Positions 1 to 64,000 of a stretch of DNA of 64,000 nt are shown here, piece after piece. The position numbers were made by a program, and so were the translations under genes. This DNA is from Sphingobium xenophagum NBRC 107872 (GTDB lineage Bacteria; Pseudomonadota; Alphaproteobacteria; Sphingomonadales; Sphingomonadaceae): contig NZ_BARE01000006.1 of the NCBI RefSeq assembly GCF_000367345.1, forward strand, positions 124,001 through 188,000. Reading direction: 5' to 3'. A model generated the notes under the pieces. It did no database searches. It was not told the DNA's origin and saw only the letters and a list, made by a program, of their open reading frames with translations. Every line of letters starts with the position of its first letter. The stretch's first letter is position 1.

Positions 1-2686
1 GCCGTTCGATGGCTTCGCGGCACTGCACCACATTGCCATCGTCGTCATAGGCAGGCCGCGACGCGAGGTTGCCATCGCCGTCGGTGAAGCTCTCATGGAG
101 CTGGGTCGGGAAGCTGTGAAGCAGGTAGTCCAAGACATATTCACGCGGTGTGATGTCGACCTGAACGTTATTCCATTCGCCCGGATCGATGTCGGCGAGG
201 CGGCGCGACAGCAGCGCTTCCCCTGTCGAGACAATTTGCACCACGGCGGAATGGCCATCGGCCAGCCCCTGGTCGATCGCGGCGATCAAAGTCGGCGTTT
301 TCATCGCGGTGATCAAGTGATTGAAGAAGCGCTGCTTGGCAGATTCGAACGCCGAGCGTGCTGTCGACTTGGCTTGGCGGTTGAGCGTGCCTTCGCTGCT
401 GCTGGTGACATTCGCAGCCTCTAGCGCGGCGTCGAGATTGTTGTGGATCACCTGAAAGGCCCCGGCATAGGCATCGTAGATTCGGACCTGGTCGGGGGTC
501 AATTGATGTTCGACGAGCTCATATTCGACGCCTTCGTAGGAGAGCGACCGGGCGGCATAGAGGCCGAGAGCCTTGAGGTCGCGCGCCAGCACTTCCATCG
601 CTGCGACCCCGCCCTCCTCGATGGCCGCGACGAAGTCAGTGCGCTTGTCGAACGGAAAGTCCGTGCCACCCCAGAGGCCAAGCCGCTGGGCATAGGCTAG
701 GTTTTCGACGGTCGTCGCGCCAGTCGCGGAGACATAGAGGATGCGGGCATCGGGAAGCGCATGTTGCAGCCGCAGCCCGGCACGCCCCTGCAGAGAAGGA
801 GCAGAATCGCCCCGATCTGATTTGCCGCCACCGGCATTCTGCATGGCATGGCTTTCGTCGAAAACAATGACCCCGTCGAAGTCGGTCCCCAGCCAATCGA
901 CGATCTGCTGGACCCGCGAAACACGGTTCTCACGCGCGTCGAAGCGTAGCGTGGCATAGGTCGTAAAAAGGATGCCCTGCGCGAGGCCAATGGGCGTGCC
1001 CTGACGGAAGCGGGCGAGTGGGGTGACGAGTAGAGGCTCTTGCCCCAGGGCCTTCCAGTCGCGCTGAGCATCTTCGATCAGTTTGTCGGACTTGGAGATC
1101 CAGACCGCCCGCCTGCGGCCCTTGAGCCAGTTGTCGAGCAAAATGCCCGCAACTTGACGACCTTTGCCTGCGCCCGTGCCGTCGCCGAGGAACCAGCCTT
1201 TGCGGAACCGGACTGCGGTGTCGCAGTCATCTGGCGCGGCTTCGACCCTGTCCCAGGTTGCATCCACCAACCAGTTGCCAGAGAGATGGTCGGCATGGGC
1301 GTCGCCCGCATAGATCACCGATTCAAGCTGGGCATCGGACAGCAGTCCCTGTTCGACGAGACCCACGGGCAGATGCGGGCAATAGCTCGGTTTGGGCGGT
1401 GCAACCGAGGACATCGCCGCCGATTGCACCAATCGCGTCGGATGCGGTCGGGCACCGGCGATGCGGATCGATTGGAGCGTGTAGGGCTCATAGAGCGTGT
1501 CGGAGAGTTTGCCGTCGCTGGGAGACTGCCAGTTGATCAACTCATATTCGAGGGACACGCCTGATGGCTCAGGTGACAGAACGGGAGCCAATCGCGGCTT
1601 CGAACCTGCCGGTTTGATGGCTGGCGAGCTGCGGGGGAGGACCAGCGGTTGGATTGCCGATGCCGTGATTGGCTGACGCGGCGGCAAGTTGGCGATAAAC
1701 CATCGCAGCAACGTCGCGAGATCGGGAGCCAGCCCAAACGATGCAGAAAACTGCGCTGGATCGACTGCGGGAACCTTGTCGATCACCGTCAACCGTGTCT
1801 CGACCGATGTGCCATGCGGTGCGAAGACGCTGCCAGCTATGGTGGCGGTGAACACCACGCGGGCCTTGTCCTGCAGCCGGACGAAGCCGTCGCGCCATGC
1901 CTTGTGGTCGTGCGCGCAGTTCGCCCCGGTTATTGCAACGAGCCGACCGCCACTGCCAAGCCGCGCAACCGCCGAGGACAGATGCCGGAAGGCTGCGTCG
2001 GCCACATCGGTCTCGACATGAAGCGCGGTCGAGAATGGCGGGTTCATGACGATGCAGCTCGGCACCAGATCTGCGTCGAGCCGGTCATGGATCTGCGCGG
2101 CGTCGTGCATCGACACAGGTTGGCCATCGAACAGCTTTCCGAGCAGTGCCGCACGCACCTCTGCAACTTCGTTCAGTACCAGCCTGCAACCGGCCATCTC
2201 GGCTTGGATTGCCAGCAATCCCGTGCCCGCCGAGGGTTCGAGTACCAGTTCTCCTGGACGGAAGCCTGCCGCAAATCCAGCCACCCATGCAAGGCCCAGC
2301 GGCGTCGAAAATTGCTGGTAGGCCTGCATTTCTTCGCTGCGACGGGTCTGGGTCGGAGCAAGTCGGGCAATGCGCTCGACGAGTTTGAGCCGTTCGAACG
2401 GATCGGCGGTCTTGGCGTGGATCGCTGGACCATAGCGCCGCATGAACAGCAACTGCGCGACCTCGACCGCTTCGTAAGCGGCCTTCCAGTCCCAGGTGCC
2501 GCTTGCATCGCTTGCGCCAAAGGCGGATTGCATCGCGGTGCGAATGGCAGGGGCGTCGATCCGGCGACCGGCGGCAAAATGGCCGAGAAGGTCATGGGCT
2601 GCAGCAACGATGCAGGCGGCGGTTTGAGCAGGACAAGCGGAGGCAAGCGGGCGCGCGGAGGCACCCGCCAATGGCGAGTTGGTCAT
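1..2686 (-). CDS. Strawberry notch-like methylase/helicase fusion (3' part cut by window edge)
   Basis: The frame is open from ATG at 2686 to the window edge, giving the first 895 residues. The start has an AAGGA ribosome site about nine bases upstream. The N-terminal part has a class I methyltransferase fold, with the SAM-loop-like EPSAGTG near residue 160 and the catalytic NPPF at residues 215-218. The second part is a superfamily 2 NTPase: Walker A GDGTGAGKGRQ at 501-511 and Walker B DESH at 610-613. This architecture is the bacterial strawberry notch family. It recalls phage P1 DarB-type methylase-helicase proteins, which protect incoming DNA from restriction; that role is inferred here. 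It is the last of a leftward gene set with the ParB-like and DUF932 genes. Confidence 0.88.
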   Translation of the reverse strand, partial: MTNSPLAGASARPLASACPAQTAACIVAAAHDLLGHFAAGRRIDAPAIRTAMQSAFGASDASGTWDWKAAYEAVEVAQLLFMRRYGPAIHAKTADPFERLKLVERIARLAPTQTRRSEEMQAYQQFSTPLGLAWVAGFAAGFRPGELVLEPSAGTGLLAIQAEMAGCRLVLNEVAEVRAALLGKLFDGQPVSMHDAAQIHDRLDADLVPSCIVMNPPFSTALHVETDVADAAFRHLSSAVARLGSGGRLVAITGANCAHDHKAWRDGFVRLQDKARVVFTATIAGSVFAPHGTSVETRLTVIDKVPAVDPAQFSASFGLAPDLATLLRWFIANLPPRQPITASAIQPLVLPRSSPAIKPAGSKPRLAPVLSPEPSGVSLEYELINWQSPSDGKLSDTLYEPYTLQSIRIAGARPHPTRLVQSAAMSSVAPPKPSYCPHLPVGLVEQGLLSDAQLESVIYAGDAHADHLSGNWLVDATWDRVEAAPDDCDTAVRFRKGWFLGDGTGAGKGRQVAGILLDNWLKGRRRAVWISKSDKLIEDAQRDWKALGQEPLLVTPLARFRQGTPIGLAQGILFTTYATLRFDARENRVSRVQQIVDWLGTDFDGVIVFDESHAMQNAGGGKSDRGDSAPSLQGRAGLRLQHALPDARILYVSATGATTVENLAYAQRLGLWGGTDFPFDKRTDFVAAIEEGGVAAMEVLARDLKALGLYAARSLSYEGVEYELVEHQLTPDQVRIYDAYAGAFQVIHNNLDAALEAANVTSSSEGTLNRQAKSTARSAFESAKQRFFNHLITAMKTPTLIAAIDQGLADGHSAVVQIVSTGEALLSRRLADIDPGEWNNVQVDITPREYVLDYLLHSFPTQLHESFTDGDGNLASRPAYDDDGNVVQCREAIER

Positions 2687-2733
2687 GATATAGATCCTTT
2701 GGATTGGGGAAGTTGTGCGGTCCGGAGCAGCGT

Positions 2734-2949
2734 TCAGGCTGGCGGAATGTAGGTTTCGTAAGGGTTGCCGGGCGCAAGATGGCCAAATGGCGTCATCACG
2801 TTATCGCCGTTATCACGGCCAACTGCGCACAGAACGTAGCGGGTTTCGCCGCTGGCGACCTCGGTGCATTCCATCAACGCGAGATCGCCAGCTTTGGCGG
2901 CCTTCATCAGCGTTTCGAAATTGGCGCGGGCATAGTCAGGGATCGCCAC
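2734..2949 (-). CDS. DUF6117 family small protein
   Basis: A 71-residue acidic protein that begins VAIPDYARANFETL and ends NPYETYIPPA, the pattern of the DUF6117 family found on sphingomonad plasmids and integrative elements. I chose the GTG start at 2949 because GGGGAGA lies seven bases upstream. An upstream in-frame ATG would only add unconserved residues. The start overlaps the end of the preceding gene by 14 bases, which suggests translational coupling. The biochemical role is unknown. It lies 47 bases before the methylase/helicase gene, in the same direction. Confidence 0.75.
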   Translation of the reverse strand: MAIPDYARANFETLMKAAKAGDLALMECTEVASGETRYVLCAVGRDNGDNVMTPFGHLAPGNPYETYIPPA

Positions 2950-3454
2950 GGCTGATCTCCCCATTGGCTGCGGCTTCCGTGTAGAAGCGGTCGAACAGCG
3001 TGTGGGTTGATTCCGACCGGATCGTGCTGGCGGTGATGAGCATGGCGAGCCCGCCGAAGCCATCGGGCCGCATTTTCGAACAGGTGAACGCCATGGTGAC
3101 GGTCAGATGGTCGAGATCGGACGAGCGGCGCACGATGTCCTGCAGCACGTCGGCCCACAGGTCGCCGCACATGTCGAGGTCAATGTCGTCCTCGCCCAGG
3201 ATGGCGTCAGGCTGCTCGTCGATCAGCTGTTGCGCCAGGCGGCTGGCTTCATGCGTGGCCGCGCCGAGCGCAGCCCGGGCTTCGACCGCCGGCAACGAGA
3301 TCAGATCTCTCGCGCCGTCTTCGCTGCAATAGTAAGCGCTTTCTCCGTCGAGTTCCTCTTCGAATAACTGCGCCAGGAACAGTCGCTCGATCGGCAACAT
3401 GGCGGCAAGCGGGATCATCGGATCAATCACCGTTGGGGTGTAATAGTCGGCCAT
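2936..3454 (-). CDS. Conserved hypothetical protein of mobile-element module
   Basis: A 172-residue acidic protein starting MADYYTPTVIDPM. ATG at 3454 is preferred over an upstream in-frame ATG because AGGAG sits seven bases before it. I see no signal peptide, membrane segment or catalytic motif. The sequence is rich in Asp and Glu, with a predicted helical middle (an ELDGESAYYC stretch, then LISLPAVEARAALG). It is transcribed with the ParB-like gene upstream and DUF6117 downstream. I do not recognise a function. The conserved neighbours suggest a role in maintaining or transferring the element. Confidence 0.7.
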   Translation of the reverse strand: MADYYTPTVIDPMIPLAAMLPIERLFLAQLFEEELDGESAYYCSEDGARDLISLPAVEARAALGAATHEASRLAQQLIDEQPDAILGEDDIDLDMCGDLWADVLQDIVRRSSDLDHLTVTMAFTCSKMRPDGFGGLAMLITASTIRSESTHTLFDRFYTEAAANGEISRGDP

Positions 3455-3520
3455 CGCGTGGCTCCTTCGCATGTCGGAAATGGGGCGCGGGACGGCATGG
3501 TGCCGCCCCGCGCGAGAGGT

Positions 3521-5614
3521 TCATTCGGCAGCGATCGCGTATGCGTCGTCAACCTCAGCCTGTTCGGCATCGCCGTCTTCGGCACCGACATCGCCATTGA
3601 GGAAGTCGGGCAGGTCTGCGATTTCTTCGCTCGCCGTTTCGACGGCCGGCAGCCGCAGCGGTTCGGGGAGCCAACCCGTGCCTACGAGCAGCCGTTCGGC
3701 CTCGCGCGCCATGTCGTCCTTCTTCAGGTGCTCGATTAGTACGGCGGTGGCATCTCCCTTGGCTTCGCGCACGGCCTCGATGATCCGGGGCTTGGTCACG
3801 CGGCCGAGGTAGTTGTCGACCGTCGGCGTCCAGCCCGCTTCGGCCATGTCGAGCCCGACCACAGCCGCGAGTGCGTCGGCGGCGCCAATCCGCTGGGCAA
3901 TGCCGTGCGCGGAAACCTGCCCGCCGTAACCCTTAACTGGCTCGAACAGCGCATTGACCCCTTGGCTGACGCAGTGCGCGAGCAGCGCCATCTGCTCGTC
4001 GTGGGCGAGTGCGGTCAGCGCATCCCACAGCGCGCCGGGTTCGTCGGGGAGCCGCTCAGACCACTGATCGTGGCGTTCCTGAATTGCCACGCTCCACGAG
4101 GTTTCGCGAAGGTTTGGCGCGACATTGCCAAGCCAGGCCTGGGTCACACCGATCTGCACACAGCCAGACTGCCCATGCGAGCGGAATACTGACAGGCACA
4201 ATGCGTGCAGCAGAGCGGTGAAGGCCGCATCCGGTGAATTTGCGAGTGCATCGCGCAGCGCCACAGTGCGCACCGCAGTCAGTTCGGAGACGAGCCGATC
4301 CGGCAGCGGACGGATGGCATCATCCTCGTCATCTGCGGCCCGCTCGTCCTGCGCCTGACCGGCGACCATGATTGCCGGACCGGATGCCTGGTTGGCACCC
4401 TCAGCAGCGACCGTCGCATCATTGCAATCGGCAGCCGGCTCATCCTCGGGCCGCACATAACCCCGGTCGATCCGAAGCCGTCCATCGTGGGTGAGCGAGA
4501 CGAACACGCCAGCGCGTGCCTGCTCTTCGGGTTCGAAGACGATGGGGCGAGATGTCAGAGGCGTCATTTCAGCGTCGATCTCAGTCAACCGGGCATCGAC
4601 CTCATCGGGCAGGTCGCAGCCATCGCGATATTGCTCGCCGATGGCGTCATATTCTTCAACGAGCGCGTCGAGCCGGGCTTGCTCCTCGTCGGTCAGCGGA
4701 ACGGTGGTGCCGGTGATGCGACGGTTGCCGCGTTCGCAGCCGAAGGGCAGATCGATGGCGGCCTCAACCCATTTCCAACCTTCGGCGCCGATCTCCTGCG
4801 CCACTTCGGACAGCTTTTCGTTCACGAGCAGTTCGACCAGCGCCGGATCCTGCAGCCAGCCATCCTCATCGGTCGAGAACAGGTCGCGCATCACATAGCC
4901 GCCAGCCTCGGTGTAGGCATCGATGCCGATGAACCGCACGCGACGGTCGTTGGCGGCGATGGCGTCTTCGGTCAGCAAGCGGCGGATGTGGTAGGCGGGA
5001 ACGTGTTGGCCCTGGTTGATCTGTTCCCAGACTTGCTCTTGGCGGGCATGGTTGTCGGTAACCGAGAAGGCCATGAGCTGTTCGAGCGTAATGCCATCCT
5101 CGCCGTAGACATCGAGCAACGTGGGCGAGACCGAAGCAAGCCGCAGCCGCTGCCGCACCGTCGAGACCGAAACGAAGAAGCGTGCCGCGATGTCATCTTC
5201 CGACAGACCTGCCTCGATCAGCGCGCTGAAAGCGCGGAACTGGTCGAGCGGGTGAAGACCGACGCGCATGACGTTCTCAGCGAGCGAATCCTCCTCGGCG
5301 ATGCCGGCTTCGCGCACCACGCAGGGAACCGGCTGGTCCTTCGCCATCCGCTTGGACTTCACCAGCAGTTCAAGCGCGCGGAAGCGGCGGCCGCCCGCCG
5401 GAACCTCAAACATACCGGTCTCCTTGCCACCATCGTCGAGCATGGCACGGACGTTGAGGCTCTGGAGCAGGGTGCGGCGATAGATGTCGTCGGCCAGATC
5501 CTCGATCGAGAGGCCCGCCTTCACGCGCCGGACGTTCTTCTGGCTCAGCACCAGCTGGGAAAAGGGGATGTCGCGCGAGGAACTGAGCACGAGCTTGGGT
5601 AAAGACTTGGTCAT
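3521..5614 (-). CDS. Large ParB/RepB/Spo0J-type DNA-binding protein
   Basis: The protein has 697 residues, about twice the length of a chromosomal ParB. The N-terminal ParB/Srx-like domain (residues about 15-115) has the box-II-like motif GGRRFRAL and then ENVMRVGLHPLDQFRAF, matching the ENxxRxxLxPxE stretch of ParB. A helix-turn-helix follows (SEDDIAARFFVSVSTVRQRL, about 135-155). The long acidic C-terminal half is specific to the large plasmid/ICE forms. There is no ParA beside it, so a role in transcription or DNA processing is as likely as partition. GGAG lies seven bases before the ATG. The gene is preceded by a structured leader also found upstream of the DUF932 gene. Confidence 0.85.
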   Translation of the reverse strand: MTKSLPKLVLSSSRDIPFSQLVLSQKNVRRVKAGLSIEDLADDIYRRTLLQSLNVRAMLDDGGKETGMFEVPAGGRRFRALELLVKSKRMAKDQPVPCVVREAGIAEEDSLAENVMRVGLHPLDQFRAFSALIEAGLSEDDIAARFFVSVSTVRQRLRLASVSPTLLDVYGEDGITLEQLMAFSVTDNHARQEQVWEQINQGQHVPAYHIRRLLTEDAIAANDRRVRFIGIDAYTEAGGYVMRDLFSTDEDGWLQDPALVELLVNEKLSEVAQEIGAEGWKWVEAAIDLPFGCERGNRRITGTTVPLTDEEQARLDALVEEYDAIGEQYRDGCDLPDEVDARLTEIDAEMTPLTSRPIVFEPEEQARAGVFVSLTHDGRLRIDRGYVRPEDEPAADCNDATVAAEGANQASGPAIMVAGQAQDERAADDEDDAIRPLPDRLVSELTAVRTVALRDALANSPDAAFTALLHALCLSVFRSHGQSGCVQIGVTQAWLGNVAPNLRETSWSVAIQERHDQWSERLPDEPGALWDALTALAHDEQMALLAHCVSQGVNALFEPVKGYGGQVSAHGIAQRIGAADALAAVVGLDMAEAGWTPTVDNYLGRVTKPRIIEAVREAKGDATAVLIEHLKKDDMAREAERLLVGTGWLPEPLRLPAVETASEEIADLPDFLNGDVGAEDGDAEQAEVDDAYAIAAE

Positions 5615-5620
5615 GGGTTT

Positions 5621-5700
5621 TCTCCATGACGGGCCGCCGGGAGCCTCTCTCTCGGCCTCGACCCGTCACGAAGCGAAGCGCCGCCCTTTCACTCTGGAGA
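5621..5700 (-). ncRNA. Structured 5' leader, probable radC RNA motif (copy 1)
   Basis: On the minus strand this leader precedes the ParB-like gene. The arms TGACGGG (5662-5668) and CCCGTCA (5627-5633) pair. Between them is GAGAGAGAGGCTCCCGG. A near copy lies upstream of the DUF932 gene at 6957-7030. The sequence and the neighbours (mobile-element DNA-binding genes) fit the radC RNA motif, a candidate cis-regulatory RNA in front of antirestriction, RadC and integrase genes. The family name is recalled and was not searched. Confidence 0.6.
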
Positions 5701-5742
5701 AGGCAGCGCCGCGCTGGAGAAATACCGGGATGGTGTCCGGGA

Positions 5743-6948
5743 TCAGTGCACCCGGTCGAGCAGCTTCTTCGCCTTGCCCTCCATGTCGAGGCGGGCATCC
5801 TGATGCGCCTTGTCGCGCGCCAGCGCGGTGATGCCCTGCACAAAATCGAAGATCGATTCCGGCGGACGGCCTTCCTCGGCCAGCACGGTCTCGATGATCT
5901 TGCCGGTCTCGGCCTTGGAGAAGCCGCGGTTCCGCAGGAAGTCACTGCGATCTTCGTCGGTCCGAGCGACGATGCGCTCCCGTGCCGCCTTGATGCCGTT
6001 GACGAAGGGCTGCGGCGAGGAGTTGGCGAACCCTTCCAGGGCCGGTGCGGCTTCGTGGGCAAAGCGGTTCGCCGCATATTTGCTATGGCGGATGCTGATT
6101 TCCTCGAAGTCTTCCACGCCCCAGAGGTTCCGGTTCTGGCAGACGGCGCGGAGGTAGAAGCTTGCCATGCCAAGCGTTTTGGCCCCAACCTCGGAGTTCC
6201 AGCAGTAGAAGCCCCGGAAATAGAGATCGGGCGACCCATCGGGCAGGCGTCCTGCTTCGATCGGGTTGAGATCGTCGACCAGGAACAAGAAAACGTCCCG
6301 GTCTGATGCGTAGAGCGTGGTCGTGTCGCGGGTGATGTCGACGCGGGGATTGTAGACGCCAGTCGACCAGTCGAGCACGCCCGGCACCTTCCAGCGCGTG
6401 TCGCCGGTGCCATTACCTGCGATCTTCTGCACCGCTTCGACGAGTTCATGGTCGTAGATCCGGCCGTAATCGGGGCCGGTCACAGCGCGCAGTTCCAGCC
6501 TTCTCCCAGAAACAGGATCGTCGGTTTCCAGTGTTTTGATCTGCTCGGCCCTGTTTGTGGTCAGACCATATTGCAGGTTGATCGCCGCGAGCGGGGCCGG
6601 AAGCTGGCGGAGATAGGCTGCTGGCGCGCCGACCTGACTTGCCAGTTGGCCGAAGCTCCAGTGGGTCGGCGTGACCGGCGCATCGCTGCCTGGCAGGATC
6701 AGCGCCAGGCGCTCGGGGTCGTTGCGGTTTGCCTCGACATGGATCAGGGCGCTTTCGACCACCCGGGTCCGACTGCGCTCGGAACGCCCGCGCACGGATC
6801 GGGCCAGATCGCCAAGCGAGAGAAACCGCTCGTCATCGGGCCGCGAGAACCATTCTGACGAAACCCGACCGACGCGCTGGCCGCGGGAAACATCAACCTT
6901 ATAACCACCGCTCACATCGCGGCGCGCATCCAGAACCTGCATATTCAT
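5743..6948 (-). CDS. DUF932 domain-containing protein
   Basis: A 401-residue cytoplasmic protein of the phage/plasmid DUF932 family. Recognisable stretches are THWSFGQLASQVGAPAAYLR near residue 95, LRAVTGPDYGRIYDHELVEA near 150, and FYCWNSEVGAKTLG near 245. Members are common on conjugative elements, and their biochemistry is poorly known. The ATG at 6948 has GGAGG eight bases upstream. The gene lies first in the leftward set and has its own copy of the structured leader. The next gene (ParB-like) has the other copy, so the two may respond to the same signal. Confidence 0.87.
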   Translation of the reverse strand: MNMQVLDARRDVSGGYKVDVSRGQRVGRVSSEWFSRPDDERFLSLGDLARSVRGRSERSRTRVVESALIHVEANRNDPERLALILPGSDAPVTPTHWSFGQLASQVGAPAAYLRQLPAPLAAINLQYGLTTNRAEQIKTLETDDPVSGRRLELRAVTGPDYGRIYDHELVEAVQKIAGNGTGDTRWKVPGVLDWSTGVYNPRVDITRDTTTLYASDRDVFLFLVDDLNPIEAGRLPDGSPDLYFRGFYCWNSEVGAKTLGMASFYLRAVCQNRNLWGVEDFEEISIRHSKYAANRFAHEAAPALEGFANSSPQPFVNGIKAARERIVARTDEDRSDFLRNRGFSKAETGKIIETVLAEEGRPPESIFDFVQGITALARDKAHQDARLDMEGKAKKLLDRVH

Positions 6949-6956
6949 GGGGAAAC

Positions 6957-7030
6957 CTCCATGACGGGCGGCCGGGAGCCTCTCTCTCGACCCTCATCCC
7001 GTCACGGCGAAGCCCGCCATCCTCTTACTC
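6957..7030 (-). ncRNA. Structured 5' leader, probable radC RNA motif (copy 2)
   Basis: This is the second copy of the leader, directly upstream of the DUF932 gene. The arms TGACGGG (6998-7004) and CCCGTCA (6962-6968) enclose the same GAGAGAGAGGCTCCCGG core as copy 1. Flanking bases differ, but the stem and its distance to the ribosome site are kept, as expected for a conserved RNA. Confidence 0.6.
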
Positions 7031-7392
7031 TAACCTACCCATGCTTCTCATTGCGCGAGCGACCAGCGAGATTGCCAAAGCAGGAAACCGCACCCTGAAA
7101 GGAGGCGGAGATTGGTCCATTGCTCGTGCAGGCGGAAAGCCGGGGCTTGTCGGATTTCCGAGCTCGCGCGTGACACCATGACCGCCGGTTCAGAGTGCTT
7201 GCAGGGCCATTCTCTTCAAAACGCCGCGCCCTCAGGAGCAAGGCCAACGGCCTTGCGGAAAAGAGCGCGTCGCCAGCCCCGCTCCGCTTCTCGGGGCGTT
7301 GCGGGGTGAGCCCCGCAGAAGGGGTAGCCGGAGACAGCACAGCGGCTCCGGCTCAGGGGAAGGCATTCCCCAAATCTCATATCGTTCCCGTT
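7031..7392. other. Intergenic region with divergent promoters; no gene supported
   Basis: This gap separates the leftward DUF932 set from the rightward nuclease gene pair. It contains two short hairpins, AAGGCC-AC-GGCCTT near 7240-7256 and GCGGGGTGAGCCCCGC near 7302-7317. An open frame from 7195 reads into the next gene, but its first 66 residues have no domain-like pattern and no ribosome site, so I treat it as leader. No RNA gene was recognised. Confidence 0.45.
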
Positions 7393-7746
7393 ATGTTTAC
7401 TTTGCAGCAGCCTCGGACTATAGATATTTGTGTGAATAATCTCCGCAACTTGCCAGACCAGTTCAACATAATTCGGGAATCGCTACAATCGCGAGAGATC
7501 TTGGACGTGCTCGCTCGCGAACGCGTGGCGAATTCACAGATTCTGGCAACATGGTTGAGCAAGATTGGCCTTGGAATATCCCATCGGGCGATGGACGAAT
7601 TGCTCGATCGGATGGAGAAGGCGGCGATGGTGCGGACTGAACAGGTTGATGACTTTCGAGTGGTCCATCTGCGCCGCTTTGGCGGCGAGGTAGCGGCTGG
7701 CCATGAGAAGGTTGACTGGGTTGCGACGCCCCGCTTGCCGGAGTGA
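7393..7746 (+). CDS. Small putative winged-helix protein beside CoiA-like nuclease
   Basis: A 117-residue protein. The middle (REILDVLARERVANSQILATWL, then SHRAMDELLDRMEKAAMVRT) reads like a helix-turn-helix with a following helix, so a DNA-binding or adaptor role is plausible. I found no exact family. The ATG at 7393 has no clear ribosome site. Base composition is visibly more AT-rich here than in the neighbouring element genes, a sign of separate acquisition. It ends eight bases before the likely start of the CoiA-like nuclease, so the pair is probably cotranscribed. Confidence 0.5.
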   Translation: MFTLQQPRTIDICVNNLRNLPDQFNIIRESLQSREILDVLARERVANSQILATWLSKIGLGISHRAMDELLDRMEKAAMVRTEQVDDFRVVHLRRFGGEVAAGHEKVDWVATPRLPE

Positions 7747-7753
7747 AGTTGTA

Positions 7754-9157
7754 GTGCGTGATCGTCAGCGTACCATCCAGATTGCCGATTTCGAATTGCC
7801 GCGTGGCTCAGTTTCGATCGAACAGTTGATGGGAATGCCCCGGACGGGATGGGATCACCTGAGGCGGGAGATAAATCTTCGCCGTCAGCAGGACCGGTCT
7901 CAGCCTCTGGCTAAGTGCAGACTATGCGGAGGCGGGGTGTATATTCGGTCACAAGCGACACAGACTGGACATGTTCCGATGTATGCGCACTTCCCGGAGG
8001 CGAGCAAGGATTGTCCCTGGTATGATGGCGGTAATCTTCGTCCTGATGATGCCCGTGCTGCACAATATCAGGGGCATCAAGAATCTGCCTTACACCGTCG
8101 CCTCTGTGCGAGGCTGGAAGAATTGGCAAAATTAGACTCCCGATGCCTTGAATCCTCGGTCAACACCTATTTGCGACCGGCCATTCATGCCCGTGGCCGT
8201 TGGCCGGATGTTTATGCTGTTTTCGATGGATTGGGCCGGTTCGCGCTTGAAGTGCAATTGTCCAAACCCTTTGCGCCGGAAATTGCAGCCCGCCATCTTC
8301 ACTATGAGGCTGAGGGGGTCAAACTCGTCTGGATATTCCACGCGCTCGAAGATCCAATGCCACAGGGTTTTCACGATGTCGTGACGATGCAGCGAGGAAA
8401 TGCGTTCATATTCGATGAGGAGGCGGAATTCACGTCGATCGAACGTGGTACAATCGTTCTCAAATGCTTGTTGGAGGATGGCCAGGGCGGTTGGCTTTTG
8501 CCTCGCTTGGTGGCGCTTGACGATCTGCAAACCGGTTCGGGGCGTTCTGTTTTTTTGGAAGATCGGCGCAGTGACCTGCTTGAAGCGTGGTGCAAGAAGG
8601 AGCGTGACCATTGGTGGAAGGCACTGCGTGAGGCGCGACAGCTTAAGCCGGATTGGCCATTCTATAGTGACGCATTGGCGAGTGCCTGGGAGGCGCTTGC
8701 GCTTGATGTGCCGGGGCTTCCAGCATGGGAAGCAGAGTTTTGGGCCGTGCGTTCGGATCGCGCCCGGGCTCATACAGCGATGTTGTTCGCCATATTGAGT
8801 TCAGTCGCACATAGTGCCGAAAAGGGTGCGCCGGTTCTGCACATCACCAAATTCAAGGGCGAAAATGCGGTGTTGCAGATGCTCAACAGCAAGCTGATGT
8901 CCGGCGATTTCCGGCATTGTGGCCGACTGATCGAGGTCTTTTTGAGTCAGACAGCGCTTAGCCCTCTATTGGTCGTCGAGTCTCTTACCCGTAAACTTGC
9001 GGAAGCAGCCGATGGTGACGTGCAAATCGGAGTGGAACATCCATTGTGGCAGGCGATGGCCAGGTTGTTCCCGGAGGTATTTAATGGTGTCGTACGTGCC
9101 GAGTTACAGGATCTCGGTCGGCTACCGAGATGGGCCTTGCCCGCAGGCATGCTATAG
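7754..9157 (+). CDS. CoiA-like / DUF6035-type putative nuclease
   Basis: A 467-residue protein. With GTG 7754 as start (GGAG ten bases upstream; an in-frame ATG at 7703 is the alternative) it has a zinc-finger-like site, CRLC at 55-58 followed by H79 and C87. A nuclease-like domain follows with PD at 151-152 and EVQ at 166-168. This arrangement matches competence protein CoiA and DUF6035 proteins, a branch of the PD-(D/E)XK fold in which ExQ replaces ExK. The C-terminal 250 residues are helical and unassigned. It sits with a small HTH-like gene and next to an AbiE system. A defence role is inferred from context; the nuclease call rests on the motif only. Confidence 0.65.
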   Translation: MRDRQRTIQIADFELPRGSVSIEQLMGMPRTGWDHLRREINLRRQQDRSQPLAKCRLCGGGVYIRSQATQTGHVPMYAHFPEASKDCPWYDGGNLRPDDARAAQYQGHQESALHRRLCARLEELAKLDSRCLESSVNTYLRPAIHARGRWPDVYAVFDGLGRFALEVQLSKPFAPEIAARHLHYEAEGVKLVWIFHALEDPMPQGFHDVVTMQRGNAFIFDEEAEFTSIERGTIVLKCLLEDGQGGWLLPRLVALDDLQTGSGRSVFLEDRRSDLLEAWCKKERDHWWKALREARQLKPDWPFYSDALASAWEALALDVPGLPAWEAEFWAVRSDRARAHTAMLFAILSSVAHSAEKGAPVLHITKFKGENAVLQMLNSKLMSGDFRHCGRLIEVFLSQTALSPLLVVESLTRKLAEAADGDVQIGVEHPLWQAMARLFPEVFNGVVRAELQDLGRLPRWALPAGML

Positions 9158-9169
9158 CTGCTCTATTTC

Positions 9170-9199
9170 TGTCCGAAATATGTCTACATTTTTCGGACA
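9170..9199. promoter_or_regulatory. Inverted repeat upstream of AbiE-like operon (site 1)
   Basis: TGTCCGAAA (9170-9178) and TTTCGGACA (9191-9199) form a perfect 9-bp inverted repeat with a 12-base spacer. The same half-site recurs in site 2, centred 45 bp downstream. AbiEi antitoxins are known to repress their own promoter by binding inverted repeats, so this is a likely autoregulatory operator. Confidence 0.7.
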
Positions 9200-9213
9200 C
9201 TCTGGCATAGACA

Positions 9214-9245
9214 ATGTCCGAAATTGTGATACAAATTTCGGACAT
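9214..9245. promoter_or_regulatory. Inverted repeat overlapping the antitoxin start (site 2)
   Basis: ATGTCCGAAATT (9214-9225) and AATTTCGGACAT (9234-9245) are perfect 12-bp inverted arms with an 8-base spacer. The repeat contains one candidate start codon at 9214 and touches the second at 9244. No ribosome site is visible before either start, so the message may be leaderless or nearly so. Confidence 0.7.
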
Positions 9246-9897
9246 GGACACCCAGTCGCCCCGTCTCAAAGCCCTCATCCTCGACCGCATTGGCCAAGGC
9301 GTGACGAGTGCTGTCTGGACGCCCACGGATTTTCTCGATCTTGGCGGACGCGACGCGGTCGACAAGACGCTCCAGCGCCTCGTTAAATGGGGTGAATTGC
9401 GGCGGATCGACCGTGGGCTTTATGACAAGCCGCTGTTTAACAGCCTGACCCAGCAGCAAAGTGCTCCCGATCCAAGGGCTGTCATCGACGCCGTTGCACG
9501 GCGCGACCAGATCCGCGTGCTGGTTGACGGCATGACCGCTGCCAACGATCTCGGCTTCACCAATGCCGTGCCGGCAAAAATCGTCGTGCACAGCGAAGCC
9601 CGGCCCAAGTCGATCAAGCTCGGCAATCTCGCCATCACGTTCAAGCACACGGCTGCCAGCAAACTTCATTGGGCGGGTCGCCCCGCCATGCGCGTCGTCC
9701 AAGCCCTCCACTGGCTGCGCGACACGATGCCGGGAGACGATGATGGTCAATGGCGCCAGAGACTGGCCAGTCTGCTGGCTGATCCCGTCCATGGGGCAGA
9801 CCTGCGGGATGATCTTGCCGATGGAATGACGACACTTCCATCCTGGATGCAGGACATGCTGCGGCCACTCATCGCCGATAAAGCGTCCGCTGCATGA
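9244..9897 (+). CDS. AbiEi-like antitoxin (DUF6088 family)
   Basis: A 217-residue protein from ATG 9244 (an in-frame ATG at 9214 would add ten residues that lie inside the operator). An N-terminal winged-helix region contains FLDLGGRDAVDKTLQRL followed by GELRRIDRGLYDKP, which is the hallmark of AbiEi/DUF6088 antitoxins of type IV toxin-antitoxin systems. The C-terminal half (DGMTAANDLGFTNAVPAKIV, then FKHTAASKLHWAGRPAMRVV) fits the same family. It overlaps the toxin gene by four bases (ATGA). The protein should neutralise the AbiEii toxin and repress the shared promoter, by analogy with studied AbiE systems. Confidence 0.85.
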   Translation: MDTQSPRLKALILDRIGQGVTSAVWTPTDFLDLGGRDAVDKTLQRLVKWGELRRIDRGLYDKPLFNSLTQQQSAPDPRAVIDAVARRDQIRVLVDGMTAANDLGFTNAVPAKIVVHSEARPKSIKLGNLAITFKHTAASKLHWAGRPAMRVVQALHWLRDTMPGDDDGQWRQRLASLLADPVHGADLRDDLADGMTTLPSWMQDMLRPLIADKASAA

Positions 9898-10949
9898 ATG
9901 CCGCCTTTGACGATATTCTGCGCGCAGAGGCGCAGACCCGAAGCGGCCTGTTCGCAGCGACCGCGCAGCGCCTTGGTACGACCCCGCAGAATGTCGAAAA
10001 AGACTTCTGGGTATGCTGGACGCTCGATGCCCTGTTCAACGGGCTGGGCGACGGCCCCCGTCTGCTGTTCAAGGGCGGCACATCGCTTTCCAAAGCCTTT
10101 GGATTGATCCAGCGCTTTTCAGAAGACATCGACGTCACGGTCTTCCGCGACGATCTCGGGATTCCGGCGACCGTCGATGAACTAGCTGCGTTGAGCGGAA
10201 AAAAGCGCTCTGCAGCGCTCGATGCGATCAAGGAAGCCTGTGAAGTCTATATCAATGGCCCACTTGCAGAGCGTCTGGCGATTATATGCGCTGAAACGTG
10301 CGCGCGCACCGGCCTCGGTCAAGATGCGCTTACAGTAAAAGCCGATGCGCATGACCGGCAGACATTGCTGCTTGGCTATCCCAGCGTCACGCCAACAGAT
10401 GCCTACATCGCCAAGTCGGTCAAAATCGAATCCGGCGCAAAGTCAGCGCTCGATCCCAATTCGGTGCGGACGATCACGCCCTATGTCGACGCCGACGTTC
10501 CGAGGATTGACCTCGCGGTGCCAGGGATCACCGTAGTCGATGCGGAACGGACGTTCTGGGACAAGGTCGTGATCCTTCATGGTCTGCGCCGCTGGTATGA
10601 CATTCGCGGACTGCTCCGCGGCAATGGCCAGCGCATTTCACGGCACTATTACGATCTCTTCCGCATGCTCCAGTCCGACAGCGGCAAAGCAGCAACGAAG
10701 GATGCTGCGCTGGGGGCAGATTGCGTCGCCCATGCCCGAATGTTTTTCAATCGACCCGATTTCGACTTGGCCTCGGCGCAACCACCAACATTTGCTCTGT
10801 GCCCCGATGGAGCGATGGTGGACGATCTGCGGCAGGACTATCGCGCCATGAGCGTGATGATCTTTGGCGAACCGCCCGAGTTTGACGCGGTGATTGAGGC
10901 CATTGCCGCGCTGGAGGCTGAATTGAACGCTCAAGGGGCGCAATCGTGA
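9894..10949 (+). CDS. AbiEii/AbiGii-family nucleotidyltransferase toxin
   Basis: A 351-residue protein with the nucleotidyltransferase signature: KGGTSLSKAF at 60-69, then FSEDID at 75-80, with the metal-binding aspartates at 78 and 80. Later helices carry TVVDAERTFWDKVVILHGL, typical of AbiEii. In the type IV AbiE systems the toxin transfers nucleotides to essential RNA or protein targets and causes growth arrest during phage attack. It overlaps the antitoxin by ATGA, and the downstream nuclease gene overlaps its stop by GTGA. The three genes are therefore tightly coupled. Confidence 0.9.
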   Translation: MNAAFDDILRAEAQTRSGLFAATAQRLGTTPQNVEKDFWVCWTLDALFNGLGDGPRLLFKGGTSLSKAFGLIQRFSEDIDVTVFRDDLGIPATVDELAALSGKKRSAALDAIKEACEVYINGPLAERLAIICAETCARTGLGQDALTVKADAHDRQTLLLGYPSVTPTDAYIAKSVKIESGAKSALDPNSVRTITPYVDADVPRIDLAVPGITVVDAERTFWDKVVILHGLRRWYDIRGLLRGNGQRISRHYYDLFRMLQSDSGKAATKDAALGADCVAHARMFFNRPDFDLASAQPPTFALCPDGAMVDDLRQDYRAMSVMIFGEPPEFDAVIEAIAALEAELNAQGAQS

Positions 10950-12610
10950 CGGGCTTCTTTCAACGGCTTTTCTCGAAGCGGGAAGCTGCACATGAACCTT
11001 CGCCCCCTCCACACGCAGGCCAGCTCAAGATCGAGGAGTTCGGGCATAATCTTGTCAGCATCGATGCGCTCGATTTCATTGGCCACCAGGCCGTTTCGCC
11101 GAACAGGCGCTACCGCCTGATCTGGGCAGACAGGACGCCTGATGGCAGCCGGGGCGGTTATCGAAGTGAAGGACACGGGTCATGGTCGCTGCTTCTTGAT
11201 GACAGGATCGTAACGACTGGAAGTCTTGAACGACCGCAGGAGGGCTGTGTTGCTGACAACGGCACAGTGATCCTGCACGACTGGATGTTCGGCGAGGGTC
11301 TGAAAGGGCGTTTTGTCGCGTTCGCATTAGACGGAACCCAGTTGGTAACACAGCAGTTTGCCGCCAATTTGATGAGCAACAGTCTGTCCCCTGACGGGCA
11401 GTTCGCGATCTGCCAGACGGCAAATGCGCCCGGCAGCGCTGACAGCAGCCGCTACATGCTCTTCGATCTTGCTGCCGGCAGCGAGATGGCGCGGTGGGAA
11501 GTCGAGACCGGCTGGGCCGAGCATTATGAGTGGGATTGCGAAGACCGGCGGGTCTATCTCTGCACGAAGGATGGTGAGCGCGCCTGTTATGATTTCACTG
11601 GGACCATGGTCGAGCGCGAAGCCTGGGAGCTACGCAGGATTGGCGCTGGTGACCTGAACGTCATCCAGTCCGTCCTGGTTGCAACGAGCGCAAACGATCA
11701 TCCGTTTCGCAGCGAGATCATCGCAGGCCTGGGGGTCGCCGCCCGGGACGGCGAGGTATGGCAACAGGCCCGGGCCCATCGGCTACTCGGCGAACTCCAT
11801 GAACAGGCGGGCGAGATCGCTCAGGCCGTGAAGGCCTATGACGACGCGCTTACCATCGATCCGAAGGTGGGTGTTGCCCGCCGCGTCGAGCAGCTCCGAA
11901 AAACGCTGGGAACAACCGTCGCCAAACCGGGTGCCAAACGGCTGAGCCGATTCGAGCAACAGGCAGGGCGGCTTGGAATCCAGCACGAAGTGGTCCTGCT
12001 TGAAAAGGGAGACGGCAAAGACTGGAGGCACGAAGCAAACGGTCCGTGGACGACGGTCGAAATCGGCGCTCTCGACCACTACAGGTCAATCGGATGGGAG
12101 GGTGCCGCATCGGAAGGCGGGCTGATCCTGACGCTCATCAAGGCGGCTTCATTCGAAGCGGTCGATGTCCGCAATTCTGACACCTTCATCGAGGCACTCT
12201 ATGCCCAGAATGTGGCCTTCGACCAGGATCGCTTTGCGCCGGAACGACTGATCGCAACCGTCTCGAATGCGACTCGGCGCCAAATCGAGAGGAACTGGAA
12301 AGTGATTGCTGCGAGCGCCGGCAATTCTCCGGCATATTACCCCAACGTCCGCGAGCATCACGTGACCAGTCTGTTTGACGCGCTGGGACCCTATCGTCTC
12401 GCCGAAATCGCCGCCATATTCGCAACAGCTCCTTATGACCTGCGCGCTGGCTGGCCAGACCTCACGCTATGGCAAGACGGCAAGGTCAAATTCGTCGAGG
12501 TCAAGGGACCGAGCGACTCTTTTCATGCCAGTCAGGCACGGCTGATCTCCAAGTTGCTGCTGCCGCTCGGTTTCGAGGTAGGCCTGGCTGAAGTGCGGAA
12601 GACATCCTGA
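10946..12610 (+). CDS. Propeller/TPR-like protein with C-terminal VRR-NUC nuclease domain
   Basis: A 554-residue protein that starts at a GTG overlapping the toxin stop codon. Residues about 45-235 are beta-rich and repeat-like (SPNRRYRLIWADRT, SPDGQFAICQ, YEWDCEDRRVYLCTKDG), resembling a beta-propeller. Residues about 270-310 form a TPR-like helical pair (ARAHRLLGELHEQAGEIAQA, then YDDALTIDP). The C-terminus is a VRR-NUC domain of the PD-(D/E)XK fold: PD at 504-505, EVKG at 518-521, then SQARLISKLLLP. The coupled position behind an AbiE pair is unusual and suggests a third effector or sensor-nuclease component. That role is inferred. Confidence 0.75.
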   Translation: MTGFFQRLFSKREAAHEPSPPPHAGQLKIEEFGHNLVSIDALDFIGHQAVSPNRRYRLIWADRTPDGSRGGYRSEGHGSWSLLLDDRIVTTGSLERPQEGCVADNGTVILHDWMFGEGLKGRFVAFALDGTQLVTQQFAANLMSNSLSPDGQFAICQTANAPGSADSSRYMLFDLAAGSEMARWEVETGWAEHYEWDCEDRRVYLCTKDGERACYDFTGTMVEREAWELRRIGAGDLNVIQSVLVATSANDHPFRSEIIAGLGVAARDGEVWQQARAHRLLGELHEQAGEIAQAVKAYDDALTIDPKVGVARRVEQLRKTLGTTVAKPGAKRLSRFEQQAGRLGIQHEVVLLEKGDGKDWRHEANGPWTTVEIGALDHYRSIGWEGAASEGGLILTLIKAASFEAVDVRNSDTFIEALYAQNVAFDQDRFAPERLIATVSNATRRQIERNWKVIAASAGNSPAYYPNVREHHVTSLFDALGPYRLAEIAAIFATAPYDLRAGWPDLTLWQDGKVKFVEVKGPSDSFHASQARLISKLLLPLGFEVGLAEVRKTS

Positions 12611-12870
12611 TGGGAAATTCGGTGATTAGGTGCGTCGAAACCGGTTTCCGATTCGACGGTAAATTGCTAAAGTAAAATTCGAGGTCGTTTCACCAAACCA
12701 GTGCGGCAAAGTAGCCGATTGATGGCGATTGTTGCTGAAAACCTGGTCCCGTAAATTCGGCAATTTTCTGCTTTAAAATCATAAGGTTAAGCATTTGACG
12801 GACCTACTTTCGGCAGCCCACATAAAAATAAATATTTTCTCTAGCAATTACAGTAACTTATGATGAACCT
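12611..12870. other. AT-rich element end; no gene seen
   Basis: This gap lies between the VRR-NUC gene and the guaA-tail repeat. It is clearly AT-rich against its surroundings (for example CATAAAAATAAATATTTTCT near 12821-12840), which is common for the end of an integrated element. There is no open frame with a ribosome site and no recognisable RNA. Confidence 0.5.
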
Positions 12871-12890
12871 GAACAATCGAGTGGGAATGA
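12871..12890 (+). repeat. attachment-site repeat, guaA 3' end copy (left)
   Basis: GAACAATCGAGTGGGAAT (12871-12888) is repeated exactly at 44411-44428. Read from 12873 it encodes Thr-Ile-Glu-Trp-Glu and a TGA stop, the conserved end of GMP synthase (GuaA). There is no guaA reading frame upstream, so this is an att core left by integration and not the gene itself. Confidence 0.8.
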
Positions 12891-12893
12891 TTT

Positions 12894-12914
12894 TGGCCCC
12901 TCCAAAGGGGGCTA
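12894..12914. terminator. GC-rich hairpin between att site and first island gene
   Basis: GGCCCCT (12895-12901) pairs with the AGGGGGC stretch around 12906-12912 across a short CCAA loop. It lies just downstream of the leftward MDR reductase gene. There is no clear U-tract on that strand, so termination strength is doubtful. Confidence 0.4.
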
Positions 12915-12919
12915 AACAC

Positions 12920-13936
12920 CTAGATTCGGACGATCAGTGTTCCGGCATTTCGTCCCTGGAAGATATCGACGAAGGCGTCGGGTATATGATGGAACCCGTC
13001 CCGCATATCATAACGATTGCGTAGGCGCCCTTCTGCCTCCCACTGGCGTATGGCGGCTATCGCCGACGCATATTCGTCAGCATAGTCGCCAACGACAAAG
13101 CCCTGCATCCTGATCCGTCCATAGACCAGCTTCATCATATCTCTGGGGCCAGCCGCCAGGCTGTTCGAATCATAAGCGGACAATTGTCCGCACAGCACGA
13201 CGCGGCCATGTGGCGCCATCCTGTCGATAGCGGCCTGCATCACGTCCCCGCCTACATTATCGAAAAAGATGTTTACGCCGACAGGCGTGGCGTCCTTCAA
13301 AGCCGCTGAAAAGTCCGTCGAGCGATAGTCGATCGCGATGTCTGCGCCGACTTCCTCTTCCAGCCAGCGACATTTCTCCGGACCTCCGGCAACTGCAATG
13401 ACCCGGCAGCCTGCGATGCGAGCCATCTGGCACACCATCGCACCGACCGACCCGGCCGCACCGGACACAAGGACGGTCATGCCGGGCTTTGGCTCTCCCA
13501 CCGAAAAAAGACCGAAATAGGCGGTCAGGCTGTTCGGCGAATATAGTGTCATGGCGTCGACCGGGTCCATCCACGCCTGGATAGGCGTGACCGGGACGAC
13601 TGCCGCATCGGGGCGTAGGACTGCATAATCCTGCCAGGGCGCCACGGCCGTGGCGCATTGTCCGGCTTCAAACCGCGCATGACGCGACGCCAGCACTTCA
13701 ACCGCTGCCATGCCCCGGATCGGTTCGCCGATGCCGATCGCACCGCGATAGCTGCGTTCGGGCGAATTCAACCAGTTGCGGATCGTGGGGGCGCAGGAAA
13801 TGATCCGCGTACGGACAAGAATCTCTCCCTCGTCCAGCCTGGGCGCTTCAAATGCCTCCTCATGATAGGCAAAATCGTCCGTCTGCACCGCACCTTCGGG
13901 CCTGCGCGCCAATAGCCAGGAGCGATTGAGGCTCAT
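12920..13936 (-). CDS. MDR-superfamily NADP-dependent oxidoreductase
   Basis: A 338-residue zinc-free medium-chain reductase/dehydrogenase of the leukotriene B4 dehydrogenase / curcumin reductase branch. The N-terminal GroES-like domain has APTIRNWLNSPERSYRG near 50-65. The Rossmann domain carries SGAAGSVGAMVCQMARIAGC at 158-177 for NADP binding. Such enzymes reduce the double bond of alpha,beta-unsaturated carbonyl compounds, so here it may saturate an enone or enoyl intermediate. It overlaps the FadJ-like gene by four bases and is the last gene of the leftward operon that starts with the CMD gene at 20197. Confidence 0.85.
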   Translation of the reverse strand: MSLNRSWLLARRPEGAVQTDDFAYHEEAFEAPRLDEGEILVRTRIISCAPTIRNWLNSPERSYRGAIGIGEPIRGMAAVEVLASRHARFEAGQCATAVAPWQDYAVLRPDAAVVPVTPIQAWMDPVDAMTLYSPNSLTAYFGLFSVGEPKPGMTVLVSGAAGSVGAMVCQMARIAGCRVIAVAGGPEKCRWLEEEVGADIAIDYRSTDFSAALKDATPVGVNIFFDNVGGDVMQAAIDRMAPHGRVVLCGQLSAYDSNSLAAGPRDMMKLVYGRIRMQGFVVGDYADEYASAIAAIRQWEAEGRLRNRYDMRDGFHHIPDAFVDIFQGRNAGTLIVRI

Positions 13937-16002
13937 GACCGGTCGCCGAACCGTTTGCCCCCCTCCGCCAGTCGCACGAGCAGCGGAGCCGGGCGGAAGG
14001 TTTCGCCATGCAGCGCCTTAAGCCGACGCATGTCCGCCACGATCTTGCCCAACCCGACCTGATCGGCCCAGAAGAGCGGCCCGCCGCGATAGACCGGCCA
14101 ATTATAGCCGAGCACCGCTGCTATATCGATGTCGGATGCCCGCAGCGCGATGCCTTCTTCCAATATTCTCGCACCCTCGTTGACGACCGGATAGAGCAGG
14201 CGCGCCAGAATGGCCCCATCCCCCACCGTTGGGCTATGCGCAACGGATCCTGCCGCCGCAACTTGGCTGATCAAGGTTGCGGTCAGGTCTGACGCATGGG
14301 GGCGCCGCTTCTCATCATAATCATAGTAGCCCGCACCGCGCTTCTGGCCCAGCCGACCGGCGGCGACCAGATCGCCCATGACGGTGCGTTCGGTCGCGTT
14401 CCGGCCAATAACATCGAGCCCCACCAGATCCATCATCTGGAAATGCCCCATGGCGAAGCCATAATCGACCAACACGCGGTCGATCGCTTCAATGGGCGTG
14501 CCTTCCAGCATCATCGCTTCGGCTTGTGTCCCGCGGGGCGCGAGCAACCGGTTTGCGATGAAACCGTCACACACGCCGCTGAGCACGGCGACCTTGCCGA
14601 TCCGCTTGGCGAGCCGCATCGCCGTCGCAATCACGGGCTTTGCGGTGGCGGCGCCGCGCACGACTTCCAGCAGGCGCATGACATTGGCGGGCGAGAAGAA
14701 ATGGAGCCCCACGACCCATTCGGGCCTACTGGTCGCTGCCGCGATGCGATCTAGATTGAGGAAGGATGTGTTGGACGCCAGGATCGCACCCGGTTTGGCA
14801 ATCCGGTCGAGCCGCGCGAAAATATCGGTCTTGACGTCCATGCTCTCATAGACGGCTTCGATAACAAGGTCGGCATGGGCAAGCGCGCCAAGCTCCAGGC
14901 TGGGCGAAATCAGCGCCATGCGCTGCTCGACCTGCTGGCCGGTCATTCGCCCCTTGCTGGCGGTTGCCTCATAGTTGCGGCGGATCGTGGCGATCCCGCG
15001 ATCCAGCGCCTCCTGGCTGGTTTCGACCAGCGTCACCGGGATGCCGGCATTCAGGAAATTCATCGTGATGCCGCCGCCCATGGTGCCTGCGCCGATAACG
15101 CCAACCGCCGCTATATCGATCGCCGCCGTCTCCGGCCCGATGTCCGGCACCCGTGCCGCCTCCCGCTCGGCGAAGAAGACATGGCGCTGGGCGGCGGATT
15201 CGGGGCTGGCGACCAGCTGCTCGAACAAGGCCGCTTCTTTTTCCAGGCCATCATCGAAATCAAGCATCACCGCCGCCTGCACGGCCTCTATGATCGCGCC
15301 AGGCGCGGGAAAACCCTTGAACCGGCGTGCGTTCGTCGTTCCAAAAGTCGTGAAGAGGTCCGGGGCGTTCCGGTCGCCTTCGATGGCATCGGTCCGATCT
15401 CTGATCCGCGGTTTCGCCGCGCCATCCGCCACCACGCGCCGGGCAAAGGCCAGCGCTTCGGATTGAAGCGATGGATCATGGGCGATCGCGTCCACCAGAC
15501 CGAGCGACAGCGCCTCTTTCGCCTTGATCTGGCGACCCGATGTGACGATGTCCAACGCGGCCTTAGCACCGACGACCCTTGGCACGCGCTGGGTTCCGCC
15601 TGCGCCGGGAAGCAGGCCAAGATTGACTTCGGGCAGGCCTACGCGCGCACTTGCTGCGACGACGCGATAGTGGCAGGCGAGCGCCAGTTCAAAACCTCCG
15701 CCCAGCGCAGTGCCGTGAATGGCGGCAACGACAGGCTTGGGCGCGGCGTCGAGCATGGCACACAGGTCCGGTAAGGACGGCGACTGCCAGGGTTGGCCGA
15801 ATTCGGTGATGTCCGCGCCGGCGATGAAGGTGCGCCCCGCGCATATCAGCACGATCGCATGCACCTGATCATCGCGGAACGCCCGATCGAGTTCAGACTG
15901 CAATGCTTGCCGCAGGGGAGCTGACAAGGCGTTCACCGGCGGATTGTCCAGCGTGATGAGCGCAATGCCGTCCGTGACGACGCTGCTGGCGGTCTGGTTC
16001 AT
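13933..16002 (-). CDS. Bifunctional enoyl-CoA hydratase / 3-hydroxyacyl-CoA dehydrogenase (FadJ/FadB type)
   Basis: A 689-residue fusion. The crotonase domain (1-190) has GRTFIAGADITEFG and GTALGGGFELALACHYRV, which form the CoA and oxyanion sites. The NAD-binding domain begins at VGVIGAGTMGGGI near 299, and the catalytic His is in LHFFSPANVMRLLEVV near 432. Two 3HCDH C-terminal repeats follow. The protein should hydrate an enoyl-CoA and oxidise the 3-hydroxyacyl-CoA to the 3-keto form. I start at ATG 16002, where similarity to the family begins; a longer frame upstream lies inside the ligase gene. The ligase stop lies one base upstream. Confidence 0.92.
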   Translation of the reverse strand: MNQTASSVVTDGIALITLDNPPVNALSAPLRQALQSELDRAFRDDQVHAIVLICAGRTFIAGADITEFGQPWQSPSLPDLCAMLDAAPKPVVAAIHGTALGGGFELALACHYRVVAASARVGLPEVNLGLLPGAGGTQRVPRVVGAKAALDIVTSGRQIKAKEALSLGLVDAIAHDPSLQSEALAFARRVVADGAAKPRIRDRTDAIEGDRNAPDLFTTFGTTNARRFKGFPAPGAIIEAVQAAVMLDFDDGLEKEAALFEQLVASPESAAQRHVFFAEREAARVPDIGPETAAIDIAAVGVIGAGTMGGGITMNFLNAGIPVTLVETSQEALDRGIATIRRNYEATASKGRMTGQQVEQRMALISPSLELGALAHADLVIEAVYESMDVKTDIFARLDRIAKPGAILASNTSFLNLDRIAAATSRPEWVVGLHFFSPANVMRLLEVVRGAATAKPVIATAMRLAKRIGKVAVLSGVCDGFIANRLLAPRGTQAEAMMLEGTPIEAIDRVLVDYGFAMGHFQMMDLVGLDVIGRNATERTVMGDLVAAGRLGQKRGAGYYDYDEKRRPHASDLTATLISQVAAAGSVAHSPTVGDGAILARLLYPVVNEGARILEEGIALRASDIDIAAVLGYNWPVYRGGPLFWADQVGLGKIVADMRRLKALHGETFRPAPLLVRLAEGGKRFGDRS

Positions 16003-16003
16003 G

Positions 16004-17545
16004 TCATGCGTCCTGTGTGGCGGGTGGTGCGGCGCGCCTGCGGGCGACCTCTTCCACGGCAATGGCGGCCATCGCCTTCTTGTCGAGCTTGCCGGTGGCG
16101 GTCACCGCCATTTCCTCGACCAGCACCAGATGTTCAGGCCATTTCTTGCGGGAAAGGCCTTGCTGCGAAAGATGGTCCAGCAGTGCAGGCAGGTCCATGC
16201 CGCTGCCTTGTGCCCTGAGGCGGCAGACCGCGCAGGCCTGCTCGCCCAGCTTGCGTTCGGGCACCGCGACCACCGCGACCTCGGCAATGGCGGGGTGTCG
16301 CAACAGCGCAGCCTCCACCTCGGCAGGGTCGATATTGAAGCCGCCCCGGATGATCTGGTCCTTGATCCGGCCGACCACCCGGACGAACCCTTCTTCATCA
16401 CGGATGATTTCGTCCCCGGTCAGGTAGAAGCCATCCGGCGTCATGCGCTCCTGCCCGGCGCCCAAGCCCTGCGCATAGCCCAGGAAAAGGGATGGCCCGC
16501 GGACGCCTGCCTGCCCCCGGCTGCCCCTAGGCAGCGCTTTCATATCGGGATCGAATGCCTCTTCCTGCGTATCGGGAAAGGGGATGCCGTCAAAAAGCTG
16601 GCGGCGCTCCAGCGGGTCCGTGGGGCTGGTCGAGGCATGGCCCATGCATTCCGACATGCCGAACATGCGCAGCGCCTTGAGCCCCAGCAATCGGTCGGCG
16701 TCAGCGATCAGTTCCGGAGTCATGGCGCTGCCCCCCACAGCCATGGCGCGGAGGGGAAGGCGACCGCTCCATTCGCCGAGGCGGGCTGCTTCCACCATCG
16801 TGAACAGGTGGGTCGGGACGGCAATGGCCCAGCCACATCCGTAGCGTTCGGCTCGCCGAAGTGCTTCGGCTGGCACCCATGGGTCCACCAGCACGAGCGG
16901 ATGTCCCAAAGACAGCGCGAAATGGGCCGTGAAAGTGAAGCCGGGGGCGCTGTCGAGCGGGACAATGCCCAATATCGCGTCGCGCGGATCAAGGCCGGCT
17001 ATGGCCGCACAGGCGCGGGTTGCATAGTTGAGCGCTTCCGGGCCGTGCATCACGCCCTTGGGAACGCCGGTGCTGCCGGAGGTGAAGCCGATGAGTGCGG
17101 CATCGGCGTCGCGCGGATCACGCGACCGTGTGCCTGTCCCGGCAGTAACTTCGGGCAAGGTGTCGTCGGCGCCGCTTACCTTCGCAGCATGACCGAGCAA
17201 GGGTTCGAGCACGGCAAGATCGCCCGCGCCGAGCTTTGGCGATACCGGGCAAAATGTGGCGCACAGCGATGATACGGCAAGCGCCGTGGCAATCGTCGCC
17301 GGGCTCTTGTGCCCGGTCACGAGGACGCGGTCGCCCGGCTCTACCCCCACAGACCTGAGCCGCGCCGCAATGTCGACCGCTTGCGCGCGCAATTCGGCCC
17401 GGCTCCATAAACGGTCGTTGCAATCGGCCAGCGCGAGCGCGTCCGGTTCAGCGTCGGCAAGGCGCGCGAACTGCGGCCAGAGCCGCTCGGCGTTCCATTG
17501 AAACGTCGGATGGCGTTGTTCTTCAGGCAAGGGATTGCCCTCCAT
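16004..17545 (-). CDS. AMP-forming acyl-CoA ligase
   Basis: A 513-residue adenylate-forming enzyme that would activate a carboxylic acid with ATP and CoA, the entry step of the pathway. The phosphate-binding motif GFTSGSTGVPKGVMH is near residue 155. The adenylation motif is MFGMSECMGHAS, the hinge region is YLTGDE then GRIKDQIIRGGFNIDPAEVE, and the catalytic lysine is in ATGKLDKKAM at the C-terminus. The start is uncertain. ATG 17545 overlaps the upstream SDR by 23 bases, while a TTG at 17530 has GGAGGG seven bases before it. The acid substrate cannot be read from sequence. Confidence 0.88.
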   Translation of the reverse strand: MEGNPLPEEQRHPTFQWNAERLWPQFARLADAEPDALALADCNDRLWSRAELRAQAVDIAARLRSVGVEPGDRVLVTGHKSPATIATALAVSSLCATFCPVSPKLGAGDLAVLEPLLGHAAKVSGADDTLPEVTAGTGTRSRDPRDADAALIGFTSGSTGVPKGVMHGPEALNYATRACAAIAGLDPRDAILGIVPLDSAPGFTFTAHFALSLGHPLVLVDPWVPAEALRRAERYGCGWAIAVPTHLFTMVEAARLGEWSGRLPLRAMAVGGSAMTPELIADADRLLGLKALRMFGMSECMGHASTSPTDPLERRQLFDGIPFPDTQEEAFDPDMKALPRGSRGQAGVRGPSLFLGYAQGLGAGQERMTPDGFYLTGDEIIRDEEGFVRVVGRIKDQIIRGGFNIDPAEVEAALLRHPAIAEVAVVAVPERKLGEQACAVCRLRAQGSGMDLPALLDHLSQQGLSRKKWPEHLVLVEEMAVTATGKLDKKAMAAIAVEEVARRRAAPPATQDA

Positions 17546-18317
17546 CAACGAGGAAGGTTTGACCAGTGATGAAGCTGCCCGCATCGGACGCCAGCAGCGC
17601 CAGCGTGCCAGCCACTTCGTCGGGGCGGCCAAAGCGGCGCATCAATATGCCAGCCCGCGTTTTTTCCTGAATGGCGGGGTCCAGCGTTTCCGTCATGCCC
17701 GTTTCGATCGATCCGGGGGCGATGGCATTCACCCGAATATTGTGCCCGGCCCATTGAGCGGCCAGGTCGCTGGTCAGGTGAACGATCGCCGCCTTGCTGG
17801 TGGTGTAGGGGACGACCTGTCCCGCGTCCGGCTGATAAGACAGGAAGGCGCCAACCGATGCGATATTGACGATCGCCCCGCCGCCCTGGGCGATCATGTG
17901 GCGCGCAGCATGACGGCAGGCCAGGAAGGTGCCGGTCACGTTGACATCCATCACCTTTTGCCAGCCCTTGAGCGGAATGTCCTGCGGCAGACCCCACCAG
18001 GATGCGCCGGCATTGTTGATGAGGATGTCGAGCCCCCCCAATCGCTCTACCGTTCGGGCGATTGTGGCCTCGACGGACGCTTCGTCGGCGATATTGCAAG
18101 CCAGGCCTGCGGCTGGCACTCCGAAGCGATCCGCTATCCCTGCCGCCAGATCGGCGCAATCCGCCTCCGTCCGTGATGCCAGCGCGACGGCGCAGCCCAG
18201 ATCGGCCAGTGTCGCGGCCATCGCTTCGGCGAGCGCCCCGCGTCCACCGGTGATGAGCGCACGTTTGCCGTCGAGACGGAACTGAGCGGCGGCGAAGCCG
18301 GGTTTCCAGTCAGTCAT
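17523..18317 (-). CDS. SDR family oxidoreductase with altered glycine motif
   Basis: A 264-residue short-chain dehydrogenase. The catalytic set is present: NNAG, the Ser in NIASVGAF, and YTTSK. The C-terminus FITGQTFLVDGGQSLA is classical. The N-terminal cofactor loop reads TGGRGALAEA, with Ala at two of the positions that are normally Gly in TGxxxGxG, so cofactor affinity may differ. The ATG at 18317 has an ideal GGAGGTGATC ribosome site and overlaps the end of the EthD gene by eight bases. It probably oxidises or reduces a hydroxy/keto intermediate in the CoA pathway. Confidence 0.88.
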   Translation of the reverse strand: MTDWKPGFAAAQFRLDGKRALITGGRGALAEAMAATLADLGCAVALASRTEADCADLAAGIADRFGVPAAGLACNIADEASVEATIARTVERLGGLDILINNAGASWWGLPQDIPLKGWQKVMDVNVTGTFLACRHAARHMIAQGGGAIVNIASVGAFLSYQPDAGQVVPYTTSKAAIVHLTSDLAAQWAGHNIRVNAIAPGSIETGMTETLDPAIQEKTRAGILMRRFGRPDEVAGTLALLASDAGSFITGQTFLVDGGQSLA

Positions 18318-18648
18318 GATCACCTCCGGCAAGCAGATCGATTTCGTCGGTGATCAGGATGATCCGCCGACCGCCCATGCCCCTGGTCTGCGCTGTCGCC
18401 GCTTTCCATTCGGGCGAGGCAAAGGCGATGTCCAGCGCCGCCTGGTCAGCGAATGTCAGCACGGCATGGCCGTCCCAGCCCGGCGCTTCCGGACTGTCAT
18501 AATCCTTTGTCACCGCCCCATGCCGATAGGCGATAAGGCCGGGCAGAACCCTGGCGGCGTCGGCGTGCGGCCCACGCCACCAGGTGGTGAACTGTTCGTG
18601 AGTCCAGTCCTGCGGCCGGCTGGCCAGGACGACCATGCTGACCGCCAT
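18310..18648 (-). CDS. EthD domain-containing protein
   Basis: A 112-residue dimeric alpha/beta-barrel protein of the EthD/REDY family. The start MAVSMVVLASRPQDWTHEQF and WWRGPHADAARVLPGLIAYR match the conserved region (a W-x-G-PHA motif). The family includes small enzymes that act on methylketone, ether or polyketide-like substrates, though many members have no known role. It sits between the enoyl-CoA hydratase and SDR genes, with a 3-base gap upstream and an 8-base overlap downstream, so it belongs to the catabolic operon. Confidence 0.8.
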   Translation of the reverse strand: MAVSMVVLASRPQDWTHEQFTTWWRGPHADAARVLPGLIAYRHGAVTKDYDSPEAPGWDGHAVLTFADQAALDIAFASPEWKAATAQTRGMGGRRIILITDEIDLLAGGDHD

Positions 18649-18651
18649 GGC

Positions 18652-19449
18652 TTATTTGCCCGTCCAGACCGGCTGGCGCTTTTCGAGGAACGCCGCGACG
18701 CCTTCCTTCGCATCGGCCGAATGGTGCACCACGTTGCAGGTCATGGTTTCCAGCGTGATGAGCGAGTTGGTGTCGGCGTCCATACCGCGGTTCACCGCCA
18801 TCTTGGTCATCCACATGCAGAAGGGGCTCTTGTCGATCAGCGGAGCGCAGAAATCCTGGATCAGCTGCTCAAGCTGATCGCTGGGCGCGGACGCATTGCA
18901 CAGGCCCCATTCGACGCATTCCTTGCCCGAAAGCAGCTTGCCCGTCAGCATCAGTTCCTTCGACTTGCGCATGCCGATGTAGCGCGGCAGGCGATAGATC
19001 GGGCCGGCGCCGCCGAACAGTGCGCGGCGGATGTGGAAGTCGCCGATCTTGGCGTCGTCGGCGGCGATGCCGAAATCGCACGAGATGAACAGCTCGAAGC
19101 CCCCGGCGACCGCATAGCCTTCGACGCAGGCGATGGTCGGCTTCTTCATGTTGTAGATCTTGTCGTAGGTGCGCGCCGAGTCGATCGCGAGCTGAAGCGA
19201 CGTGCTGGTTTCGTGCAGCACCGGACCGACCAGCTGACCGAGGTCGGCACCCGCGCAGAAGGTGTTGCCGCGACCGCGGAATACGACGGCCAGGACCGAA
19301 TTATCCTCTGCCGCCTTGTCCACCGCCGTTTCAAGGTCGCGCAGAAGCTGCGGGCTCACGCAATTCTTCACATGGGGGCGATTGAGCCAGATCGTGCAGA
19401 TGCCGTTATCGGCCACTTCATATTGGATGACGTCCTTTTCCGGTTCCAT
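18652..19449 (-). CDS. Enoyl-CoA hydratase/isomerase family protein
   Basis: A 265-residue crotonase. The oxyanion-hole motifs are FRGRGNTFCAGADLGQL near 65 and EGYAVAGGFELFISCDFGIA near 110. The active-site region RALFGGAGPIYRLPRYIG lacks the usual Glu of true hydratases at the second acid position, so it may be an isomerase, a hydrolase or a ring-acting crotonase. The ATG at 19449 has AAGGAG upstream. It is the second gene in the leftward operon, between the CMD gene and the EthD gene. Confidence 0.85.
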   Translation of the reverse strand: MEPEKDVIQYEVADNGICTIWLNRPHVKNCVSPQLLRDLETAVDKAAEDNSVLAVVFRGRGNTFCAGADLGQLVGPVLHETSTSLQLAIDSARTYDKIYNMKKPTIACVEGYAVAGGFELFISCDFGIAADDAKIGDFHIRRALFGGAGPIYRLPRYIGMRKSKELMLTGKLLSGKECVEWGLCNASAPSDQLEQLIQDFCAPLIDKSPFCMWMTKMAVNRGMDADTNSLITLETMTCNVVHHSADAKEGVAAFLEKRQPVWTGK

Positions 19450-19489
19450 GTAACTTCTCCTTGGCAAAGATGTAAAAAGACTGGTTGTT

Positions 19490-20197
19490 TCAACGTGCTA
19501 TGCCGCCCTCTTCCGGCGGGGCGAGCATGCCCCCCACCGCCATCCACGCAGCAATTCCCGCAGATGGGACGGCACAAAGCACCGCCTCGGCAATTTCCTC
19601 GTCGCTGGCGCCCGCATTGCGCGCGCCGCGCACATGGGTTGCCGCCATCGGACTGTATCCGGCCGCAAGAATGGTGAGCAAAAGCAGCTCGCCATATTTG
19701 GCGGACAATGGGTTGGCGTCGATGCTGCCCCGCCGCATCAGGTAATAGGCGTCCGCCGCTTCGGGCACGAGCCGCATCAGGGCGCCCAATGGCGCTGGAA
19801 TAGCGCCTGCCCAATAGGCGCGGAAATTCGCCTCTGCCTCTCCATGGCCAGCCTTTGGCAATGGTTGCGGCTGCGGAGCCTGCACATCGTCAAAGCTGTC
19901 ACTGATGATCTGTGCGAAATCGAGTGCCGCCGCTTCGCCGCGAAGGCTGGAGAGCACGATCAGCCCGGCGGTCGCGTCCTTCGCGGTCAGGCCGAGTGCG
20001 ACGCCCCGTTCCATTTCCTGCCGGGCAAGGGTGAGGTGGCGGCGATCGATCGCAGCCACGGTCGCGAACAGCGCTTTCAGTTTCGCGGGAACCGCGCCAT
20101 CCGACTCGATGACCGACCGGAAACTGGCATAGCCAGCCAGCGTGTAGGGCGCATAGCCCCGCAGCAGGGCGACATCCATCAATGGGCTATTCGTCAT
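19490..20197 (-). CDS. Carboxymuconolactone decarboxylase (CMD/AhpD-fold) family protein, paralogue 1
   Basis: A 235-residue all-helical protein of the CMD superfamily, longer than a single CMD unit and probably a tandem fold. The first half carries [26 protein letters not shown]. The second half has [31 protein letters not shown] with the usual [19 protein letters not shown] helix. No AhpD CxxC motif is visible, so it is not a peroxidase. A paralogue with the same motifs lies at 36695-37384, also as first gene at a divergent promoter. The ATG at 20197 has GGAG eight bases upstream. The role may be decarboxylation or lactone chemistry. Confidence 0.8.
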
Positions 20198-20225
20198 CGC
20201 ATGCTCTCCTGCCATCCAAATGATC

Positions 20226-20237
20226 GACCGACTGGTC
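20226..20237. promoter_or_regulatory. GACC-N4-GGTC operator A
   Basis: GACCGACTGGTC in the divergent promoter between the CMD gene (minus) and the acyl-CoA dehydrogenase (plus). It is one of seven such palindromes in the island and the proposed binding site of the TetR-family regulator encoded at 35094-35711. Confidence 0.65.
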
Positions 20238-20279
20238 GGGCGTCAACCGAAAATTTCTCTCCTGACCAGTTTGACAGCC

Positions 20280-20291
20280 GACCAGTCGGTC
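20280..20291. promoter_or_regulatory. GACC-N4-GGTC operator B
   Basis: GACCAGTCGGTC in the same divergent promoter. It lies 54 bp from site A and 27 bp from site C, close to whole helical turns for A (about five). Confidence 0.65.
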
Positions 20292-20306
20292 GACTATTTA
20301 TTTCTC

Positions 20307-20318
20307 GACCGATCGGTC
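20307..20318. promoter_or_regulatory. GACC-N4-GGTC operator C (perfect palindrome)
   Basis: GACCGATCGGTC is a perfect 12-bp palindrome, 63 bp before the GTG start of the acyl-CoA dehydrogenase gene. Confidence 0.7.
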
Positions 20319-20380
20319 GGGTGAGTCCTAAAGAAAGGGGCGAGCCGGCTCGAATCCGGCGGTATATCTGGAGTGGATGC

Positions 20381-21619
20381 GTGGATTTCGAACAATCGCC
20401 TAAATCCATGGAGTGGATGGAGCGTGTAAGAGCGTTCATGGAGGAGCACATCGTTCCTGCCGTTCCCCTCTATCACCAGCAGTCCGCCGCGATTGATCGC
20501 TGGACCGAGATTCCGCCGATTTTCGACGAACTCAAGGACAAGGCACGACAAGCGGGGCTGTGGAATATCTTCATGCCGCCATCTGAGCATGACGATGAAT
20601 TTTTCACCAGTGTTGGCCTCACCAATGTCGAATATGCCCCGATCGCCGAATTGATGGGGCGGATTTCCTTCGCCAGCGAAGTGTTCAACTGCATGGCGCC
20701 CGATACCGGCAATTTCGAGGTGCTGCACCGCTATGGCACAGCAGACCAGAAGCAGCGATTCATGGTGCCGTTGCGCGATGGGGAAACCCGCTCCGCCTTC
20801 CTGATGACGGAGCCGGCCGTCGCCTCCTCCGACGCGCGCAATATCCAGACCGATATTCGCCGGGATGGCAGTGACTACGTCATCAATGGCCGGAAATGGT
20901 GGTCGTCGGGTGCTGGACATCCGCGTTGCGACTTCTTCATCGTCATGGGCAAGACAGATGCTGACGCTGCGCCTTATCGGCAGCAGTCGATGATCCTGGT
21001 GCCCCGTCACACGCCTGGTGTGACGTTGGTGCGCCATTTGCCTGTCTTTGGCTATGATCACGCGCCGCACGGGCATTTCGAAGTGGCGCTGGACAATGTT
21101 CGCGTCCCGGCGGAAAATATGCTGCTGGGCGAGGGGTGCGGGTTTGAAATCGCGCAGGGCCGTCTTGGTCCCGGTCGTATCCACCACACGATGCGCAACA
21201 TCGCGACGATGGAAGTGGCGCTGGAAAAAATGTGCCGCCGCCTCCTGTCGCGCAGGGCTTTTGGCAAGGTGATCGCCGAACACTCTGTCTGGGAGGAGCG
21301 GATCGCCAGAGCGCGCTGCGAGATCGAGATGGCGCGCCTTCTCTGCCTCAAGGCGGCCCACAAGATGGATGTTGTTGGCAGCAAGGCCGCGCGCGCGGAG
21401 ATCGCCATGATCAAGATCGCCGCGCCCAAAATGGCGCAGCAGATCGTCGACGACGCAATTCAGGCGCATGGAGGCGGCGGTGTCAGTGATGATTTCGGTC
21501 TGGCGGAACTGTGGGCCAATACCCGCATCGTGCGCCTGACCGATGGGCCGGACGAGGTGCACGAGCGGCAGCTTGCCCGAATGGAACTGGCCAAATATGC
21601 CGAAGGGAAGGGGGCGTGA
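20381..21619 (+). CDS. Acyl-CoA dehydrogenase, ACAD10/11-like branch
   Basis: A 412-residue FAD-dependent acyl-CoA dehydrogenase. I take GTG 20381 (GGAG seven bases upstream) because [20 protein letters not shown] then aligns with the usual start of this branch; ATG 20408 is the fallback. [15 protein letters not shown] is the flavin/substrate loop, and the C-terminus has [12 protein letters not shown] and [18 protein letters not shown]. The DGPDEVH tail is characteristic of ACAD10/11 relatives, which work with an APH-type kinase to remove a 4-hydroxyl group. The next gene is exactly such a kinase and overlaps by four bases. Confidence 0.88.
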
Positions 21620-22698
21620 GCGGCGCGCAGCCTGCCGCGACGATCGGCTCGACGGTCGATGTCGCCGTCAACAGTGCCTTCGACGAGGCCCGCCTGGCCG
21701 CCTATCTTTCTGGCCGGATTACCGGATTTTCGGGGCCGATGCGGGTTCAGCAGTTTGAAGGCGGGCAATCCAATCCGACCTTCCTCCTGTCGACGCCGGA
21801 TCACAGCTATGTCCTGCGCCGCAAACCGGCCGGCATCCTGCTGAAGTCCGCCCATGCCGTGGATCGCGAATATCGGATAACCAAAGTCCTGCACGAAGCC
21901 GGGCTGCCGGTGGCGGAGCCGCTGCTGCTGTGTGAGGATGAGGATGTCATCGGCAGCATCTTCTATGTGATGCGCTATGTGCCGGGGCGCAGTTTCTGGG
22001 ATCCGCGCATGCCCGGCCTCGACCATGCCCAGCGCGCCGCCATTTATGATTCGGCCAATGAAACGCTCGCCCGCCTGCACCTCGTCGATTTCGCGGCGCT
22101 TGGGCTTGCCGACTATGGCAGGCCGGGCAACTATTTTGCGCGGCAGATTTCCCGCTGGTCGCGGCAATATGAGGCATCTCGCACCCGCGACATTCCAGAG
22201 ATGGACCGGCTGCTCGCATGGTTGCCCGATGCCATCCCGGACACCGACGAACGCACCACGATCATCCATGGGGATTATTCCTTCCATAATCTGCTGGTGC
22301 ATCCGACCGAGCCCAGGGTGTTGGCGGTCATCGACTGGGAATTGTCCACGCTCGGCGATCCGCTCGGCGACCTCACCTATCATATGATGGAATGGTTCAG
22401 GCCGGAGGGGGTGGACGTGCGCGGGACGTTGCAGGGGGCTGATCTCGCCGCGCTCGGCATCCCGAGCGCAGACGAATATGCCCGTCGCTATTGCGAGCGA
22501 ACGGGTCTTCGGGGCGATCCGACCCACCCCTTCTACCGCGCGTTCAACCTGTTCCGGGTTGCGGCGATCCTGCAAGGGATTGCGGGGCGTGCCCGCGACG
22601 GCGTGCAGACCGCAAACAATGCCAGCGACATCGTCACGCGGATCGAGCCACTCGCCAAGGCGGCCTGGCTGGCAGCGCAGGAGGCTGGCGCAGGCTGA
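21616..22698 (+). CDS. APH-family phosphotransferase, ACAD10/11- or LvaA-like acyl-CoA kinase
   Basis: A 360-residue kinase-fold protein. [12 protein letters not shown] near 45 forms the nucleotide loop, and [21 protein letters not shown] carries the conserved Lys and acid. HGDYSFHN at 218-225 has catalytic Asp220 and Asn225, and [14 protein letters not shown] has metal-binding Asp240. In mammalian ACAD10/11 and Pseudomonas LvaA this fold phosphorylates 4-hydroxyacyl-CoA. The GTG start overlaps the dehydrogenase stop (GTGA). With that dehydrogenase it would convert a 4-hydroxyacyl-CoA to an enoyl-CoA. An antibiotic-kinase role is unlikely in this setting. Confidence 0.85.
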
Positions 22699-22762
22699 CC
22701 GTGTGATGGGGCAACAAGAAATATCTGGGCGCAAGACAAAATAGCTCAAATCTGAGGGAGAG

Positions 22763-25651
22763 ATGATGATGAAAAGGTTTCAAATAGGCCGAGTAGCGCT
22801 CCTTTCCGGATGCGCGTTTGCCGGGATAGTCGCGCCGGCGCATGCGCAATCTGCCGCGACCGCAGCCAACGCCACGCCAGCGGCGGATGCCGCTGCGCCA
22901 TCCGCGCAAGACATCATCGTCACCGGAACGCGCGTGGTGCGCGACGGCTATAACCAGCCGACGCCCGTCACCGTCGCGCCTACCACGGAACTGGAGAAGG
23001 CGACGCCCACCAATCTGGCAGATGCCATCAACAAGCTGCCGCAGTTCGCCAATTCGGTCAGCCCGCAATCCAACAGTCAGTTGCAGGGCAATAGCGGCGA
23101 GCATGGCAACCTGCTCAATCTGCGCGGTGTTGGCCCGACCCGTGCGCTGATCCTGCTCGACGGCATTCGCGTGCCGCCCACGACCTTCCGGGGCGCGGTG
23201 GACGTCAACACTATTCCCCAGCTGCTGATCCAGCGCGTCGATGTGGTGACCGGCGGTGCTTCAGCCGTTTATGGGTCCGACGCGGTCAGCGGCGCCGTCA
23301 ACTTCGTTCTCGACAAGAAATTCACGGGCGTGAAGGGCGTGGCGCAGCGCGGCGTTTCGACGCGCGGAGATCTTGGCAACTATCGCATCGGCATCGCTGG
23401 GGGCATGAGTTTTGCAGGCGACCGGGGTCATGTGCTTGCCTCCATCGAGCGTTTTGACAGCGACGGCATCAATCGCAGCGCGCGCGTCTATGGCGATGAC
23501 GCCTATGCAGCCGTGGGGTCGGTTCCCGGATCGACAGTGGCGCCGGGTCGGGCGGGCAACCCGTTCACCTTCCTGCCCAACCTGCGCTTCACGACGAACG
23601 ACTATAATAATGGCATCATCACGTCGAGCACGGTCCCCTCGCTCACAAATTCGATCTTCCTGCCTGGCGGGGCCGTGCGGCCGATCCAGCGCGGCACGCC
23701 CACCGGCACGCCTGGCACCAATGTCGGCGGCGATGGCCTCTATATCCCCGGCTTCAACCAGTTGATCGCCCCCTTGACGACGACGCAGGGTTTTGGCCGC
23801 ATCGCCTATGACATGACGGATACGCTCACCGCCCATGTCCAGGGCAGCTATTCGCGCAGCGTCACCAGCTATGACACGCAGGCGCAATCGGTGCTTGGTT
23901 TCCGTTTCTTCAGTGGCAACGCCTTCCTCAATCCCGCGGTGCAAGCTCAGATGGGCCCCAATGATTCGTTCGCCATGTTCCGCTTCATCGCTGAACAGGG
24001 ACCGATCCCGACGCGCGAAGCGACCGACGCCTATCTGATCAACAGCGGGCTTGAGTGGAACCTTGGCGGATGGAACGTCACCGCCGACTACACCCACGGC
24101 AAATCCGTCACCAAATTTGCACAGACGCAGGTTGAGGTTCCCAAGCTTGCAGCCGCGCTTGACGCAGTGCGTGCGCCAAACGGCTCGATCGTATGCCGCG
24201 TGACGCTGACCAACCCCGGCCTGTATCCAAATTGCACGCCGCTCAATGTGTTCGGGGCGGGGACGCCCTCTGCCGCCGATCTGCAAACGGTCCTTGGCGT
24301 TTCGCGCTATCGGGCCATGAACAGCACGGACGATTTCGTGGTTTCGGCGCGCGGAGATATTTTCGAGCTTCCGGCAGGGCCGGTCACGGTCGCCATCGGT
24401 GCGCAATATCGTCGGCAGAAGCTTGATCTCACGTCCAATTCCGACCCCGCCGTGCCTGTGGATTTCACCGGCCTGCGTGGCGTGCCGGCCAATCGCCAGA
24501 CCCGTTTCAACAACACCAATGTCGGATCGGCCTTTGGCAAACTCAACGTGAAGGAAGCATTTGCCGAAGCGCAGGTTCCGGTATTCAAAGGCCAGCCTTT
24601 TGCCGAGGAACTGAGCCTCAACGGTGCCTTCCGTATCACCGACTATAGCACGAGCGGAAGCGTCAAGACCTGGAAGGTGGGCGCTGTCTACAAGCCGATC
24701 AACGACATCATGTTCCGTGTGACGCGCTCACGCGATATTCGCGCGCCTTCGCTGTTCGAGCTGTTTGCGGGCGTTCAGACCCAGCCGGTGAACTTCAACG
24801 ATCCCCACACCGGGACGCCGGGTTCGATCCGCCAGTTCAGCGGCGGCAATCCCAACCTTGATCCGGAAACCGGCGATACATTCGCTGCCGGCGTGGTCCT
24901 CAGCCCCAGTTTCCTGCCTGGCTTTGACATTTCGGTCGATTATTATGACCTCAAGATCAAGGGCGCCATCGCCACGCAGGGGCTGAACGACGTGGTCAAT
25001 GAATGCGAAACGTCCAACGGCACCTCGCCCACTTGCGCCCTGATCGAACGGCCGCTGCCATTCAGCGACCGGACAGCCGCCAACTATCCGATTTCCGTGA
25101 GCCTGATTACACAGAATATCAGTTTCCTGCGCACCAGCGGTCTCGACATCACCATGTCGTATCGCACCAAGCTGGGCGAGGGTGATCTGACGCTGCGCGC
25201 CTTTGCGAACTATCTGGATCGCTACAAGACGCAGACCAACTCGATTGCGCCAGTGATCGATTATGCGGGCCATGGCGTCAACAGCCAGACCGGTTATGCC
25301 TATCCCAAGTTCCGGGGGACGCTTAGCGCCAACTACACCAATGGTGGCCTGACGCTTTTCGTGCAGGAGCAGATGATCGGCAAGGTGACCATCGGCAACC
25401 TGAAGAATGATCCGACCTCCTTCTACGCGGTGCCGGCGATCAAGCCTGTCTTTTATACCGACGCGACGGCTTCCTATAAATTCGACGTCCGCGGGGAGCC
25501 GGAGCTGTTCGTGACGGCGACGAACCTGCTTGATCGCAAGCCCCCGCTGGTAGCCGCCGCCGCCGCGCCGGGACTTCTCTACCCGACATTGTTCACGCTC
25601 TACAATGTCGCCGGACGCACGCTGACGGCGGGGGTTCGTTTCAAGTTCTGA
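22763..25651 (+). CDS. TonB-dependent outer-membrane receptor
   Basis: A 962-residue receptor. The signal peptide ends at PAHAQ near residue 29. A TonB box-like QDIIVTGTR lies near 50-58. The plug domain contains NLRGVGPTRALILLDGIRVP and GGASAVYGSDAVSGAVNFVL, and the barrel ends in the aromatic residue of GVRFKF. Sphingomonads use such receptors to import bulky hydrophobic or glycosylated substrates and siderophores. Its place between the ACAD-kinase pair and the MFS transporter suggests it brings in the substrate of this pathway. The start has GAGGGAGAG immediately upstream and three consecutive ATGs. Confidence 0.93.
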   Translation: MMMKRFQIGRVALLSGCAFAGIVAPAHAQSAATAANATPAADAAAPSAQDIIVTGTRVVRDGYNQPTPVTVAPTTELEKATPTNLADAINKLPQFANSVSPQSNSQLQGNSGEHGNLLNLRGVGPTRALILLDGIRVPPTTFRGAVDVNTIPQLLIQRVDVVTGGASAVYGSDAVSGAVNFVLDKKFTGVKGVAQRGVSTRGDLGNYRIGIAGGMSFAGDRGHVLASIERFDSDGINRSARVYGDDAYAAVGSVPGSTVAPGRAGNPFTFLPNLRFTTNDYNNGIITSSTVPSLTNSIFLPGGAVRPIQRGTPTGTPGTNVGGDGLYIPGFNQLIAPLTTTQGFGRIAYDMTDTLTAHVQGSYSRSVTSYDTQAQSVLGFRFFSGNAFLNPAVQAQMGPNDSFAMFRFIAEQGPIPTREATDAYLINSGLEWNLGGWNVTADYTHGKSVTKFAQTQVEVPKLAAALDAVRAPNGSIVCRVTLTNPGLYPNCTPLNVFGAGTPSAADLQTVLGVSRYRAMNSTDDFVVSARGDIFELPAGPVTVAIGAQYRRQKLDLTSNSDPAVPVDFTGLRGVPANRQTRFNNTNVGSAFGKLNVKEAFAEAQVPVFKGQPFAEELSLNGAFRITDYSTSGSVKTWKVGAVYKPINDIMFRVTRSRDIRAPSLFELFAGVQTQPVNFNDPHTGTPGSIRQFSGGNPNLDPETGDTFAAGVVLSPSFLPGFDISVDYYDLKIKGAIATQGLNDVVNECETSNGTSPTCALIERPLPFSDRTAANYPISVSLITQNISFLRTSGLDITMSYRTKLGEGDLTLRAFANYLDRYKTQTNSIAPVIDYAGHGVNSQTGYAYPKFRGTLSANYTNGGLTLFVQEQMIGKVTIGNLKNDPTSFYAVPAIKPVFYTDATASYKFDVRGEPELFVTATNLLDRKPPLVAAAAAPGLLYPTLFTLYNVAGRTLTAGVRFKF

Positions 25652-25683
25652 TGGCCCACTGGACAGGGATGTTCGATAATTCG

Positions 25684-25710
25684 GGGAGGCGCGCCAGCTG
25701 CGGGCCTCCC
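25684..25710 (+). terminator. Hairpin between receptor and MFS genes
   Basis: GGGAGGC (25684-25690) pairs with GCCTCCC (25704-25710), followed by TTCAATC and not a long U-run. It may attenuate transcription after the receptor gene or protect the upstream mRNA. Confidence 0.4.
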
Positions 25711-25742
25711 TTCAATCACAAAGCCTTTCAAGAGGTAGTCGC

Positions 25743-27041
25743 ATGAACAGCCCTCCCATCGGCCTCACCGTGCCGCCGCCGACGTCCGATGCGAGGCTGC
25801 GCCGCACGATGCTGGTCATGCTGGGCCTCGTGTCCATGTTCAACTATATCGACCGCACGGTACTGTCGGTGCTTCAGGAACCGATCAAGCGTGAACTTGG
25901 GCTGAGCGACGGCCAGCTTGGACTGCTCACCGGCCTTGCCTTCGCGCTGTTCTATGCCACGCTATCCCTTCCGATCGCGCGCCTGGCGGATCGATTCAAT
26001 CGCCGCAACATCATCGCCGCCTCGCTCGCAACGTGGAGCGGGATGACAGCACTTTCGGGCCTGGCCACCGGCTTTGGGTCTCTGGTGGCCTTCCGCATCG
26101 GGGTCGCGCTGGGGGAGGCGGGTTCAGTGCCCGCGTCCCATTCCATCATCGCTGACTATTATCCGCCCGAAAAGCGGGTCACGGCGCTAGCCCTTTGGGG
26201 GCTGGCGCTTCCGGCGGGGATTATGTTCGGCTATGCGTCGGGCGGCTGGATCGCCTCGGCATTGGGATGGAGGCTCGCCTTCGGTGTGATTGGCGTTGCG
26301 GGAGTGGCTCTGGCCCCGCTTGTGTTGCTGCTGGTCAAGGAGCCTGTACGCACTGGATCGGCGGCGTCTGCGAAGGCGGACGGCGCGCCTCCCGTGGGCG
26401 AAGCGATGCTTTTCCTGTGGCGACTGCGGACCTATCGCTTCATGCTGATTGGCACCACGCTCCACGCCTTTGCCCAATATGCGATGATGAGCTGGTCCGC
26501 GCCCTTCTACATGCGTGTCCATCACATGCCGCTTGCCGATGTTGCGTCCTGGCTGGCCCTGATGAACGGACTGGGGGGCGGCGTTGGCATCTATCTGGGT
26601 GGTCGCCTGTCGGACGCTGCGGGATCGCGCGATCCCTCTGGCCGCATCTGGGTCAGCGCTGTCGCGATGCTGCTGATGGTGCCAGCAGCGCTGGCCCAGT
26701 TTCTCGTCCCATCGCTTACCGCTTCCTTGGCGTTCGGTTTCGTCGCGACGATGCTCATGTTCTTCTATTATGGCCCGATCATCGGCGTGCCGCAGTCCAT
26801 CGTCCCGCCCCGTATCCGGGCATTGACCTCTGCCGTGACATTGCTCGTGTTCAACCTGTTCGGGTTGGGCCTGGGGCCAGCGGTGACGGGATTCCTCAGC
26901 GATTATCTGGCAGCGACGGGCGGGATGCAGGTCACGTCGCTGCGTTATGCACTGGCGACAGTCATCCTGTTTTCGCTTGCGGGCGCCGGTTGTATTGGTT
27001 GGGCCTGCCGCTTCTACGCGGCGGATCTTCGGAAGCCTTGA
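25743..27041 (+). CDS. MFS transporter (spinster-like)
   Basis: A 432-residue inner-membrane protein with about 12 predicted helices. The first helix region reads LVSMFNYIDRTVLSVLQEPI and the loop 2-3 motif is LPIARLADRFNRRNIIAASL, typical of the spinster-like MFS branch common in sphingomonad catabolic clusters. It would move the substrate or a product across the inner membrane. AGAGGT lies upstream of the ATG at 25743. It ends with a TTGA overlap with the DUF1254 gene. Confidence 0.9.
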   Translation: MNSPPIGLTVPPPTSDARLRRTMLVMLGLVSMFNYIDRTVLSVLQEPIKRELGLSDGQLGLLTGLAFALFYATLSLPIARLADRFNRRNIIAASLATWSGMTALSGLATGFGSLVAFRIGVALGEAGSVPASHSIIADYYPPEKRVTALALWGLALPAGIMFGYASGGWIASALGWRLAFGVIGVAGVALAPLVLLLVKEPVRTGSAASAKADGAPPVGEAMLFLWRLRTYRFMLIGTTLHAFAQYAMMSWSAPFYMRVHHMPLADVASWLALMNGLGGGVGIYLGGRLSDAAGSRDPSGRIWVSAVAMLLMVPAALAQFLVPSLTASLAFGFVATMLMFFYYGPIIGVPQSIVPPRIRALTSAVTLLVFNLFGLGLGPAVTGFLSDYLAATGGMQVTSLRYALATVILFSLAGAGCIGWACRFYAADLRKP

Positions 27042-28522
27042 GCATATCCGTACCATCCCTGCGCGCCTTCGCGGTGCGGCTTGCGCTCGCGATGAATATC
27101 ATCGTCACGCCGGTCTGCGCAGGGCAGACGTCCAGCGCGGCCAATACGCAGCAGCTATTTGCGGGAGAGAGCACGGATCCCTATATGCTGGCCGTTCGGG
27201 CCACGATATGGGGCTATCCCCTGGTGCGCGCGGCGCAGTTGCGGGAGAAGGCAACCCTGCCCAGCCACCCCCTAGCGCCGCGTTCCAAGACTGTCGCCAC
27301 GGCCCCGATCAACCGGATCGGGCAGGCGCGCGACCTTGCCGGACCTGATACGCGAATCGGCGTCGCACCCAATAACGACACGTTGTACAGCCTTGCCTTT
27401 CTGGACACGAAGGATGGGCCGTTCCAACTCGACACGCCGAACTTCAAGCATCGTTACTACGTCTTTCAGTTCGGCGAGGCTGATAGTTCGACCCGGACAT
27501 CCTTTGGCCAGAGCAGTCATGGCAGCAAGCTGCCCCCCATTTTCATCGTCGGACCGGATTATCGGGGTCATGTTCCAAAGGGCGCACAGATTGTTCGCAG
27601 CACGCAGCGCTATCTGATGGTGGCGGGCCGCGTCCTTGTTGATGGACCGCAGGATCTGCAAAAGGTCCACCGGTTGCAGGACCAGATAAGGCTGCGGCAA
27701 TGGTTGGGTCCGAACCGGCTCGTTCCGGCACCCATTGCATCCCAGCGCATTCTGGCCAGTGAGGCGGATGATGTGCCCAAGGGACTGGCGCTTCTCGCCG
27801 ACCTCGGCACGGTGCTTGAAGACTGGCGCGTTTCAAAAGAGGATGCTGGCCTGATTGCGTCGCTACGTCCGATCGGCCTCACGATAGACAATGGCTTTCG
27901 CTACGCGCAGCTGTCGCCGACCGTGCGTGCCGCCATGGAGCGTGGCGTCGCCGACGGGCTGGCGATCATTCGGGAGAAGACACGCCATCTGGGTACGATG
28001 TCAGGCGGATGGTCGACCAGCTATGCCGGTTCCCGCTTTGGCGATGACTTCCTGTTGCGGGCGGCTGTGGCGATGGACCAAATCTATGTGCTGGACAAGG
28101 ACGAGGCGCTGTATCCGGTCGCCCATCTCGATGCGCAGGGGCGACAGCTTGACGGTCGGAACACATATATCCTCTGCTTTCGCAAGCAGGATCTGCCGCC
28201 AGTAGACGGTTTCTGGTCAATCACGCTCTACTATGAAAAGGGATTTCTGGCGGCCAACTCTATCAACCGCTATTCGATAGGCGACCGGACGCCGGGCATT
28301 GTCTACGGAAGGGATGGTTCGCTTGGGCTCCTTATCCAGAATGAAGATCCCGGCGCGGACAAGCGGAGCAACTGGCTTCCGGCGCCGCGCGAACCATTCA
28401 TGCTGATGATGCGCCTTTACCGGCCCCAACATCGGGCGGTGGACGCGCAATGGCATCCGCCAGCCATCCAGCCGATCGACATGGCCAGCACGCCCGGTTC
28501 AGAAGGCTGCGGAACGCCCTGA
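27038..28522 (+). CDS. Exported DUF1254/DUF1214 protein, paralogue 1
   Basis: About 494 residues. The N-terminal DUF1254 region has DTRIGVAPNNDTLYSLAFLD and YYVFQFGEADSSTRTSFG. The C-terminal DUF1214 region has GFWSITLYYEKGFLAANSIN. A TTG start at 27038 gives a good signal peptide (SLRAFAVRLALAMNIIV, cleavage near CAGQ); ATG 27092 would leave only a short one. Family members are periplasmic and mostly of unknown function. A paralogue (40344-41783) lies in the other rightward operon, also beside an ACAD gene, so both probably act on a periplasmic form of the substrate. Confidence 0.8.
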   Translation: MSISVPSLRAFAVRLALAMNIIVTPVCAGQTSSAANTQQLFAGESTDPYMLAVRATIWGYPLVRAAQLREKATLPSHPLAPRSKTVATAPINRIGQARDLAGPDTRIGVAPNNDTLYSLAFLDTKDGPFQLDTPNFKHRYYVFQFGEADSSTRTSFGQSSHGSKLPPIFIVGPDYRGHVPKGAQIVRSTQRYLMVAGRVLVDGPQDLQKVHRLQDQIRLRQWLGPNRLVPAPIASQRILASEADDVPKGLALLADLGTVLEDWRVSKEDAGLIASLRPIGLTIDNGFRYAQLSPTVRAAMERGVADGLAIIREKTRHLGTMSGGWSTSYAGSRFGDDFLLRAAVAMDQIYVLDKDEALYPVAHLDAQGRQLDGRNTYILCFRKQDLPPVDGFWSITLYYEKGFLAANSINRYSIGDRTPGIVYGRDGSLGLLIQNEDPGADKRSNWLPAPREPFMLMMRLYRPQHRAVDAQWHPPAIQPIDMASTPGSEGCGTP

Positions 28523-28524
28523 CA

Positions 28525-29271
28525 TCAGGCCACGGTCCGGCCATTGTCGATGACGATCTCCGCGCCGTTCAACCGGATCGATTCATCGGATACCAGGAAC
28601 AGGACCAGATCCGCGACATGCTGCGGCTTGCCCTCATGACGACGGGCGGCTTCACGCAATTCGGGTGCAGCAAAATGATAAGCCTGACGGACCATCTCCG
28701 TGTCGTGAGAGCCAGGCAGAACCATGTTGGCGCGAACGGGATAGCCCTGCTGCTGGCAATGGACGATCAGGCTGCGCGTCATGGAGAGGACGGCTCCCTT
28801 GGCCGCGCTGTAGGCGAATACTGCCGGATTGCCGCGAATGGCTGCAACCGATGCGATATTGACGATCGACCCGGCCCCGCTTGCCGTGAGCGCTGGCAGG
28901 CATGTCTTGCAGCCCAGGAACGTCCCTTCCGCCGAAACCGCAGTCACGCGGCGGAACGACTCAAGCGAGGATTGCTCGACGGTTTCGAAGCGGGCGATGC
29001 CGGCATTGTTGACCAGGGCGTCAAGACGGCCATGGACCTGCATGATCTTCGCCAACGAAGCCTGCCATTGCGTTTCGCAGGTCACGTCCAGATGCAGGGC
29101 CATGGCCGCCGGAAGCGCATCGGCGACCCGCCGCGCCGCCTGCTCGTCGACGTCGGCGACGACGACGCGCGCGCCCTCGCGCGCCAAGGCTGCGGCATCG
29201 GCCTGACCCAGGCCGTGCCCAGCTCCAGTTACGAGGACGACCTTGCCTTCAACCCTGCCTTTTGCTGCCAC
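28525..29271 (-). CDS. SDR family oxidoreductase
   Basis: A 248-residue classical SDR: cofactor motif TGAGHGLG near 15, NNAG near 83, and catalytic Ser in NIASVAAIRG and YSAAK. The GTG at 29271 is chosen because it gives the standard family length; the longer frame runs into the acyl-CoA dehydrogenase gene. It starts 10 bases after that gene's stop, is the last gene of the leftward operon from 34227, and converges with the DUF1254 gene. It likely handles a ring or side-chain hydroxyl. Confidence 0.87.
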   Translation of the reverse strand: MAAKGRVEGKVVLVTGAGHGLGQADAAALAREGARVVVADVDEQAARRVADALPAAMALHLDVTCETQWQASLAKIMQVHGRLDALVNNAGIARFETVEQSSLESFRRVTAVSAEGTFLGCKTCLPALTASGAGSIVNIASVAAIRGNPAVFAYSAAKGAVLSMTRSLIVHCQQQGYPVRANMVLPGSHDTEMVRQAYHFAAPELREAARRHEGKPQHVADLVLFLVSDESIRLNGAEIVIDNGRTVA

Positions 29272-29281
29272 GACCAGTCTT

Positions 29282-30280
29282 TCAGGCTGCCAGAGCTTCA
29301 CGCGCGGCAGATCCGCCGCCATGCAGGCGCGATAGCAGCAGCACACGGCGCAGGCCGCGCCCGACCGCAAGTTCATCGGTCACGCCCATGCCGCCGTGCA
29401 ATTGCACGGCCTCTTCCGCAAGCTTCAAGGCGGCATCCCCTACATAGGCCTTCGCCGCCGTGACGGTCCGGACCCGCTCCTCCTCCTCGACCAACGCCGC
29501 TTTCAAAAGCATTGAGCGGGATTGCTCCAGCCAGGTGTACATCCGGGCGCAGCGATGCTGGACGACCTGAAAGCTGGCGATCGGCTTGCCAAACTGCCGC
29601 CGCTGCCCGACATAATCGACCGTCAGGTCCAGCAAAGTCGCCATCGCACCCACCAGTTCGGCAACTATCGAGAGCCCGGCAAGAGCCTGTGCTTCATCCC
29701 ATTGCGTCGCGGGCAGTGTGAGCGCCACGGCCTCCGCCGCATCGAACTGCACTTGGGCCGCCATGCTGCCGTCGACCAGGCGAACCGGCGTCCTGCGGAC
29801 TGCGCTATCCATGGCGTCGACCAGAAATAGCCCGCCCGCCGCTGTTTCCACCACAATAGCGTCAGCATCCATCCCGTCACGGACGATGGCCGCCGATCCG
29901 CGGAGCTTTCCGTCCGCACATTCTCCGCCGCGTGCCAACGCCAGCAGGGCATCTCCCTGCAACAGCCGTTCGCCCCAGCGTTCAGCAGCCGGACTGCCGA
30001 CGATCGCTCGGCCACACAGCAGGATCGATTCAGCGAGCGGGGAGATGGCGAGGGCGCGTCCCATCTCCTCCGACACGATCATCACTTCCGCTGCGCCACC
30101 CCCCAGGCCACCTGCCTGTTCCGGCATCAGCAAGGCGAACAGGCCAAGCTCGCCGAGCGCGCGCCACTCATCAAGCGGCATCGGCCCCTTCGCCATGGTC
30201 GTGGCGTCATATCGGTCCGCCAGAAAGCGGCGGACCATGTCGCGCACCATGGCCTGCTCATCGCTGAGCGCGAGGTTCAT
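29282..30280 (-). CDS. Acyl-CoA dehydrogenase, short subunit type
   Basis: A 332-residue ACAD with the usual helical N-domain (MNLALSDEQAMVRDMVRRFL), beta-domain and C-terminal AVQLHGGMGVTDELAVGRGLRR. It is 50-60 residues shorter than the other ACADs here. Short members of this kind usually pair with a long partner into an alpha2beta2 enzyme, as FadE28-FadE29 do in mycobacterial sterol side-chain degradation. The candidate partner is the 392-residue ACAD at 31477-32655 in the same operon. The gap to the thiolase upstream is three bases. Confidence 0.87.
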   Translation of the reverse strand: MNLALSDEQAMVRDMVRRFLADRYDATTMAKGPMPLDEWRALGELGLFALLMPEQAGGLGGGAAEVMIVSEEMGRALAISPLAESILLCGRAIVGSPAAERWGERLLQGDALLALARGGECADGKLRGSAAIVRDGMDADAIVVETAAGGLFLVDAMDSAVRRTPVRLVDGSMAAQVQFDAAEAVALTLPATQWDEAQALAGLSIVAELVGAMATLLDLTVDYVGQRRQFGKPIASFQVVQHRCARMYTWLEQSRSMLLKAALVEEEERVRTVTAAKAYVGDAALKLAEEAVQLHGGMGVTDELAVGRGLRRVLLLSRLHGGGSAAREALAA

Positions 30281-30283
30281 GGT

Positions 30284-31459
30284 TCAGAGCACCTCGATGA
30301 TCGAGGCGTTGGCGATACCGCCGCCTTCGCACATGGTCTGGAGACCGTAACGTTGGCCGCGCGCCTTGAGCGCATGGATGAGCGTTGCCATCAGCTTCGT
30401 GCCGGTCGCGCCGAGCGGATGACCCAGCGCGATTGCGCCGCCGTTGACGTTCAGTTTGGACGGGTCCGCATCAAGTGCCTTCATCCAGGCCAGCGGGATG
30501 GATGCGAAGGCTTCGTTCACTTCAAACAGGTCGATGTCCTTCATCGTCATGCCCGCGCGATCGAGAACGCGGCGGGTTGCAGGGATCGGTTCCTCCAGCA
30601 TGATCACCGGGTCGCCAGCCGTCACCGCCAGATTGACGATGCGGGCGATGGGCGTCAGACCATGCGCCCGAACCGCCGCTTCGGATGCGACGAGCACACC
30701 GCTAGCGCCGTCGCAAATCTGGCTTGCAGCGGCGGCGGACAGCGTGCCTCCCTCGCTGATCAGCTTGACCGAGCCAATCGACTCCAGTGATGCATCGGCC
30801 CGCACCCCTTCGTCGCGATCATGCACCGCCTGCTCGCCGTCCGCAGTTACGATGGGCACCGGCACGATCTCCCGGTCGAAAGCGCCCGCCTTCATCGCTG
30901 CGGTCGCCTTCTGATGGCTGGCGAGCGCGAAACGGTCATGGTCGTCGCGGGTGAAGTCATATTTGTCGGCGATCATCTGCGCACCGTCAAACTGGCTGAA
31001 CATCGCAACGCCATAGCGCTGCTGGATGGCTTGGGAGAAGGGATTGGCGCCGATACCGCCAGACTTGGCCAATGTGATGGCTGATCCCATCGGCACGCGC
31101 GTCATGCTTTCGACGCCGCCTGCAATGACGATGTCCTGAAGGCCGGATATGACCGCCTGCGCTGCGAAATGCACCGCCTGCTGGGATGATCCGCACTGCC
31201 GGTCGATCGTCACGGCCGGGACGCTGTCGGGCAGGCTTGAAGCGAGCACGACATTGCGACCGAAGGCGAATGTCTGCTCGCCCACCTGGCTGACGCAGCC
31301 GATGATGACATCGTCGATCGCCGCAGGATCGACACCCGCGTCCGCCACCAGCGCATCCAGTATCAGTGCGCCCAGATCGGCTGGATGACAACCGGCAAGG
31401 CGGCCATTGCGGCGGCCACCGGCGGTCCGGCGTGCGGAAACGATATAGGCTTCAGGCAT
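30284..31459 (-). CDS. Thiolase (acetyl-CoA C-acyltransferase), FadA5/FadA6-like
   Basis: A 391-residue thiolase. The catalytic Cys is in DRQCGSSQQAVHFAAQ near 88. The His motif is NGGAIALGHPLGATG near 345-359, and the second Cys is in MCEGGG near 380, with NEAFAS at the usual site. The enzyme should cleave a 3-ketoacyl-CoA to acetyl-CoA and a shortened acyl-CoA. The sequence pattern is closer to the steroid thiolases than to FadA of fatty-acid oxidation, by recollection of family motifs. It lies between two ACAD genes, with very short gaps. Confidence 0.92.
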   Translation of the reverse strand: MPEAYIVSARRTAGGRRNGRLAGCHPADLGALILDALVADAGVDPAAIDDVIIGCVSQVGEQTFAFGRNVVLASSLPDSVPAVTIDRQCGSSQQAVHFAAQAVISGLQDIVIAGGVESMTRVPMGSAITLAKSGGIGANPFSQAIQQRYGVAMFSQFDGAQMIADKYDFTRDDHDRFALASHQKATAAMKAGAFDREIVPVPIVTADGEQAVHDRDEGVRADASLESIGSVKLISEGGTLSAAAASQICDGASGVLVASEAAVRAHGLTPIARIVNLAVTAGDPVIMLEEPIPATRRVLDRAGMTMKDIDLFEVNEAFASIPLAWMKALDADPSKLNVNGGAIALGHPLGATGTKLMATLIHALKARGQRYGLQTMCEGGGIANASIIEVL

Positions 31460-31476
31460 GATGCATCCTTCTTTGT

Positions 31477-32655
31477 CTAAAGGCCGAGCGCGGCCTTCGC
31501 GATGAGTGTGAGCTGAATTTCGCTGGTGCCGCCAAAAATCGACCAGGCGCGGGCGTTGAGGTAGCGCGCCGCCGCGATCTGAGCCTGGGCCGACTCGACA
31601 GGGGTCGGCACGTCCTCGCCATAAAATGGGCGTTGGACGGGTAGTTGAAGGCCGGCCAGGCCAAAGGCGTCGACCGCCAACGCCTCGATACCTTGCCGGA
31701 TTTCGGACGCCAACAGCTTGGTGATCAGGCTGCGCGGGTCAGGCGCTGCGCCCTGCTCGATCTCCATCGCCGTCCGCAACTCGGTCATCTCAAGCGCTTC
31801 TGCCTCCAGTTGAAGGCGAATGGCGCGATGGGCCAGTTCGCCGGTCAGCGGCCCTCCCGATGCGCGCAATCGTTCAAGATCAGCCAGAAGCAGCGGGGCG
31901 AAGCTGGAGCCGCCCCGTTCGTTTTCCAGCAAAAATTTGGCGATCGACCAGCCTTGCCCTTCCTCGCCAACGCGCTCCGAAACCGGCACCCGGACTTCGT
32001 CGAGGAACACCTCGTTCAGTTCATGATCGCCCGATGCGCTGAGGATCGGCTTTACCGTCACGCCTGGTAAGGCCATGTCGATCAGCAGGAAGCTGATGCC
32101 TTGCTGCGGCTTTACCTCGGTATCGGTGCGGACCAGAGCGAACAGCCGGTTTGCATATTGGGCCTGCGTCGTCCAGATTTTGTGGCCCGACACGACATAA
32201 TGGTCGCCGTCGCGCACAGCGCGGGTCCGCAGGCTGGCAAGGTCGGAGCCTGATCCCGGTTCCGAAAAACCCTGCGCCCATATATGTTCACCTGTGCGCA
32301 GGTGCGGAAGATATTGGTCTTTCTGTGTCTGTGTGCCGAATGTGTAGAGCACTGGCCCCACCAGCTTCAGGCCCATTCCCGGCAGGACCGGCGCGCCTGC
32401 GTCCGCGCATTCCTTCTCGAATATCCAGCGCTGGATCGGCGTCCATCCCGGCCCGCCCGCCTCCGTCGGCCAGTGATAGACGAGCCATCCCTTGGCTTCC
32501 AGGATCGCCTGCCATTCACGCGCTATATCGGGTTCGGCGAACACGCCCGATGTCAGCGCCGCCCCGCGTCGCAGCCCCGCCGAGAGGGAAGATGCCAGAA
32601 ATGCGCGAACATCGTCCCGGAATGCGCACTGCTGATCGGTAAGAGCCAGATCCAT
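31477..32655 (-). CDS. Acyl-CoA dehydrogenase, long subunit type
   Basis: A 392-residue ACAD starting MDLALTDQQCAFRDDVRAFL. It has WAQGFSEPGSGSDLASLRTR, the flavin-binding SEPGxGSD, and the C-terminal SIFGGTSEIQLTLIAKAALG. It is probably the large partner of the 332-residue ACAD two genes downstream. Start at ATG 32655 places it four bases after the Ltp2-like gene. It should introduce a double bond into a bulky acyl-CoA. Confidence 0.9.
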   Translation of the reverse strand: MDLALTDQQCAFRDDVRAFLASSLSAGLRRGAALTSGVFAEPDIAREWQAILEAKGWLVYHWPTEAGGPGWTPIQRWIFEKECADAGAPVLPGMGLKLVGPVLYTFGTQTQKDQYLPHLRTGEHIWAQGFSEPGSGSDLASLRTRAVRDGDHYVVSGHKIWTTQAQYANRLFALVRTDTEVKPQQGISFLLIDMALPGVTVKPILSASGDHELNEVFLDEVRVPVSERVGEEGQGWSIAKFLLENERGGSSFAPLLLADLERLRASGGPLTGELAHRAIRLQLEAEALEMTELRTAMEIEQGAAPDPRSLITKLLASEIRQGIEALAVDAFGLAGLQLPVQRPFYGEDVPTPVESAQAQIAAARYLNARAWSIFGGTSEIQLTLIAKAALGL

Positions 32656-32659
32656 CGCT

Positions 32660-33808
32660 TCAGCGTTCCACGATCGCAACGGCGGAAACACCGGGCGCGC
32701 CATAGACATGGCTGTAGCCAAGGCGAATCTTGCCGGGCACCTGCCGCGCGCCGGCCTGTCCGGTCAATTGCACATAATTTTCATAGACCTGGCGCAGGCC
32801 CGATGCGCCGATCGGCTCTCCGCAGGCGAGGCACCCGCCATCGGTATTGACTGGCAAGCGGCCATCGATCCGCGTGCGTCCCTCTGCTATCCATGCGGCC
32901 TGATCGCCATCCGCGCAAAAGCCGTTTTCGGCCATGTGCATGATTTCGGCGCCCGCTTCGGTGTCCTGCAACTGCGCAATATCAATATCCTCCGGCCCGA
33001 CCCCCGCCATGGCAAAGGCCGCCTGGGACGCCACGCTGGTCGGCGATCCGCCCCGCTCCAGATCAAGCGCTGGCGAGAATACCTCGAATGAGCCAGGAGG
33101 CCGGGTGCGAACGGCTGCGGCGCGTAGCCGTACGGCCGGAAGGCCAAGTTCGCGGGCTTTTCTGCCGCTGGCCAGCAACAGCGCCACAGCGCCTTCTCCC
33201 GGCGAGCAGAACATGAATTTGGTGAGCGGATCGCTGACCATTTGCGAATTGAGGATCGTATCGATGTCGACGGCTTCGCGCCGCCAGGCATGGTCGGCCA
33301 GAACGCCGTTGGCAAACGCCTTTTCGGCGACCGCGCCCAGCATAGGCGGCGTTATGCCATACAGGCTCATATAGCGCCGGATCTTCATGGCGAAGAATTG
33401 GGTGGTGAGCATAAGCCCCGTCTCACCATACCAGTCCGGCAATCCCCAATCCGCCGGCAGAGGGGAAAAGGAGCCGCGCGGATGCTTGTCGAAACCCACG
33501 GCCAGCCCAAGGTCGAACTCGCCGGATTTTATCGTGCTGTAGGCACCGAACATGGCCGAACCGCCAGTCGCGCATCCGTTGGCAACATTGATGAAGGGGA
33601 TGCCCGTCAGCCCCAGTTCCGACACCATCGTGTCCGCATTCCCGGCTGCGTCCGATCCACCGAAGGCGAACTGGACATCGGGCCATGAGAGCCCCGCACG
33701 GTCGAGCGCCTGCCGGACGGCGAACACGCCCTGCTGAAGGCCCGACAGGCCCGGCGTACGGCCAAAGGGATGGATTCCTACGCCCACGATGAAGACATCC
33801 TCGCTCAT
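32660..33808 (-). CDS. SCP-x/Ltp2-like thiolase-fold enzyme
   Basis: A 382-residue thiolase-superfamily protein of the lipid-transfer/SCP-x group. It has FINVANGCATGGSAMFGAYS (active-site Cys near 79), FDKHPRGSF and DTEAGAEIMHMAENGF. The usual GHPxGASG reads GEPIGASG, with Glu for the catalytic His. Such proteins, when paired with a DUF35 partner, act as retro-aldolases in steroid side-chain degradation (Ltp2) or as thiolases. The DUF35 gene overlaps it by four bases upstream. The altered His favours a non-thiolase reaction, though this is inferred. Confidence 0.82.
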   Translation of the reverse strand: MSEDVFIVGVGIHPFGRTPGLSGLQQGVFAVRQALDRAGLSWPDVQFAFGGSDAAGNADTMVSELGLTGIPFINVANGCATGGSAMFGAYSTIKSGEFDLGLAVGFDKHPRGSFSPLPADWGLPDWYGETGLMLTTQFFAMKIRRYMSLYGITPPMLGAVAEKAFANGVLADHAWRREAVDIDTILNSQMVSDPLTKFMFCSPGEGAVALLLASGRKARELGLPAVRLRAAAVRTRPPGSFEVFSPALDLERGGSPTSVASQAAFAMAGVGPEDIDIAQLQDTEAGAEIMHMAENGFCADGDQAAWIAEGRTRIDGRLPVNTDGGCLACGEPIGASGLRQVYENYVQLTGQAGARQVPGKIRLGYSHVYGAPGVSAVAIVER

Positions 33809-34227
33809 GCCTGTGCGCCCTTATCGGGAGCGAAGCCAAAGCTGGTGCGCGACGTGCCGTCCGCCAGCATGAACGGCAGCGGGACGACCCGCATTGCCAT
33901 GCCGATTTCCAGAGCGTCAAATGCCACGTCGACCAGGCGGGCCTCGACGATCAAGGCGTCGTCCAGTTCGATATAGCCCACAGCGTAAGGCTCAAACGCT
34001 TCCGGGCCAGCATAAGGCGGCGATTTGGGGCGAAACCGCTGCACCGTCCACGACCAAAGCCGGCCGGTTCCTGGCAGCACCACTTGGGCGTAGCGCGTGT
34101 CATTCGCTGGCCGCGCCGGGAAGCTGAGCCGACCGGTCGCACGATCGCGGGATGCAAGCAGGGCAATGCCCGCGCCATAGGGGCAGATCAGGTCATCGGC
34201 GATCGGAATGGACATCGTTTCGGGCAC
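33805..34227 (-). CDS. DUF35 (OB-fold) partner of the thiolase-like enzyme
   Basis: A 140-residue OB-fold protein of the DUF35 family (GTGRLWSWTVQRFRPKSPPY, then YAVGYIELDDALIVEARLVD). The usual four-Cys rubredoxin-like zinc knuckle of many DUF35 proteins is absent. DUF35 proteins form complexes with SCP-x/Ltp2-type enzymes and are needed for their activity. It begins at GTG 34227 with AAGGAG seven bases upstream and is the first gene of the leftward operon running to 28525. Operator D lies 31 bp upstream of the start codon. Confidence 0.82.
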   Translation of the reverse strand: MPETMSIPIADDLICPYGAGIALLASRDRATGRLSFPARPANDTRYAQVVLPGTGRLWSWTVQRFRPKSPPYAGPEAFEPYAVGYIELDDALIVEARLVDVAFDALEIGMAMRVVPLPFMLADGTSRTSFGFAPDKGAQA

Positions 34228-34257
34228 GGCTTATCTCCTTCCGAAGATATAGCGCCC

Positions 34258-34269
34258 GACCGTTCGGTC
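34258..34269. promoter_or_regulatory. GACC-N4-GGTC operator D
   Basis: GACCGTTCGGTC in the 66-bp gap between the LuxR-type gene and the DUF35 gene, so it can only serve the promoter of the DUF35-led operon. Confidence 0.7.
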
Positions 34270-34293
34270 GGCTTCTGACCAATGCGACAGCGG

Positions 34294-35091
34294 CTAGTTG
34301 ATCATCCCCAGAAAGCCGAGCTGCGCCGCCTTGAACATCGTCTGGTCGCGGTTAACGGCGTCCAGCTTTACTGACGCCGAACGGATGTGGAACCGCACCG
34401 TCGTGCGTTGCAGGCCCAGGATGATTCCGATTTCCTCGTTCGTCTTTCCGGCAGCCGCCCAGCGCAGACATTCCACTTCGCGCTTTGTCAGCGATATGCT
34501 CCCCAGACCCGGTCTCGCGCGCGCCGTCACCTTGACATAGCTTTGCACGAACGCGCGGGCCAGCACCGCCAGTGTATCGGCGGCGCGGACATAGGCATCG
34601 GATAGGTCATTGGTTTCCGGATCGGGCGACAGGAAACTCGCCGCGCCGATCTGTCCGAATGGCAGGTGGATCGGAACCACGATCGCCGCCGCCGTCATTG
34701 CCCGGATGCGGAAATCGTGCAGATCGATGATGTCGAGCAGCGGGTTGGGCAGGCGGGTTCGAAAGCCGTGCGCGTTACACCAGAAGGGTTCGGCTTCCAC
34801 CCGGCATGCGTGAACGATCGGGGAGGAAAGGGCGAGTTGGGGGACGTCCCACCAGCGCGATTCGGCGCCACGAAAGCCGAATATCTCGCTTGCAAGAATA
34901 GCCCCATTGTCGTCGCGCATTGGTTCGCGTGAAGCCACATTGTGCGTGACTGCCGTGCTTAGCCCGCAAATCTCCGTCACGGCGTCGCGCAGCCGCTCCG
35001 CCGCCGGTGCTATGCCGCCAGGTTCCGAAAAGCGGACCGCGTCGATCAAATCGCGGGACGGCATCGTGCAGGAATGGTTGGTTGCGGACAT
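34294..35091 (-). CDS. LuxR-type transcriptional regulator
   Basis: A 265-residue regulator. The N-terminal 190 residues look like a ligand-binding domain of the autoinducer/GAF-like type (RWWDVPQLALSSPIVHACRV, then AAIVVPIHLPFGQIGAASFL). The C-terminus is a LuxR/FixJ helix-turn-helix (LTKREVECLRWAAAGKTNEE, then TVRFHIRSASVKL). No LuxI synthase is present, so it is more likely a sensor of a pathway intermediate than of a quorum signal. It starts two bases after the TetR gene stop, so the two regulators are coexpressed. Confidence 0.85.
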   Translation of the reverse strand: MSATNHSCTMPSRDLIDAVRFSEPGGIAPAAERLRDAVTEICGLSTAVTHNVASREPMRDDNGAILASEIFGFRGAESRWWDVPQLALSSPIVHACRVEAEPFWCNAHGFRTRLPNPLLDIIDLHDFRIRAMTAAAIVVPIHLPFGQIGAASFLSPDPETNDLSDAYVRAADTLAVLARAFVQSYVKVTARARPGLGSISLTKREVECLRWAAAGKTNEEIGIILGLQRTTVRFHIRSASVKLDAVNRDQTMFKAAQLGFLGMIN

Positions 35092-35093
35092 GG

Positions 35094-35711
35094 TCAGTGG
35101 TTCTTGAGGCTCAGCCCCTCGAAGAAAGGCTGGCAGATGGCGTCGGCGACATCTTCGGGTGGCCTGCGCTTCGCCAGTGGAGGATACCATTTATAGGCCC
35201 AGTTGCACATGCCCAGGAAGCCAAGCGTGGTAAGGCCGGGATCGCATTGCCGGAAATGGCCATTTGCGATCCCCTGTTCGATAATCCCGCGCATCCGCTG
35301 AAGATAGGCGTTGCGTTGCGTCCGGATATGGTCGCGCATCTTGCCTTCAAGATCTTCATAATGATCCATGAAGGCCCGGACATAACCCGGATGCTCGGCT
35401 ATCTGCCGCAATATGTCGATACAGGCGGCGCGCAGGCGATCGAGCGGATCGTCCGACTCTCCCTCGCCATCCAGTCCGGCCAGCAGCGCGCTCATGTGCG
35501 CATCGTGCATCGCAAAGAGAATGGCATTCTTGCTTGGGAAATAGTGATAAAGGGTCGGCTTGCCGAGGCCTACCTCGTCGGCGAGCATCTGCATTGACGC
35601 CTTGTGATATCCGACCCGGTCGAACAGCGCCGCGCAATGCCTCAATATCTCATTGCGTTTTTCGTCATGCGCTTCAGTCGTCTGCCGTTTCTTTGCTGCT
35701 TGTCGCGCCAT
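35094..35711 (-). CDS. TetR/AcrR-family regulator, proposed repressor of the island
   Basis: A 205-residue TetR protein. The HTH region is ILRHCAALFDRVGYHKASMQ then VGLGKPTLYHYFPSKNAILF (about 22-60). The C-terminal ligand domain is of KstR2-like length, with HPGYVRAFMDHYEDLEGKMR. Proteins of this branch repress CoA-linked sterol or terpenoid catabolic genes and are released by CoA thioesters. The seven GACC-N4-GGTC palindromes in the four island promoters, one of them (E) between this gene and the SDR at 35929, make this the obvious candidate to bind them. Confidence 0.88.
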   Translation of the reverse strand: MARQAAKKRQTTEAHDEKRNEILRHCAALFDRVGYHKASMQMLADEVGLGKPTLYHYFPSKNAILFAMHDAHMSALLAGLDGEGESDDPLDRLRAACIDILRQIAEHPGYVRAFMDHYEDLEGKMRDHIRTQRNAYLQRMRGIIEQGIANGHFRQCDPGLTTLGFLGMCNWAYKWYPPLAKRRPPEDVADAICQPFFEGLSLKNH

Positions 35712-35859
35712 TGTCGGCTTTGTTCCCTATGTCTGCGCCGGTCAGCCTGGCCGACGCCTTTCGTTCTGGCCATTGGATAGCCCGAACGGTCGCCGGATCA
35801 CAATCGATGATGACCCAACTGACCGAGCGGATGCATCCCACCTCTCCAAAAGGTAAGTC

Positions 35860-35871
35860 GACCGTCTGGTC
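35860..35871. promoter_or_regulatory. GACC-N4-GGTC operator E
   Basis: GACCGTCTGGTC lies 58 bp before the SDR start codon and about 150 bp from the TetR start, in the divergent promoter between them. It would allow autoregulation of the regulator. Confidence 0.65.
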
Positions 35872-35928
35872 GGTTCGTTCTAGGGATGACGGCTGGATCA
35901 CAGGATTGCAAGCATAAGGACGCGAACA

Positions 35929-36681
35929 ATGCAACTTGAAGGCAAGACAGCGCTGGTCACCGGCGCCAGTTCGGGTTTGGGCCGGCATTTCGCTCGCCTG
36001 CTGGCGCGGGAGGGGGCAACGGTCTTGGCTGCGGCGCGCCGCATCGACGCGCTTCGCGCGCTCTCCGATGAAATTGAGCAGGAGGGCGGAGCTTGCATCC
36101 CTGTCGCCATGGACGTGACCGATCCGGAGGCGGTCATGGCAGCCTTTGGGCAGATTGAACGGGACATCCCAAGCGCGCTTTCGATCGTCGTCAACAATGC
36201 GGGCGTCGCGCATACCCGTGCGGCGCTCGATCTTGACGCGACCGAATGGGCACAGGTGCTTCAGCCCAATCTGACCGGCGCGTTCCTTGTGGCCCAACAG
36301 GCCGCGAGAGCAATGCGGGGCAGGGGTGGCACGATCGTCAATGTGGCCTCTATCCTTGGGGAGCGCGTGTCCAAGGGACTGGCAGCCTATGCCGCCAGCA
36401 AGGCCGGCCTTATCCAGCTGACGAAGGCGCTCGCACTGGAATGGGCCACGCTCGACATCCGGGTCAATGCGCTAGCGCCCGGCTATATCGAGACAGACCT
36501 CAACCGGGATTTCTTCGCGTCAGAAGCGGGCCAGCGACTCATCTCGCGCATCCCGCAAAAGCGGCTGGGTCAGATGCAGGATCTGGATGGGCCGCTGCTG
36601 CTGCTATGTTCCGATCAGTCGCGCTACATGACAGGTTCCGTCATCGCCGTGGATGGCGGGCATCTCGTAAGCGGCCTTTGA
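35929..36681 (+). CDS. SDR family oxidoreductase
   Basis: A 250-residue classical SDR: TGASSGLGRHFA near 13, NNAGVAH near 88, NVASILGERVSKGLAAYAAS with the catalytic Ser, Tyr and Lys, and the C-terminal YMTGSVIAVDGGHLVSGL. AAGGA precedes the ATG at 35929. It is a single gene converging with the second CMD gene, 13 bases away. Its promoter carries operator E, so it should be coregulated with the rest of the island. Confidence 0.9.
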   Translation: MQLEGKTALVTGASSGLGRHFARLLAREGATVLAAARRIDALRALSDEIEQEGGACIPVAMDVTDPEAVMAAFGQIERDIPSALSIVVNNAGVAHTRAALDLDATEWAQVLQPNLTGAFLVAQQAARAMRGRGGTIVNVASILGERVSKGLAAYAASKAGLIQLTKALALEWATLDIRVNALAPGYIETDLNRDFFASEAGQRLISRIPQKRLGQMQDLDGPLLLLCSDQSRYMTGSVIAVDGGHLVSGL

Positions 36682-36694
36682 ACGGGGGCGTCTT

Positions 36695-37384
36695 TCAGGC
36701 GTCCATGGCTGTCGCGCCGATCACCCAAGCGGAGAGGCCGGCGGTCGGCACAGCGCAGATCACGGCTTCCGCTACCGCCTCCTCGCTGGCGCCTGCGGTG
36801 CGCGCGCCTTTCATGTGCACGGACGCCCACGAACTATAGTCGGCGACAAGCACGGTGACGAGCAGCAACTCGGCGTAAATCGGCCCCAGCGCGGTGCCTG
36901 ATAACGTGCCCTCGCGCATCAGATAATATGCGTCGGCACCCAGCGGCTTGACCTCCAACAGCTTGGCCAAGGATGGCGGCATCGTGCCGAAATATTGAAG
37001 GAAGTTGGCCTCTGCTGCGCCCTCTTCCACGATCATGTCGTCGTCGGGCCAATCGGGATCTGCGGCTCCGGAATATATCTCGCAAAAAAGAGCATGGAAA
37101 CGCAACGACGCGCCCTCACCGCGCACGCTAGCCAGGATCGCGATCGCCGCACCGGCTTCCGCCTCGGTCAGCCCGGCCGCCTGCGCTGCCGCCAATTCCC
37201 GCGCTGCAAGCTCCCCATAGCCTTTCACCGTGGCTGCGCAGGCCACGAACAATCGTTTCACCTTTGCTGGAACGGCGCCATCGCTATCAATGATGGAGCG
37301 CCAGCGACGGAAGCCCGCGACCGTTTTCGGCGCGTCGCGACGCAGGCGGCCCAGACTGGCGAGGGTGGGTAGATGATCAGACAT
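36695..37384 (-). CDS. Carboxymuconolactone decarboxylase (CMD/AhpD-fold) family protein, paralogue 2
   Basis: A 229-residue relative of the CMD protein at 19490-20197. Both share the [23 protein letters not shown] stretch, the LTEAEAGAAIAILASVRGEG-type helix, and YAELLLVTVLVADYSSWASV followed by GARTAGASEEAVAEAVICAV. No CxxC redox motif is present. ATG 37384 is preferred because GGAGAG lies just upstream; the longer frame extends through operator F. The two paralogues at separate promoters may act on successive or related intermediates. Confidence 0.8.
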   Translation of the reverse strand: MSDHLPTLASLGRLRRDAPKTVAGFRRWRSIIDSDGAVPAKVKRLFVACAATVKGYGELAARELAAAQAAGLTEAEAGAAIAILASVRGEGASLRFHALFCEIYSGAADPDWPDDDMIVEEGAAEANFLQYFGTMPPSLAKLLEVKPLGADAYYLMREGTLSGTALGPIYAELLLVTVLVADYSSWASVHMKGARTAGASEEAVAEAVICAVPTAGLSAWVIGATAMDA

Positions 37385-37404
37385 CGTCTCTCCGATAAAA
37401 TACA

Positions 37405-37416
37405 GACCGTCCGGTC
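37405..37416. promoter_or_regulatory. GACC-N4-GGTC operator F
   Basis: GACCGTCCGGTC lies 20 bp upstream of the CMD paralogue 2 start, on the minus-strand side of the divergent promoter. Confidence 0.68.
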
Positions 37417-37478
37417 GGTTGAACATGGCTATGCCGCTTCGTGCGCGGGGTCAACTGTCCCATAGGTGGTTGACGTCC

Positions 37479-37490
37479 GACCGGACGGTC
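37479..37490. promoter_or_regulatory. GACC-N4-GGTC operator G
   Basis: GACCGGACGGTC lies 63 bp before the SDR start at 37554, the same distance as operator C has from its gene. Sites F and G are 74 bp apart, one for each direction of transcription. Confidence 0.68.
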
Positions 37491-37553
37491 GACTACATCG
37501 CACCCTATAACGGGCCGATCCAATTCGGCCGACATGAGAGGAGTACGCTCCCG

Positions 37554-38441
37554 ATGAAAGACTTCAAGGGCCGGACGGCAGTCATTACCGGCGCGGGCAG
37601 CGGCATCGGCGCGGCGCTCGCGCATGTCGCCGCGCAAGAGGGCATGAACCTGGTCCTTGCCGACATCAATCTTGCCGACCTTGAAGCGGTAGCAGCGACC
37701 ATCGACTGTTCGGCAATCATGCTCCAAAGGACCGATGTGGCCGACCCGGAGGCGGTCCAGGCTCTTGCCGACAGCGCTTGGTCCCGTTTTGGTGAGGTAT
37801 CCTTGCTGTGCAACAATGCCGGCGTCGTGCCTGGGGGGCGTCACCGGCCCGTCTGGGAATATGCGCTGGAGGATTGGCGCTGGGCTTTTGGCGTGAACGT
37901 GGATGGCGTAATTAACGGCATCCGCAGCTTCGTGCCCAGGATGCTGGCAGAGGGACGGTCGGGGCATATCTTGAATACCGCATCCGTCGCCGGGTTCGTG
38001 AGTGGCGAAGGCTCGGCTGTCTATGGCGCGTCAAAACATGCTGCCGTGCGCGTTACCGAAGCCCTGTATGCCGGTCTGCGTGCGCGCAATGCTCCGATCG
38101 GTGTCACTATGCTATGTCCTGGTCTGGTCGCGACGCGCATTTACGAGGCCGAGCGATCACGGCCCGCCCATTTGCGATCAGCCCTTGGGCGCCCTGTGGA
38201 AGCGCCCGAATTTCAGTCTATTTCCGACAAGCTGTTCCAGAACGCGCCGTCTCCGGAACAGGTCGCCGCGGAGGCATTTGACGGTATCCGCAAGGATCAG
38301 TTCTACGTCTTCACCTCCGCGCGGTACGACGGGGCGATCGCACAAAGGACGCAAGCCATTTTGAACCGGGAAAATCCCCAGTTCGACAGTTTGATCTCAC
38401 TCAGCGAAGGCAAGGCTGATCTGGATAAGGAAAAATTATGA
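37554..38441 (+). CDS. SDR family oxidoreductase, long form
   Basis: A 295-residue SDR with a longer C-terminus than the classical type. The cofactor motif TGAGSGIGAA is near 12, NNAGVVPGG near 85, NTASVAGFVSGEGSAVYGAS holds the Ser/Tyr region, followed by K. The C-terminal extension (about 50 residues) is charged. The ATG at 37554 has AGGAG upstream. It is the first gene of a six-gene rightward operon whose genes mostly overlap by ATGA. Confidence 0.88.
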   Translation: MKDFKGRTAVITGAGSGIGAALAHVAAQEGMNLVLADINLADLEAVAATIDCSAIMLQRTDVADPEAVQALADSAWSRFGEVSLLCNNAGVVPGGRHRPVWEYALEDWRWAFGVNVDGVINGIRSFVPRMLAEGRSGHILNTASVAGFVSGEGSAVYGASKHAAVRVTEALYAGLRARNAPIGVTMLCPGLVATRIYEAERSRPAHLRSALGRPVEAPEFQSISDKLFQNAPSPEQVAAEAFDGIRKDQFYVFTSARYDGAIAQRTQAILNRENPQFDSLISLSEGKADLDKEKL

Positions 38442-39190
38442 GCAGGCTGGACTCGCGGATCGCGCTGATTACCGGCGCCGCCTCTGGCATCGGGCTCGCT
38501 ACGGCCCGGCGTTTTGCGGAGGAGGGCGCGAAAGTCGTGTTGGCGGACCGCAACGGCGACGCCTTGTCGACGGCTTGCGCATCGCTGCGCGGTGACGGGC
38601 ATGATATGGCGACGATGGACGTAACCGACGAGCAGGCATGGGCGGCGCTTGCCGATAGGATCGGCGCACGGTTCGGGAAACTAGACATTCTGGTGAACAA
38701 CGCCGGGTTCGGCAAATTCGCGTCCATTGCCGACACGACTTTGGCGCAGTGGCGGTCGATCCTGGCCGTCAATCTGGACAGCGTGTTCCTGGGGACAAAA
38801 TATATGCTGCCTTTGCTCGCTGCCTCCGGTCATGGCGCGATCGTAAACATGTCCTCGATTCGCGGTATCGTGGCCGGCGCCGGCACCGGTTCCTACAGTG
38901 CCGCGAAGGGGGGCGTTCGTATGTTCACCAAGGCGACCGCGATTGAATGCGCGGAGGCCGGCAATGGGGTACGCGCCAATTCCATTCATCCCGGCCACAT
39001 CGCCACGCCCCTGACCGCGCCGGCCTATGCCGATGCGGAGATCGCCAAGACCCTGCTGGCGGACGTCCCGATTGGCCGGATCGGGCAGGCGGAGGAGATC
39101 GCGGACGGGATCCTTTTCCTGGCAAGCGATGAATCCCGTTACATGACGGGCGCCGAACTGGTGATCGATGGGGGGAGCACCGCACAATGA
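38438..39190 (+). CDS. SDR family oxidoreductase
   Basis: A 250-residue classical SDR: TGAASGIGLATARRF near 12, NNAGFGKF near 87, catalytic Ser in NMSSIRGIVAGAGTGSYSAA with Tyr and then Lys, and the C-terminal YMTGAELVIDGGSTAQ. It overlaps the preceding SDR and the following acyl-CoA dehydrogenase by four bases on each side. Two consecutive SDRs next to an ACAD suggest oxidation of secondary alcohols at two positions or both stereoisomers. Confidence 0.9.
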   Translation: MSRLDSRIALITGAASGIGLATARRFAEEGAKVVLADRNGDALSTACASLRGDGHDMATMDVTDEQAWAALADRIGARFGKLDILVNNAGFGKFASIADTTLAQWRSILAVNLDSVFLGTKYMLPLLAASGHGAIVNMSSIRGIVAGAGTGSYSAAKGGVRMFTKATAIECAEAGNGVRANSIHPGHIATPLTAPAYADAEIAKTLLADVPIGRIGQAEEIADGILFLASDESRYMTGAELVIDGGSTAQ

Positions 39191-40347
39191 CCGATCGAGC
39201 CATGGCCATCGCAACGAAGGTGGAAGCCTTCGTCCGCAATGAAGTAATCCCCTATGAAAAGGACAGTCGGCTGGGTTTCCATGGCCCGGAGGATGCACTG
39301 GTCAGGGAGTTGCGCGCAAAGGCGCACATGGCGGGCGTTCTCACGCCGCATATCCTGCAAGACGGGTCGCATCTGACGCAGCGGGAGACAGCCATCGTCC
39401 TCATAAAGACGGGGCTGTCGCCTCTCGGTCCGCTCGCGTGCAACACGGCCGCGCCTGACGAGGGCAACATGTATTTGCTGGGTAAGGTCGGGAGCGCGGA
39501 ACAGAAATCGCGCTTTCTTGAACCATTGGTGAGTGGCGAAGCGCGATCGGCCTTCTTCATGACGGAGCCTGCCGAAACCGGGGGGGCAGGGTCCGACCCG
39601 TCGATGATGCAGACGACCTGCCGTCTGGATGGCAATCACTGGGTGATCAACGGCCGCAAGAAATTCATCACCGGCGCGGATGGTGCGCGCGTGGGCATCG
39701 TCATGGCCCGATCCGACGATGGCGCATGCATGTTCCTGGTCGACTTGCCCGACCCTGCCATCCGAACAGTGCGCGTGATCGATACGATCGACAGTTCAAT
39801 GCCCGGCGGGCATGCGGAAGTCGACATTGTGGACCTGCGCGTGTCGGCGGACCAGATGCTGGGCGCGAGCGGTGAAGGCTTTGCCTATGCGCAAATCCGC
39901 CTCAGCCCCGCCAGGCTGTCTCATTGCATGCGCTGGCTCGGGCTTGCGATGCGCGCGCACGAAATCGCGACGGACTATGCCTGCCGTCGCCATGCCTTTG
40001 GCAAGCCGCTCGTCGATCATGAAGGCGTCGGCTTCATGCTGGCGGACAATCTCATTGATCTGAAGCAGGCGGAACTGATGATCGACTGGTGCGCGGGCGT
40101 GCTCGACACCGGATCGCTCGGCACCGCCGAAAGCTCGATGGCCAAGGTCGCCGTGTCGGACGCGCTGTTCCGTGTCGCTGACCGATGCGTTCAGGTGATG
40201 GGCGGAACAGGCGTGTCTGGCGACACTATTGTCGAGCAGGCGTTCCGGGAAATCCGTGCCTTTCGTATCTATGATGGTCCAACCGAGGTCCACAAATGGA
40301 GCCTCGCCAAAAAGATAAAGCGGGACTGGAAGGGGGGGCAGGCATGA
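39187..40347 (+). CDS. Acyl-CoA dehydrogenase, ACAD10/11-like branch
   Basis: A 386-residue ACAD with FFMTEPAETGGAGSDPSMMQ in the flavin loop, FGKPLVDHEGVGFMLADNLI, and the C-terminal QVMGGTGVSGDTIVEQAFRE then IYDGPTEVHKWSLAKKI. The DGPTEVH tail again resembles the ACAD10/11 branch. An APH kinase gene lies two genes downstream (41780), so this looks like a second dehydrogenase-kinase pair of the island. Overlaps by ATGA on both sides. Confidence 0.88.
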   Translation: MTDRAMAIATKVEAFVRNEVIPYEKDSRLGFHGPEDALVRELRAKAHMAGVLTPHILQDGSHLTQRETAIVLIKTGLSPLGPLACNTAAPDEGNMYLLGKVGSAEQKSRFLEPLVSGEARSAFFMTEPAETGGAGSDPSMMQTTCRLDGNHWVINGRKKFITGADGARVGIVMARSDDGACMFLVDLPDPAIRTVRVIDTIDSSMPGGHAEVDIVDLRVSADQMLGASGEGFAYAQIRLSPARLSHCMRWLGLAMRAHEIATDYACRRHAFGKPLVDHEGVGFMLADNLIDLKQAELMIDWCAGVLDTGSLGTAESSMAKVAVSDALFRVADRCVQVMGGTGVSGDTIVEQAFREIRAFRIYDGPTEVHKWSLAKKIKRDWKGGQA

Positions 40348-41783
40348 TCGCCGGACGATATGCGCGCGCCGCGAAATCGCTGCTGTTGCTCCTGCCACTC
40401 CTGGCATCGACGTCGCTACATGGTCAGGCTGGGAATTTTGCCGCACCCGAAGCCCCCGCCACGCAATCCGGCTATGGCGAGGATCTGCTGCCAAGGGACG
40501 AGAAGGACCGCGCCGCCCTGCTTCACACCATCGCGTTCGATGCGACCGTCTATGGCATGTCGGCTTATCTGCATTATGAGCAGCTTTATCGGCAGGTGTT
40601 CGATCGCAGTTCGGACAACTACACCGGCTTCAACCGCTTCGCCCATGATCGCAACCTTGCCGGGCCTGACTATGCCACGTTCAAGGTTCCCAACACCGAT
40701 ACGCTCTATTCGACCGCATGGATCGACCTCAGCAAGGGGCCGGTCGAAATCGATATTCCGGCGACGCAGCTCAAATATTTCACGCTCAACATCTTCGACA
40801 TCTTCGGTAATCCCAGCAATCTGAGCAACCGGACGATCGGATTTGAAGGCGGTCGTTTTCTGCTGGTCCCGCGTGACTGGAGTGGAACCCCGCCCGAAGG
40901 CGTGCGCATATATCGGGCGGCCACGCCCCAGCTCTGGATACTCATGCGCGCCTTCGCCCAGTCCGACAGCGATGTGCAGAAGGCGCGGGCCTTTCAGGAC
41001 GCGGTCAGGATTATTGGTCCGCATGGCGTTGGAATGGCGAACGAATCCGGCATTCCAGCCCCGCCGCCGCCTGCGCCGGGGGCCATCGGCTATCTTCGCG
41101 TTCTCGACTATGTTCTTCGGGCCGATGGCTGGCAGCCGGGTGAGGACGCGCTGGTATCGCGCTTCCGGCCGATCGGCATATTGGGTGACAAGGGGTTTGA
41201 TCCCGCCGCGCTGAGCCCTTCGGCGCGGGCGGCGATTGAAAGCGGTTATACAGAGGCGCTGGCCATGCTTACCCGTGCCAAGTCGCAATTGGGCGAACCC
41301 ACCGGCACTGGTTGGATGAAGGTCAACAAGGGCGTCTATGGATTCAACTATGTCCGCCGGTCCGTCATCAATATCGCGGGGCTGGGCGCGAATGTGCGCG
41401 AAGAAAATGCCTCCTACACGACTTTCGTCGATGGTAAGGGCGCGGTGCTGGATGGCGCGTCGTCCCGCTACACGCTCCGGCTGCAAACACCGCCACCCGT
41501 CAACAGCTTCTGGTCCGTCACGCTATACGACGCAAAGACATTCGCTCTCTATCCCAATCCTTTGAACCGCTATTTGGTAAGCGATCGGACCAAGGGGTTG
41601 AAGGTGCAGAAGGATGGATCGATCGACATCCGGATTCAGCACAAAGCCCCTGTCGGCGGGAACTGGCTTCCCGCTCCGGCCGGGCCGTTTTTCGTCGTCA
41701 TTCGCGCCTATGGACCAAAACCGGAAATGCTCGACGGCCATTGGTTGCCGCCGGCCATTGCGCAGGAGCAGGGCGAGCGATGA
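40344..41783 (+). CDS. Exported DUF1254/DUF1214 protein, paralogue 2
   Basis: A 479-residue protein with a clear signal peptide (MIAGRYARAAKSLLLLLPLL, cleavage near LHGQA). The DUF1254 region has FKVPNTDTLYSTAWIDLSKG, and the DUF1214 region has NSFWSVTLYDAKTFALYPNP and NWLPAPAGPFFVVIRAYGPK. ATG 40344 overlaps the ACAD stop; the longer frame lies inside the ACAD gene. An exported protein inside a tight cytoplasmic CoA operon is unusual. It suggests that an early step, or binding of the substrate, happens in the periplasm. Confidence 0.85.
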   Translation: MIAGRYARAAKSLLLLLPLLASTSLHGQAGNFAAPEAPATQSGYGEDLLPRDEKDRAALLHTIAFDATVYGMSAYLHYEQLYRQVFDRSSDNYTGFNRFAHDRNLAGPDYATFKVPNTDTLYSTAWIDLSKGPVEIDIPATQLKYFTLNIFDIFGNPSNLSNRTIGFEGGRFLLVPRDWSGTPPEGVRIYRAATPQLWILMRAFAQSDSDVQKARAFQDAVRIIGPHGVGMANESGIPAPPPPAPGAIGYLRVLDYVLRADGWQPGEDALVSRFRPIGILGDKGFDPAALSPSARAAIESGYTEALAMLTRAKSQLGEPTGTGWMKVNKGVYGFNYVRRSVINIAGLGANVREENASYTTFVDGKGAVLDGASSRYTLRLQTPPPVNSFWSVTLYDAKTFALYPNPLNRYLVSDRTKGLKVQKDGSIDIRIQHKAPVGGNWLPAPAGPFFVVIRAYGPKPEMLDGHWLPPAIAQEQGER

Positions 41784-42850
41784 GCGCTTTGGTCGATGCC
41801 AATAGCGGCACCGCCGCCGTTCGCCCTGGTTACGAACTGGACCTAGGCGCGCTGGACCTGTGGATGCGCGCCAATGTTGCCGATTATGCGGGACCGCTCG
41901 GCTTAGAGCAGTTCAAGGGTGGCCAGTCCAATCCGACCTACAAGCTGATCACGCCCGGCAAGACCTATGTTTTGCGCAAGCAGCCGCCCGGCCCCTTGCT
42001 CAAGGGCGCCCATGCGCTCGATCGGGAAGCACGCGTGCTGACCGGCCTTGCACACGCCGGTTTCCCGGTCGCCACCGTCCATGGCCTGTGCAGCGATCCA
42101 GCCATTATCGGCACCATATTCTATGTCATGGACATGGTGGAAGGGCGCATCTTCTGGGACGCAGCGGTTCCGGGCATATCAACCGCTGAACGATCCGCGC
42201 TGTTCGATGCGATGAACGCGACGATCGCAGATCTTCATAGTATCGACCATGTCGCAGCCGGGCTGGCGGACTATGGCCGGCCCGGCAATTATTTCGAACG
42301 GCAGATCGCGCGCTGGTCCCGCCAATATGCCGAAGATGCAGAGGCAGGCCGTGATCCCTATATGGACCGTCTTGTGGAATGGCTCCCCCTCCATATCCCG
42401 CCGGGTGAAGAAACGAGCATCGTCCATGGCGACTTTCGCATCGATAATCTGATCTTCCACCCAACGCAGCCGCGCGTGCTGGCGGTGCTCGACTGGGAGC
42501 TTTCCACCCTGGGGCATCCGGGCGCCGACTTCGCCTATCATGCGATGATGTACCGCATGCCACCCCATATCGTCGCGGGGCTTGGCGGGCAGGACCCGGC
42601 CGCACTCGGTATCGCCGATGAAGAGGCCTATCTCGCCGCCTATTGTCGGCGCAGGGGACTAGCGGACATGCCGGGGTACGACTTTTACATGGCTTTCAAT
42701 TTCTTTCGGCTCGCGGCGATTTTTCATGGCATCAAGGGCAGGGTGATCCGCGGCAATGCCTCCTCCGCGCAGGCCCGTGAGCGCGTTGCGGTGCTGCCGG
42801 AACTTATGCGCCTTGCGTGGCAGCAGGCGGAAAAAGCAGGTGCCCGATGA
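41780..42850 (+). CDS. APH-family phosphotransferase, ACAD10/11- or LvaA-like acyl-CoA kinase
   Basis: A 356-residue kinase-fold protein like the one at 21616-22698. It has FKGGQSNPTYKL, VLRKQPPGPLLKGAHALDRE, HGDFRIDN with catalytic Asp218 and Asn223, and [14 protein letters not shown] with metal Asp238. It is expected to phosphorylate a hydroxyl on an acyl-CoA, which the ACAD10/11-like dehydrogenase at 39187 could then eliminate. ATG 41780 overlaps the DUF1254 stop and the downstream crotonase start overlaps its own stop. Confidence 0.85.
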   Translation: MSALVDANSGTAAVRPGYELDLGALDLWMRANVADYAGPLGLEQFKGGQSNPTYKLITPGKTYVLRKQPPGPLLKGAHALDREARVLTGLAHAGFPVATVHGLCSDPAIIGTIFYVMDMVEGRIFWDAAVPGISTAERSALFDAMNATIADLHSIDHVAAGLADYGRPGNYFERQIARWSRQYAEDAEAGRDPYMDRLVEWLPLHIPPGEETSIVHGDFRIDNLIFHPTQPRVLAVLDWELSTLGHPGADFAYHAMMYRMPPHIVAGLGGQDPAALGIADEEAYLAAYCRRRGLADMPGYDFYMAFNFFRLAAIFHGIKGRVIRGNASSAQARERVAVLPELMRLAWQQAEKAGAR

Positions 42851-43629
42851 GCAGTCCGGCCATCACGCTCAACGTCCAGGACAGCGTCGCATGGCTGACG
42901 CTGGCGCGGCCGGACAAGCGCAATTCGGTCGATCCCGCATTCGCATTGCGTCTCCATGAACTGGCGGAGCGATGCGCGGCAGACCCTGCGATACGATGTG
43001 TCGTCCTTACCGGAAGCGGCAAATTTTTTTGCGTCGGTGGCGACATTGACGCCTTCTCTGCAGCTGGCGACGATGCCGAAGCGGCGGTTGGCGCTCTCGC
43101 GCGGAGTTTCCACGCCGGCATCTATCGGCTTGCCACGATGGAAAAGCCTCTGGTCACGGCGATCAATGGGCCTGCCGCCGGCGCGGGGCTAAGTCTTGCC
43201 ATCATGGGGGATATCGCACTTGCTGCCGATTCTGCCCATTTTACTTCGGCCTACAGCGCTGTTGGACTGACGCCGGACGGCGGCGCATCATGGTGGCTGC
43301 CACAGCTTATCGGCATGCGGCGGGCGCAGGAGATGCTGTTCACCAATCGACGGATCGGTGCGGAGGAAGCGGTATCCATCGGCCTTGTTACGCGCGTGGT
43401 CCCTGACGATGCACTGCATGTCGAAGCGTCCGCGGTTGCGACGGCGCTGGCAAAGGGGCCAGTCCGCGCCCTGGCCCGATGCCGCGCCTTGCTGATGGAA
43501 TCGGCGAACGCTGGCTTGCACGACCAACTGGATCGCGAGGCCGCCTCGATCGCTAAGTCCGCCGGTGCAGTCGAAGGCCGGGAAGGCGTCGCCGCATTCC
43601 TGGCGAAGCGATCACCCCATTTTGTCTAG
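42847..43629 (+). CDS. Enoyl-CoA hydratase/isomerase family protein
   Basis: A 260-residue crotonase. The oxyanion-hole regions are LTGSGKFFCVGGDIDAFSAA near 55-75 and INGPAAGAGLSLAIMGDIAL near 108. The active-site segment AYSAVGLTPDGGASWWLPQL has Asp at the position of the second catalytic acid, as in the PaaG-like isomerases. It may therefore move or hydrate a double bond. It is the last gene of the six-gene rightward operon; only IS debris follows. Confidence 0.88.
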   Translation: MSSPAITLNVQDSVAWLTLARPDKRNSVDPAFALRLHELAERCAADPAIRCVVLTGSGKFFCVGGDIDAFSAAGDDAEAAVGALARSFHAGIYRLATMEKPLVTAINGPAAGAGLSLAIMGDIALAADSAHFTSAYSAVGLTPDGGASWWLPQLIGMRRAQEMLFTNRRIGAEEAVSIGLVTRVVPDDALHVEASAVATALAKGPVRALARCRALLMESANAGLHDQLDREAASIAKSAGAVEGREGVAAFLAKRSPHFV

Positions 43630-43814
43630 TTGCGTGTTGATGGGCAAAGCACGTCATAATTCCGATGAGCATTGTATCTGGTTCGACAGGTCTGCGCACT
43701 TGTCTTGAGGCCTAAGCAACTCAACTTTCCACCCAATCCGGATGACGGGACCGTTCCACCATTCGTCGGGCATCTGATTCGTATTTATGTCGAACTCGAC
43801 ATGCTCAGGACAGT
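43630..43814. other. Non-coding debris right of the last catabolic gene
   Basis: There is no gene with a start and ribosome site. On the minus strand a short open stretch reads EFDINTNQMPDEWWNGPVIR and then GWKVELLRPQD. This looks protein-like and may be a fragment of a lost gene joined to the truncated IS. I could not assign a family. Confidence 0.35.
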
Positions 43815-44070
43815 TTTGAGATAGGTCGCGTTGATCATCACCGTCCTGCGTTCGGAAGCCTGAGGCGCTTCCAGACCTTCCATCATCCGAAGGAAACCCA
43901 CCGCTTCCAGCGATTGTAAAGCGTCTTGTGCGGCCGGTCGTCCTTCGGTGCATCCCTCCAGCGCAACCCATTCCGGTTGACGAAATTGATTCCGCTCAAC
44001 ACCCGGCGATCGTCAACACGCAGTTTGCCATGGCTTTCGGGGCGTCCGTCAGCCAATGCAGGTTGCTCAT
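43815..44070 (-). pseudogene. IS5-family transposase remnant
   Basis: The minus strand begins MSNLHWLTDAP at 44070, then shifts frame into SHGKLRVDDRRVLSGINFVN and DAPKDDRPHKTLYNRWKRW, then shifts again into RMMEGLEAPQASERRTVMIN followed by ATYLK. These are the N-terminal third of an IS5-family transposase with at least two frameshifts and a small internal deletion. The DDE catalytic core is missing. A GGGTCCTGAC motif near 44121 may be the old terminal repeat. It is inactive and lies between the last catabolic gene and the right att repeat. Confidence 0.8.
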
Positions 44071-44410
44071 CTTCAATCTCCTCGCGAAGCCTGAATCAGA
44101 TCGAGCCAGTCATATCAATGGGTCCTGACCGCTAGTCAGATGCTCTCAAAATGGTGCTATCAAGCGCGAACGAATATCAGGGTCGCTTAACCGGCCCGCT
44201 AGCGCTCGCGATATTTTTCGCCGCAATCGGGGGTCAACCGTCAGGGCTGGAATGGATCAGGACCGGACGATATTAGCCGATAGATGGTTTGCGGATGTCT
44301 TTGAAAGTAACTCAGCGATATCAACAGCATAGCATTGCTACGGACTCCAGGTCGGCACCATTTGGGGAAAGATATTCTCCACAATGAATTCAATATCTTG
44401 ATATGCTCCC
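44071..44410. other. Intergenic island end; no gene seen
   Basis: This AT-richer stretch runs from the IS remnant to the right guaA-tail repeat. It contains the possible IS terminal repeat near 44121-44141 (CTGAC-cgcta-GTCAG dyad). No open frame, RNA or operator of the island type was seen. Confidence 0.45.
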
Positions 44411-44430
44411 GAACAATCGAGTGGGAATAA
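44411..44430 (+). repeat. attachment-site repeat, guaA 3' end copy (right)
   Basis: GAACAATCGAGTGGGAAT at 44411-44428 is the exact second copy of the repeat at 12871. It again encodes TIEWE, here followed by TAA. It marks the right junction with the conserved chromosome: the next gene, 55 bases on, is a housekeeping-type aminotransferase. Confidence 0.8.
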
Positions 44431-44485
44431 TCGGACGGCACCGATTACCCCGGTTGCGCAAGCTGCCGCAGCGGTGGAGACTGAC

Positions 44486-45679
44486 ATGACCGGCGCCGCT
44501 CTTGGCCATCCCGTCTATCGGGACATGCCGACCACCATTTTCGAACAGATGTCGGCGCTCGCCCGTGAAACCGGGGCGATCAATCTGGGACAGGGTTTTC
44601 CCGACACGCCGGGACCGGCGGATATTCTGAACGTCGCGGCCGACGCGCTGCTCAGCCGGTCCAACCAATATCCGCCCATGGCTGGTCTGCCGGAACTGCG
44701 CGCTGCGGTGGCGAGCCATTATGCGGCGCATCAAGGTCTGGCGCTGACCCCGCAGGACGTCATCGTGACGTCCGGTGCGACCGAGGCGATTGCCGCGACC
44801 TTGCTGGCGCTGGTGCAGCCGGGCGACGAGGTGCTGGTGCTGGCCCCGCTTTATGACGCCTATCTGCCCCTGATCGAGCGGGCTGGGGGTGTGGCGAAGG
44901 TCGTGCGGCTTACCCCGCCGGAGTGGCGGATCACGCAAGCGGCGCTGGAGGCGGCGGCGTCACCCCGCACCCGCTTCCTGTTGATGAACAATCCGGTCAA
45001 TCCGACCGGCATCGTCCTGCGCGACGGCGAGTTGGCGCTGCTGGCGCGCTTCTGCGTCGATCGCGACCTGATCGCCATATGCGACGAGGTGTGGGAGCAT
45101 CTGACCTTTGACGGCTTGCGCCACCACCCGCTGATGGCGCAGCCGGGCATGGGCGAGCGGACGGTGAAGATCGGATCGGCGGGCAAGATTTTCTCCCTGA
45201 CCGGCTGGAAAGTGGGATGGATGTGCGCCGCGCCGCCGATTGTCACGCTGCTGGCGCGGGCGCACCAATTCCTCACCTTCACCACGCCGCCGAACCTGCA
45301 ATGGGCGGTTGCCAAGGGGCTGGCCAAGCCGGCCGAATGGTTCGGCGCGATGCGTGCAGACTATCAAGCGTCGCGTGACCGGCTGGTAACGGGACTGCGG
45401 GCGGCAGGGTTTGTCCTGTTGCCCAGCCAGGCGACATGGTTCGTCTGCCTCGATCTGCCCGCCAGCGGCATCGCCATGGACGATCGCGAATTTTGCGAGC
45501 GCATCGTGCGCGACGCCGGGGTCGCGGCGATCCCGATCTCCGCCTTCTATCCCGACGAACCCGTCACCCATCTGGTCCGTCTGTGCTTTTCCAAGGCGGA
45601 TGCTGTGCTGGATGAGGCGGTTGCGCGACTGGCCGACTTTCGCCGACGGGTGGTTGCAGGGTCTGGCGAAGGGCGCTAA
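44486..45679 (+). CDS. Class I/II PLP-dependent aminotransferase
   Basis: A 397-residue fold-type I aminotransferase similar to the methionine/kynurenine aminotransferase group (YbdL-like). It has LGQGFPDTPGP near 35, the PLP-phosphate and Asn site MNNPVNPTGIVL near 170, and the PLP lysine in GSAGKIFSLTGWKVGW near 233-248. Asp and Tyr of the cofactor pocket are in ICDEVWEHL. ATG 44486 has GGTGGAG six bases upstream. It is the first chromosomal gene after the island; its upstream region was probably replaced by the insertion. Confidence 0.9.
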   Translation: MTGAALGHPVYRDMPTTIFEQMSALARETGAINLGQGFPDTPGPADILNVAADALLSRSNQYPPMAGLPELRAAVASHYAAHQGLALTPQDVIVTSGATEAIAATLLALVQPGDEVLVLAPLYDAYLPLIERAGGVAKVVRLTPPEWRITQAALEAAASPRTRFLLMNNPVNPTGIVLRDGELALLARFCVDRDLIAICDEVWEHLTFDGLRHHPLMAQPGMGERTVKIGSAGKIFSLTGWKVGWMCAAPPIVTLLARAHQFLTFTTPPNLQWAVAKGLAKPAEWFGAMRADYQASRDRLVTGLRAAGFVLLPSQATWFVCLDLPASGIAMDDREFCERIVRDAGVAAIPISAFYPDEPVTHLVRLCFSKADAVLDEAVARLADFRRRVVAGSGEGR

Positions 45680-45708
45680 GTTCCCTTTTCGTTCCAGAAG
45701 GGCTGCTC

Positions 45709-47163
45709 ATGGAAATCCTGCCGATCCTGTTGATTGTCGTTGCGTTGCTCATCGGGTTGGCGGTTGGCTGGCTGCTGCGCGGGAAGGCGCTTGGCCCGCT
45801 GATGGCGGAGAAAACCGACCTTGCGGGCCGGCTGGAGATGGCGGTCAGTCAGCGCAACGCAGCGATCAGCGAACTGGCGGTGGAGAAGGAGCGGGTGGCG
45901 CAGGCGGCGGCATCGGCGCAGCGGCTGGAAGCGGCGCAGGCCGCGCTTGCCCAGCGGCTCGACACCACGCAGGCCGAGCGCGAGGCAGCCTTGCGCGATC
46001 TGGCGGCGCTCCAGTCGGATACGCAGGCGCGGGCGGAAGCGTTCGAAGCGCAGATCGTAGCGCTTCGCGACGCCAAGGAGCAATTGTCGGCCCAGTTCAG
46101 CGAAATTGGCGGCAAGCTGTTGGGGGAAGCGCAAAAGACCTTCCTCGATCGCGCCGACCAGCGGTTTGCCCAGGCGAACGAGAAGAGCGAGGCGCAGCTC
46201 AAGACGCTGTTGTCCCCGGTCGAAACGACGCTCAAACGCTATGAGGAAGGCCTCCAGCGGGTCGAGAAGGATCGCGTCGGCAGCTATGCCGAACTGCGCG
46301 AGGCGGTAAACCAGGTGCAACTGGGGCAGGGGCAGGTCCGCGAAGAAACCGCCAAGCTCGTCAATGCGCTGCGCGCCGCGCCAAAGACGCGGGGTCGCTG
46401 GGGTGAACAGCAGTTCAAGAATCTGATCGAAACGGCGGGCCTGTCTCCCTTCGTCGATTTCAGCGAGGAAGTTTCGGTGACGGTCGAGGATGGCCGTTTG
46501 CGCCCCGACTTCATCATCCGCCTGCCCGGCGACCAGCAGATGGTGGTCGATGTCAAATGTTCGCTCGTCGCCTATCTCAATGCCGTCGATCAGGTCGATC
46601 CCGCGCTTCGCGACGCGCATATGGCCGACCATGCCCGCGCAATGCGGACCCATGCCGACGCGCTGGGGCGCAAAGCCTATTGGGAGCAGTTCGACAAGGC
46701 GCCCGATTTCGTCATCATGTATGTGCCGGGCGATAATTTCGTCACCGCCGCGCTGGAGGCGGACATGGACCTGTGGGAACGGGCGGCGAAAAACCGGGTC
46801 ATCATCTGTGGCCCGGCGACCTTCCTGCCGCTCGCGCGGACGCTGGCGGGGCATTGGCGGCAGGCCAAGTTGCAGGATCAGGCGCGACAGGTCGGCCAGT
46901 TGGGCAAGGAATTATATGAGCGGCTGGCGGCGGCGGCGGCATCGCTCAAGAAGCTTGGCAACCGGCTGCACGGCGCGGTGGGCGACTATAATGCCTTTGT
47001 CGGCAGCTTCGAAAGCCGGGTGCTGGTGACCGGGCGCAAGCTGCGCGACCTTAATATCGAGACGGGCGGCAAGGAATTGGAGGAACTGGCGCCGGTCGAT
47101 GCGCTGGTGCGTGATCCAGCTTCGGCCGAGGCGCTGCGGGCGTTGCCGGACGCGGCGGAGTAA
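45709..47163 (+). CDS. rmuC: DNA recombination protein RmuC
   Basis: A 484-residue protein with an N-terminal membrane anchor (ILPILLIVVALLIGLAVGWL), a long coiled coil (residues about 30-200), and the RmuC nuclease-like domain with TRGRWGEQQFKNLIETAGLS, PDFIIRLPGDQQMVVDVKCS and NFVTAALEADMDLWERA. The PD and VDVK residues are those of the PD-(D/E)XK fold. RmuC limits inversions and recombination at repeats. It follows the aminotransferase by 29 bases. Confidence 0.95.
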   Translation: MEILPILLIVVALLIGLAVGWLLRGKALGPLMAEKTDLAGRLEMAVSQRNAAISELAVEKERVAQAAASAQRLEAAQAALAQRLDTTQAEREAALRDLAALQSDTQARAEAFEAQIVALRDAKEQLSAQFSEIGGKLLGEAQKTFLDRADQRFAQANEKSEAQLKTLLSPVETTLKRYEEGLQRVEKDRVGSYAELREAVNQVQLGQGQVREETAKLVNALRAAPKTRGRWGEQQFKNLIETAGLSPFVDFSEEVSVTVEDGRLRPDFIIRLPGDQQMVVDVKCSLVAYLNAVDQVDPALRDAHMADHARAMRTHADALGRKAYWEQFDKAPDFVIMYVPGDNFVTAALEADMDLWERAAKNRVIICGPATFLPLARTLAGHWRQAKLQDQARQVGQLGKELYERLAAAAASLKKLGNRLHGAVGDYNAFVGSFESRVLVTGRKLRDLNIETGGKELEELAPVDALVRDPASAEALRALPDAAE

Positions 47164-47178
47164 ATAGACATTGTTGTG

Positions 47179-47700
47179 TTAGCCGCCTTTCGCTGCGCCA
47201 GTCGCTGTCCGCACGCCCGCCCGATTGCGGCTGGCAAGTTCGCGTTTCAGATCCTCCGGGCGCGGGGCCACGAGAAACCCGAAGCTGACCGTGCCTTCTT
47301 TGGTCTCGACCACATGATGCAGCCGGTGCGCCTGCACGATGCGCTTCATATAGGGAGAACGGGCGACATAACGGTTCTTCACCCGCTGGTGGACGATGAT
47401 GTCGTGGAAGCCCAGGTAAATTGCGCCATAGGCCGCGATCCCGGCGCCGCAAGCGGTGGCCAGATTGCCCCAGCCCCATTGCACCCCGCCCAGCAGCAGG
47501 ATGATGGAGGGCAGGGCGAAGATCACGAAATAGAGATCATTGGCCTCCCACAATCCCAAGCGCGGGCGATGGTGGCTGGCATGCAGGAACCAGCCCGGCC
47601 CGTGCATCACCCAGCGGTGCATGACATAGGCAAAGCCCTCCATCGCAATGACGGTCGCTAGAAAGACGAGGGCTGGCAGCAGGATCGACATGGCATCCAT
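47179..47700 (-). CDS. crtZ: Beta-carotene hydroxylase
   Basis: A 173-residue membrane di-iron hydroxylase with the four histidine boxes HRWVMH, HASHH, HDIIVHQR and HRLHH, and about four membrane segments. It converts beta-carotene to zeaxanthin by hydroxylating both rings at C3, part of the yellow nostoxanthin/zeaxanthin pigments of sphingomonads. It converges with rmuC, 15 bases away, and stands alone. MDAMS at 47700 is taken as start; the second Met at 47691 is possible. Confidence 0.92.
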   Translation of the reverse strand: MDAMSILLPALVFLATVIAMEGFAYVMHRWVMHGPGWFLHASHHRPRLGLWEANDLYFVIFALPSIILLLGGVQWGWGNLATACGAGIAAYGAIYLGFHDIIVHQRVKNRYVARSPYMKRIVQAHRLHHVVETKEGTVSFGFLVAPRPEDLKRELASRNRAGVRTATGAAKGG

Positions 47701-47735
47701 ATAGGCGGGCGGGCGCGCTGGCGCGACCCGTAAAG

Positions 47736-49016
47736 CTACGAGGTGGACGAAAGGTCGGGGCCGGGCGAGGCCGGGCGCACCGGGGCGGCGTGGATCACGC
47801 GCTGGGGGTAAGGGATGATGATGCCATTATCCTTGAACAGGTGCCACAGCCGGTTGAGGACGTCCGACTTCACATTGCTGACGCCGCCTTCCGGGTCGCT
47901 GATCCACACCAGAATCTCATGATCGACGCGACTGTCGCCAAAGCCGATCAGCCAGACATTGGGTTCGGGTTCGCGCAGCACCCGCCGGCAATCGAGCGCG
48001 GCCTGCCGCATCAGGCTTTGCGCCAGCGCAAGATCGCAATCATAGCTGATTCCCACGGGAATGCGGACGCGCACGTTCCGGTTGGAATAGGACCAGTTCT
48101 CAACCTCCTGCGTCATCAGATTTTCGTTGGGGATCAGATGTTCCTTGCCGTCGCGGGTGATGACGCTGACGGCACGGACGCCGATCTTGTTCACCCAGCC
48201 GAAACTGTCGCCGACAACGATGACGTCGCCCGGCTTGATCGAGCGATCCATCAACAGGATGATCCCCGCGATCAGGTTGCCGAACGTCTTTTGCAGGCCA
48301 AAGCCCACGGCCAGGCCCAGCGCGCCGGAAAAGACGGCAAAGGCCGTGAGGTCTATGCCCAGCAGGTCGACGCCGATGAAGAAGGCGGCGACAATGACCG
48401 CGATCGCGGCAAGCTTTTGCGCCAGCAGCTTCTGGGTCGGGTCGAAGCCCTGCGTATGGTCGATCGATCGCCCGATCAACCGGTTGGCGAGGCGGACGAG
48501 CGCGAAGAGCGCGACGCAGGTCGCGGCGATGGAAAGCAGGCCAAGCAGGGTGATGCGCCGCTTGCCAAGGCTGATGCCGACCGTGTCGAGCATCGCGCCG
48601 ACCGGGGCAAGGCCGCCACTGGTGCCCGATACGATGCTGAGGAACAGCAGGAGCGCCAGCGGCAATACCGCCCAGCGGGGAATGGCCAGGGTCCGCAGCG
48701 CATAGACGGCGAGCAGCGCGACCGAGAGGCCAAGGCCGATGCCCAGGACCAGGTGGCCGACCGAATCATGGGGCCAGAAGGCGGCGGCGATGCCGATCAT
48801 GAAAGCGGAAATGGCATAGCGCAGCATCGCCCGGAGCCGCAGGGCGAAGGCTGGTCCCATGACCTGCGCGCGCGGCTGGAGGCGGGGGCCGATGAAGCGG
48901 GCGCACCCGGCGGCGGCCAGGTGGAGCAGCAGCGCGAACGCCAGTGCGATCAGCGGATGGATGATGCCGCTGTCGTCGGGGACACGGGCCAACAGCCAGT
49001 CTATGCCCGATAGCAT
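47736..49016 (-). CDS. Mechanosensitive ion channel protein (MscS family)
   Basis: A 426-residue inner-membrane protein. It has several N-terminal helices. The pore helix and beta-domain region contains FAVFSGALGLAVGFGLQKTF then GNLIAGIILLMDRSIKPGDV, the MscS signature, followed by EHLIPNENLMTQEVENWSYS. The C-terminal alpha/beta cage follows. The channel opens under membrane tension and protects against osmotic downshock. I start at ATG 49016; the longer frame overlaps metC. It is four bases after the metC stop, so it may be cotranscribed. Confidence 0.9.
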   Translation of the reverse strand: MLSGIDWLLARVPDDSGIIHPLIALAFALLLHLAAAGCARFIGPRLQPRAQVMGPAFALRLRAMLRYAISAFMIGIAAAFWPHDSVGHLVLGIGLGLSVALLAVYALRTLAIPRWAVLPLALLLFLSIVSGTSGGLAPVGAMLDTVGISLGKRRITLLGLLSIAATCVALFALVRLANRLIGRSIDHTQGFDPTQKLLAQKLAAIAVIVAAFFIGVDLLGIDLTAFAVFSGALGLAVGFGLQKTFGNLIAGIILLMDRSIKPGDVIVVGDSFGWVNKIGVRAVSVITRDGKEHLIPNENLMTQEVENWSYSNRNVRVRIPVGISYDCDLALAQSLMRQAALDCRRVLREPEPNVWLIGFGDSRVDHEILVWISDPEGGVSNVKSDVLNRLWHLFKDNGIIIPYPQRVIHAAPVRPASPGPDLSSTS

Positions 49017-49020
49017 CGCC

Positions 49021-50253
49021 CTACGCCCCGTCGCGGACGGCGCGGAAACGGGCAAGGCCGGCGGCGAGATCGGCGATCAGGTCGGCTGGATCTTCCAGTC
49101 CGATATGAAGGCGGATGGCCGGTCCCTGCGCCTGCCAGACGGTCGCGCTGCGGTAGCGGGCGGGATCGATCGGCAGGGCCAGGCTTTCAAAGCCGCCCCA
49201 GCTATAGCCGATCCCGAAATGGGCCAGGCCGTCGATCAGGGCGGCGCGGGCCGCATCGTCGCCGCCGTTCAGGATGAAGCTGAACAGGCCGGTCGATCCG
49301 CTGAAATCGCGCTGCCACAGGGCATGGCCGGGGCAGTCGGGCGAAGCGGGGTGAAGGACGCGGGCGACCTCCGGCTGATCGTTCAGCCACCGGGCAACGG
49401 CAAGCGCGCTGTCCTGATGCTGTTTGAGGCGTACGCCGAGCGTCCGCAGCCCGCGCGACGCGAGCCAGGCGTCGTCGGGGCTGACCATCTGTCCCAACAG
49501 ATAGGCGGTCTGCCGGACTTTGGCGAACCATTGGTCGTTGGCGGTGATGCTGCCCATCATGACGTCGCTGTGGCCGACAATATATTTGGTGCAGGCCAGG
49601 ATCGAGATGTCGACGCCATGGGACAGTGCGGGGAAATAGAGCGGCGTCGCCCAGGTATTGTCGGCCAGGGTGGTGACGCCATGCTGGCGCGCGAGCGCGG
49701 TGATGGCGGGCACGTCCTGCACCTCGAAGGTCAGGCTGCCGGGGCTTTCCAGGAAGAGGGCGCGGACCCTCTCATCGGCTAAGGCGACACTAAGCTGAAC
49801 ATGATCGAGCGGATCGTAAAATATCGTTTCGATACCGTAACCATCAAGCATTTGGGTGCAGAAGTTGCGGGTCGGGTCATAGGCGCTGTCGACCATCAAC
49901 AGCCGGTCGCCGGGCTTGAGCACTGCCATCAGCGCGCAGGCGATCGCCGCGACGCCCGACGGAAACAGCATCGTGCCCGCCGCGCCCGGTTCCATTTCGG
50001 TGAGCGCGTCGGCGAGGCTCCAGGCCGTCGGCGTCCCCTTGCGCCCGTAGAACAGCCGCTCATGCGTGCTGCTGCCTGCCGCGCGGCGCAGATGGGCGAC
50101 ATCATCATAAAGGATGGTCGACGCGCGCCAGACCGGCGGGCTGACGATCGCGCCGGGCTGGCCGGGCATGCCGGTCCATTCGGGCTTTCGCCCCGCCTGC
50201 GCCAGCTTGGTCAGCGGCTTGCGCGCGTCCTTGTCCGATCCCCCCTTGCTCAT
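49021..50253 (-). CDS. metC: Cystathionine beta-lyase
   Basis: A 410-residue Cys/Met-metabolism PLP enzyme. It has SSTHERLFYGRKGTPTAWSL, GTMLFPSGVAAIACALMAVL, DNTWATPLYFPAL and the PLP lysine in ILACTKYIVGHSDVMMGSI. It cleaves cystathionine to homocysteine, pyruvate and ammonia in methionine synthesis. It overlaps the sulfurtransferase gene by four bases, linking two sulfur-amino-acid functions. A broader gamma-family role cannot be excluded from sequence. Confidence 0.9.
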   Translation of the reverse strand: MSKGGSDKDARKPLTKLAQAGRKPEWTGMPGQPGAIVSPPVWRASTILYDDVAHLRRAAGSSTHERLFYGRKGTPTAWSLADALTEMEPGAAGTMLFPSGVAAIACALMAVLKPGDRLLMVDSAYDPTRNFCTQMLDGYGIETIFYDPLDHVQLSVALADERVRALFLESPGSLTFEVQDVPAITALARQHGVTTLADNTWATPLYFPALSHGVDISILACTKYIVGHSDVMMGSITANDQWFAKVRQTAYLLGQMVSPDDAWLASRGLRTLGVRLKQHQDSALAVARWLNDQPEVARVLHPASPDCPGHALWQRDFSGSTGLFSFILNGGDDAARAALIDGLAHFGIGYSWGGFESLALPIDPARYRSATVWQAQGPAIRLHIGLEDPADLIADLAAGLARFRAVRDGA

Positions 50254-51095
50254 GCCGGGCCGGTCGCCTTGGGCGTGGCGGGATCATAGCCCCATTCGGA
50301 CCAGCTGCCGTCATAAAGGGTGACGTCGCGATTCCCCAGCATTTCGAGGCCCGCCAGCAGGATCGCCGCGGTCACGCCGCTGCCGCAGGTGGTGATGACC
50401 GGGCGGTCCAGGTCGATTCCCGCGTCCTGCAGCAACTGGCGCAGATCGTCCCCCGTCTTCATGCTGTTGTCGGGATTGAATAACGCGGCGGAGGGCAGGT
50501 TGCGCGATCCGGGGATATGGCCAGATGCCATGCCGGGGCGCGGTTCGGCCTCTTCCCCCGTGAAGCGACCCGCGCCGCGCGCGTCCAGCACTTGCGCGCC
50601 ATGGCTTGCCAGATTGGCGATCAGGTCGGCCTTGGTGCGGACCTGACCGGGGGCGCGGTGGGCGATGGCGTTGCCGGTTGCGGGGGTGGCGGGGCCGCTC
50701 TGTGTCGCGCGGCCCTCCGCCACCCATTTGGGCAGGCCGCCGTCCAGAATCGCGGCCGATGCGCCCAGCCCATAGAGCCGCACCATCCACCAGCCGCGCG
50801 CCGCGCTGTGGGTGGGGCTATTGTCATAGACGATGACGCGGCTGTCGGCGTTGATGCCCAGCGCCTGCGCGCGCTGCGTCATCAGCGTGTCTGGCGGCAG
50901 CATGCCGGGGGTCGGATCGTCGGGGTCGTTGAGGGTCGGCAGGTCCATGAAGGCCGCGCCGGGGATATGCGCGGCCTCGAACTCGGCGCGCGGGTCGCGC
51001 GGCGTGCCGGGCAGGAACAGGCTGGCGTCGAGGATGCAAAGGTCCGGCTTGCCCAGTTCTGCGGCCAGCCAGTCGGTCGAAACGAGAATGTCCAT
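50250..51095 (-). CDS. sseA: 3-mercaptopyruvate sulfurtransferase
   Basis: A 281-residue protein with two rhodanese domains. The C-terminal domain has the active-site loop CGSGVTAAILLAG, the CG[S/T]GV form specific to mercaptopyruvate sulfurtransferases. The first domain carries YDNSPTHSAARGWWMVRLYG. It moves sulfur from 3-mercaptopyruvate to thiols or cyanide. The stop overlaps the metC start (ATGA), so both genes form an operon. Confidence 0.92.
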   Translation of the reverse strand: MDILVSTDWLAAELGKPDLCILDASLFLPGTPRDPRAEFEAAHIPGAAFMDLPTLNDPDDPTPGMLPPDTLMTQRAQALGINADSRVIVYDNSPTHSAARGWWMVRLYGLGASAAILDGGLPKWVAEGRATQSGPATPATGNAIAHRAPGQVRTKADLIANLASHGAQVLDARGAGRFTGEEAEPRPGMASGHIPGSRNLPSAALFNPDNSMKTGDDLRQLLQDAGIDLDRPVITTCGSGVTAAILLAGLEMLGNRDVTLYDGSWSEWGYDPATPKATGPA

Positions 51096-51169
51096 GCAAT
51101 GCCCTTTGGCCTGATTTCGTGGCGCTACAAGCTATTAGTAGGGCGCGCAGGCTGGGCTGGAAAGGGGGA

Positions 51170-52420
51170 TCAGGACGGGACCAGTTCCCCTGCGGCGCGG
51201 GTGGCGGGGCGGCGATATTGCCGTGGTCCCTGATCGAGGCGGAACGGGGCAAGCCGGTCGGCGGGCGGCTCCTGCTCCTGACCCAATATGAAGGCGCGGG
51301 CGGTGCGGCCATGTCCTTGCGGCTCGCCCCCATCCGGTCCCCAGTGATAGCTGGCGTCGAAGGCGGCAAGCGGGATCAGCAGGCTGCGCTGGCCCATCGT
51401 CACCGGCACGATCTCGTCGGGCATCAGCCGCAACTCGCCGGTCAGCCGCCGGGTTTCGCCAGGCATGATCGCCATGGCGGAATGGAGCGGCAGCCCGCTT
51501 TGCTGGGCGAAGAAGGACTGGAGCAGCGCCTGTTGCTGCGCCCCTGCATTGCCGATGATGCCGCGCACCAGCACGTCCTGCGCGGGTGTGTCGCCCCGAT
51601 TGTGAAGCAATAGCGTATAGCCCACGGTCATGCCGACCAGCGAATAGCGCGCGAGGCTGAGATCCAGCGCCATGTCCAGCCATGGGCGATCGGGTGCGTC
51701 GGGTGTCGCGGCGGCGGGTGTAGGTTCGGGTGCGGGTTCGGGCGTCGGCGCGGGCTTTGGCGCAGGCGCGGCTTTGGGCGGGGCGGGAGCCGGAACAGGC
51801 GCGGGCGGCGCGATGTCCACCTCTGCCGCATCCGGTGCAGTCGGGCGACGGCGGCGCAGCAGGATGAAGGCGGCGAGCGCCAGCAGCAAGAGCGCACCGC
51901 CGATGATCCACGGCCAGGGCGTGGTGTTCGCGTTCGCGGGGGGCGGCGGTGCTTCTTCTGGCGCACTGGCGGCAGGCGTCGGGGCAGGCTGCGGCGCGGG
52001 CGTAGATTCCGGCGCTGGGTCTTGGGTCTGTTCCGGCCCTGGAGTGGCGGTGGGCCTGCTTTCAGCTTCAGGCGCTGCGCGTTCCGCTGCCGCTGCCGCA
52101 CGGGGCGCCGCCTGTTCCGGGGTAGCGCGCGACGGGCGGGCAGGCGGTGGCGCGGTCCGTTGAGCGGGAACTTGTGGCGCGGGCTGGGCGGGCGCAGGCG
52201 TCGGCGTGATCGTCGGCGCTATGACCGGCGGCGGGGCCGATGTTGTCGCGGGCGCGCGGAACACGTCGAGTTCCGGTCCCTGCCGGTTGGGATTGGCCGG
52301 TTGCGGCGCGCTGGTGGGGGGCAGGGTAAAGACCGGCGGTGCGTCCTCCGCCTGTTGGGCATGAACAGGCAGCGCAAGCAGCAACGGCGTGGCGAACAGG
52401 AACGAACGATGATACCCCAT
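51170..52420 (-). CDS. Pro/Ala-rich exported membrane protein of unknown function
   Basis: A 416-residue protein. It has a signal peptide (MGYHRSFLFATPLLLALPVH, cleavage near AQQ), then about 130 residues almost entirely of Pro, Ala, Thr, Glu and Gln. One membrane helix follows (WPWIIGGALLLLALAAFILL) with an RRRRR stop-transfer, then a second PA-rich stretch and a folded C-terminal domain of about 150 residues (LARYSLVGMTVGYTLLLHNR, then VLVRGIIGNAGAQQQALLQS). The C-terminal part would lie in the cytoplasm. I do not recognise the family. It is divergent from queF, with 89 bases between the starts. Confidence 0.75.
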   Translation of the reverse strand: MGYHRSFLFATPLLLALPVHAQQAEDAPPVFTLPPTSAPQPANPNRQGPELDVFRAPATTSAPPPVIAPTITPTPAPAQPAPQVPAQRTAPPPARPSRATPEQAAPRAAAAAERAAPEAESRPTATPGPEQTQDPAPESTPAPQPAPTPAASAPEEAPPPPANANTTPWPWIIGGALLLLALAAFILLRRRRPTAPDAAEVDIAPPAPVPAPAPPKAAPAPKPAPTPEPAPEPTPAAATPDAPDRPWLDMALDLSLARYSLVGMTVGYTLLLHNRGDTPAQDVLVRGIIGNAGAQQQALLQSFFAQQSGLPLHSAMAIMPGETRRLTGELRLMPDEIVPVTMGQRSLLIPLAAFDASYHWGPDGGEPQGHGRTARAFILGQEQEPPADRLAPFRLDQGPRQYRRPATRAAGELVPS

Positions 52421-52509
52421 GGGCCGAGCCAAGGCACAAGCGCGGCTGAACCGCAAGTGAACAATGAGAAGCCGATGACACCAGCCGTGCAATCGCGTAG
52501 GGCAGCGCC

Positions 52510-52971
52510 ATGACCGACCCTGCCTTGACCCCGCTCCATCTGGGCCAGACCAGCGCCCTGCCCGCCCGCCCGGAAGAGGCGGTGCTGGATTATGTCCCCA
52601 ATCCGCGCCCCGGCCGCAATTATCTGGTCCGCTTTGCCGCGCCGGAATTCACATCGCTCTGCCCGGTGACGGGCCAGCCCGATTTCGCGCATCTGGTGAT
52701 CGATTATGCGCCCGGCGACACGATCGTCGAATCCAAATCGCTCAAGCTGTTTCTGGGCTCATTCCGCAATCATGCCGCCTTTCACGAGGATTGTACGGTG
52801 GGCATCGGCGAACGGCTGTTTACGGAGATGAAGCCGGTCTGGCTGCGTATCGGCGGATATTGGTATCCGCGCGGGGGCATCCCCATTGATGTTTTCTGGC
52901 AATCGGGCGCGCCGCCGCAGGATTTATGGCTGCCCGCGCAGGATGTGCCCGGCTATCGCGGGCGGGGATGA
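52510..52971 (+). CDS. queF: NADPH-dependent 7-cyano-7-deazaguanine reductase
   Basis: A 153-residue type I (unimodular) QueF. The catalytic Cys51 and Asp58 are in [14 protein letters not shown], and the substrate-binding [15 protein letters not shown] then FHED motif follows. It reduces the nitrile of preQ0 to the amine preQ1 in queuosine tRNA modification. It stands alone, and no preQ1 riboswitch was noticed upstream. Confidence 0.95.
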
Positions 52972-52984
52972 AGAACCAGATCTG

Positions 52985-53044
52985 TTCGGGCTGAACCTGT
53001 CGAAGCTTCGTCGCTCTGCGGCCCTTGGCCAGGCTCAGGGCGAA
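52985..53044. repeat. REP-like inverted repeat
   Basis: TTCGGGCTGAACCTG (52985-52999) and CAGGCTCAGGGCGAA (53030-53044) are inverted arms with two mismatches. This GGCTGA-CCTGTCGAAG-type element is the common intergenic repeat of sphingomonad genomes, as I recall it. It follows queF directly and may end its transcript. Confidence 0.65.
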
Positions 53045-53223
53045 CGGAGGGCGGCGGCATACGCCTCCCACTGTTTGACGAACGCACAACAATGTTCGAC
53101 CAGCGACATCGCGACGCTATGTCATCGCGTGACCGATGCAGCGAAACGGGCTATCCCGCGTTTCATCACGGTGCCGGTCCGATCGGACCCAAGCCTGTCT
53201 GACGTGTCGGAGTCTGAAATCCT

Positions 53224-55887
53224 ATGTCGCTTGCCAAAATCCTGCCGCTGCTGATCGCGGCCGCACCCATCGCCCTTGCCACGCCCGCGCTGGCGCAATC
53301 TGGTTCTTCGGCCGGTACCGCCGCCGGTCCCGCTGCCGGAATCACCACCCAATTGCCGCGTGGCGCTGCGCCGACCCATTATGCCATTGAAGTGACGCCC
53401 GATGCGGCGAACCTCTCCTTCACCGGCAAGGTGATGATCGACGTCACAGTCAGCAAGGCGATGCCCACCCTGGTGCTGAACGCCGCTGACCTCAGCATTG
53501 GCGACGTCATGCTGACCCCGGCAAAGGGCAAGGCGATGAAGGGCAGCGCCAAGGTGGATGCCGAGGCGCAGACCGTGACGCTGGATTTCGGCAAGCCGCT
53601 GGCGCCGGGCCAATATAAGCTGGCGATCACCTATGCCGGTGTCATCAACACGCAGGCGAACGGGCTGTTCGCGCTCGACTATACCAATAATGAAGGCCAG
53701 GCGAAACGCGCGCTGTTCACCCAGTTCGAGGCGCCCGATGCGCGCCGCTTCGTGCCGAGCTGGGACGAGCCAAGCTACAAGGCGACGTTCGATCTGAGCG
53801 CGATCATTCCGACCGGCGAACTGGCGGTCGGCAATATGCCGGTGAAAACCACCAAGGATCTGGGCGGCGGCAAGACCCAGGTGACGTTCGGCACCAGCCC
53901 AAAAATGTCCTCCTACCTGCTCTTCTTCGGCCTTGGCGAACTGGAGCGGGCGACCAAGATGTCGGGCGCGACCGAAGTGGGCGTGATCACGGGCAAGGGC
54001 AATAGCGGCAAGGCGACGCTGGCACTGGACGCGTCGGTCAACATCCTGCCCTATTTCAACGATTATTTCGGCGTGCCCTATCCGCTGCCCAAGCTCGACA
54101 ATGTTGCCGGGCCGGGCCAGAGCCAGTTTTTCAGCGCGATGGAAAATTGGGGCGCCATCTTCACCTTCGAACGTGCGCTGCTGGTCGATCCGCGCTTCAC
54201 ATCCGAAGCGACCAAGCGGCGCATCTACGAAACCGTCGCGCATGAAATGGCGCATCAATGGTTCGGCGATCTGGTCACCATGGCCTGGTGGGACGATCTC
54301 TGGCTGAACGAGGGTTTCGCCAGCTGGATGGCGACCAAGGTGACCGACAAGCTGCAACCCGACTGGGAAATGCTGCTGACCCGCGTGGACGGGCGCGAGG
54401 CGGCGATGAGCCTCGATTCGCTCGCGACCACCCATCCGGTCGTGCAGAAAATCACCACGGTCGATCAGGTCAATCAGGCGTTCGACGCCATCACCTACCA
54501 GAAGGGTGAGGCGGTCATCACTATGCTGGAGGGCTTTGCCGGCGAGGATGTGTGGAAGAATGGCATCCGCAGCTATATGAAGGCGCACGCCTATGGCAAC
54601 ACCGTGACCGATGACCTGTGGAAGGCAGTCGAAGGTGCGGGCGCCAAGGGGCTGGTCGCGATCGCCCATGATTTCACCAGCCAGCCGGGCATCCCGCTGG
54701 TGACGGTCGAAAGCGCGCAATGCCAGGGCGGGCAGACGGTGCTGAGCCTGAGCCAGGGCGAATATAGCCGCGACGCCAAGGGCAAGGCGCCGCTGAAATG
54801 GAATGTGCCGGTGATGGCGCAGACGATCGGCGGCGCGCCGCAGCGGTTGATCCTGCAGGGCAAGGGACAGATGACGCTGCCCGGTTGCGGCGCCTATGTC
54901 GTCAATGCGGGGCAGACGGGCTATTATCGCTCGCTCTATCCCGCCGCCAATGTGCAGGCGCTGGCCAAGGATTTCACCAAGCTGGCCTCGATCGACCAGA
55001 CCGGATTGCTGGCGGATAATTTCCAGCTGGGGCTGGCCGGTTATCAGCCGATCGGGCTGGCGCTGGACCTGATCGACGCGGTGCCGATGACCGCCAGCCC
55101 CGCCGTGCTGGCGGAGGTGCCGGGCTATCTCGACAGTGCCTATGCCATGCTGGAAAGCGACAAGGCGGCGCAGGGCCAGGTCGCGGCCTATACGTCGGCC
55201 AAGTTGACCCCGGCGCTCACGGCCATCGGCTATGATGCGAAGGCGGGCGAAGGCGCGCAGGTGCCGGTGCTGCGATCGGCGCTGGTCTCCACGCTGGGCG
55301 ATATGGGTGACAAGGCGGTGGTCGCCGAAGCCAACCGTCGCTTTGCCGCGCTGGCGAGCGATCCCGCCGCGCTCGACGGACCGCTGCGCAATGTGTGGCT
55401 GGCGATCATCGCGAAGAATGCGGACCAGGCAACCTGGGACAAGCTGCGCGCAATGGCCAAGGGTGCCAAGACCGATCTGGAAAAGAGCAGCCTGTTCGCG
55501 CTTTTGGGCGCGGCCAAGGATGAGAAGCTGGGTCAGCAGGCGCTCGATCTGGCGCTGACCGACGAGCCGGGCAAGACGACCAGCGCGGCGATCATCGCGC
55601 AGGTCGGCGCTGAACATCCGATGCTGGCGGTCGATTATGTGCTGGCGCACCGGGCGCAATATGAGGCGCTGATCGACGTGTCGGCGCGCAGCCAAGCGCT
55701 AGCGCGGCTGGGTGGCGGATCGGCGGACCCGGCGATGGCGACCAAACTGGACGCCTATGCGACCCAATATCTGACGCCCGAATCGCGCAAGGTGGTGGAT
55801 CGGTCCATCGCCGCGATCAAGACGCGGATCGAAACGCGCAATCGGCTGAAGGCGCCGCTGGCGGCCTGGTTTGCGGGCCAAAAGTAA
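53224..55887 (+). CDS. M1 family aminopeptidase, exported
   Basis: An 887-residue zinc metallopeptidase. The signal peptide is MSLAKILPLLIAAAPIALAT with cleavage near LAQS. The substrate-binding GAMEN motif reads SAMENWGAIF, with Ser for the first Gly. The zinc site is HEMAH at 340-344 with Glu363 in LWLNEGFASW. The ERAP1-like C-terminal helical domain follows. It removes N-terminal residues from peptides in the periplasm. A long antisense frame covers it but is a high-GC shadow. Confidence 0.93.
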   Translation: MSLAKILPLLIAAAPIALATPALAQSGSSAGTAAGPAAGITTQLPRGAAPTHYAIEVTPDAANLSFTGKVMIDVTVSKAMPTLVLNAADLSIGDVMLTPAKGKAMKGSAKVDAEAQTVTLDFGKPLAPGQYKLAITYAGVINTQANGLFALDYTNNEGQAKRALFTQFEAPDARRFVPSWDEPSYKATFDLSAIIPTGELAVGNMPVKTTKDLGGGKTQVTFGTSPKMSSYLLFFGLGELERATKMSGATEVGVITGKGNSGKATLALDASVNILPYFNDYFGVPYPLPKLDNVAGPGQSQFFSAMENWGAIFTFERALLVDPRFTSEATKRRIYETVAHEMAHQWFGDLVTMAWWDDLWLNEGFASWMATKVTDKLQPDWEMLLTRVDGREAAMSLDSLATTHPVVQKITTVDQVNQAFDAITYQKGEAVITMLEGFAGEDVWKNGIRSYMKAHAYGNTVTDDLWKAVEGAGAKGLVAIAHDFTSQPGIPLVTVESAQCQGGQTVLSLSQGEYSRDAKGKAPLKWNVPVMAQTIGGAPQRLILQGKGQMTLPGCGAYVVNAGQTGYYRSLYPAANVQALAKDFTKLASIDQTGLLADNFQLGLAGYQPIGLALDLIDAVPMTASPAVLAEVPGYLDSAYAMLESDKAAQGQVAAYTSAKLTPALTAIGYDAKAGEGAQVPVLRSALVSTLGDMGDKAVVAEANRRFAALASDPAALDGPLRNVWLAIIAKNADQATWDKLRAMAKGAKTDLEKSSLFALLGAAKDEKLGQQALDLALTDEPGKTTSAAIIAQVGAEHPMLAVDYVLAHRAQYEALIDVSARSQALARLGGGSADPAMATKLDAYATQYLTPESRKVVDRSIAAIKTRIETRNRLKAPLAAWFAGQK

Positions 55888-55897
55888 AAGTTGATCG

Positions 55898-55975
55898 CTC
55901 CCCTCCCGCTTGCGGGAGGGGGCGGGGGAGGGCGTGTACAGTCCCTCCCCTAACCCCTCCCTGAAGGGAGGGGCA
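55898..55975. repeat. Paired GC hairpins between convergent genes
   Basis: CCCCTCCCGC (55900-55909) pairs with GCGGGAGGGG (55912-55921), and CCCCTCCCT (55954-55962) pairs with AGGGAGGGG (55965-55973). The two hairpins lie between the convergent peptidase and phytase genes and probably act as a two-way terminator. This CCCTCCC type is a frequent sphingomonad intergenic repeat. Confidence 0.6.
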
Positions 55976-57064
55976 TTACAGCCCCAGCGCCTTCACGATA
56001 TCGTCCCACGCCACCAGTTTGAAATTCTGCGCCGCCGCCGCGTTGTGGCCGTCCTGCGCCACGAACAGCCCGCCGGGGAATTGCGGGCCGAAATCGCCCA
56101 GCATCAGTTCGATGCCGTCGGTTTCTTCCGATCCGCCAATCGCGCCATCGACCACGCGGAAACGGCCGACATAGGCGTCGTCGGACAGGCGATAGGCGAC
56201 ATAGGCATTGTCGCCCTGGCTGGAAACGAGGACATAGCCGTCCTTCTGACCCATGGGCGCGATGGCGACGCCTTCGGCATCCATGACCAGATTCTTGCCA
56301 TCCGCCGCCGCGATCAGCACGGGCGTGGCCCGGCCGGTCGCGCGCGCATCGAAACGCCACAGGCCGACATCTTCCTCCGCGACATAAAGGCGTGCCGTGC
56401 GGTCATCGACGGCGCAGCCTTCCGATTGCGTACCCAGTTTGAGCGTGCGGACGATGCGACCCATGGGCGCTGCGCCGGACATGTCGAGCGCGACCTGATT
56501 GATCGTCCCGTCCTTCAGCACGATGAAGGCGTAAAGCCCGTCAGCGTCGGACCCCATGCAGATGCCATAGGCTTCGCCAGCGCCGCCATCGACCTTGCCC
56601 AACGCGGTCAGCTTGGCGGTGGCCGGATCGAGCCGGAAGAGTGCGATCTTGGCATTGGCAACAGCGCTGCGGTCGCTGGCGGCGACCAGAATGCCGCGCT
56701 CGCCGTTGATCGTCACCCCATCCTTCAGATCGACATTATTGACCCGGCCCGCGTCCAGAAAGTCGCGCACCTTGCCGTCCAGACCATAGACGTAAAGACC
56801 CGCCTTCTTGTCCGTGCCCACGATCAGGCTGGCGGCAGGATCAGCGGCATTGCGCCAGATCGCGGGATCGTCCGCCGCGTCCGCATTGGTCGTGCCGACC
56901 GGCGCAGTCTCGCCGCGTGCAGTCACGGAGACGGCGGGCGTGGCATTGGCGATGCGAACCGACACCGGGACTTCGGTTTCGACAGTTGCACAAGCCGATA
57001 GTGTAATAAAAGTGAAATAGGGAATCATCGAAATGTAATATTTGTTTCGCGATATAGTCACCAA
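55976..57064 (-). CDS. Beta-propeller phytase (3-phytase), lipoprotein-like
   Basis: A 362-residue protein. The N-terminus has a lipobox-like TLSAC near 25. The propeller has DAADDPAIWRNAADPAASLI, the calcium/phosphate-site VNNVDLKDGV, SEGCAVDDRTARLYVAEEDV and MDAEGVAI, all marks of alkaline beta-propeller phytases. It releases phosphate from inositol hexakisphosphate outside the inner membrane, with calcium. It diverges from a TonB receptor gene with an 83-base gap, a pairing known from other sphingomonads and Caulobacter. Confidence 0.92.
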   Translation of the reverse strand: MVTISRNKYYISMIPYFTFITLSACATVETEVPVSVRIANATPAVSVTARGETAPVGTTNADAADDPAIWRNAADPAASLIVGTDKKAGLYVYGLDGKVRDFLDAGRVNNVDLKDGVTINGERGILVAASDRSAVANAKIALFRLDPATAKLTALGKVDGGAGEAYGICMGSDADGLYAFIVLKDGTINQVALDMSGAAPMGRIVRTLKLGTQSEGCAVDDRTARLYVAEEDVGLWRFDARATGRATPVLIAAADGKNLVMDAEGVAIAPMGQKDGYVLVSSQGDNAYVAYRLSDDAYVGRFRVVDGAIGGSEETDGIELMLGDFGPQFPGGLFVAQDGHNAAAAQNFKLVAWDDIVKALGL

Positions 57065-57147
57065 CGCCTCCTAGCGGCCCATGCAGACGGGCTAGATACA
57101 AGAGATAGTTCGATCGTCAATGTATCTGTACAATACAGGGGGATTAT

Positions 57148-59478
57148 ATGGTCGCGAATAAGTGGCTGATGCTAGGTTGTGCTTCGCTTGCTCTGGTATC
57201 GACACCCGCTGGTGCGCAGGCACCTGCTGCTGCTGACGAAGTTGCGCGGACGGACGGGCCGATTACCCAGGCCGCCGACATCGTCGTCATCGCTGGCATC
57301 GGCTATCGTGACCGTACCGATACGCCCGAACCCGTGCTGAAATACGGCACCGATTATTTCCAGCGCTTCGAGCCGCTGACTGCGGGTGACGCCCTGAAGC
57401 GGGTTCCATCGGTCACCTTCCTGTCCGATGTGATCGAAAGCGATGCACCGCGCCTGCGTGGCCTGCCGCCGGGCTATACGCAGATCCTGATCAATGGCGA
57501 ACGTGTCCCCGGATCGGCCGCCGACCGCAGCTTCTTCCTCGACCGCATCCCTGCCGAATTGATTTCGAGCGTCGAGATCGTCCGTTCCTCCTCCGCGCGC
57601 CGCACGGGCGACGCGGTTGCGGGTACGCTCAACATCAATCTGCGCGACGGCTATGAGCTGAATGGCGGCTATATCCGCGCCGGCGCGCTGCATTATGACG
57701 ACAAGGAAATCGAGCCGAGCCTGGGCCTGGTCTGGGGCGGTCAGGTCGGTCCGGGCCGTTTGCTGCTGGGCGCGAATTTGCAGGGGCGGCACAACCCCAA
57801 GCAGAAGAAGAGCCTGCGCTACGGCGATTCGCCGGAGAATAACCCTGATTACGCCGCGGACGATTTCGACAATCGCGAGGATCAGAGCGATACCCGCGAC
57901 GGCAAGGATTACAGCTTCAACGGCACCTATCAGATTGACGCTGGCGACACCAATTTCAAGCTCAATGGCTTTTACGTAAAGACCGACCGCACCGAAACCG
58001 AGCGCAGCTTCGAATATGATGACCCAAGCGCGATCACCGGCCCGGTCCCGACCGGCAATCTGCTGAGCGACAATGCCAATGTCGCCAAGATCGATCAGGA
58101 AAATTATTCGATCGACGGCAAGCTGAGCCAGAAATGGTCGCTTGGCGAAACCAGCGTGCGGGTGAGCTTTGCGAAATTCGACGAGAATCGCGACGAAACC
58201 GAATATGAGGTGGATTTCGACCGGGCGACGCCGCGCCTGACCGCCGATCTGACCCAGTCAGCCATTGTCGACAAGGAAGTGTCGGTAAAGCTGGAGCACG
58301 CAGTTCCATTGGGAGAAGCAATCAAGTTCATCATTGGCGGCTTTACCCAGAACAAGGATCGCGAAACCACGATCGGCACGATCCGCAACCGCTTCAACGT
58401 CGCCAGCGTCCGCAACAATTGGGACCAGTTCAACCAGAACCCGACTACGTTGAACACGGGTTTTGCGCCCGTGGAACCGATCGCAGGTGGCCTCAACACC
58501 ATTGAAGAAGATCGTCGCGATGTGTTTGCGCTGTTCGAAGGCAAGAGCGCGGTGTTGAATTGGGAAGTCGGCTTGCGCTATGAAAGCACGGACCTGACCA
58601 TCACGGACGAGACCGCCGCTGCGGCACTGCGAGTCCAGTCGAACGACTATGCCAAGCTGCTGCCGTCAGCATCGGTCAAGATCGATGTGGGAGGCGGCAA
58701 CCGGATCATCGCATCGGCGGCCCGCACGAACCGTCGCCCCGAATTCAACTATCTGTCGCCTGCGACGCTGGAAGAAGAGGTGGGCGACAGCGATCTGCTG
58801 GGCAACCCGCAACTTGATCCAGAAACCGCCTGGGGCTTTGATGTTGGCTATGAACATCGGCTGGGTTCTCGCGGCATTTTTGGCGTCAACTTCTTCTACC
58901 GCGACGTCAAGGATTTGATCGAATTGACCAATACCGGCGTCGAAGGATCGGCAGGCGAAGGCACATTCGTCTATCAGCCGATGAATGTGGGCAATGGCAA
59001 GGTGTGGGGCGTGGAGTTTGACCTGTCGAGCGACTTGGCTTTTATCGGCCTGCCCAACACCGGCATTTTTGGCAATCTGTCGTTGCTGGACAGCGAGATC
59101 AGCGACTTTGCTGGCAAGCGTCGGTTCAACGACCAGTCCAAATATGTCTATAATTTCGGCTTCATTCAGGATTTCCCGCAGGCTGGCGCGGCATTCGGCG
59201 CGACCTATCGCAAGCAGGGTAGCGCATATGGCCGGGTGATCGCGGAGGAAGTGACCACCACCTATGGCGCGGACCTGGAAATCTTCGTCGAAAAGCGGAT
59301 TGGCAAGACCTTCACGATCCGCGCGGTCGGCTCGAACCTGCTGAACGGCGCCAAGCGCGAGACGTTCAACAAGTTCGACAATTTGGCCGACCAGATCGAC
59401 CGCGATTTCGACGAATATGAGCTGGAAAGCGAAAAGGCCGGCCCCGTATTCCAGATCATGGCGCGTTACGCCTTCTGA
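57148..59478 (+). CDS. TonB-dependent receptor paired with phytase
   Basis: A 776-residue outer-membrane receptor. It has a signal peptide (LMLGCASLALVSTPAGAQAP), a plug with RLRGLPPGYTQILINGERVP and VEIVRSSSARRTGDAVAGTL, and a barrel ending in the aromatic FQIMARYAF. The shared divergent promoter with the phytase gene suggests import of phytate or inositol phosphates, which is an inference. A strong terminator follows. Confidence 0.92.
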   Translation: MVANKWLMLGCASLALVSTPAGAQAPAAADEVARTDGPITQAADIVVIAGIGYRDRTDTPEPVLKYGTDYFQRFEPLTAGDALKRVPSVTFLSDVIESDAPRLRGLPPGYTQILINGERVPGSAADRSFFLDRIPAELISSVEIVRSSSARRTGDAVAGTLNINLRDGYELNGGYIRAGALHYDDKEIEPSLGLVWGGQVGPGRLLLGANLQGRHNPKQKKSLRYGDSPENNPDYAADDFDNREDQSDTRDGKDYSFNGTYQIDAGDTNFKLNGFYVKTDRTETERSFEYDDPSAITGPVPTGNLLSDNANVAKIDQENYSIDGKLSQKWSLGETSVRVSFAKFDENRDETEYEVDFDRATPRLTADLTQSAIVDKEVSVKLEHAVPLGEAIKFIIGGFTQNKDRETTIGTIRNRFNVASVRNNWDQFNQNPTTLNTGFAPVEPIAGGLNTIEEDRRDVFALFEGKSAVLNWEVGLRYESTDLTITDETAAAALRVQSNDYAKLLPSASVKIDVGGGNRIIASAARTNRRPEFNYLSPATLEEEVGDSDLLGNPQLDPETAWGFDVGYEHRLGSRGIFGVNFFYRDVKDLIELTNTGVEGSAGEGTFVYQPMNVGNGKVWGVEFDLSSDLAFIGLPNTGIFGNLSLLDSEISDFAGKRRFNDQSKYVYNFGFIQDFPQAGAAFGATYRKQGSAYGRVIAEEVTTTYGADLEIFVEKRIGKTFTIRAVGSNLLNGAKRETFNKFDNLADQIDRDFDEYELESEKAGPVFQIMARYAF

Positions 59479-59502
59479 CCTTCTCCGCTTTTGGAATGCA
59501 GG

Positions 59503-59535
59503 AAAAGGGGCCGCGTCCGCCGCGGCCCCTTTTTT
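59503..59535 (+). terminator. Rho-independent terminator after TonB receptor
   Basis: AAAAGGGGCCGCG (59503-59515) pairs with CGCGGCCCC (59521-59529) plus the T-run 59530-59535, with a 5-base loop. The A-run and T-run make it work on both strands, so it also ends the DUF3606 transcript coming from the right. Confidence 0.9.
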
Positions 59536-59539
59536 CGCG

Positions 59540-59722
59540 TCAGGGCGCGACGTTCAGATAGGCCGCGACGGCGTCGACGCTTTCGCCCACTGTATCGACC
59601 GCTTCCTCCAGTTCCTCGCGCGATACGCCGAAACGGCGGGTCCAATAGTCGACCGCCTCGGCATCATCCAGACTGACATGGTTTACGTCCGGCGGCCCTG
59701 CCTGGTTATGGTCGTTGATCAT
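59540..59722 (-). CDS. DUF3606 domain-containing small protein
   Basis: A 60-residue acidic protein. VNHVSLDDAEAVDYWTRRFG and then SREELEEAVDTVGESVDAVA match the DUF3606 family, a short helix-helix domain of unknown function common in Alphaproteobacteria. It is a single gene between the terminator and the OPT transporter, read from the right. Confidence 0.85.
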   Translation of the reverse strand: MINDHNQAGPPDVNHVSLDDAEAVDYWTRRFGVSREELEEAVDTVGESVDAVAAYLNVAP

Positions 59723-59818
59723 CGCTGCGCCCGTCTAGTGAGTCTTCCCAAAGTATCAGCAATGCACAAATAGCGATCCGTTTCCGCTTCCCTTTAGGAC
59801 AGGGCTTGACGGAGGCCG

Positions 59819-61786
59819 TCAGGCCAGAGGCGCGGAAGCCCAGCGCCTCAGCTTGGCGTACAGGCCGCCGATCACCGACGCGAAGATCAGGATCGACAGG
59901 GGAATGGCCCAGTGGCTTTCGCCGACCAGCGCGAGGGGCGTATCGCTGTCCGTCGCCGCGACGATCCCGGCGAAGGCGACGCCGAACAGGCTTTCGCCCA
60001 CGATGAAACCCGTGGCCATCAGCACGCCCATCCGCTCGGCAAATTCCGGGTGCGACTGGCGCAGCGCCCAGCGATTGTAGAGATGGCCGATCACCGCGCC
60101 GACCGGGATCAGCAGGGTGAGCGCCATCGGCAGATAGATGCCCATGCCCACCGCCAGCGGAGGCAGGCGCAGCTTGCCTGCCTTGCCCAGCAATTCATCC
60201 ACCAGCACCACGACCGCGCCGATCCCCGCGCCGATGCCGATCAATCCCCAGTCGAGATCGCCGCCGAGCACGCCCTTGGCCAGCGCCGAAATGAGCGCGG
60301 CCTGCGGGGCGGGCAGGGCATTGGGACCGGCACCCGGCGCCCCGGCGAAACCGAAGGCGCTGTTGAGCAGGTCGAGCACGGGCGGGATGACGAGCGCGCC
60401 GAACAGCACGCCCAGGATGAGTGCGATCTGCTGCTTCCACGGGGTCGCGCCGACCAGCTGGCCGGTTTTCAGATCCTGCAGATTGTCGTTGGAAATGGTG
60501 GCGATGCCGAACACGATCGCGGTGGTGAACAGCGCATAGGCGACCAGGGCCTGCGCGCGATCGGGATCGCCGCCGGAGCCGTAGATCGCCGCCAGCATCA
60601 GCGACGCGCCCAGCACGGCCAGGATGCCGACGCCCGAAATCGGGCTGTTGGACGCGCCGATCAGGCCGGCCATATAGCCGCAGACCGATGCGATGACGAT
60701 GCCCGCGACCAGCACATAGGCCAAGGTCAGCGCGATCACCGGAATGGGATTGGCCGCGATCGGCCCGCCCTGGGCGAAAATCCACAGCAGGACGCCGATG
60801 GGCAGCATTGACGCAATGATGGTGCCGCCGACAATGCCGATCGGCAGGTCGCGCTCGGTCAGTTCCAGCAGGCCGGCGTTGCCCGCCTTGCGCGTGGCGT
60901 TGGCGACCATGGCGGACCGGATGCCGCTGACGATGGGGCCAAGGATTTTGAGCAGGGTCCAGATCGCGGCGACGCCGATCGTCCCTGCGCCGATGAAGCG
61001 CGCCTTCATGCGGAAGGTGGTGCCGACCAGATCAGCCAGGTCCGCGCCGGCGGGCAAGGGCGCTGTCAGGTAGGGGACGATGCCGACCCAGCTGATCAGC
61101 AGGCCCACGAACATGGCAACGCCGACCGACAGGCCGACCAGATGCCCAACGCCGATCAGCGCCATGGAAAAGCTGGTCGACATGGATGTCGCGCCTGCAC
61201 CGAATTTGAAGAAGGTTGCGGCTTCCTCAGCCAGCAGCCGGGTCTTGGCGACGATGGAAAAGGCAGCGGCGGCCAGCGCGCTCAGCAGGATCGCGGACAG
61301 GCCGCGCTTATTTTCTTCCTCGCCCAGCCGCGATCCGGCGCCGACCTTCAGCACTTCGGCGGCGGCGACGCCTTCGGGATAGGGGAGGGGCGATCCGGTG
61401 ACGAGCGCGCGGCGCAGCGGCACGGAATACATGACGCCCAATATGCCGCCCAGGGCGATGGTGCAGGCCGAAAGCCAGTAGGGAAAGCCCTGCCACCAGC
61501 CGATGATGACCAGCCCCGGCAGCACGAAGATGATCGCGGACAAGGTGCCTGCGGCCGACGCGATGGTCTGGACGATATTATTTTCCAGGATCGTGCCGGT
61601 TGCGAACAGGCGCAGCACCGCCATCGAGATGACGGCGGCGGGGATCGATGTGGCGAAGGTCAGCCCGATCTTGAGCCCAAGATAGACGTTGGCGGCAGTG
61701 AAGATGAGCGTGATGAGCGCGCCGAGGATCACCCCGCGCAGCGTCAGTTCGGCCATCGCGCTGGCCTGTGCCTTCTCCATTGTCAC
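59819..61786 (-). CDS. OPT family oligopeptide transporter
   Basis: A 655-residue inner-membrane protein with about 14-16 helices. It starts ELTLRGVILGALITLIFTAA then NVYLGLKIGLTFATSIPAAV, which is typical of the bacterial OPT family. It has GYMAGLIGASNSPISGVGIL and DLKTGQLVGATPWKQQIALI. Such proteins import peptides or metal-chelate complexes by proton symport. It stands alone; the substrate is not evident. MAELT could be an alternative start. Confidence 0.93.
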   Translation of the reverse strand: MTMEKAQASAMAELTLRGVILGALITLIFTAANVYLGLKIGLTFATSIPAAVISMAVLRLFATGTILENNIVQTIASAAGTLSAIIFVLPGLVIIGWWQGFPYWLSACTIALGGILGVMYSVPLRRALVTGSPLPYPEGVAAAEVLKVGAGSRLGEEENKRGLSAILLSALAAAAFSIVAKTRLLAEEAATFFKFGAGATSMSTSFSMALIGVGHLVGLSVGVAMFVGLLISWVGIVPYLTAPLPAGADLADLVGTTFRMKARFIGAGTIGVAAIWTLLKILGPIVSGIRSAMVANATRKAGNAGLLELTERDLPIGIVGGTIIASMLPIGVLLWIFAQGGPIAANPIPVIALTLAYVLVAGIVIASVCGYMAGLIGASNSPISGVGILAVLGASLMLAAIYGSGGDPDRAQALVAYALFTTAIVFGIATISNDNLQDLKTGQLVGATPWKQQIALILGVLFGALVIPPVLDLLNSAFGFAGAPGAGPNALPAPQAALISALAKGVLGGDLDWGLIGIGAGIGAVVVLVDELLGKAGKLRLPPLAVGMGIYLPMALTLLIPVGAVIGHLYNRWALRQSHPEFAERMGVLMATGFIVGESLFGVAFAGIVAATDSDTPLALVGESHWAIPLSILIFASVIGGLYAKLRRWASAPLA

Positions 61787-61874
61787 CCTTTATCCCCTTG
61801 GCTTGGCGCTTGTCGCCTGGACTTGTAATAATGTTGCTTGGCTATGGATCAATCGGAAAGTGCAATCGGGTGGC

Positions 61875-62624
61875 TCAGGAGGCCTTTCTTGTCGCATTTG
61901 GCGTTTGAGTGGCGTGATCGAGCCAATTGTCGACCAGTCGCGTCCAGCGCTGGTAGCCGCGCGGGTTCATATGCAGTCCGTCCGGGCGAAAGAGCGAGGC
62001 GTCGGGCAGGCCGTCACGCGCCAATAACAGGCTGCCGACGTCTAGGAAGGTGAAGCGCTCCTTCGCGGCGCGATGGGCGATCGCCTGATTCACCGCCGCC
62101 ATTTTGGACCATAAGGTCCAGCGGATCGGGCTGGGTTTCAGGGAAAGGAAGGCGATCGCCGCGCGCGGATAGTCGCTGCGCAGCCGCTTGAGCAGGGTCA
62201 ATATGTCGGTGGTGACCCGGTCGGGGCTGGCGCCCGCAGCCAGGTCATTCTCGCCGACATAGACGACGATCGTGCGCGGTTCGATCGGCGGGAGAAGGCG
62301 ACGATAATAGCGCAACACATCGGGCGTGCTGGCCCCGCCAAAGCCGCGATTGACCGTCGGAATGTCGGTAAAGCTTGCCGCTATGTCCCACAGTCGGATG
62401 CTGGAACTGCCCAGGAACAGGGTGGCGCCATCCACCGGCGGGCTTTTGGCATTGGCCTTGGCAAAGGCCTCGATCTCCCGCGCGAAAGGAAAGGCGGGGT
62501 CGGGATTGGGCGGCCGATCCTGCGCCTGCGCGCCAGCCGCGCCGGGCACGGCGAGCGCCAGCAGCAGCGCGGCAGTCGCCCTAGTGGCGATGGAGGTGGC
62601 GCAGGCGATATTTGCCGTCCGCAT
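61875..62624 (-). CDS. SGNH/GDSL-type hydrolase, exported
   Basis: A 249-residue protein with a signal peptide (ATSIATRATAALLLALAVPG, cleavage near AGAQA). Block I is LFLGSSSIRLW, where GSS replaces GDS, which still offers the nucleophilic Ser. GFGGAST is block II, VYVGENDLAAG is block III (G-x-ND) and DGLHMNPRGY has the catalytic Asp and His. It is probably an esterase or acyl hydrolase acting in the periplasm. ATG 62624 overlaps the hspQ stop by 44 bases; no later good start is seen. Confidence 0.87.
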   Translation of the reverse strand: MRTANIACATSIATRATAALLLALAVPGAAGAQAQDRPPNPDPAFPFAREIEAFAKANAKSPPVDGATLFLGSSSIRLWDIAASFTDIPTVNRGFGGASTPDVLRYYRRLLPPIEPRTIVVYVGENDLAAGASPDRVTTDILTLLKRLRSDYPRAAIAFLSLKPSPIRWTLWSKMAAVNQAIAHRAAKERFTFLDVGSLLLARDGLPDASLFRPDGLHMNPRGYQRWTRLVDNWLDHATQTPNATRKAS

Positions 62625-62952
62625 AGGCACCGAACATACCTGTAATGGCAGGGTGATCGACCGGCTCGTCACTGTCGTCGGCGATCAGATTCTGCTGACT
62701 GACATAGGCCACATAGCTGGATTCGCCATTTTCGGCGAGCAGATGGTAGAATGGCTGCTGCTTGTCTGGCCGCGCATGTTCGGGGATGGCGTCATACCAT
62801 TCCTCGCTATTGGCGAACACCGGGTCAATGTCGAACACGACGCCGCGAAAGCCAAACATGCGATGCTTGACGACGTCGCCAATGCTGAAGCGGGCATGGA
62901 CAATCGGCGGCGCGCTGACGCCCGTGCCGAAAATCTGAATCGTGTTTCTCAT
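62581..62952 (-). CDS. hspQ: Heat shock protein HspQ
   Basis: A 123-residue protein of the HspQ/YccV-like hemimethylated-DNA-binding family. The core reads RFSIGDVVKHRMFGFRGVVF and QPFYHLLAENGESSYVAYVS, followed by QQNLI. It promotes degradation of denatured proteins through Lon in enterobacteria. It precedes the SGNH hydrolase and is likely cotranscribed with it. Confidence 0.92.
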   Translation of the reverse strand: MRNTIQIFGTGVSAPPIVHARFSIGDVVKHRMFGFRGVVFDIDPVFANSEEWYDAIPEHARPDKQQPFYHLLAENGESSYVAYVSQQNLIADDSDEPVDHPAITGMFGAYADGKYRLRHLHRH

Positions 62953-63100
62953 ATGTCCAATTTAGGAGCCTTCGCCCGCCACACAAGAAAAATACCGACA
63001 AGCCTGCTTGGCAAGGCGGGATTCATTCGCTAATGGCCGCGCTCGACCCGGTTGGGACGGGCTTTTCCTGTGCGAAAAGCCGCATGTCCCGGCCTTCTGC

Positions 63101-63190
<90 letters not shown>

Positions 63191-63248
63191 GTTTTCTGTC
63201 GATCCATTGCTGTCGTGGTGCTTTTGCGCGATAAGGGCGGTGTTTCCC

Positions 63249-63902
63249 ATGTCGTCGCTTCCCATTCTCTACAGCTTCCGCCGCTGCCCTTATGCGATGC
63301 GCGCCCGGTTGGCTTTGCTGGTGAGCGGGCAGGCGGTTGCGCTGCGCGAAGTGGTGCTGCGCGACAAGCCGGATGCGTTGCGGCAGGCATCGCCTAAGGC
63401 GACCGTGCCAGTGCTGGTGCTGCCCGATGGGCAGGCGATCGACCAGAGTATCGACATCATGCGCTGGGCGCTGGGGCGGACCGATCCGGAAGGATGGCTG
63501 ATGCGGGACGATGCTGGCCTGATCGCCGCCAATGACGGCCCGTTCAAGATGCATCTGGACCGGACCAAATATCCCGATCGCCATGGCAGCGATCCGGCGG
63601 TCCACCGCGGCGCGGCGCTGGACTGGCTGCATGTGCTCGACCGTCGATTGCACATCAGCGCGCAGCTATGCGGCGCGGCGCGCGGATTGGCCGATATGGC
63701 GATCTTCCCGTTCGTCCGACAGTTCGCGGCAATCGACCCGGCCTGGTTCGAAGCGCAGCCGCTGCCCCATCTGCGTCGCTGGCTCGACATTCATTTGCAT
63801 AGCCCCCTGTTCGCCGCCGCGATGCTGCGCGTCCCGCCCTGGCGCGAGGGTGGCGCGCCGGTGATTTTTCCGCCTGCAGCGGCCAAGGAAAATATTGCCT
63901 GA
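63249..63902 (+). CDS. Glutathione S-transferase family protein
   Basis: A 217-residue protein with an N-terminal thioredoxin-like domain. YSFRRCPYAMRARLAL near 8-23 carries a Cys in the glutathione site. The cis-proline motif KATVPVLVLPDGQAIDQSID is near 50-69, followed by an all-helical C-terminal domain. It is probably a thiol transferase-like GST of unknown substrate. ATG 63249 is chosen as the start of the domain. It follows the tRNA gene by 58 bases. Confidence 0.88.
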   Translation: MSSLPILYSFRRCPYAMRARLALLVSGQAVALREVVLRDKPDALRQASPKATVPVLVLPDGQAIDQSIDIMRWALGRTDPEGWLMRDDAGLIAANDGPFKMHLDRTKYPDRHGSDPAVHRGAALDWLHVLDRRLHISAQLCGAARGLADMAIFPFVRQFAAIDPAWFEAQPLPHLRRWLDIHLHSPLFAAAMLRVPPWREGGAPVIFPPAAAKENIA

Positions 63903-64000
63903 ATCGATCGCGAAAAAATGGCGGACAGTTCGGAAATATTGCCAACCAATAGTGAAAAATTCACGTCATGTTCAGAAGCTGGATCGGAAAGTCACGGTTT

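Follow-up and report, generated by a model that had tools for sequence, protein, structure and literature searches.

The DNA analysed here, a 64-kb window that corresponds to C133:124001-188000 of the genome, poses the question of what kind of element is formed by a block of catabolic genes lying between two copies of a short repeat, and of how that block might move. Exact copies of the 18-bp repeat, GAACAATCGAGTGGGAAT, stand at 12871-12888 and 44411-44428. The window has no others at up to three mismatches, where 0.03 would be expected from 100 shuffles. Both copies read ACA ATC GAG TGG GAA plus a stop codon (TGA at the first, TAA at the second), thus TIEWE-stop without a guaA frame. A first-pass annotation of the window had described both the exact repeat and this detached protein end, and the window and genome searches, together with a reading of the two copies, bear it out; the end coordinate that it gave for the island, 44430, lies 2 bp beyond the end of the repeat at 44428.

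Searching the whole genome (4,486,420 bases in 138 contigs) for the repeat at up to two mismatches, we found three copies, all on C133 and on the same strand, beginning at 67700 (two mismatches), 136871, and 168411. The first of these, C133:67700-67717, lies 69 kb left of 12871 and is the 3' end of an intact guaA, the single match above the family cut-offs (C133:66184-67716, ending GCACGATCGAGTGGGAAT|GA, with a protein that ends ...PPGTIEWE-stop). The intact gene that the first-pass annotation had expected to the left of the window is therefore present, with 16 of the 18 bases of the repeat at its end; the repeat is not scattered many times through the chromosome, and guaA does not lie elsewhere with another 3' end, both of which the same annotation had raised as objections to its own reading. 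A stretch of 13 bp, ATCGAGTGGGAAT, is common to all three sites and corresponds to 12876-12888 in the middle one.

Song et al. are said to have described guaA islands in 2012 (Comput Biol Chem 36:62), and the GMP synthase gene is reportedly an integration hotspot. Of 21 fetched loci whose integrases are 43-100% identical, 19 have the integrase downstream of guaA, 225-316 bp from its end, and the remaining two lie at contig edges; none of the nine fetched loci with integrases about 33% identical has guaA within 1.5 kb. Further members of the guaA clade outside the fetched integrase loci are a second copy in G013 and a fragment in G082. The empty site, where guaA leads directly to an aminotransferase gene (70-815 bp, no integrase between), was seen in 18 genomes of the genus, which is the arrangement that had been predicted for relatives without the island. 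At the cut-off, 64 of 94 genomes have the aminotransferase, and loci were obtained for 30, our own included. Among the 29 loci that belong to other genomes (L048-L076), guaA lies within 1.5 kb without an integrase in 16 and is not that near in 12, and an integrase remnant separates guaA from the aminotransferase in one (G063). Two more empty sites, in G009 and G041, came from loci of a 13-mer search, which matched 52 of 94 genomes and, being confined to exact matches, misses guaA ends that vary by one base (G023, G034, and G057 among them). With an integrase clade beside guaA and an unoccupied site in relatives, integration is guaA-specific.

Two of the other occupied loci show decay. At the G063 locus (L107; G063:C35, 169400-170568), two cores at guaA enclose a remnant of 1.16 kb in which about 150 integrase codons are left—a decayed element that has kept both ends. 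In G013, a second left end and a partial guaA-type integrase lie 43 kb behind the first (L113; G013:C1, approximately 1809360-1810313); the core of this second copy is damaged (GAGAAGGGAAT) and its left end is of the same kind as the first, so that G013 too has a tandem remnant at guaA.

The right-hand copy of the repeat in the window (attR; 44411..44428, plus strand) is followed by native sequence, namely a guaA-aminotransferase spacer (44429..44473, plus strand), delimited by comparison with the empty site of G034, and the aminotransferase gene itself (44474..45679, plus strand, with a start at 44474 or 44486), the native right neighbour of guaA. The part picked as matching, 44457-44493, agrees with the G034 empty site at 36 of 37 bases, so the right repeat has element sequence on its left flank and native sequence on its right; the stretch 44429-44456 differs in length from G034, the spacer being shorter here, apparently with a shortened guaA terminator hairpin. 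Housekeeping sequence had been placed to the right of the island, and the native spacer and aminotransferase stand there from 44429 on, as in the 18 empty-site genomes.

Between guaA and the middle site lies a complete-looking ICE of 69.2 kb (G000:C133:67718-136870), which starts 56 kb left of the window. A P4-type tyrosine integrase, recognised by domain matches (Arm-DNA-bind_3, Phage_int_M, and Phage_integrase), is encoded about 290 bp after guaA at the far left of the ICE (L011:8007-9269), and an AlpA-type gene adjoins it (L011:9241-9519). The trb-type T4SS genes comprise VirB8, TrbL, CagX, TrbI, a TrbE/VirB4-like gene, and a T2SSE ATPase; they are joined by genes for a coupling protein, a DUF3363/relaxase protein, a lytic transglycosylase, an S26 peptidase, DUF2840 and DUF736 proteins, a strawberry-notch helicase, a Toprim protein, and a ParB-like protein. 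Integrase, relaxase, coupling protein, and T4SS thus lie between two att sites, as in an ICE. Its right-hand 12.9 kb fall within the window (1..12870; Pfam, PHROGs, and PADLOC matches) and contain the end of the strawberry-notch-type helicase gene and the ParB-like gene (3521-5614). Toward the right end, at 7195-12610, we also observed an AbiEi/AbiEii pair (9214-10949), further neighbours, and a VRR-NUC/TPR protein (10946-12610), and elsewhere in the ICE a TIR-domain protein resembling CAP12/Pycsar effectors (G000:C133:118978-119985; L013:18978-19985).

Related elements occur in other genomes: in G068, an integrase 98% identical is likewise encoded beside guaA, and most T4SS proteins are 88-98% identical (coupling protein, 67%), while in G070 a related 63-kb element lies between two core copies, with its transfer genes in reverse order relative to the integrase. 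The stretch of about 21 kb between integrase/AlpA and the T4SS region here (G000:C133:69519-90580; L011 and L012) encodes large surface-type proteins (SdrD_B, DUF11, CopC-like), a two-component system, and a GGDEF protein. The same interval spans about 4.4 kb in G068, and some 17 kb here therefore look like ICE cargo.

We then compared the sequences at the element ends. Left ends of this family mostly start with GATTTT or similar, and they carry CTGACGGTA-like repeats (up to one mismatch) at characteristic distances: an inverted one lies near +170 in 16 of 19 left ends, and direct ones lie near +193 (16 of 19), +265 (15), and +115 to +130 (11); these repeats are putative arm sites of the integrase. 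Immediately right of the middle att site (12871..12888, plus strand), a hairpin at 12889..12917 (plus strand) is identical to the G063 left end at 25 of 29 bases, and four mismatches to that sequence were counted both at 12889 and at the ICE left end, whereas the next four places ranked in 120 kb have 10-11 mismatches, two of them being the same hairpins on the other strand. About 31 bp of this left end are kept, after which comes the stop codon of the first catabolic gene.

The right ends that could be located and compared are those of the ICE, the island, G070, G063, G054, and G005. The ICE right end is non-coding (12611..12870, plus strand) and has motifs common to other guaA right ends, among them CCGATTGATGG (12715-12725) and TAAATATTTT, which begins 59 bp before the last base of the core. 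The island right end (44136..44410, plus strand) was assigned from motifs and matrix rank. It contains CCGATAGATGG at 44277-44287, which is exact also in G054, has one mismatch in the ICE right end, and is absent from G070, G063, and G005; it has AAGATATTCT in place of the AAAATATTTT of most other ends, and its AT-rich block is spaced from the core just as in other right ends. Some of those other ends have GACGG motifs near -92 and -234; the island right end has neither, and a single GACGG in the opposite orientation (ACCGTCA) lies there 191 bp before the core end. A matrix built without the core from the right ends of G070, G063, and G054 (G005, with an integrase 57% identical, was excluded from right-end matrices) placed the island right end second among 239,888 windows in 120 kb; the same matrix placed the ICE right end only 20th and had its top window at an unrelated place, so the rank of the island end counts as support, not proof. 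Compared directly outside the core, the ICE and island right ends scored 23, against a mean of 18.9 and a maximum of 30 in 50 shuffles, nothing above the shuffles, and the island right end shows its similarity only when it is set, at fixed distance, against the other ends as a group.

The island itself comprises 31.5 kb between 12871 and 44411 with genes for acyl-CoA catabolism, transport, and regulation, and the catabolic set that had been placed between the repeats is indeed there by Pfam as a cluster at 12920..43774, with syntenic copies in G020, G022, G037, and G088. It encodes an MDR reductase, a FadB-like ECH/HCDH protein, an AMP-ligase, SDRs, acyl-CoA dehydrogenases, thiolases, a ChsH2-type OB protein, a CMD protein, an APH-fold protein, and an enoyl-CoA hydratase, accompanied by a TonB receptor, an MFS transporter, LuxR and TetR regulators, and DUF1254/1214 proteins. 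ARAGORN called a tRNA-Asp at 29097-29195 (minus strand), between a DUF1254/1214 gene and an acyl-CoA dehydrogenase gene, which may be a false call. The large acyl-CoA dehydrogenase subunit has 4x28_A and 6wy8_B as its best solved relatives, and the small subunit matches isovaleryl-CoA dehydrogenase 4o5m best, with 6wy8_A third and 4x28_D lower; the only structure match of the OB protein is a weak one (9myr_B, E 0.00094), and for the second thiolase SCP2-type thiolases rank first, with 9myr_A further down. We take 4x28, 6wy8, and 9myr to be steroid side-chain enzymes, and our guess for the substrate of the cluster is a steroid-like acyl-CoA side chain.

A whole-genome search for Phage_integrase found none in the island, in line with the first-pass view that it has no integrase, and Pfam revealed no recombinase, relaxase, or T4SS gene among its 27 ORFs, 4 of which are without any match. 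Queried with 55 ICE proteins, the island gave no match at E 1e-3, whereas the integrase query did find the G063 remnant; by these queries the island holds no internal ICE remnant, and element ends are present.

The copies of the cluster in G020, G022, G037, and G088 are about 80-86% identical with the same gene order. The guaA site is unoccupied in G020 and G022, so in at least these two the cluster lies away from guaA; G088 has a guaA integrase on another contig. The four 40-kb cluster segments contain no match to proteins of this ICE at E 1e-20. On the left, similarity to G020, G022, and G088 extends to the stop codon of the first gene; past it, these three differ from the island and largely from each other. 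Similarity to G037 starts only at 13628. On the right, all four copies run on into a DUF2889 gene (intact in G020, 251 aa), of which the island keeps a 5' stump of about 23 codons (43705..43774, plus strand, TTG start read by eye), followed by an IS4/5-type transposase remnant (DUF4096; 43821..44135, minus strand, limits from the match to G037). Within the cluster, the DUF1254/DUF1214 gene at 27029-28524 is missing from the G020 copy, and the G022, G037, and G088 copies align over most or all of it. A plasmid location for the island was considered and rejected: 17 of 72,556 plasmid records match its first 24 kb in a megablast-type search, none covering 80%, and the best, a Novosphingobium resinovorum plasmid, is 35% covered at 78%.

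Taken together, these features very probably represent a tandem of two elements of the same integrase family at the 3' end of guaA, an ICE followed by an integrase-less island with the anatomy of a cis-mobilisable element. Right-end-type sequence to the left of the middle repeat and left-end-type sequence to its right make the middle site the fused ends of two elements; two sets of element ends, as read from the sequence, thus stand at one site, and one of the two elements has, and the other lacks, recognisable recombination and transfer genes. A CIME is flanked by att sites, lacks integrase and conjugation genes, derives from an ICE or IME by deletion, and is mobilised in cis after accretion (PMC5704250 and PMC7563491). 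By its anatomy the island is a CIME accreted to the ICE: it is flanked by the 18-bp repeats with element-type end sequence inside each (about 31 bp on the left), and it has no integrase or conjugation genes. Where the first-pass annotation saw element genes to the left and an island between the repeats, both stand, the former as a complete-looking ICE with its own guaA-type integrase; it missed that this ICE is itself bounded by the repeat, that there are three att copies and two elements in all, and that the left end of the island is almost wholly deleted.

On this tandem arrangement, the ICE would have accreted to an integrase-less element, its end restoring the last codons, stop, and hairpin behind guaA. 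Recombination between attL at guaA and attR at 44411 would then release ICE and island as one 100.7-kb circle, which could be transferred by the conjugation machinery of the ICE, and recombination between attL and the middle site would release the ICE circle alone. Excision of the island alone is expected to be weak or absent, because its left end is about 31 bp long and without putative arm-site repeats. Joint movement with the ICE thus appears likelier than independent movement, and the eroded left end argues for an island that either moves together with the ICE or stays put.

How far the island is still mobile is the point on which the most durable alternative differs. The tandem could be real but old, with the island fixed in the chromosome and an ICE that landed in front of it; the anatomy is the same as in the reading that we prefer, and the odds of the two overlap. 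A right end with an IS4/5-type remnant and a truncated DUF2889 gene, and a left end eroded to 31 bp, are what such a remnant would show, and on these grounds the island may be fixed in place; against it stand the persisting identity of both att copies over 18 bp and the intact integrase next to the island, 98% identical to that of G068. We regard immobility as possible yet doubtful. That the island moves by itself, its two sites (the middle site and attR) being served in trans by the integrase of the ICE, would suit the identical 18 bp at both sites, but no CTGACGGTA-like repeat at up to one mismatch was found within 320 bp right of the middle site, where 16 of 19 related left ends have one, and we consider this unlikely. 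A single ICE of 100.7 kb, with the catabolic cluster as ordinary cargo and the middle repeat incidental or a duplicated end, would account for one integrase and one transfer system over the whole stretch; cargo at ICE ends is commonplace, and none of the genomes compared has the island at guaA without the ICE. A cargo boundary needs neither a right-end-type sequence on its left nor a left-end-type sequence on its right, and with the two end types back to back at the middle site this explanation is decidedly unlikely. Finally, a repeat that owes nothing to site-specific recombination, arising by chance or by local duplication of the guaA tail, would be in keeping with a length of just 18 bp, but can be rejected almost outright given the shuffle expectation, the genome-wide copies, and flanks of which one side matches element ends and the other the empty site.

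The kind of arrangement of ICE and CIME that we propose is already known from other bacteria. In Streptococcus, an att-bounded element without integrase and transfer genes likewise forms a tandem with an ICE, inserted at a conserved gene's 3' end (reviewed in PMC5704250 and surveyed in PMC7563491), and the order is the same, with the ICE adjoining the target gene and the CIME distal ("CIME-ICE-target gene", Table 2 of PMC7563491). Compared with these, the Sphingobium island differs in phylum, in target gene, in size (31.5 kb versus 1.2-13 kb for the classical CIMEs surveyed in PMC7563491), and in having nearly a whole catabolic cluster as cargo. The ICE-like beta-myrcene locus of Pseudomonas sp. 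M1 has in common with ours, according to PMC10386936, the guaA site, an adjoining P4-type integrase, an AlpA regulator, Tra/Trb genes, and a catabolic cluster, but the 28 kb of catabolic genes there lie within one 76-kb element, whereas here they lie behind the ICE with an att pair of their own. The ssrA islands of Dehalococcoides also form tandems with direct repeats of the gene's 3' end between them, and 15 islands without an integration module were proposed to be possibly mobilisable in cis; they differ in their serine recombinase, in the ssrA target, and in having no conjugation system of their own (PMC3146451).

Our literature coverage, which was partial, yielded only a review on cis-mobilizable elements in Alphaproteobacteria and nothing on guaA genomic islands of Sphingobium. 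Sphingomonads are well known as degraders, and discussion of their catabolic genes usually centres on plasmids and IS-bound transposons. In the locus described here, nearly a whole cluster that is found elsewhere in related genomes has the ends of a guaA element and stands beside a possible conjugative carrier, and the interest of the case lies in the size of this cargo and in exact junctions that are testable by PCR. More tentatively, the guaA integrase family of Sphingobium might serve the exchange of catabolic genes, with ICEs parking in front of integrase-less elements that hold degradation clusters and carrying them as composites; if so, a cluster sited elsewhere in relatives would become conjugative through two retained end sequences alone.
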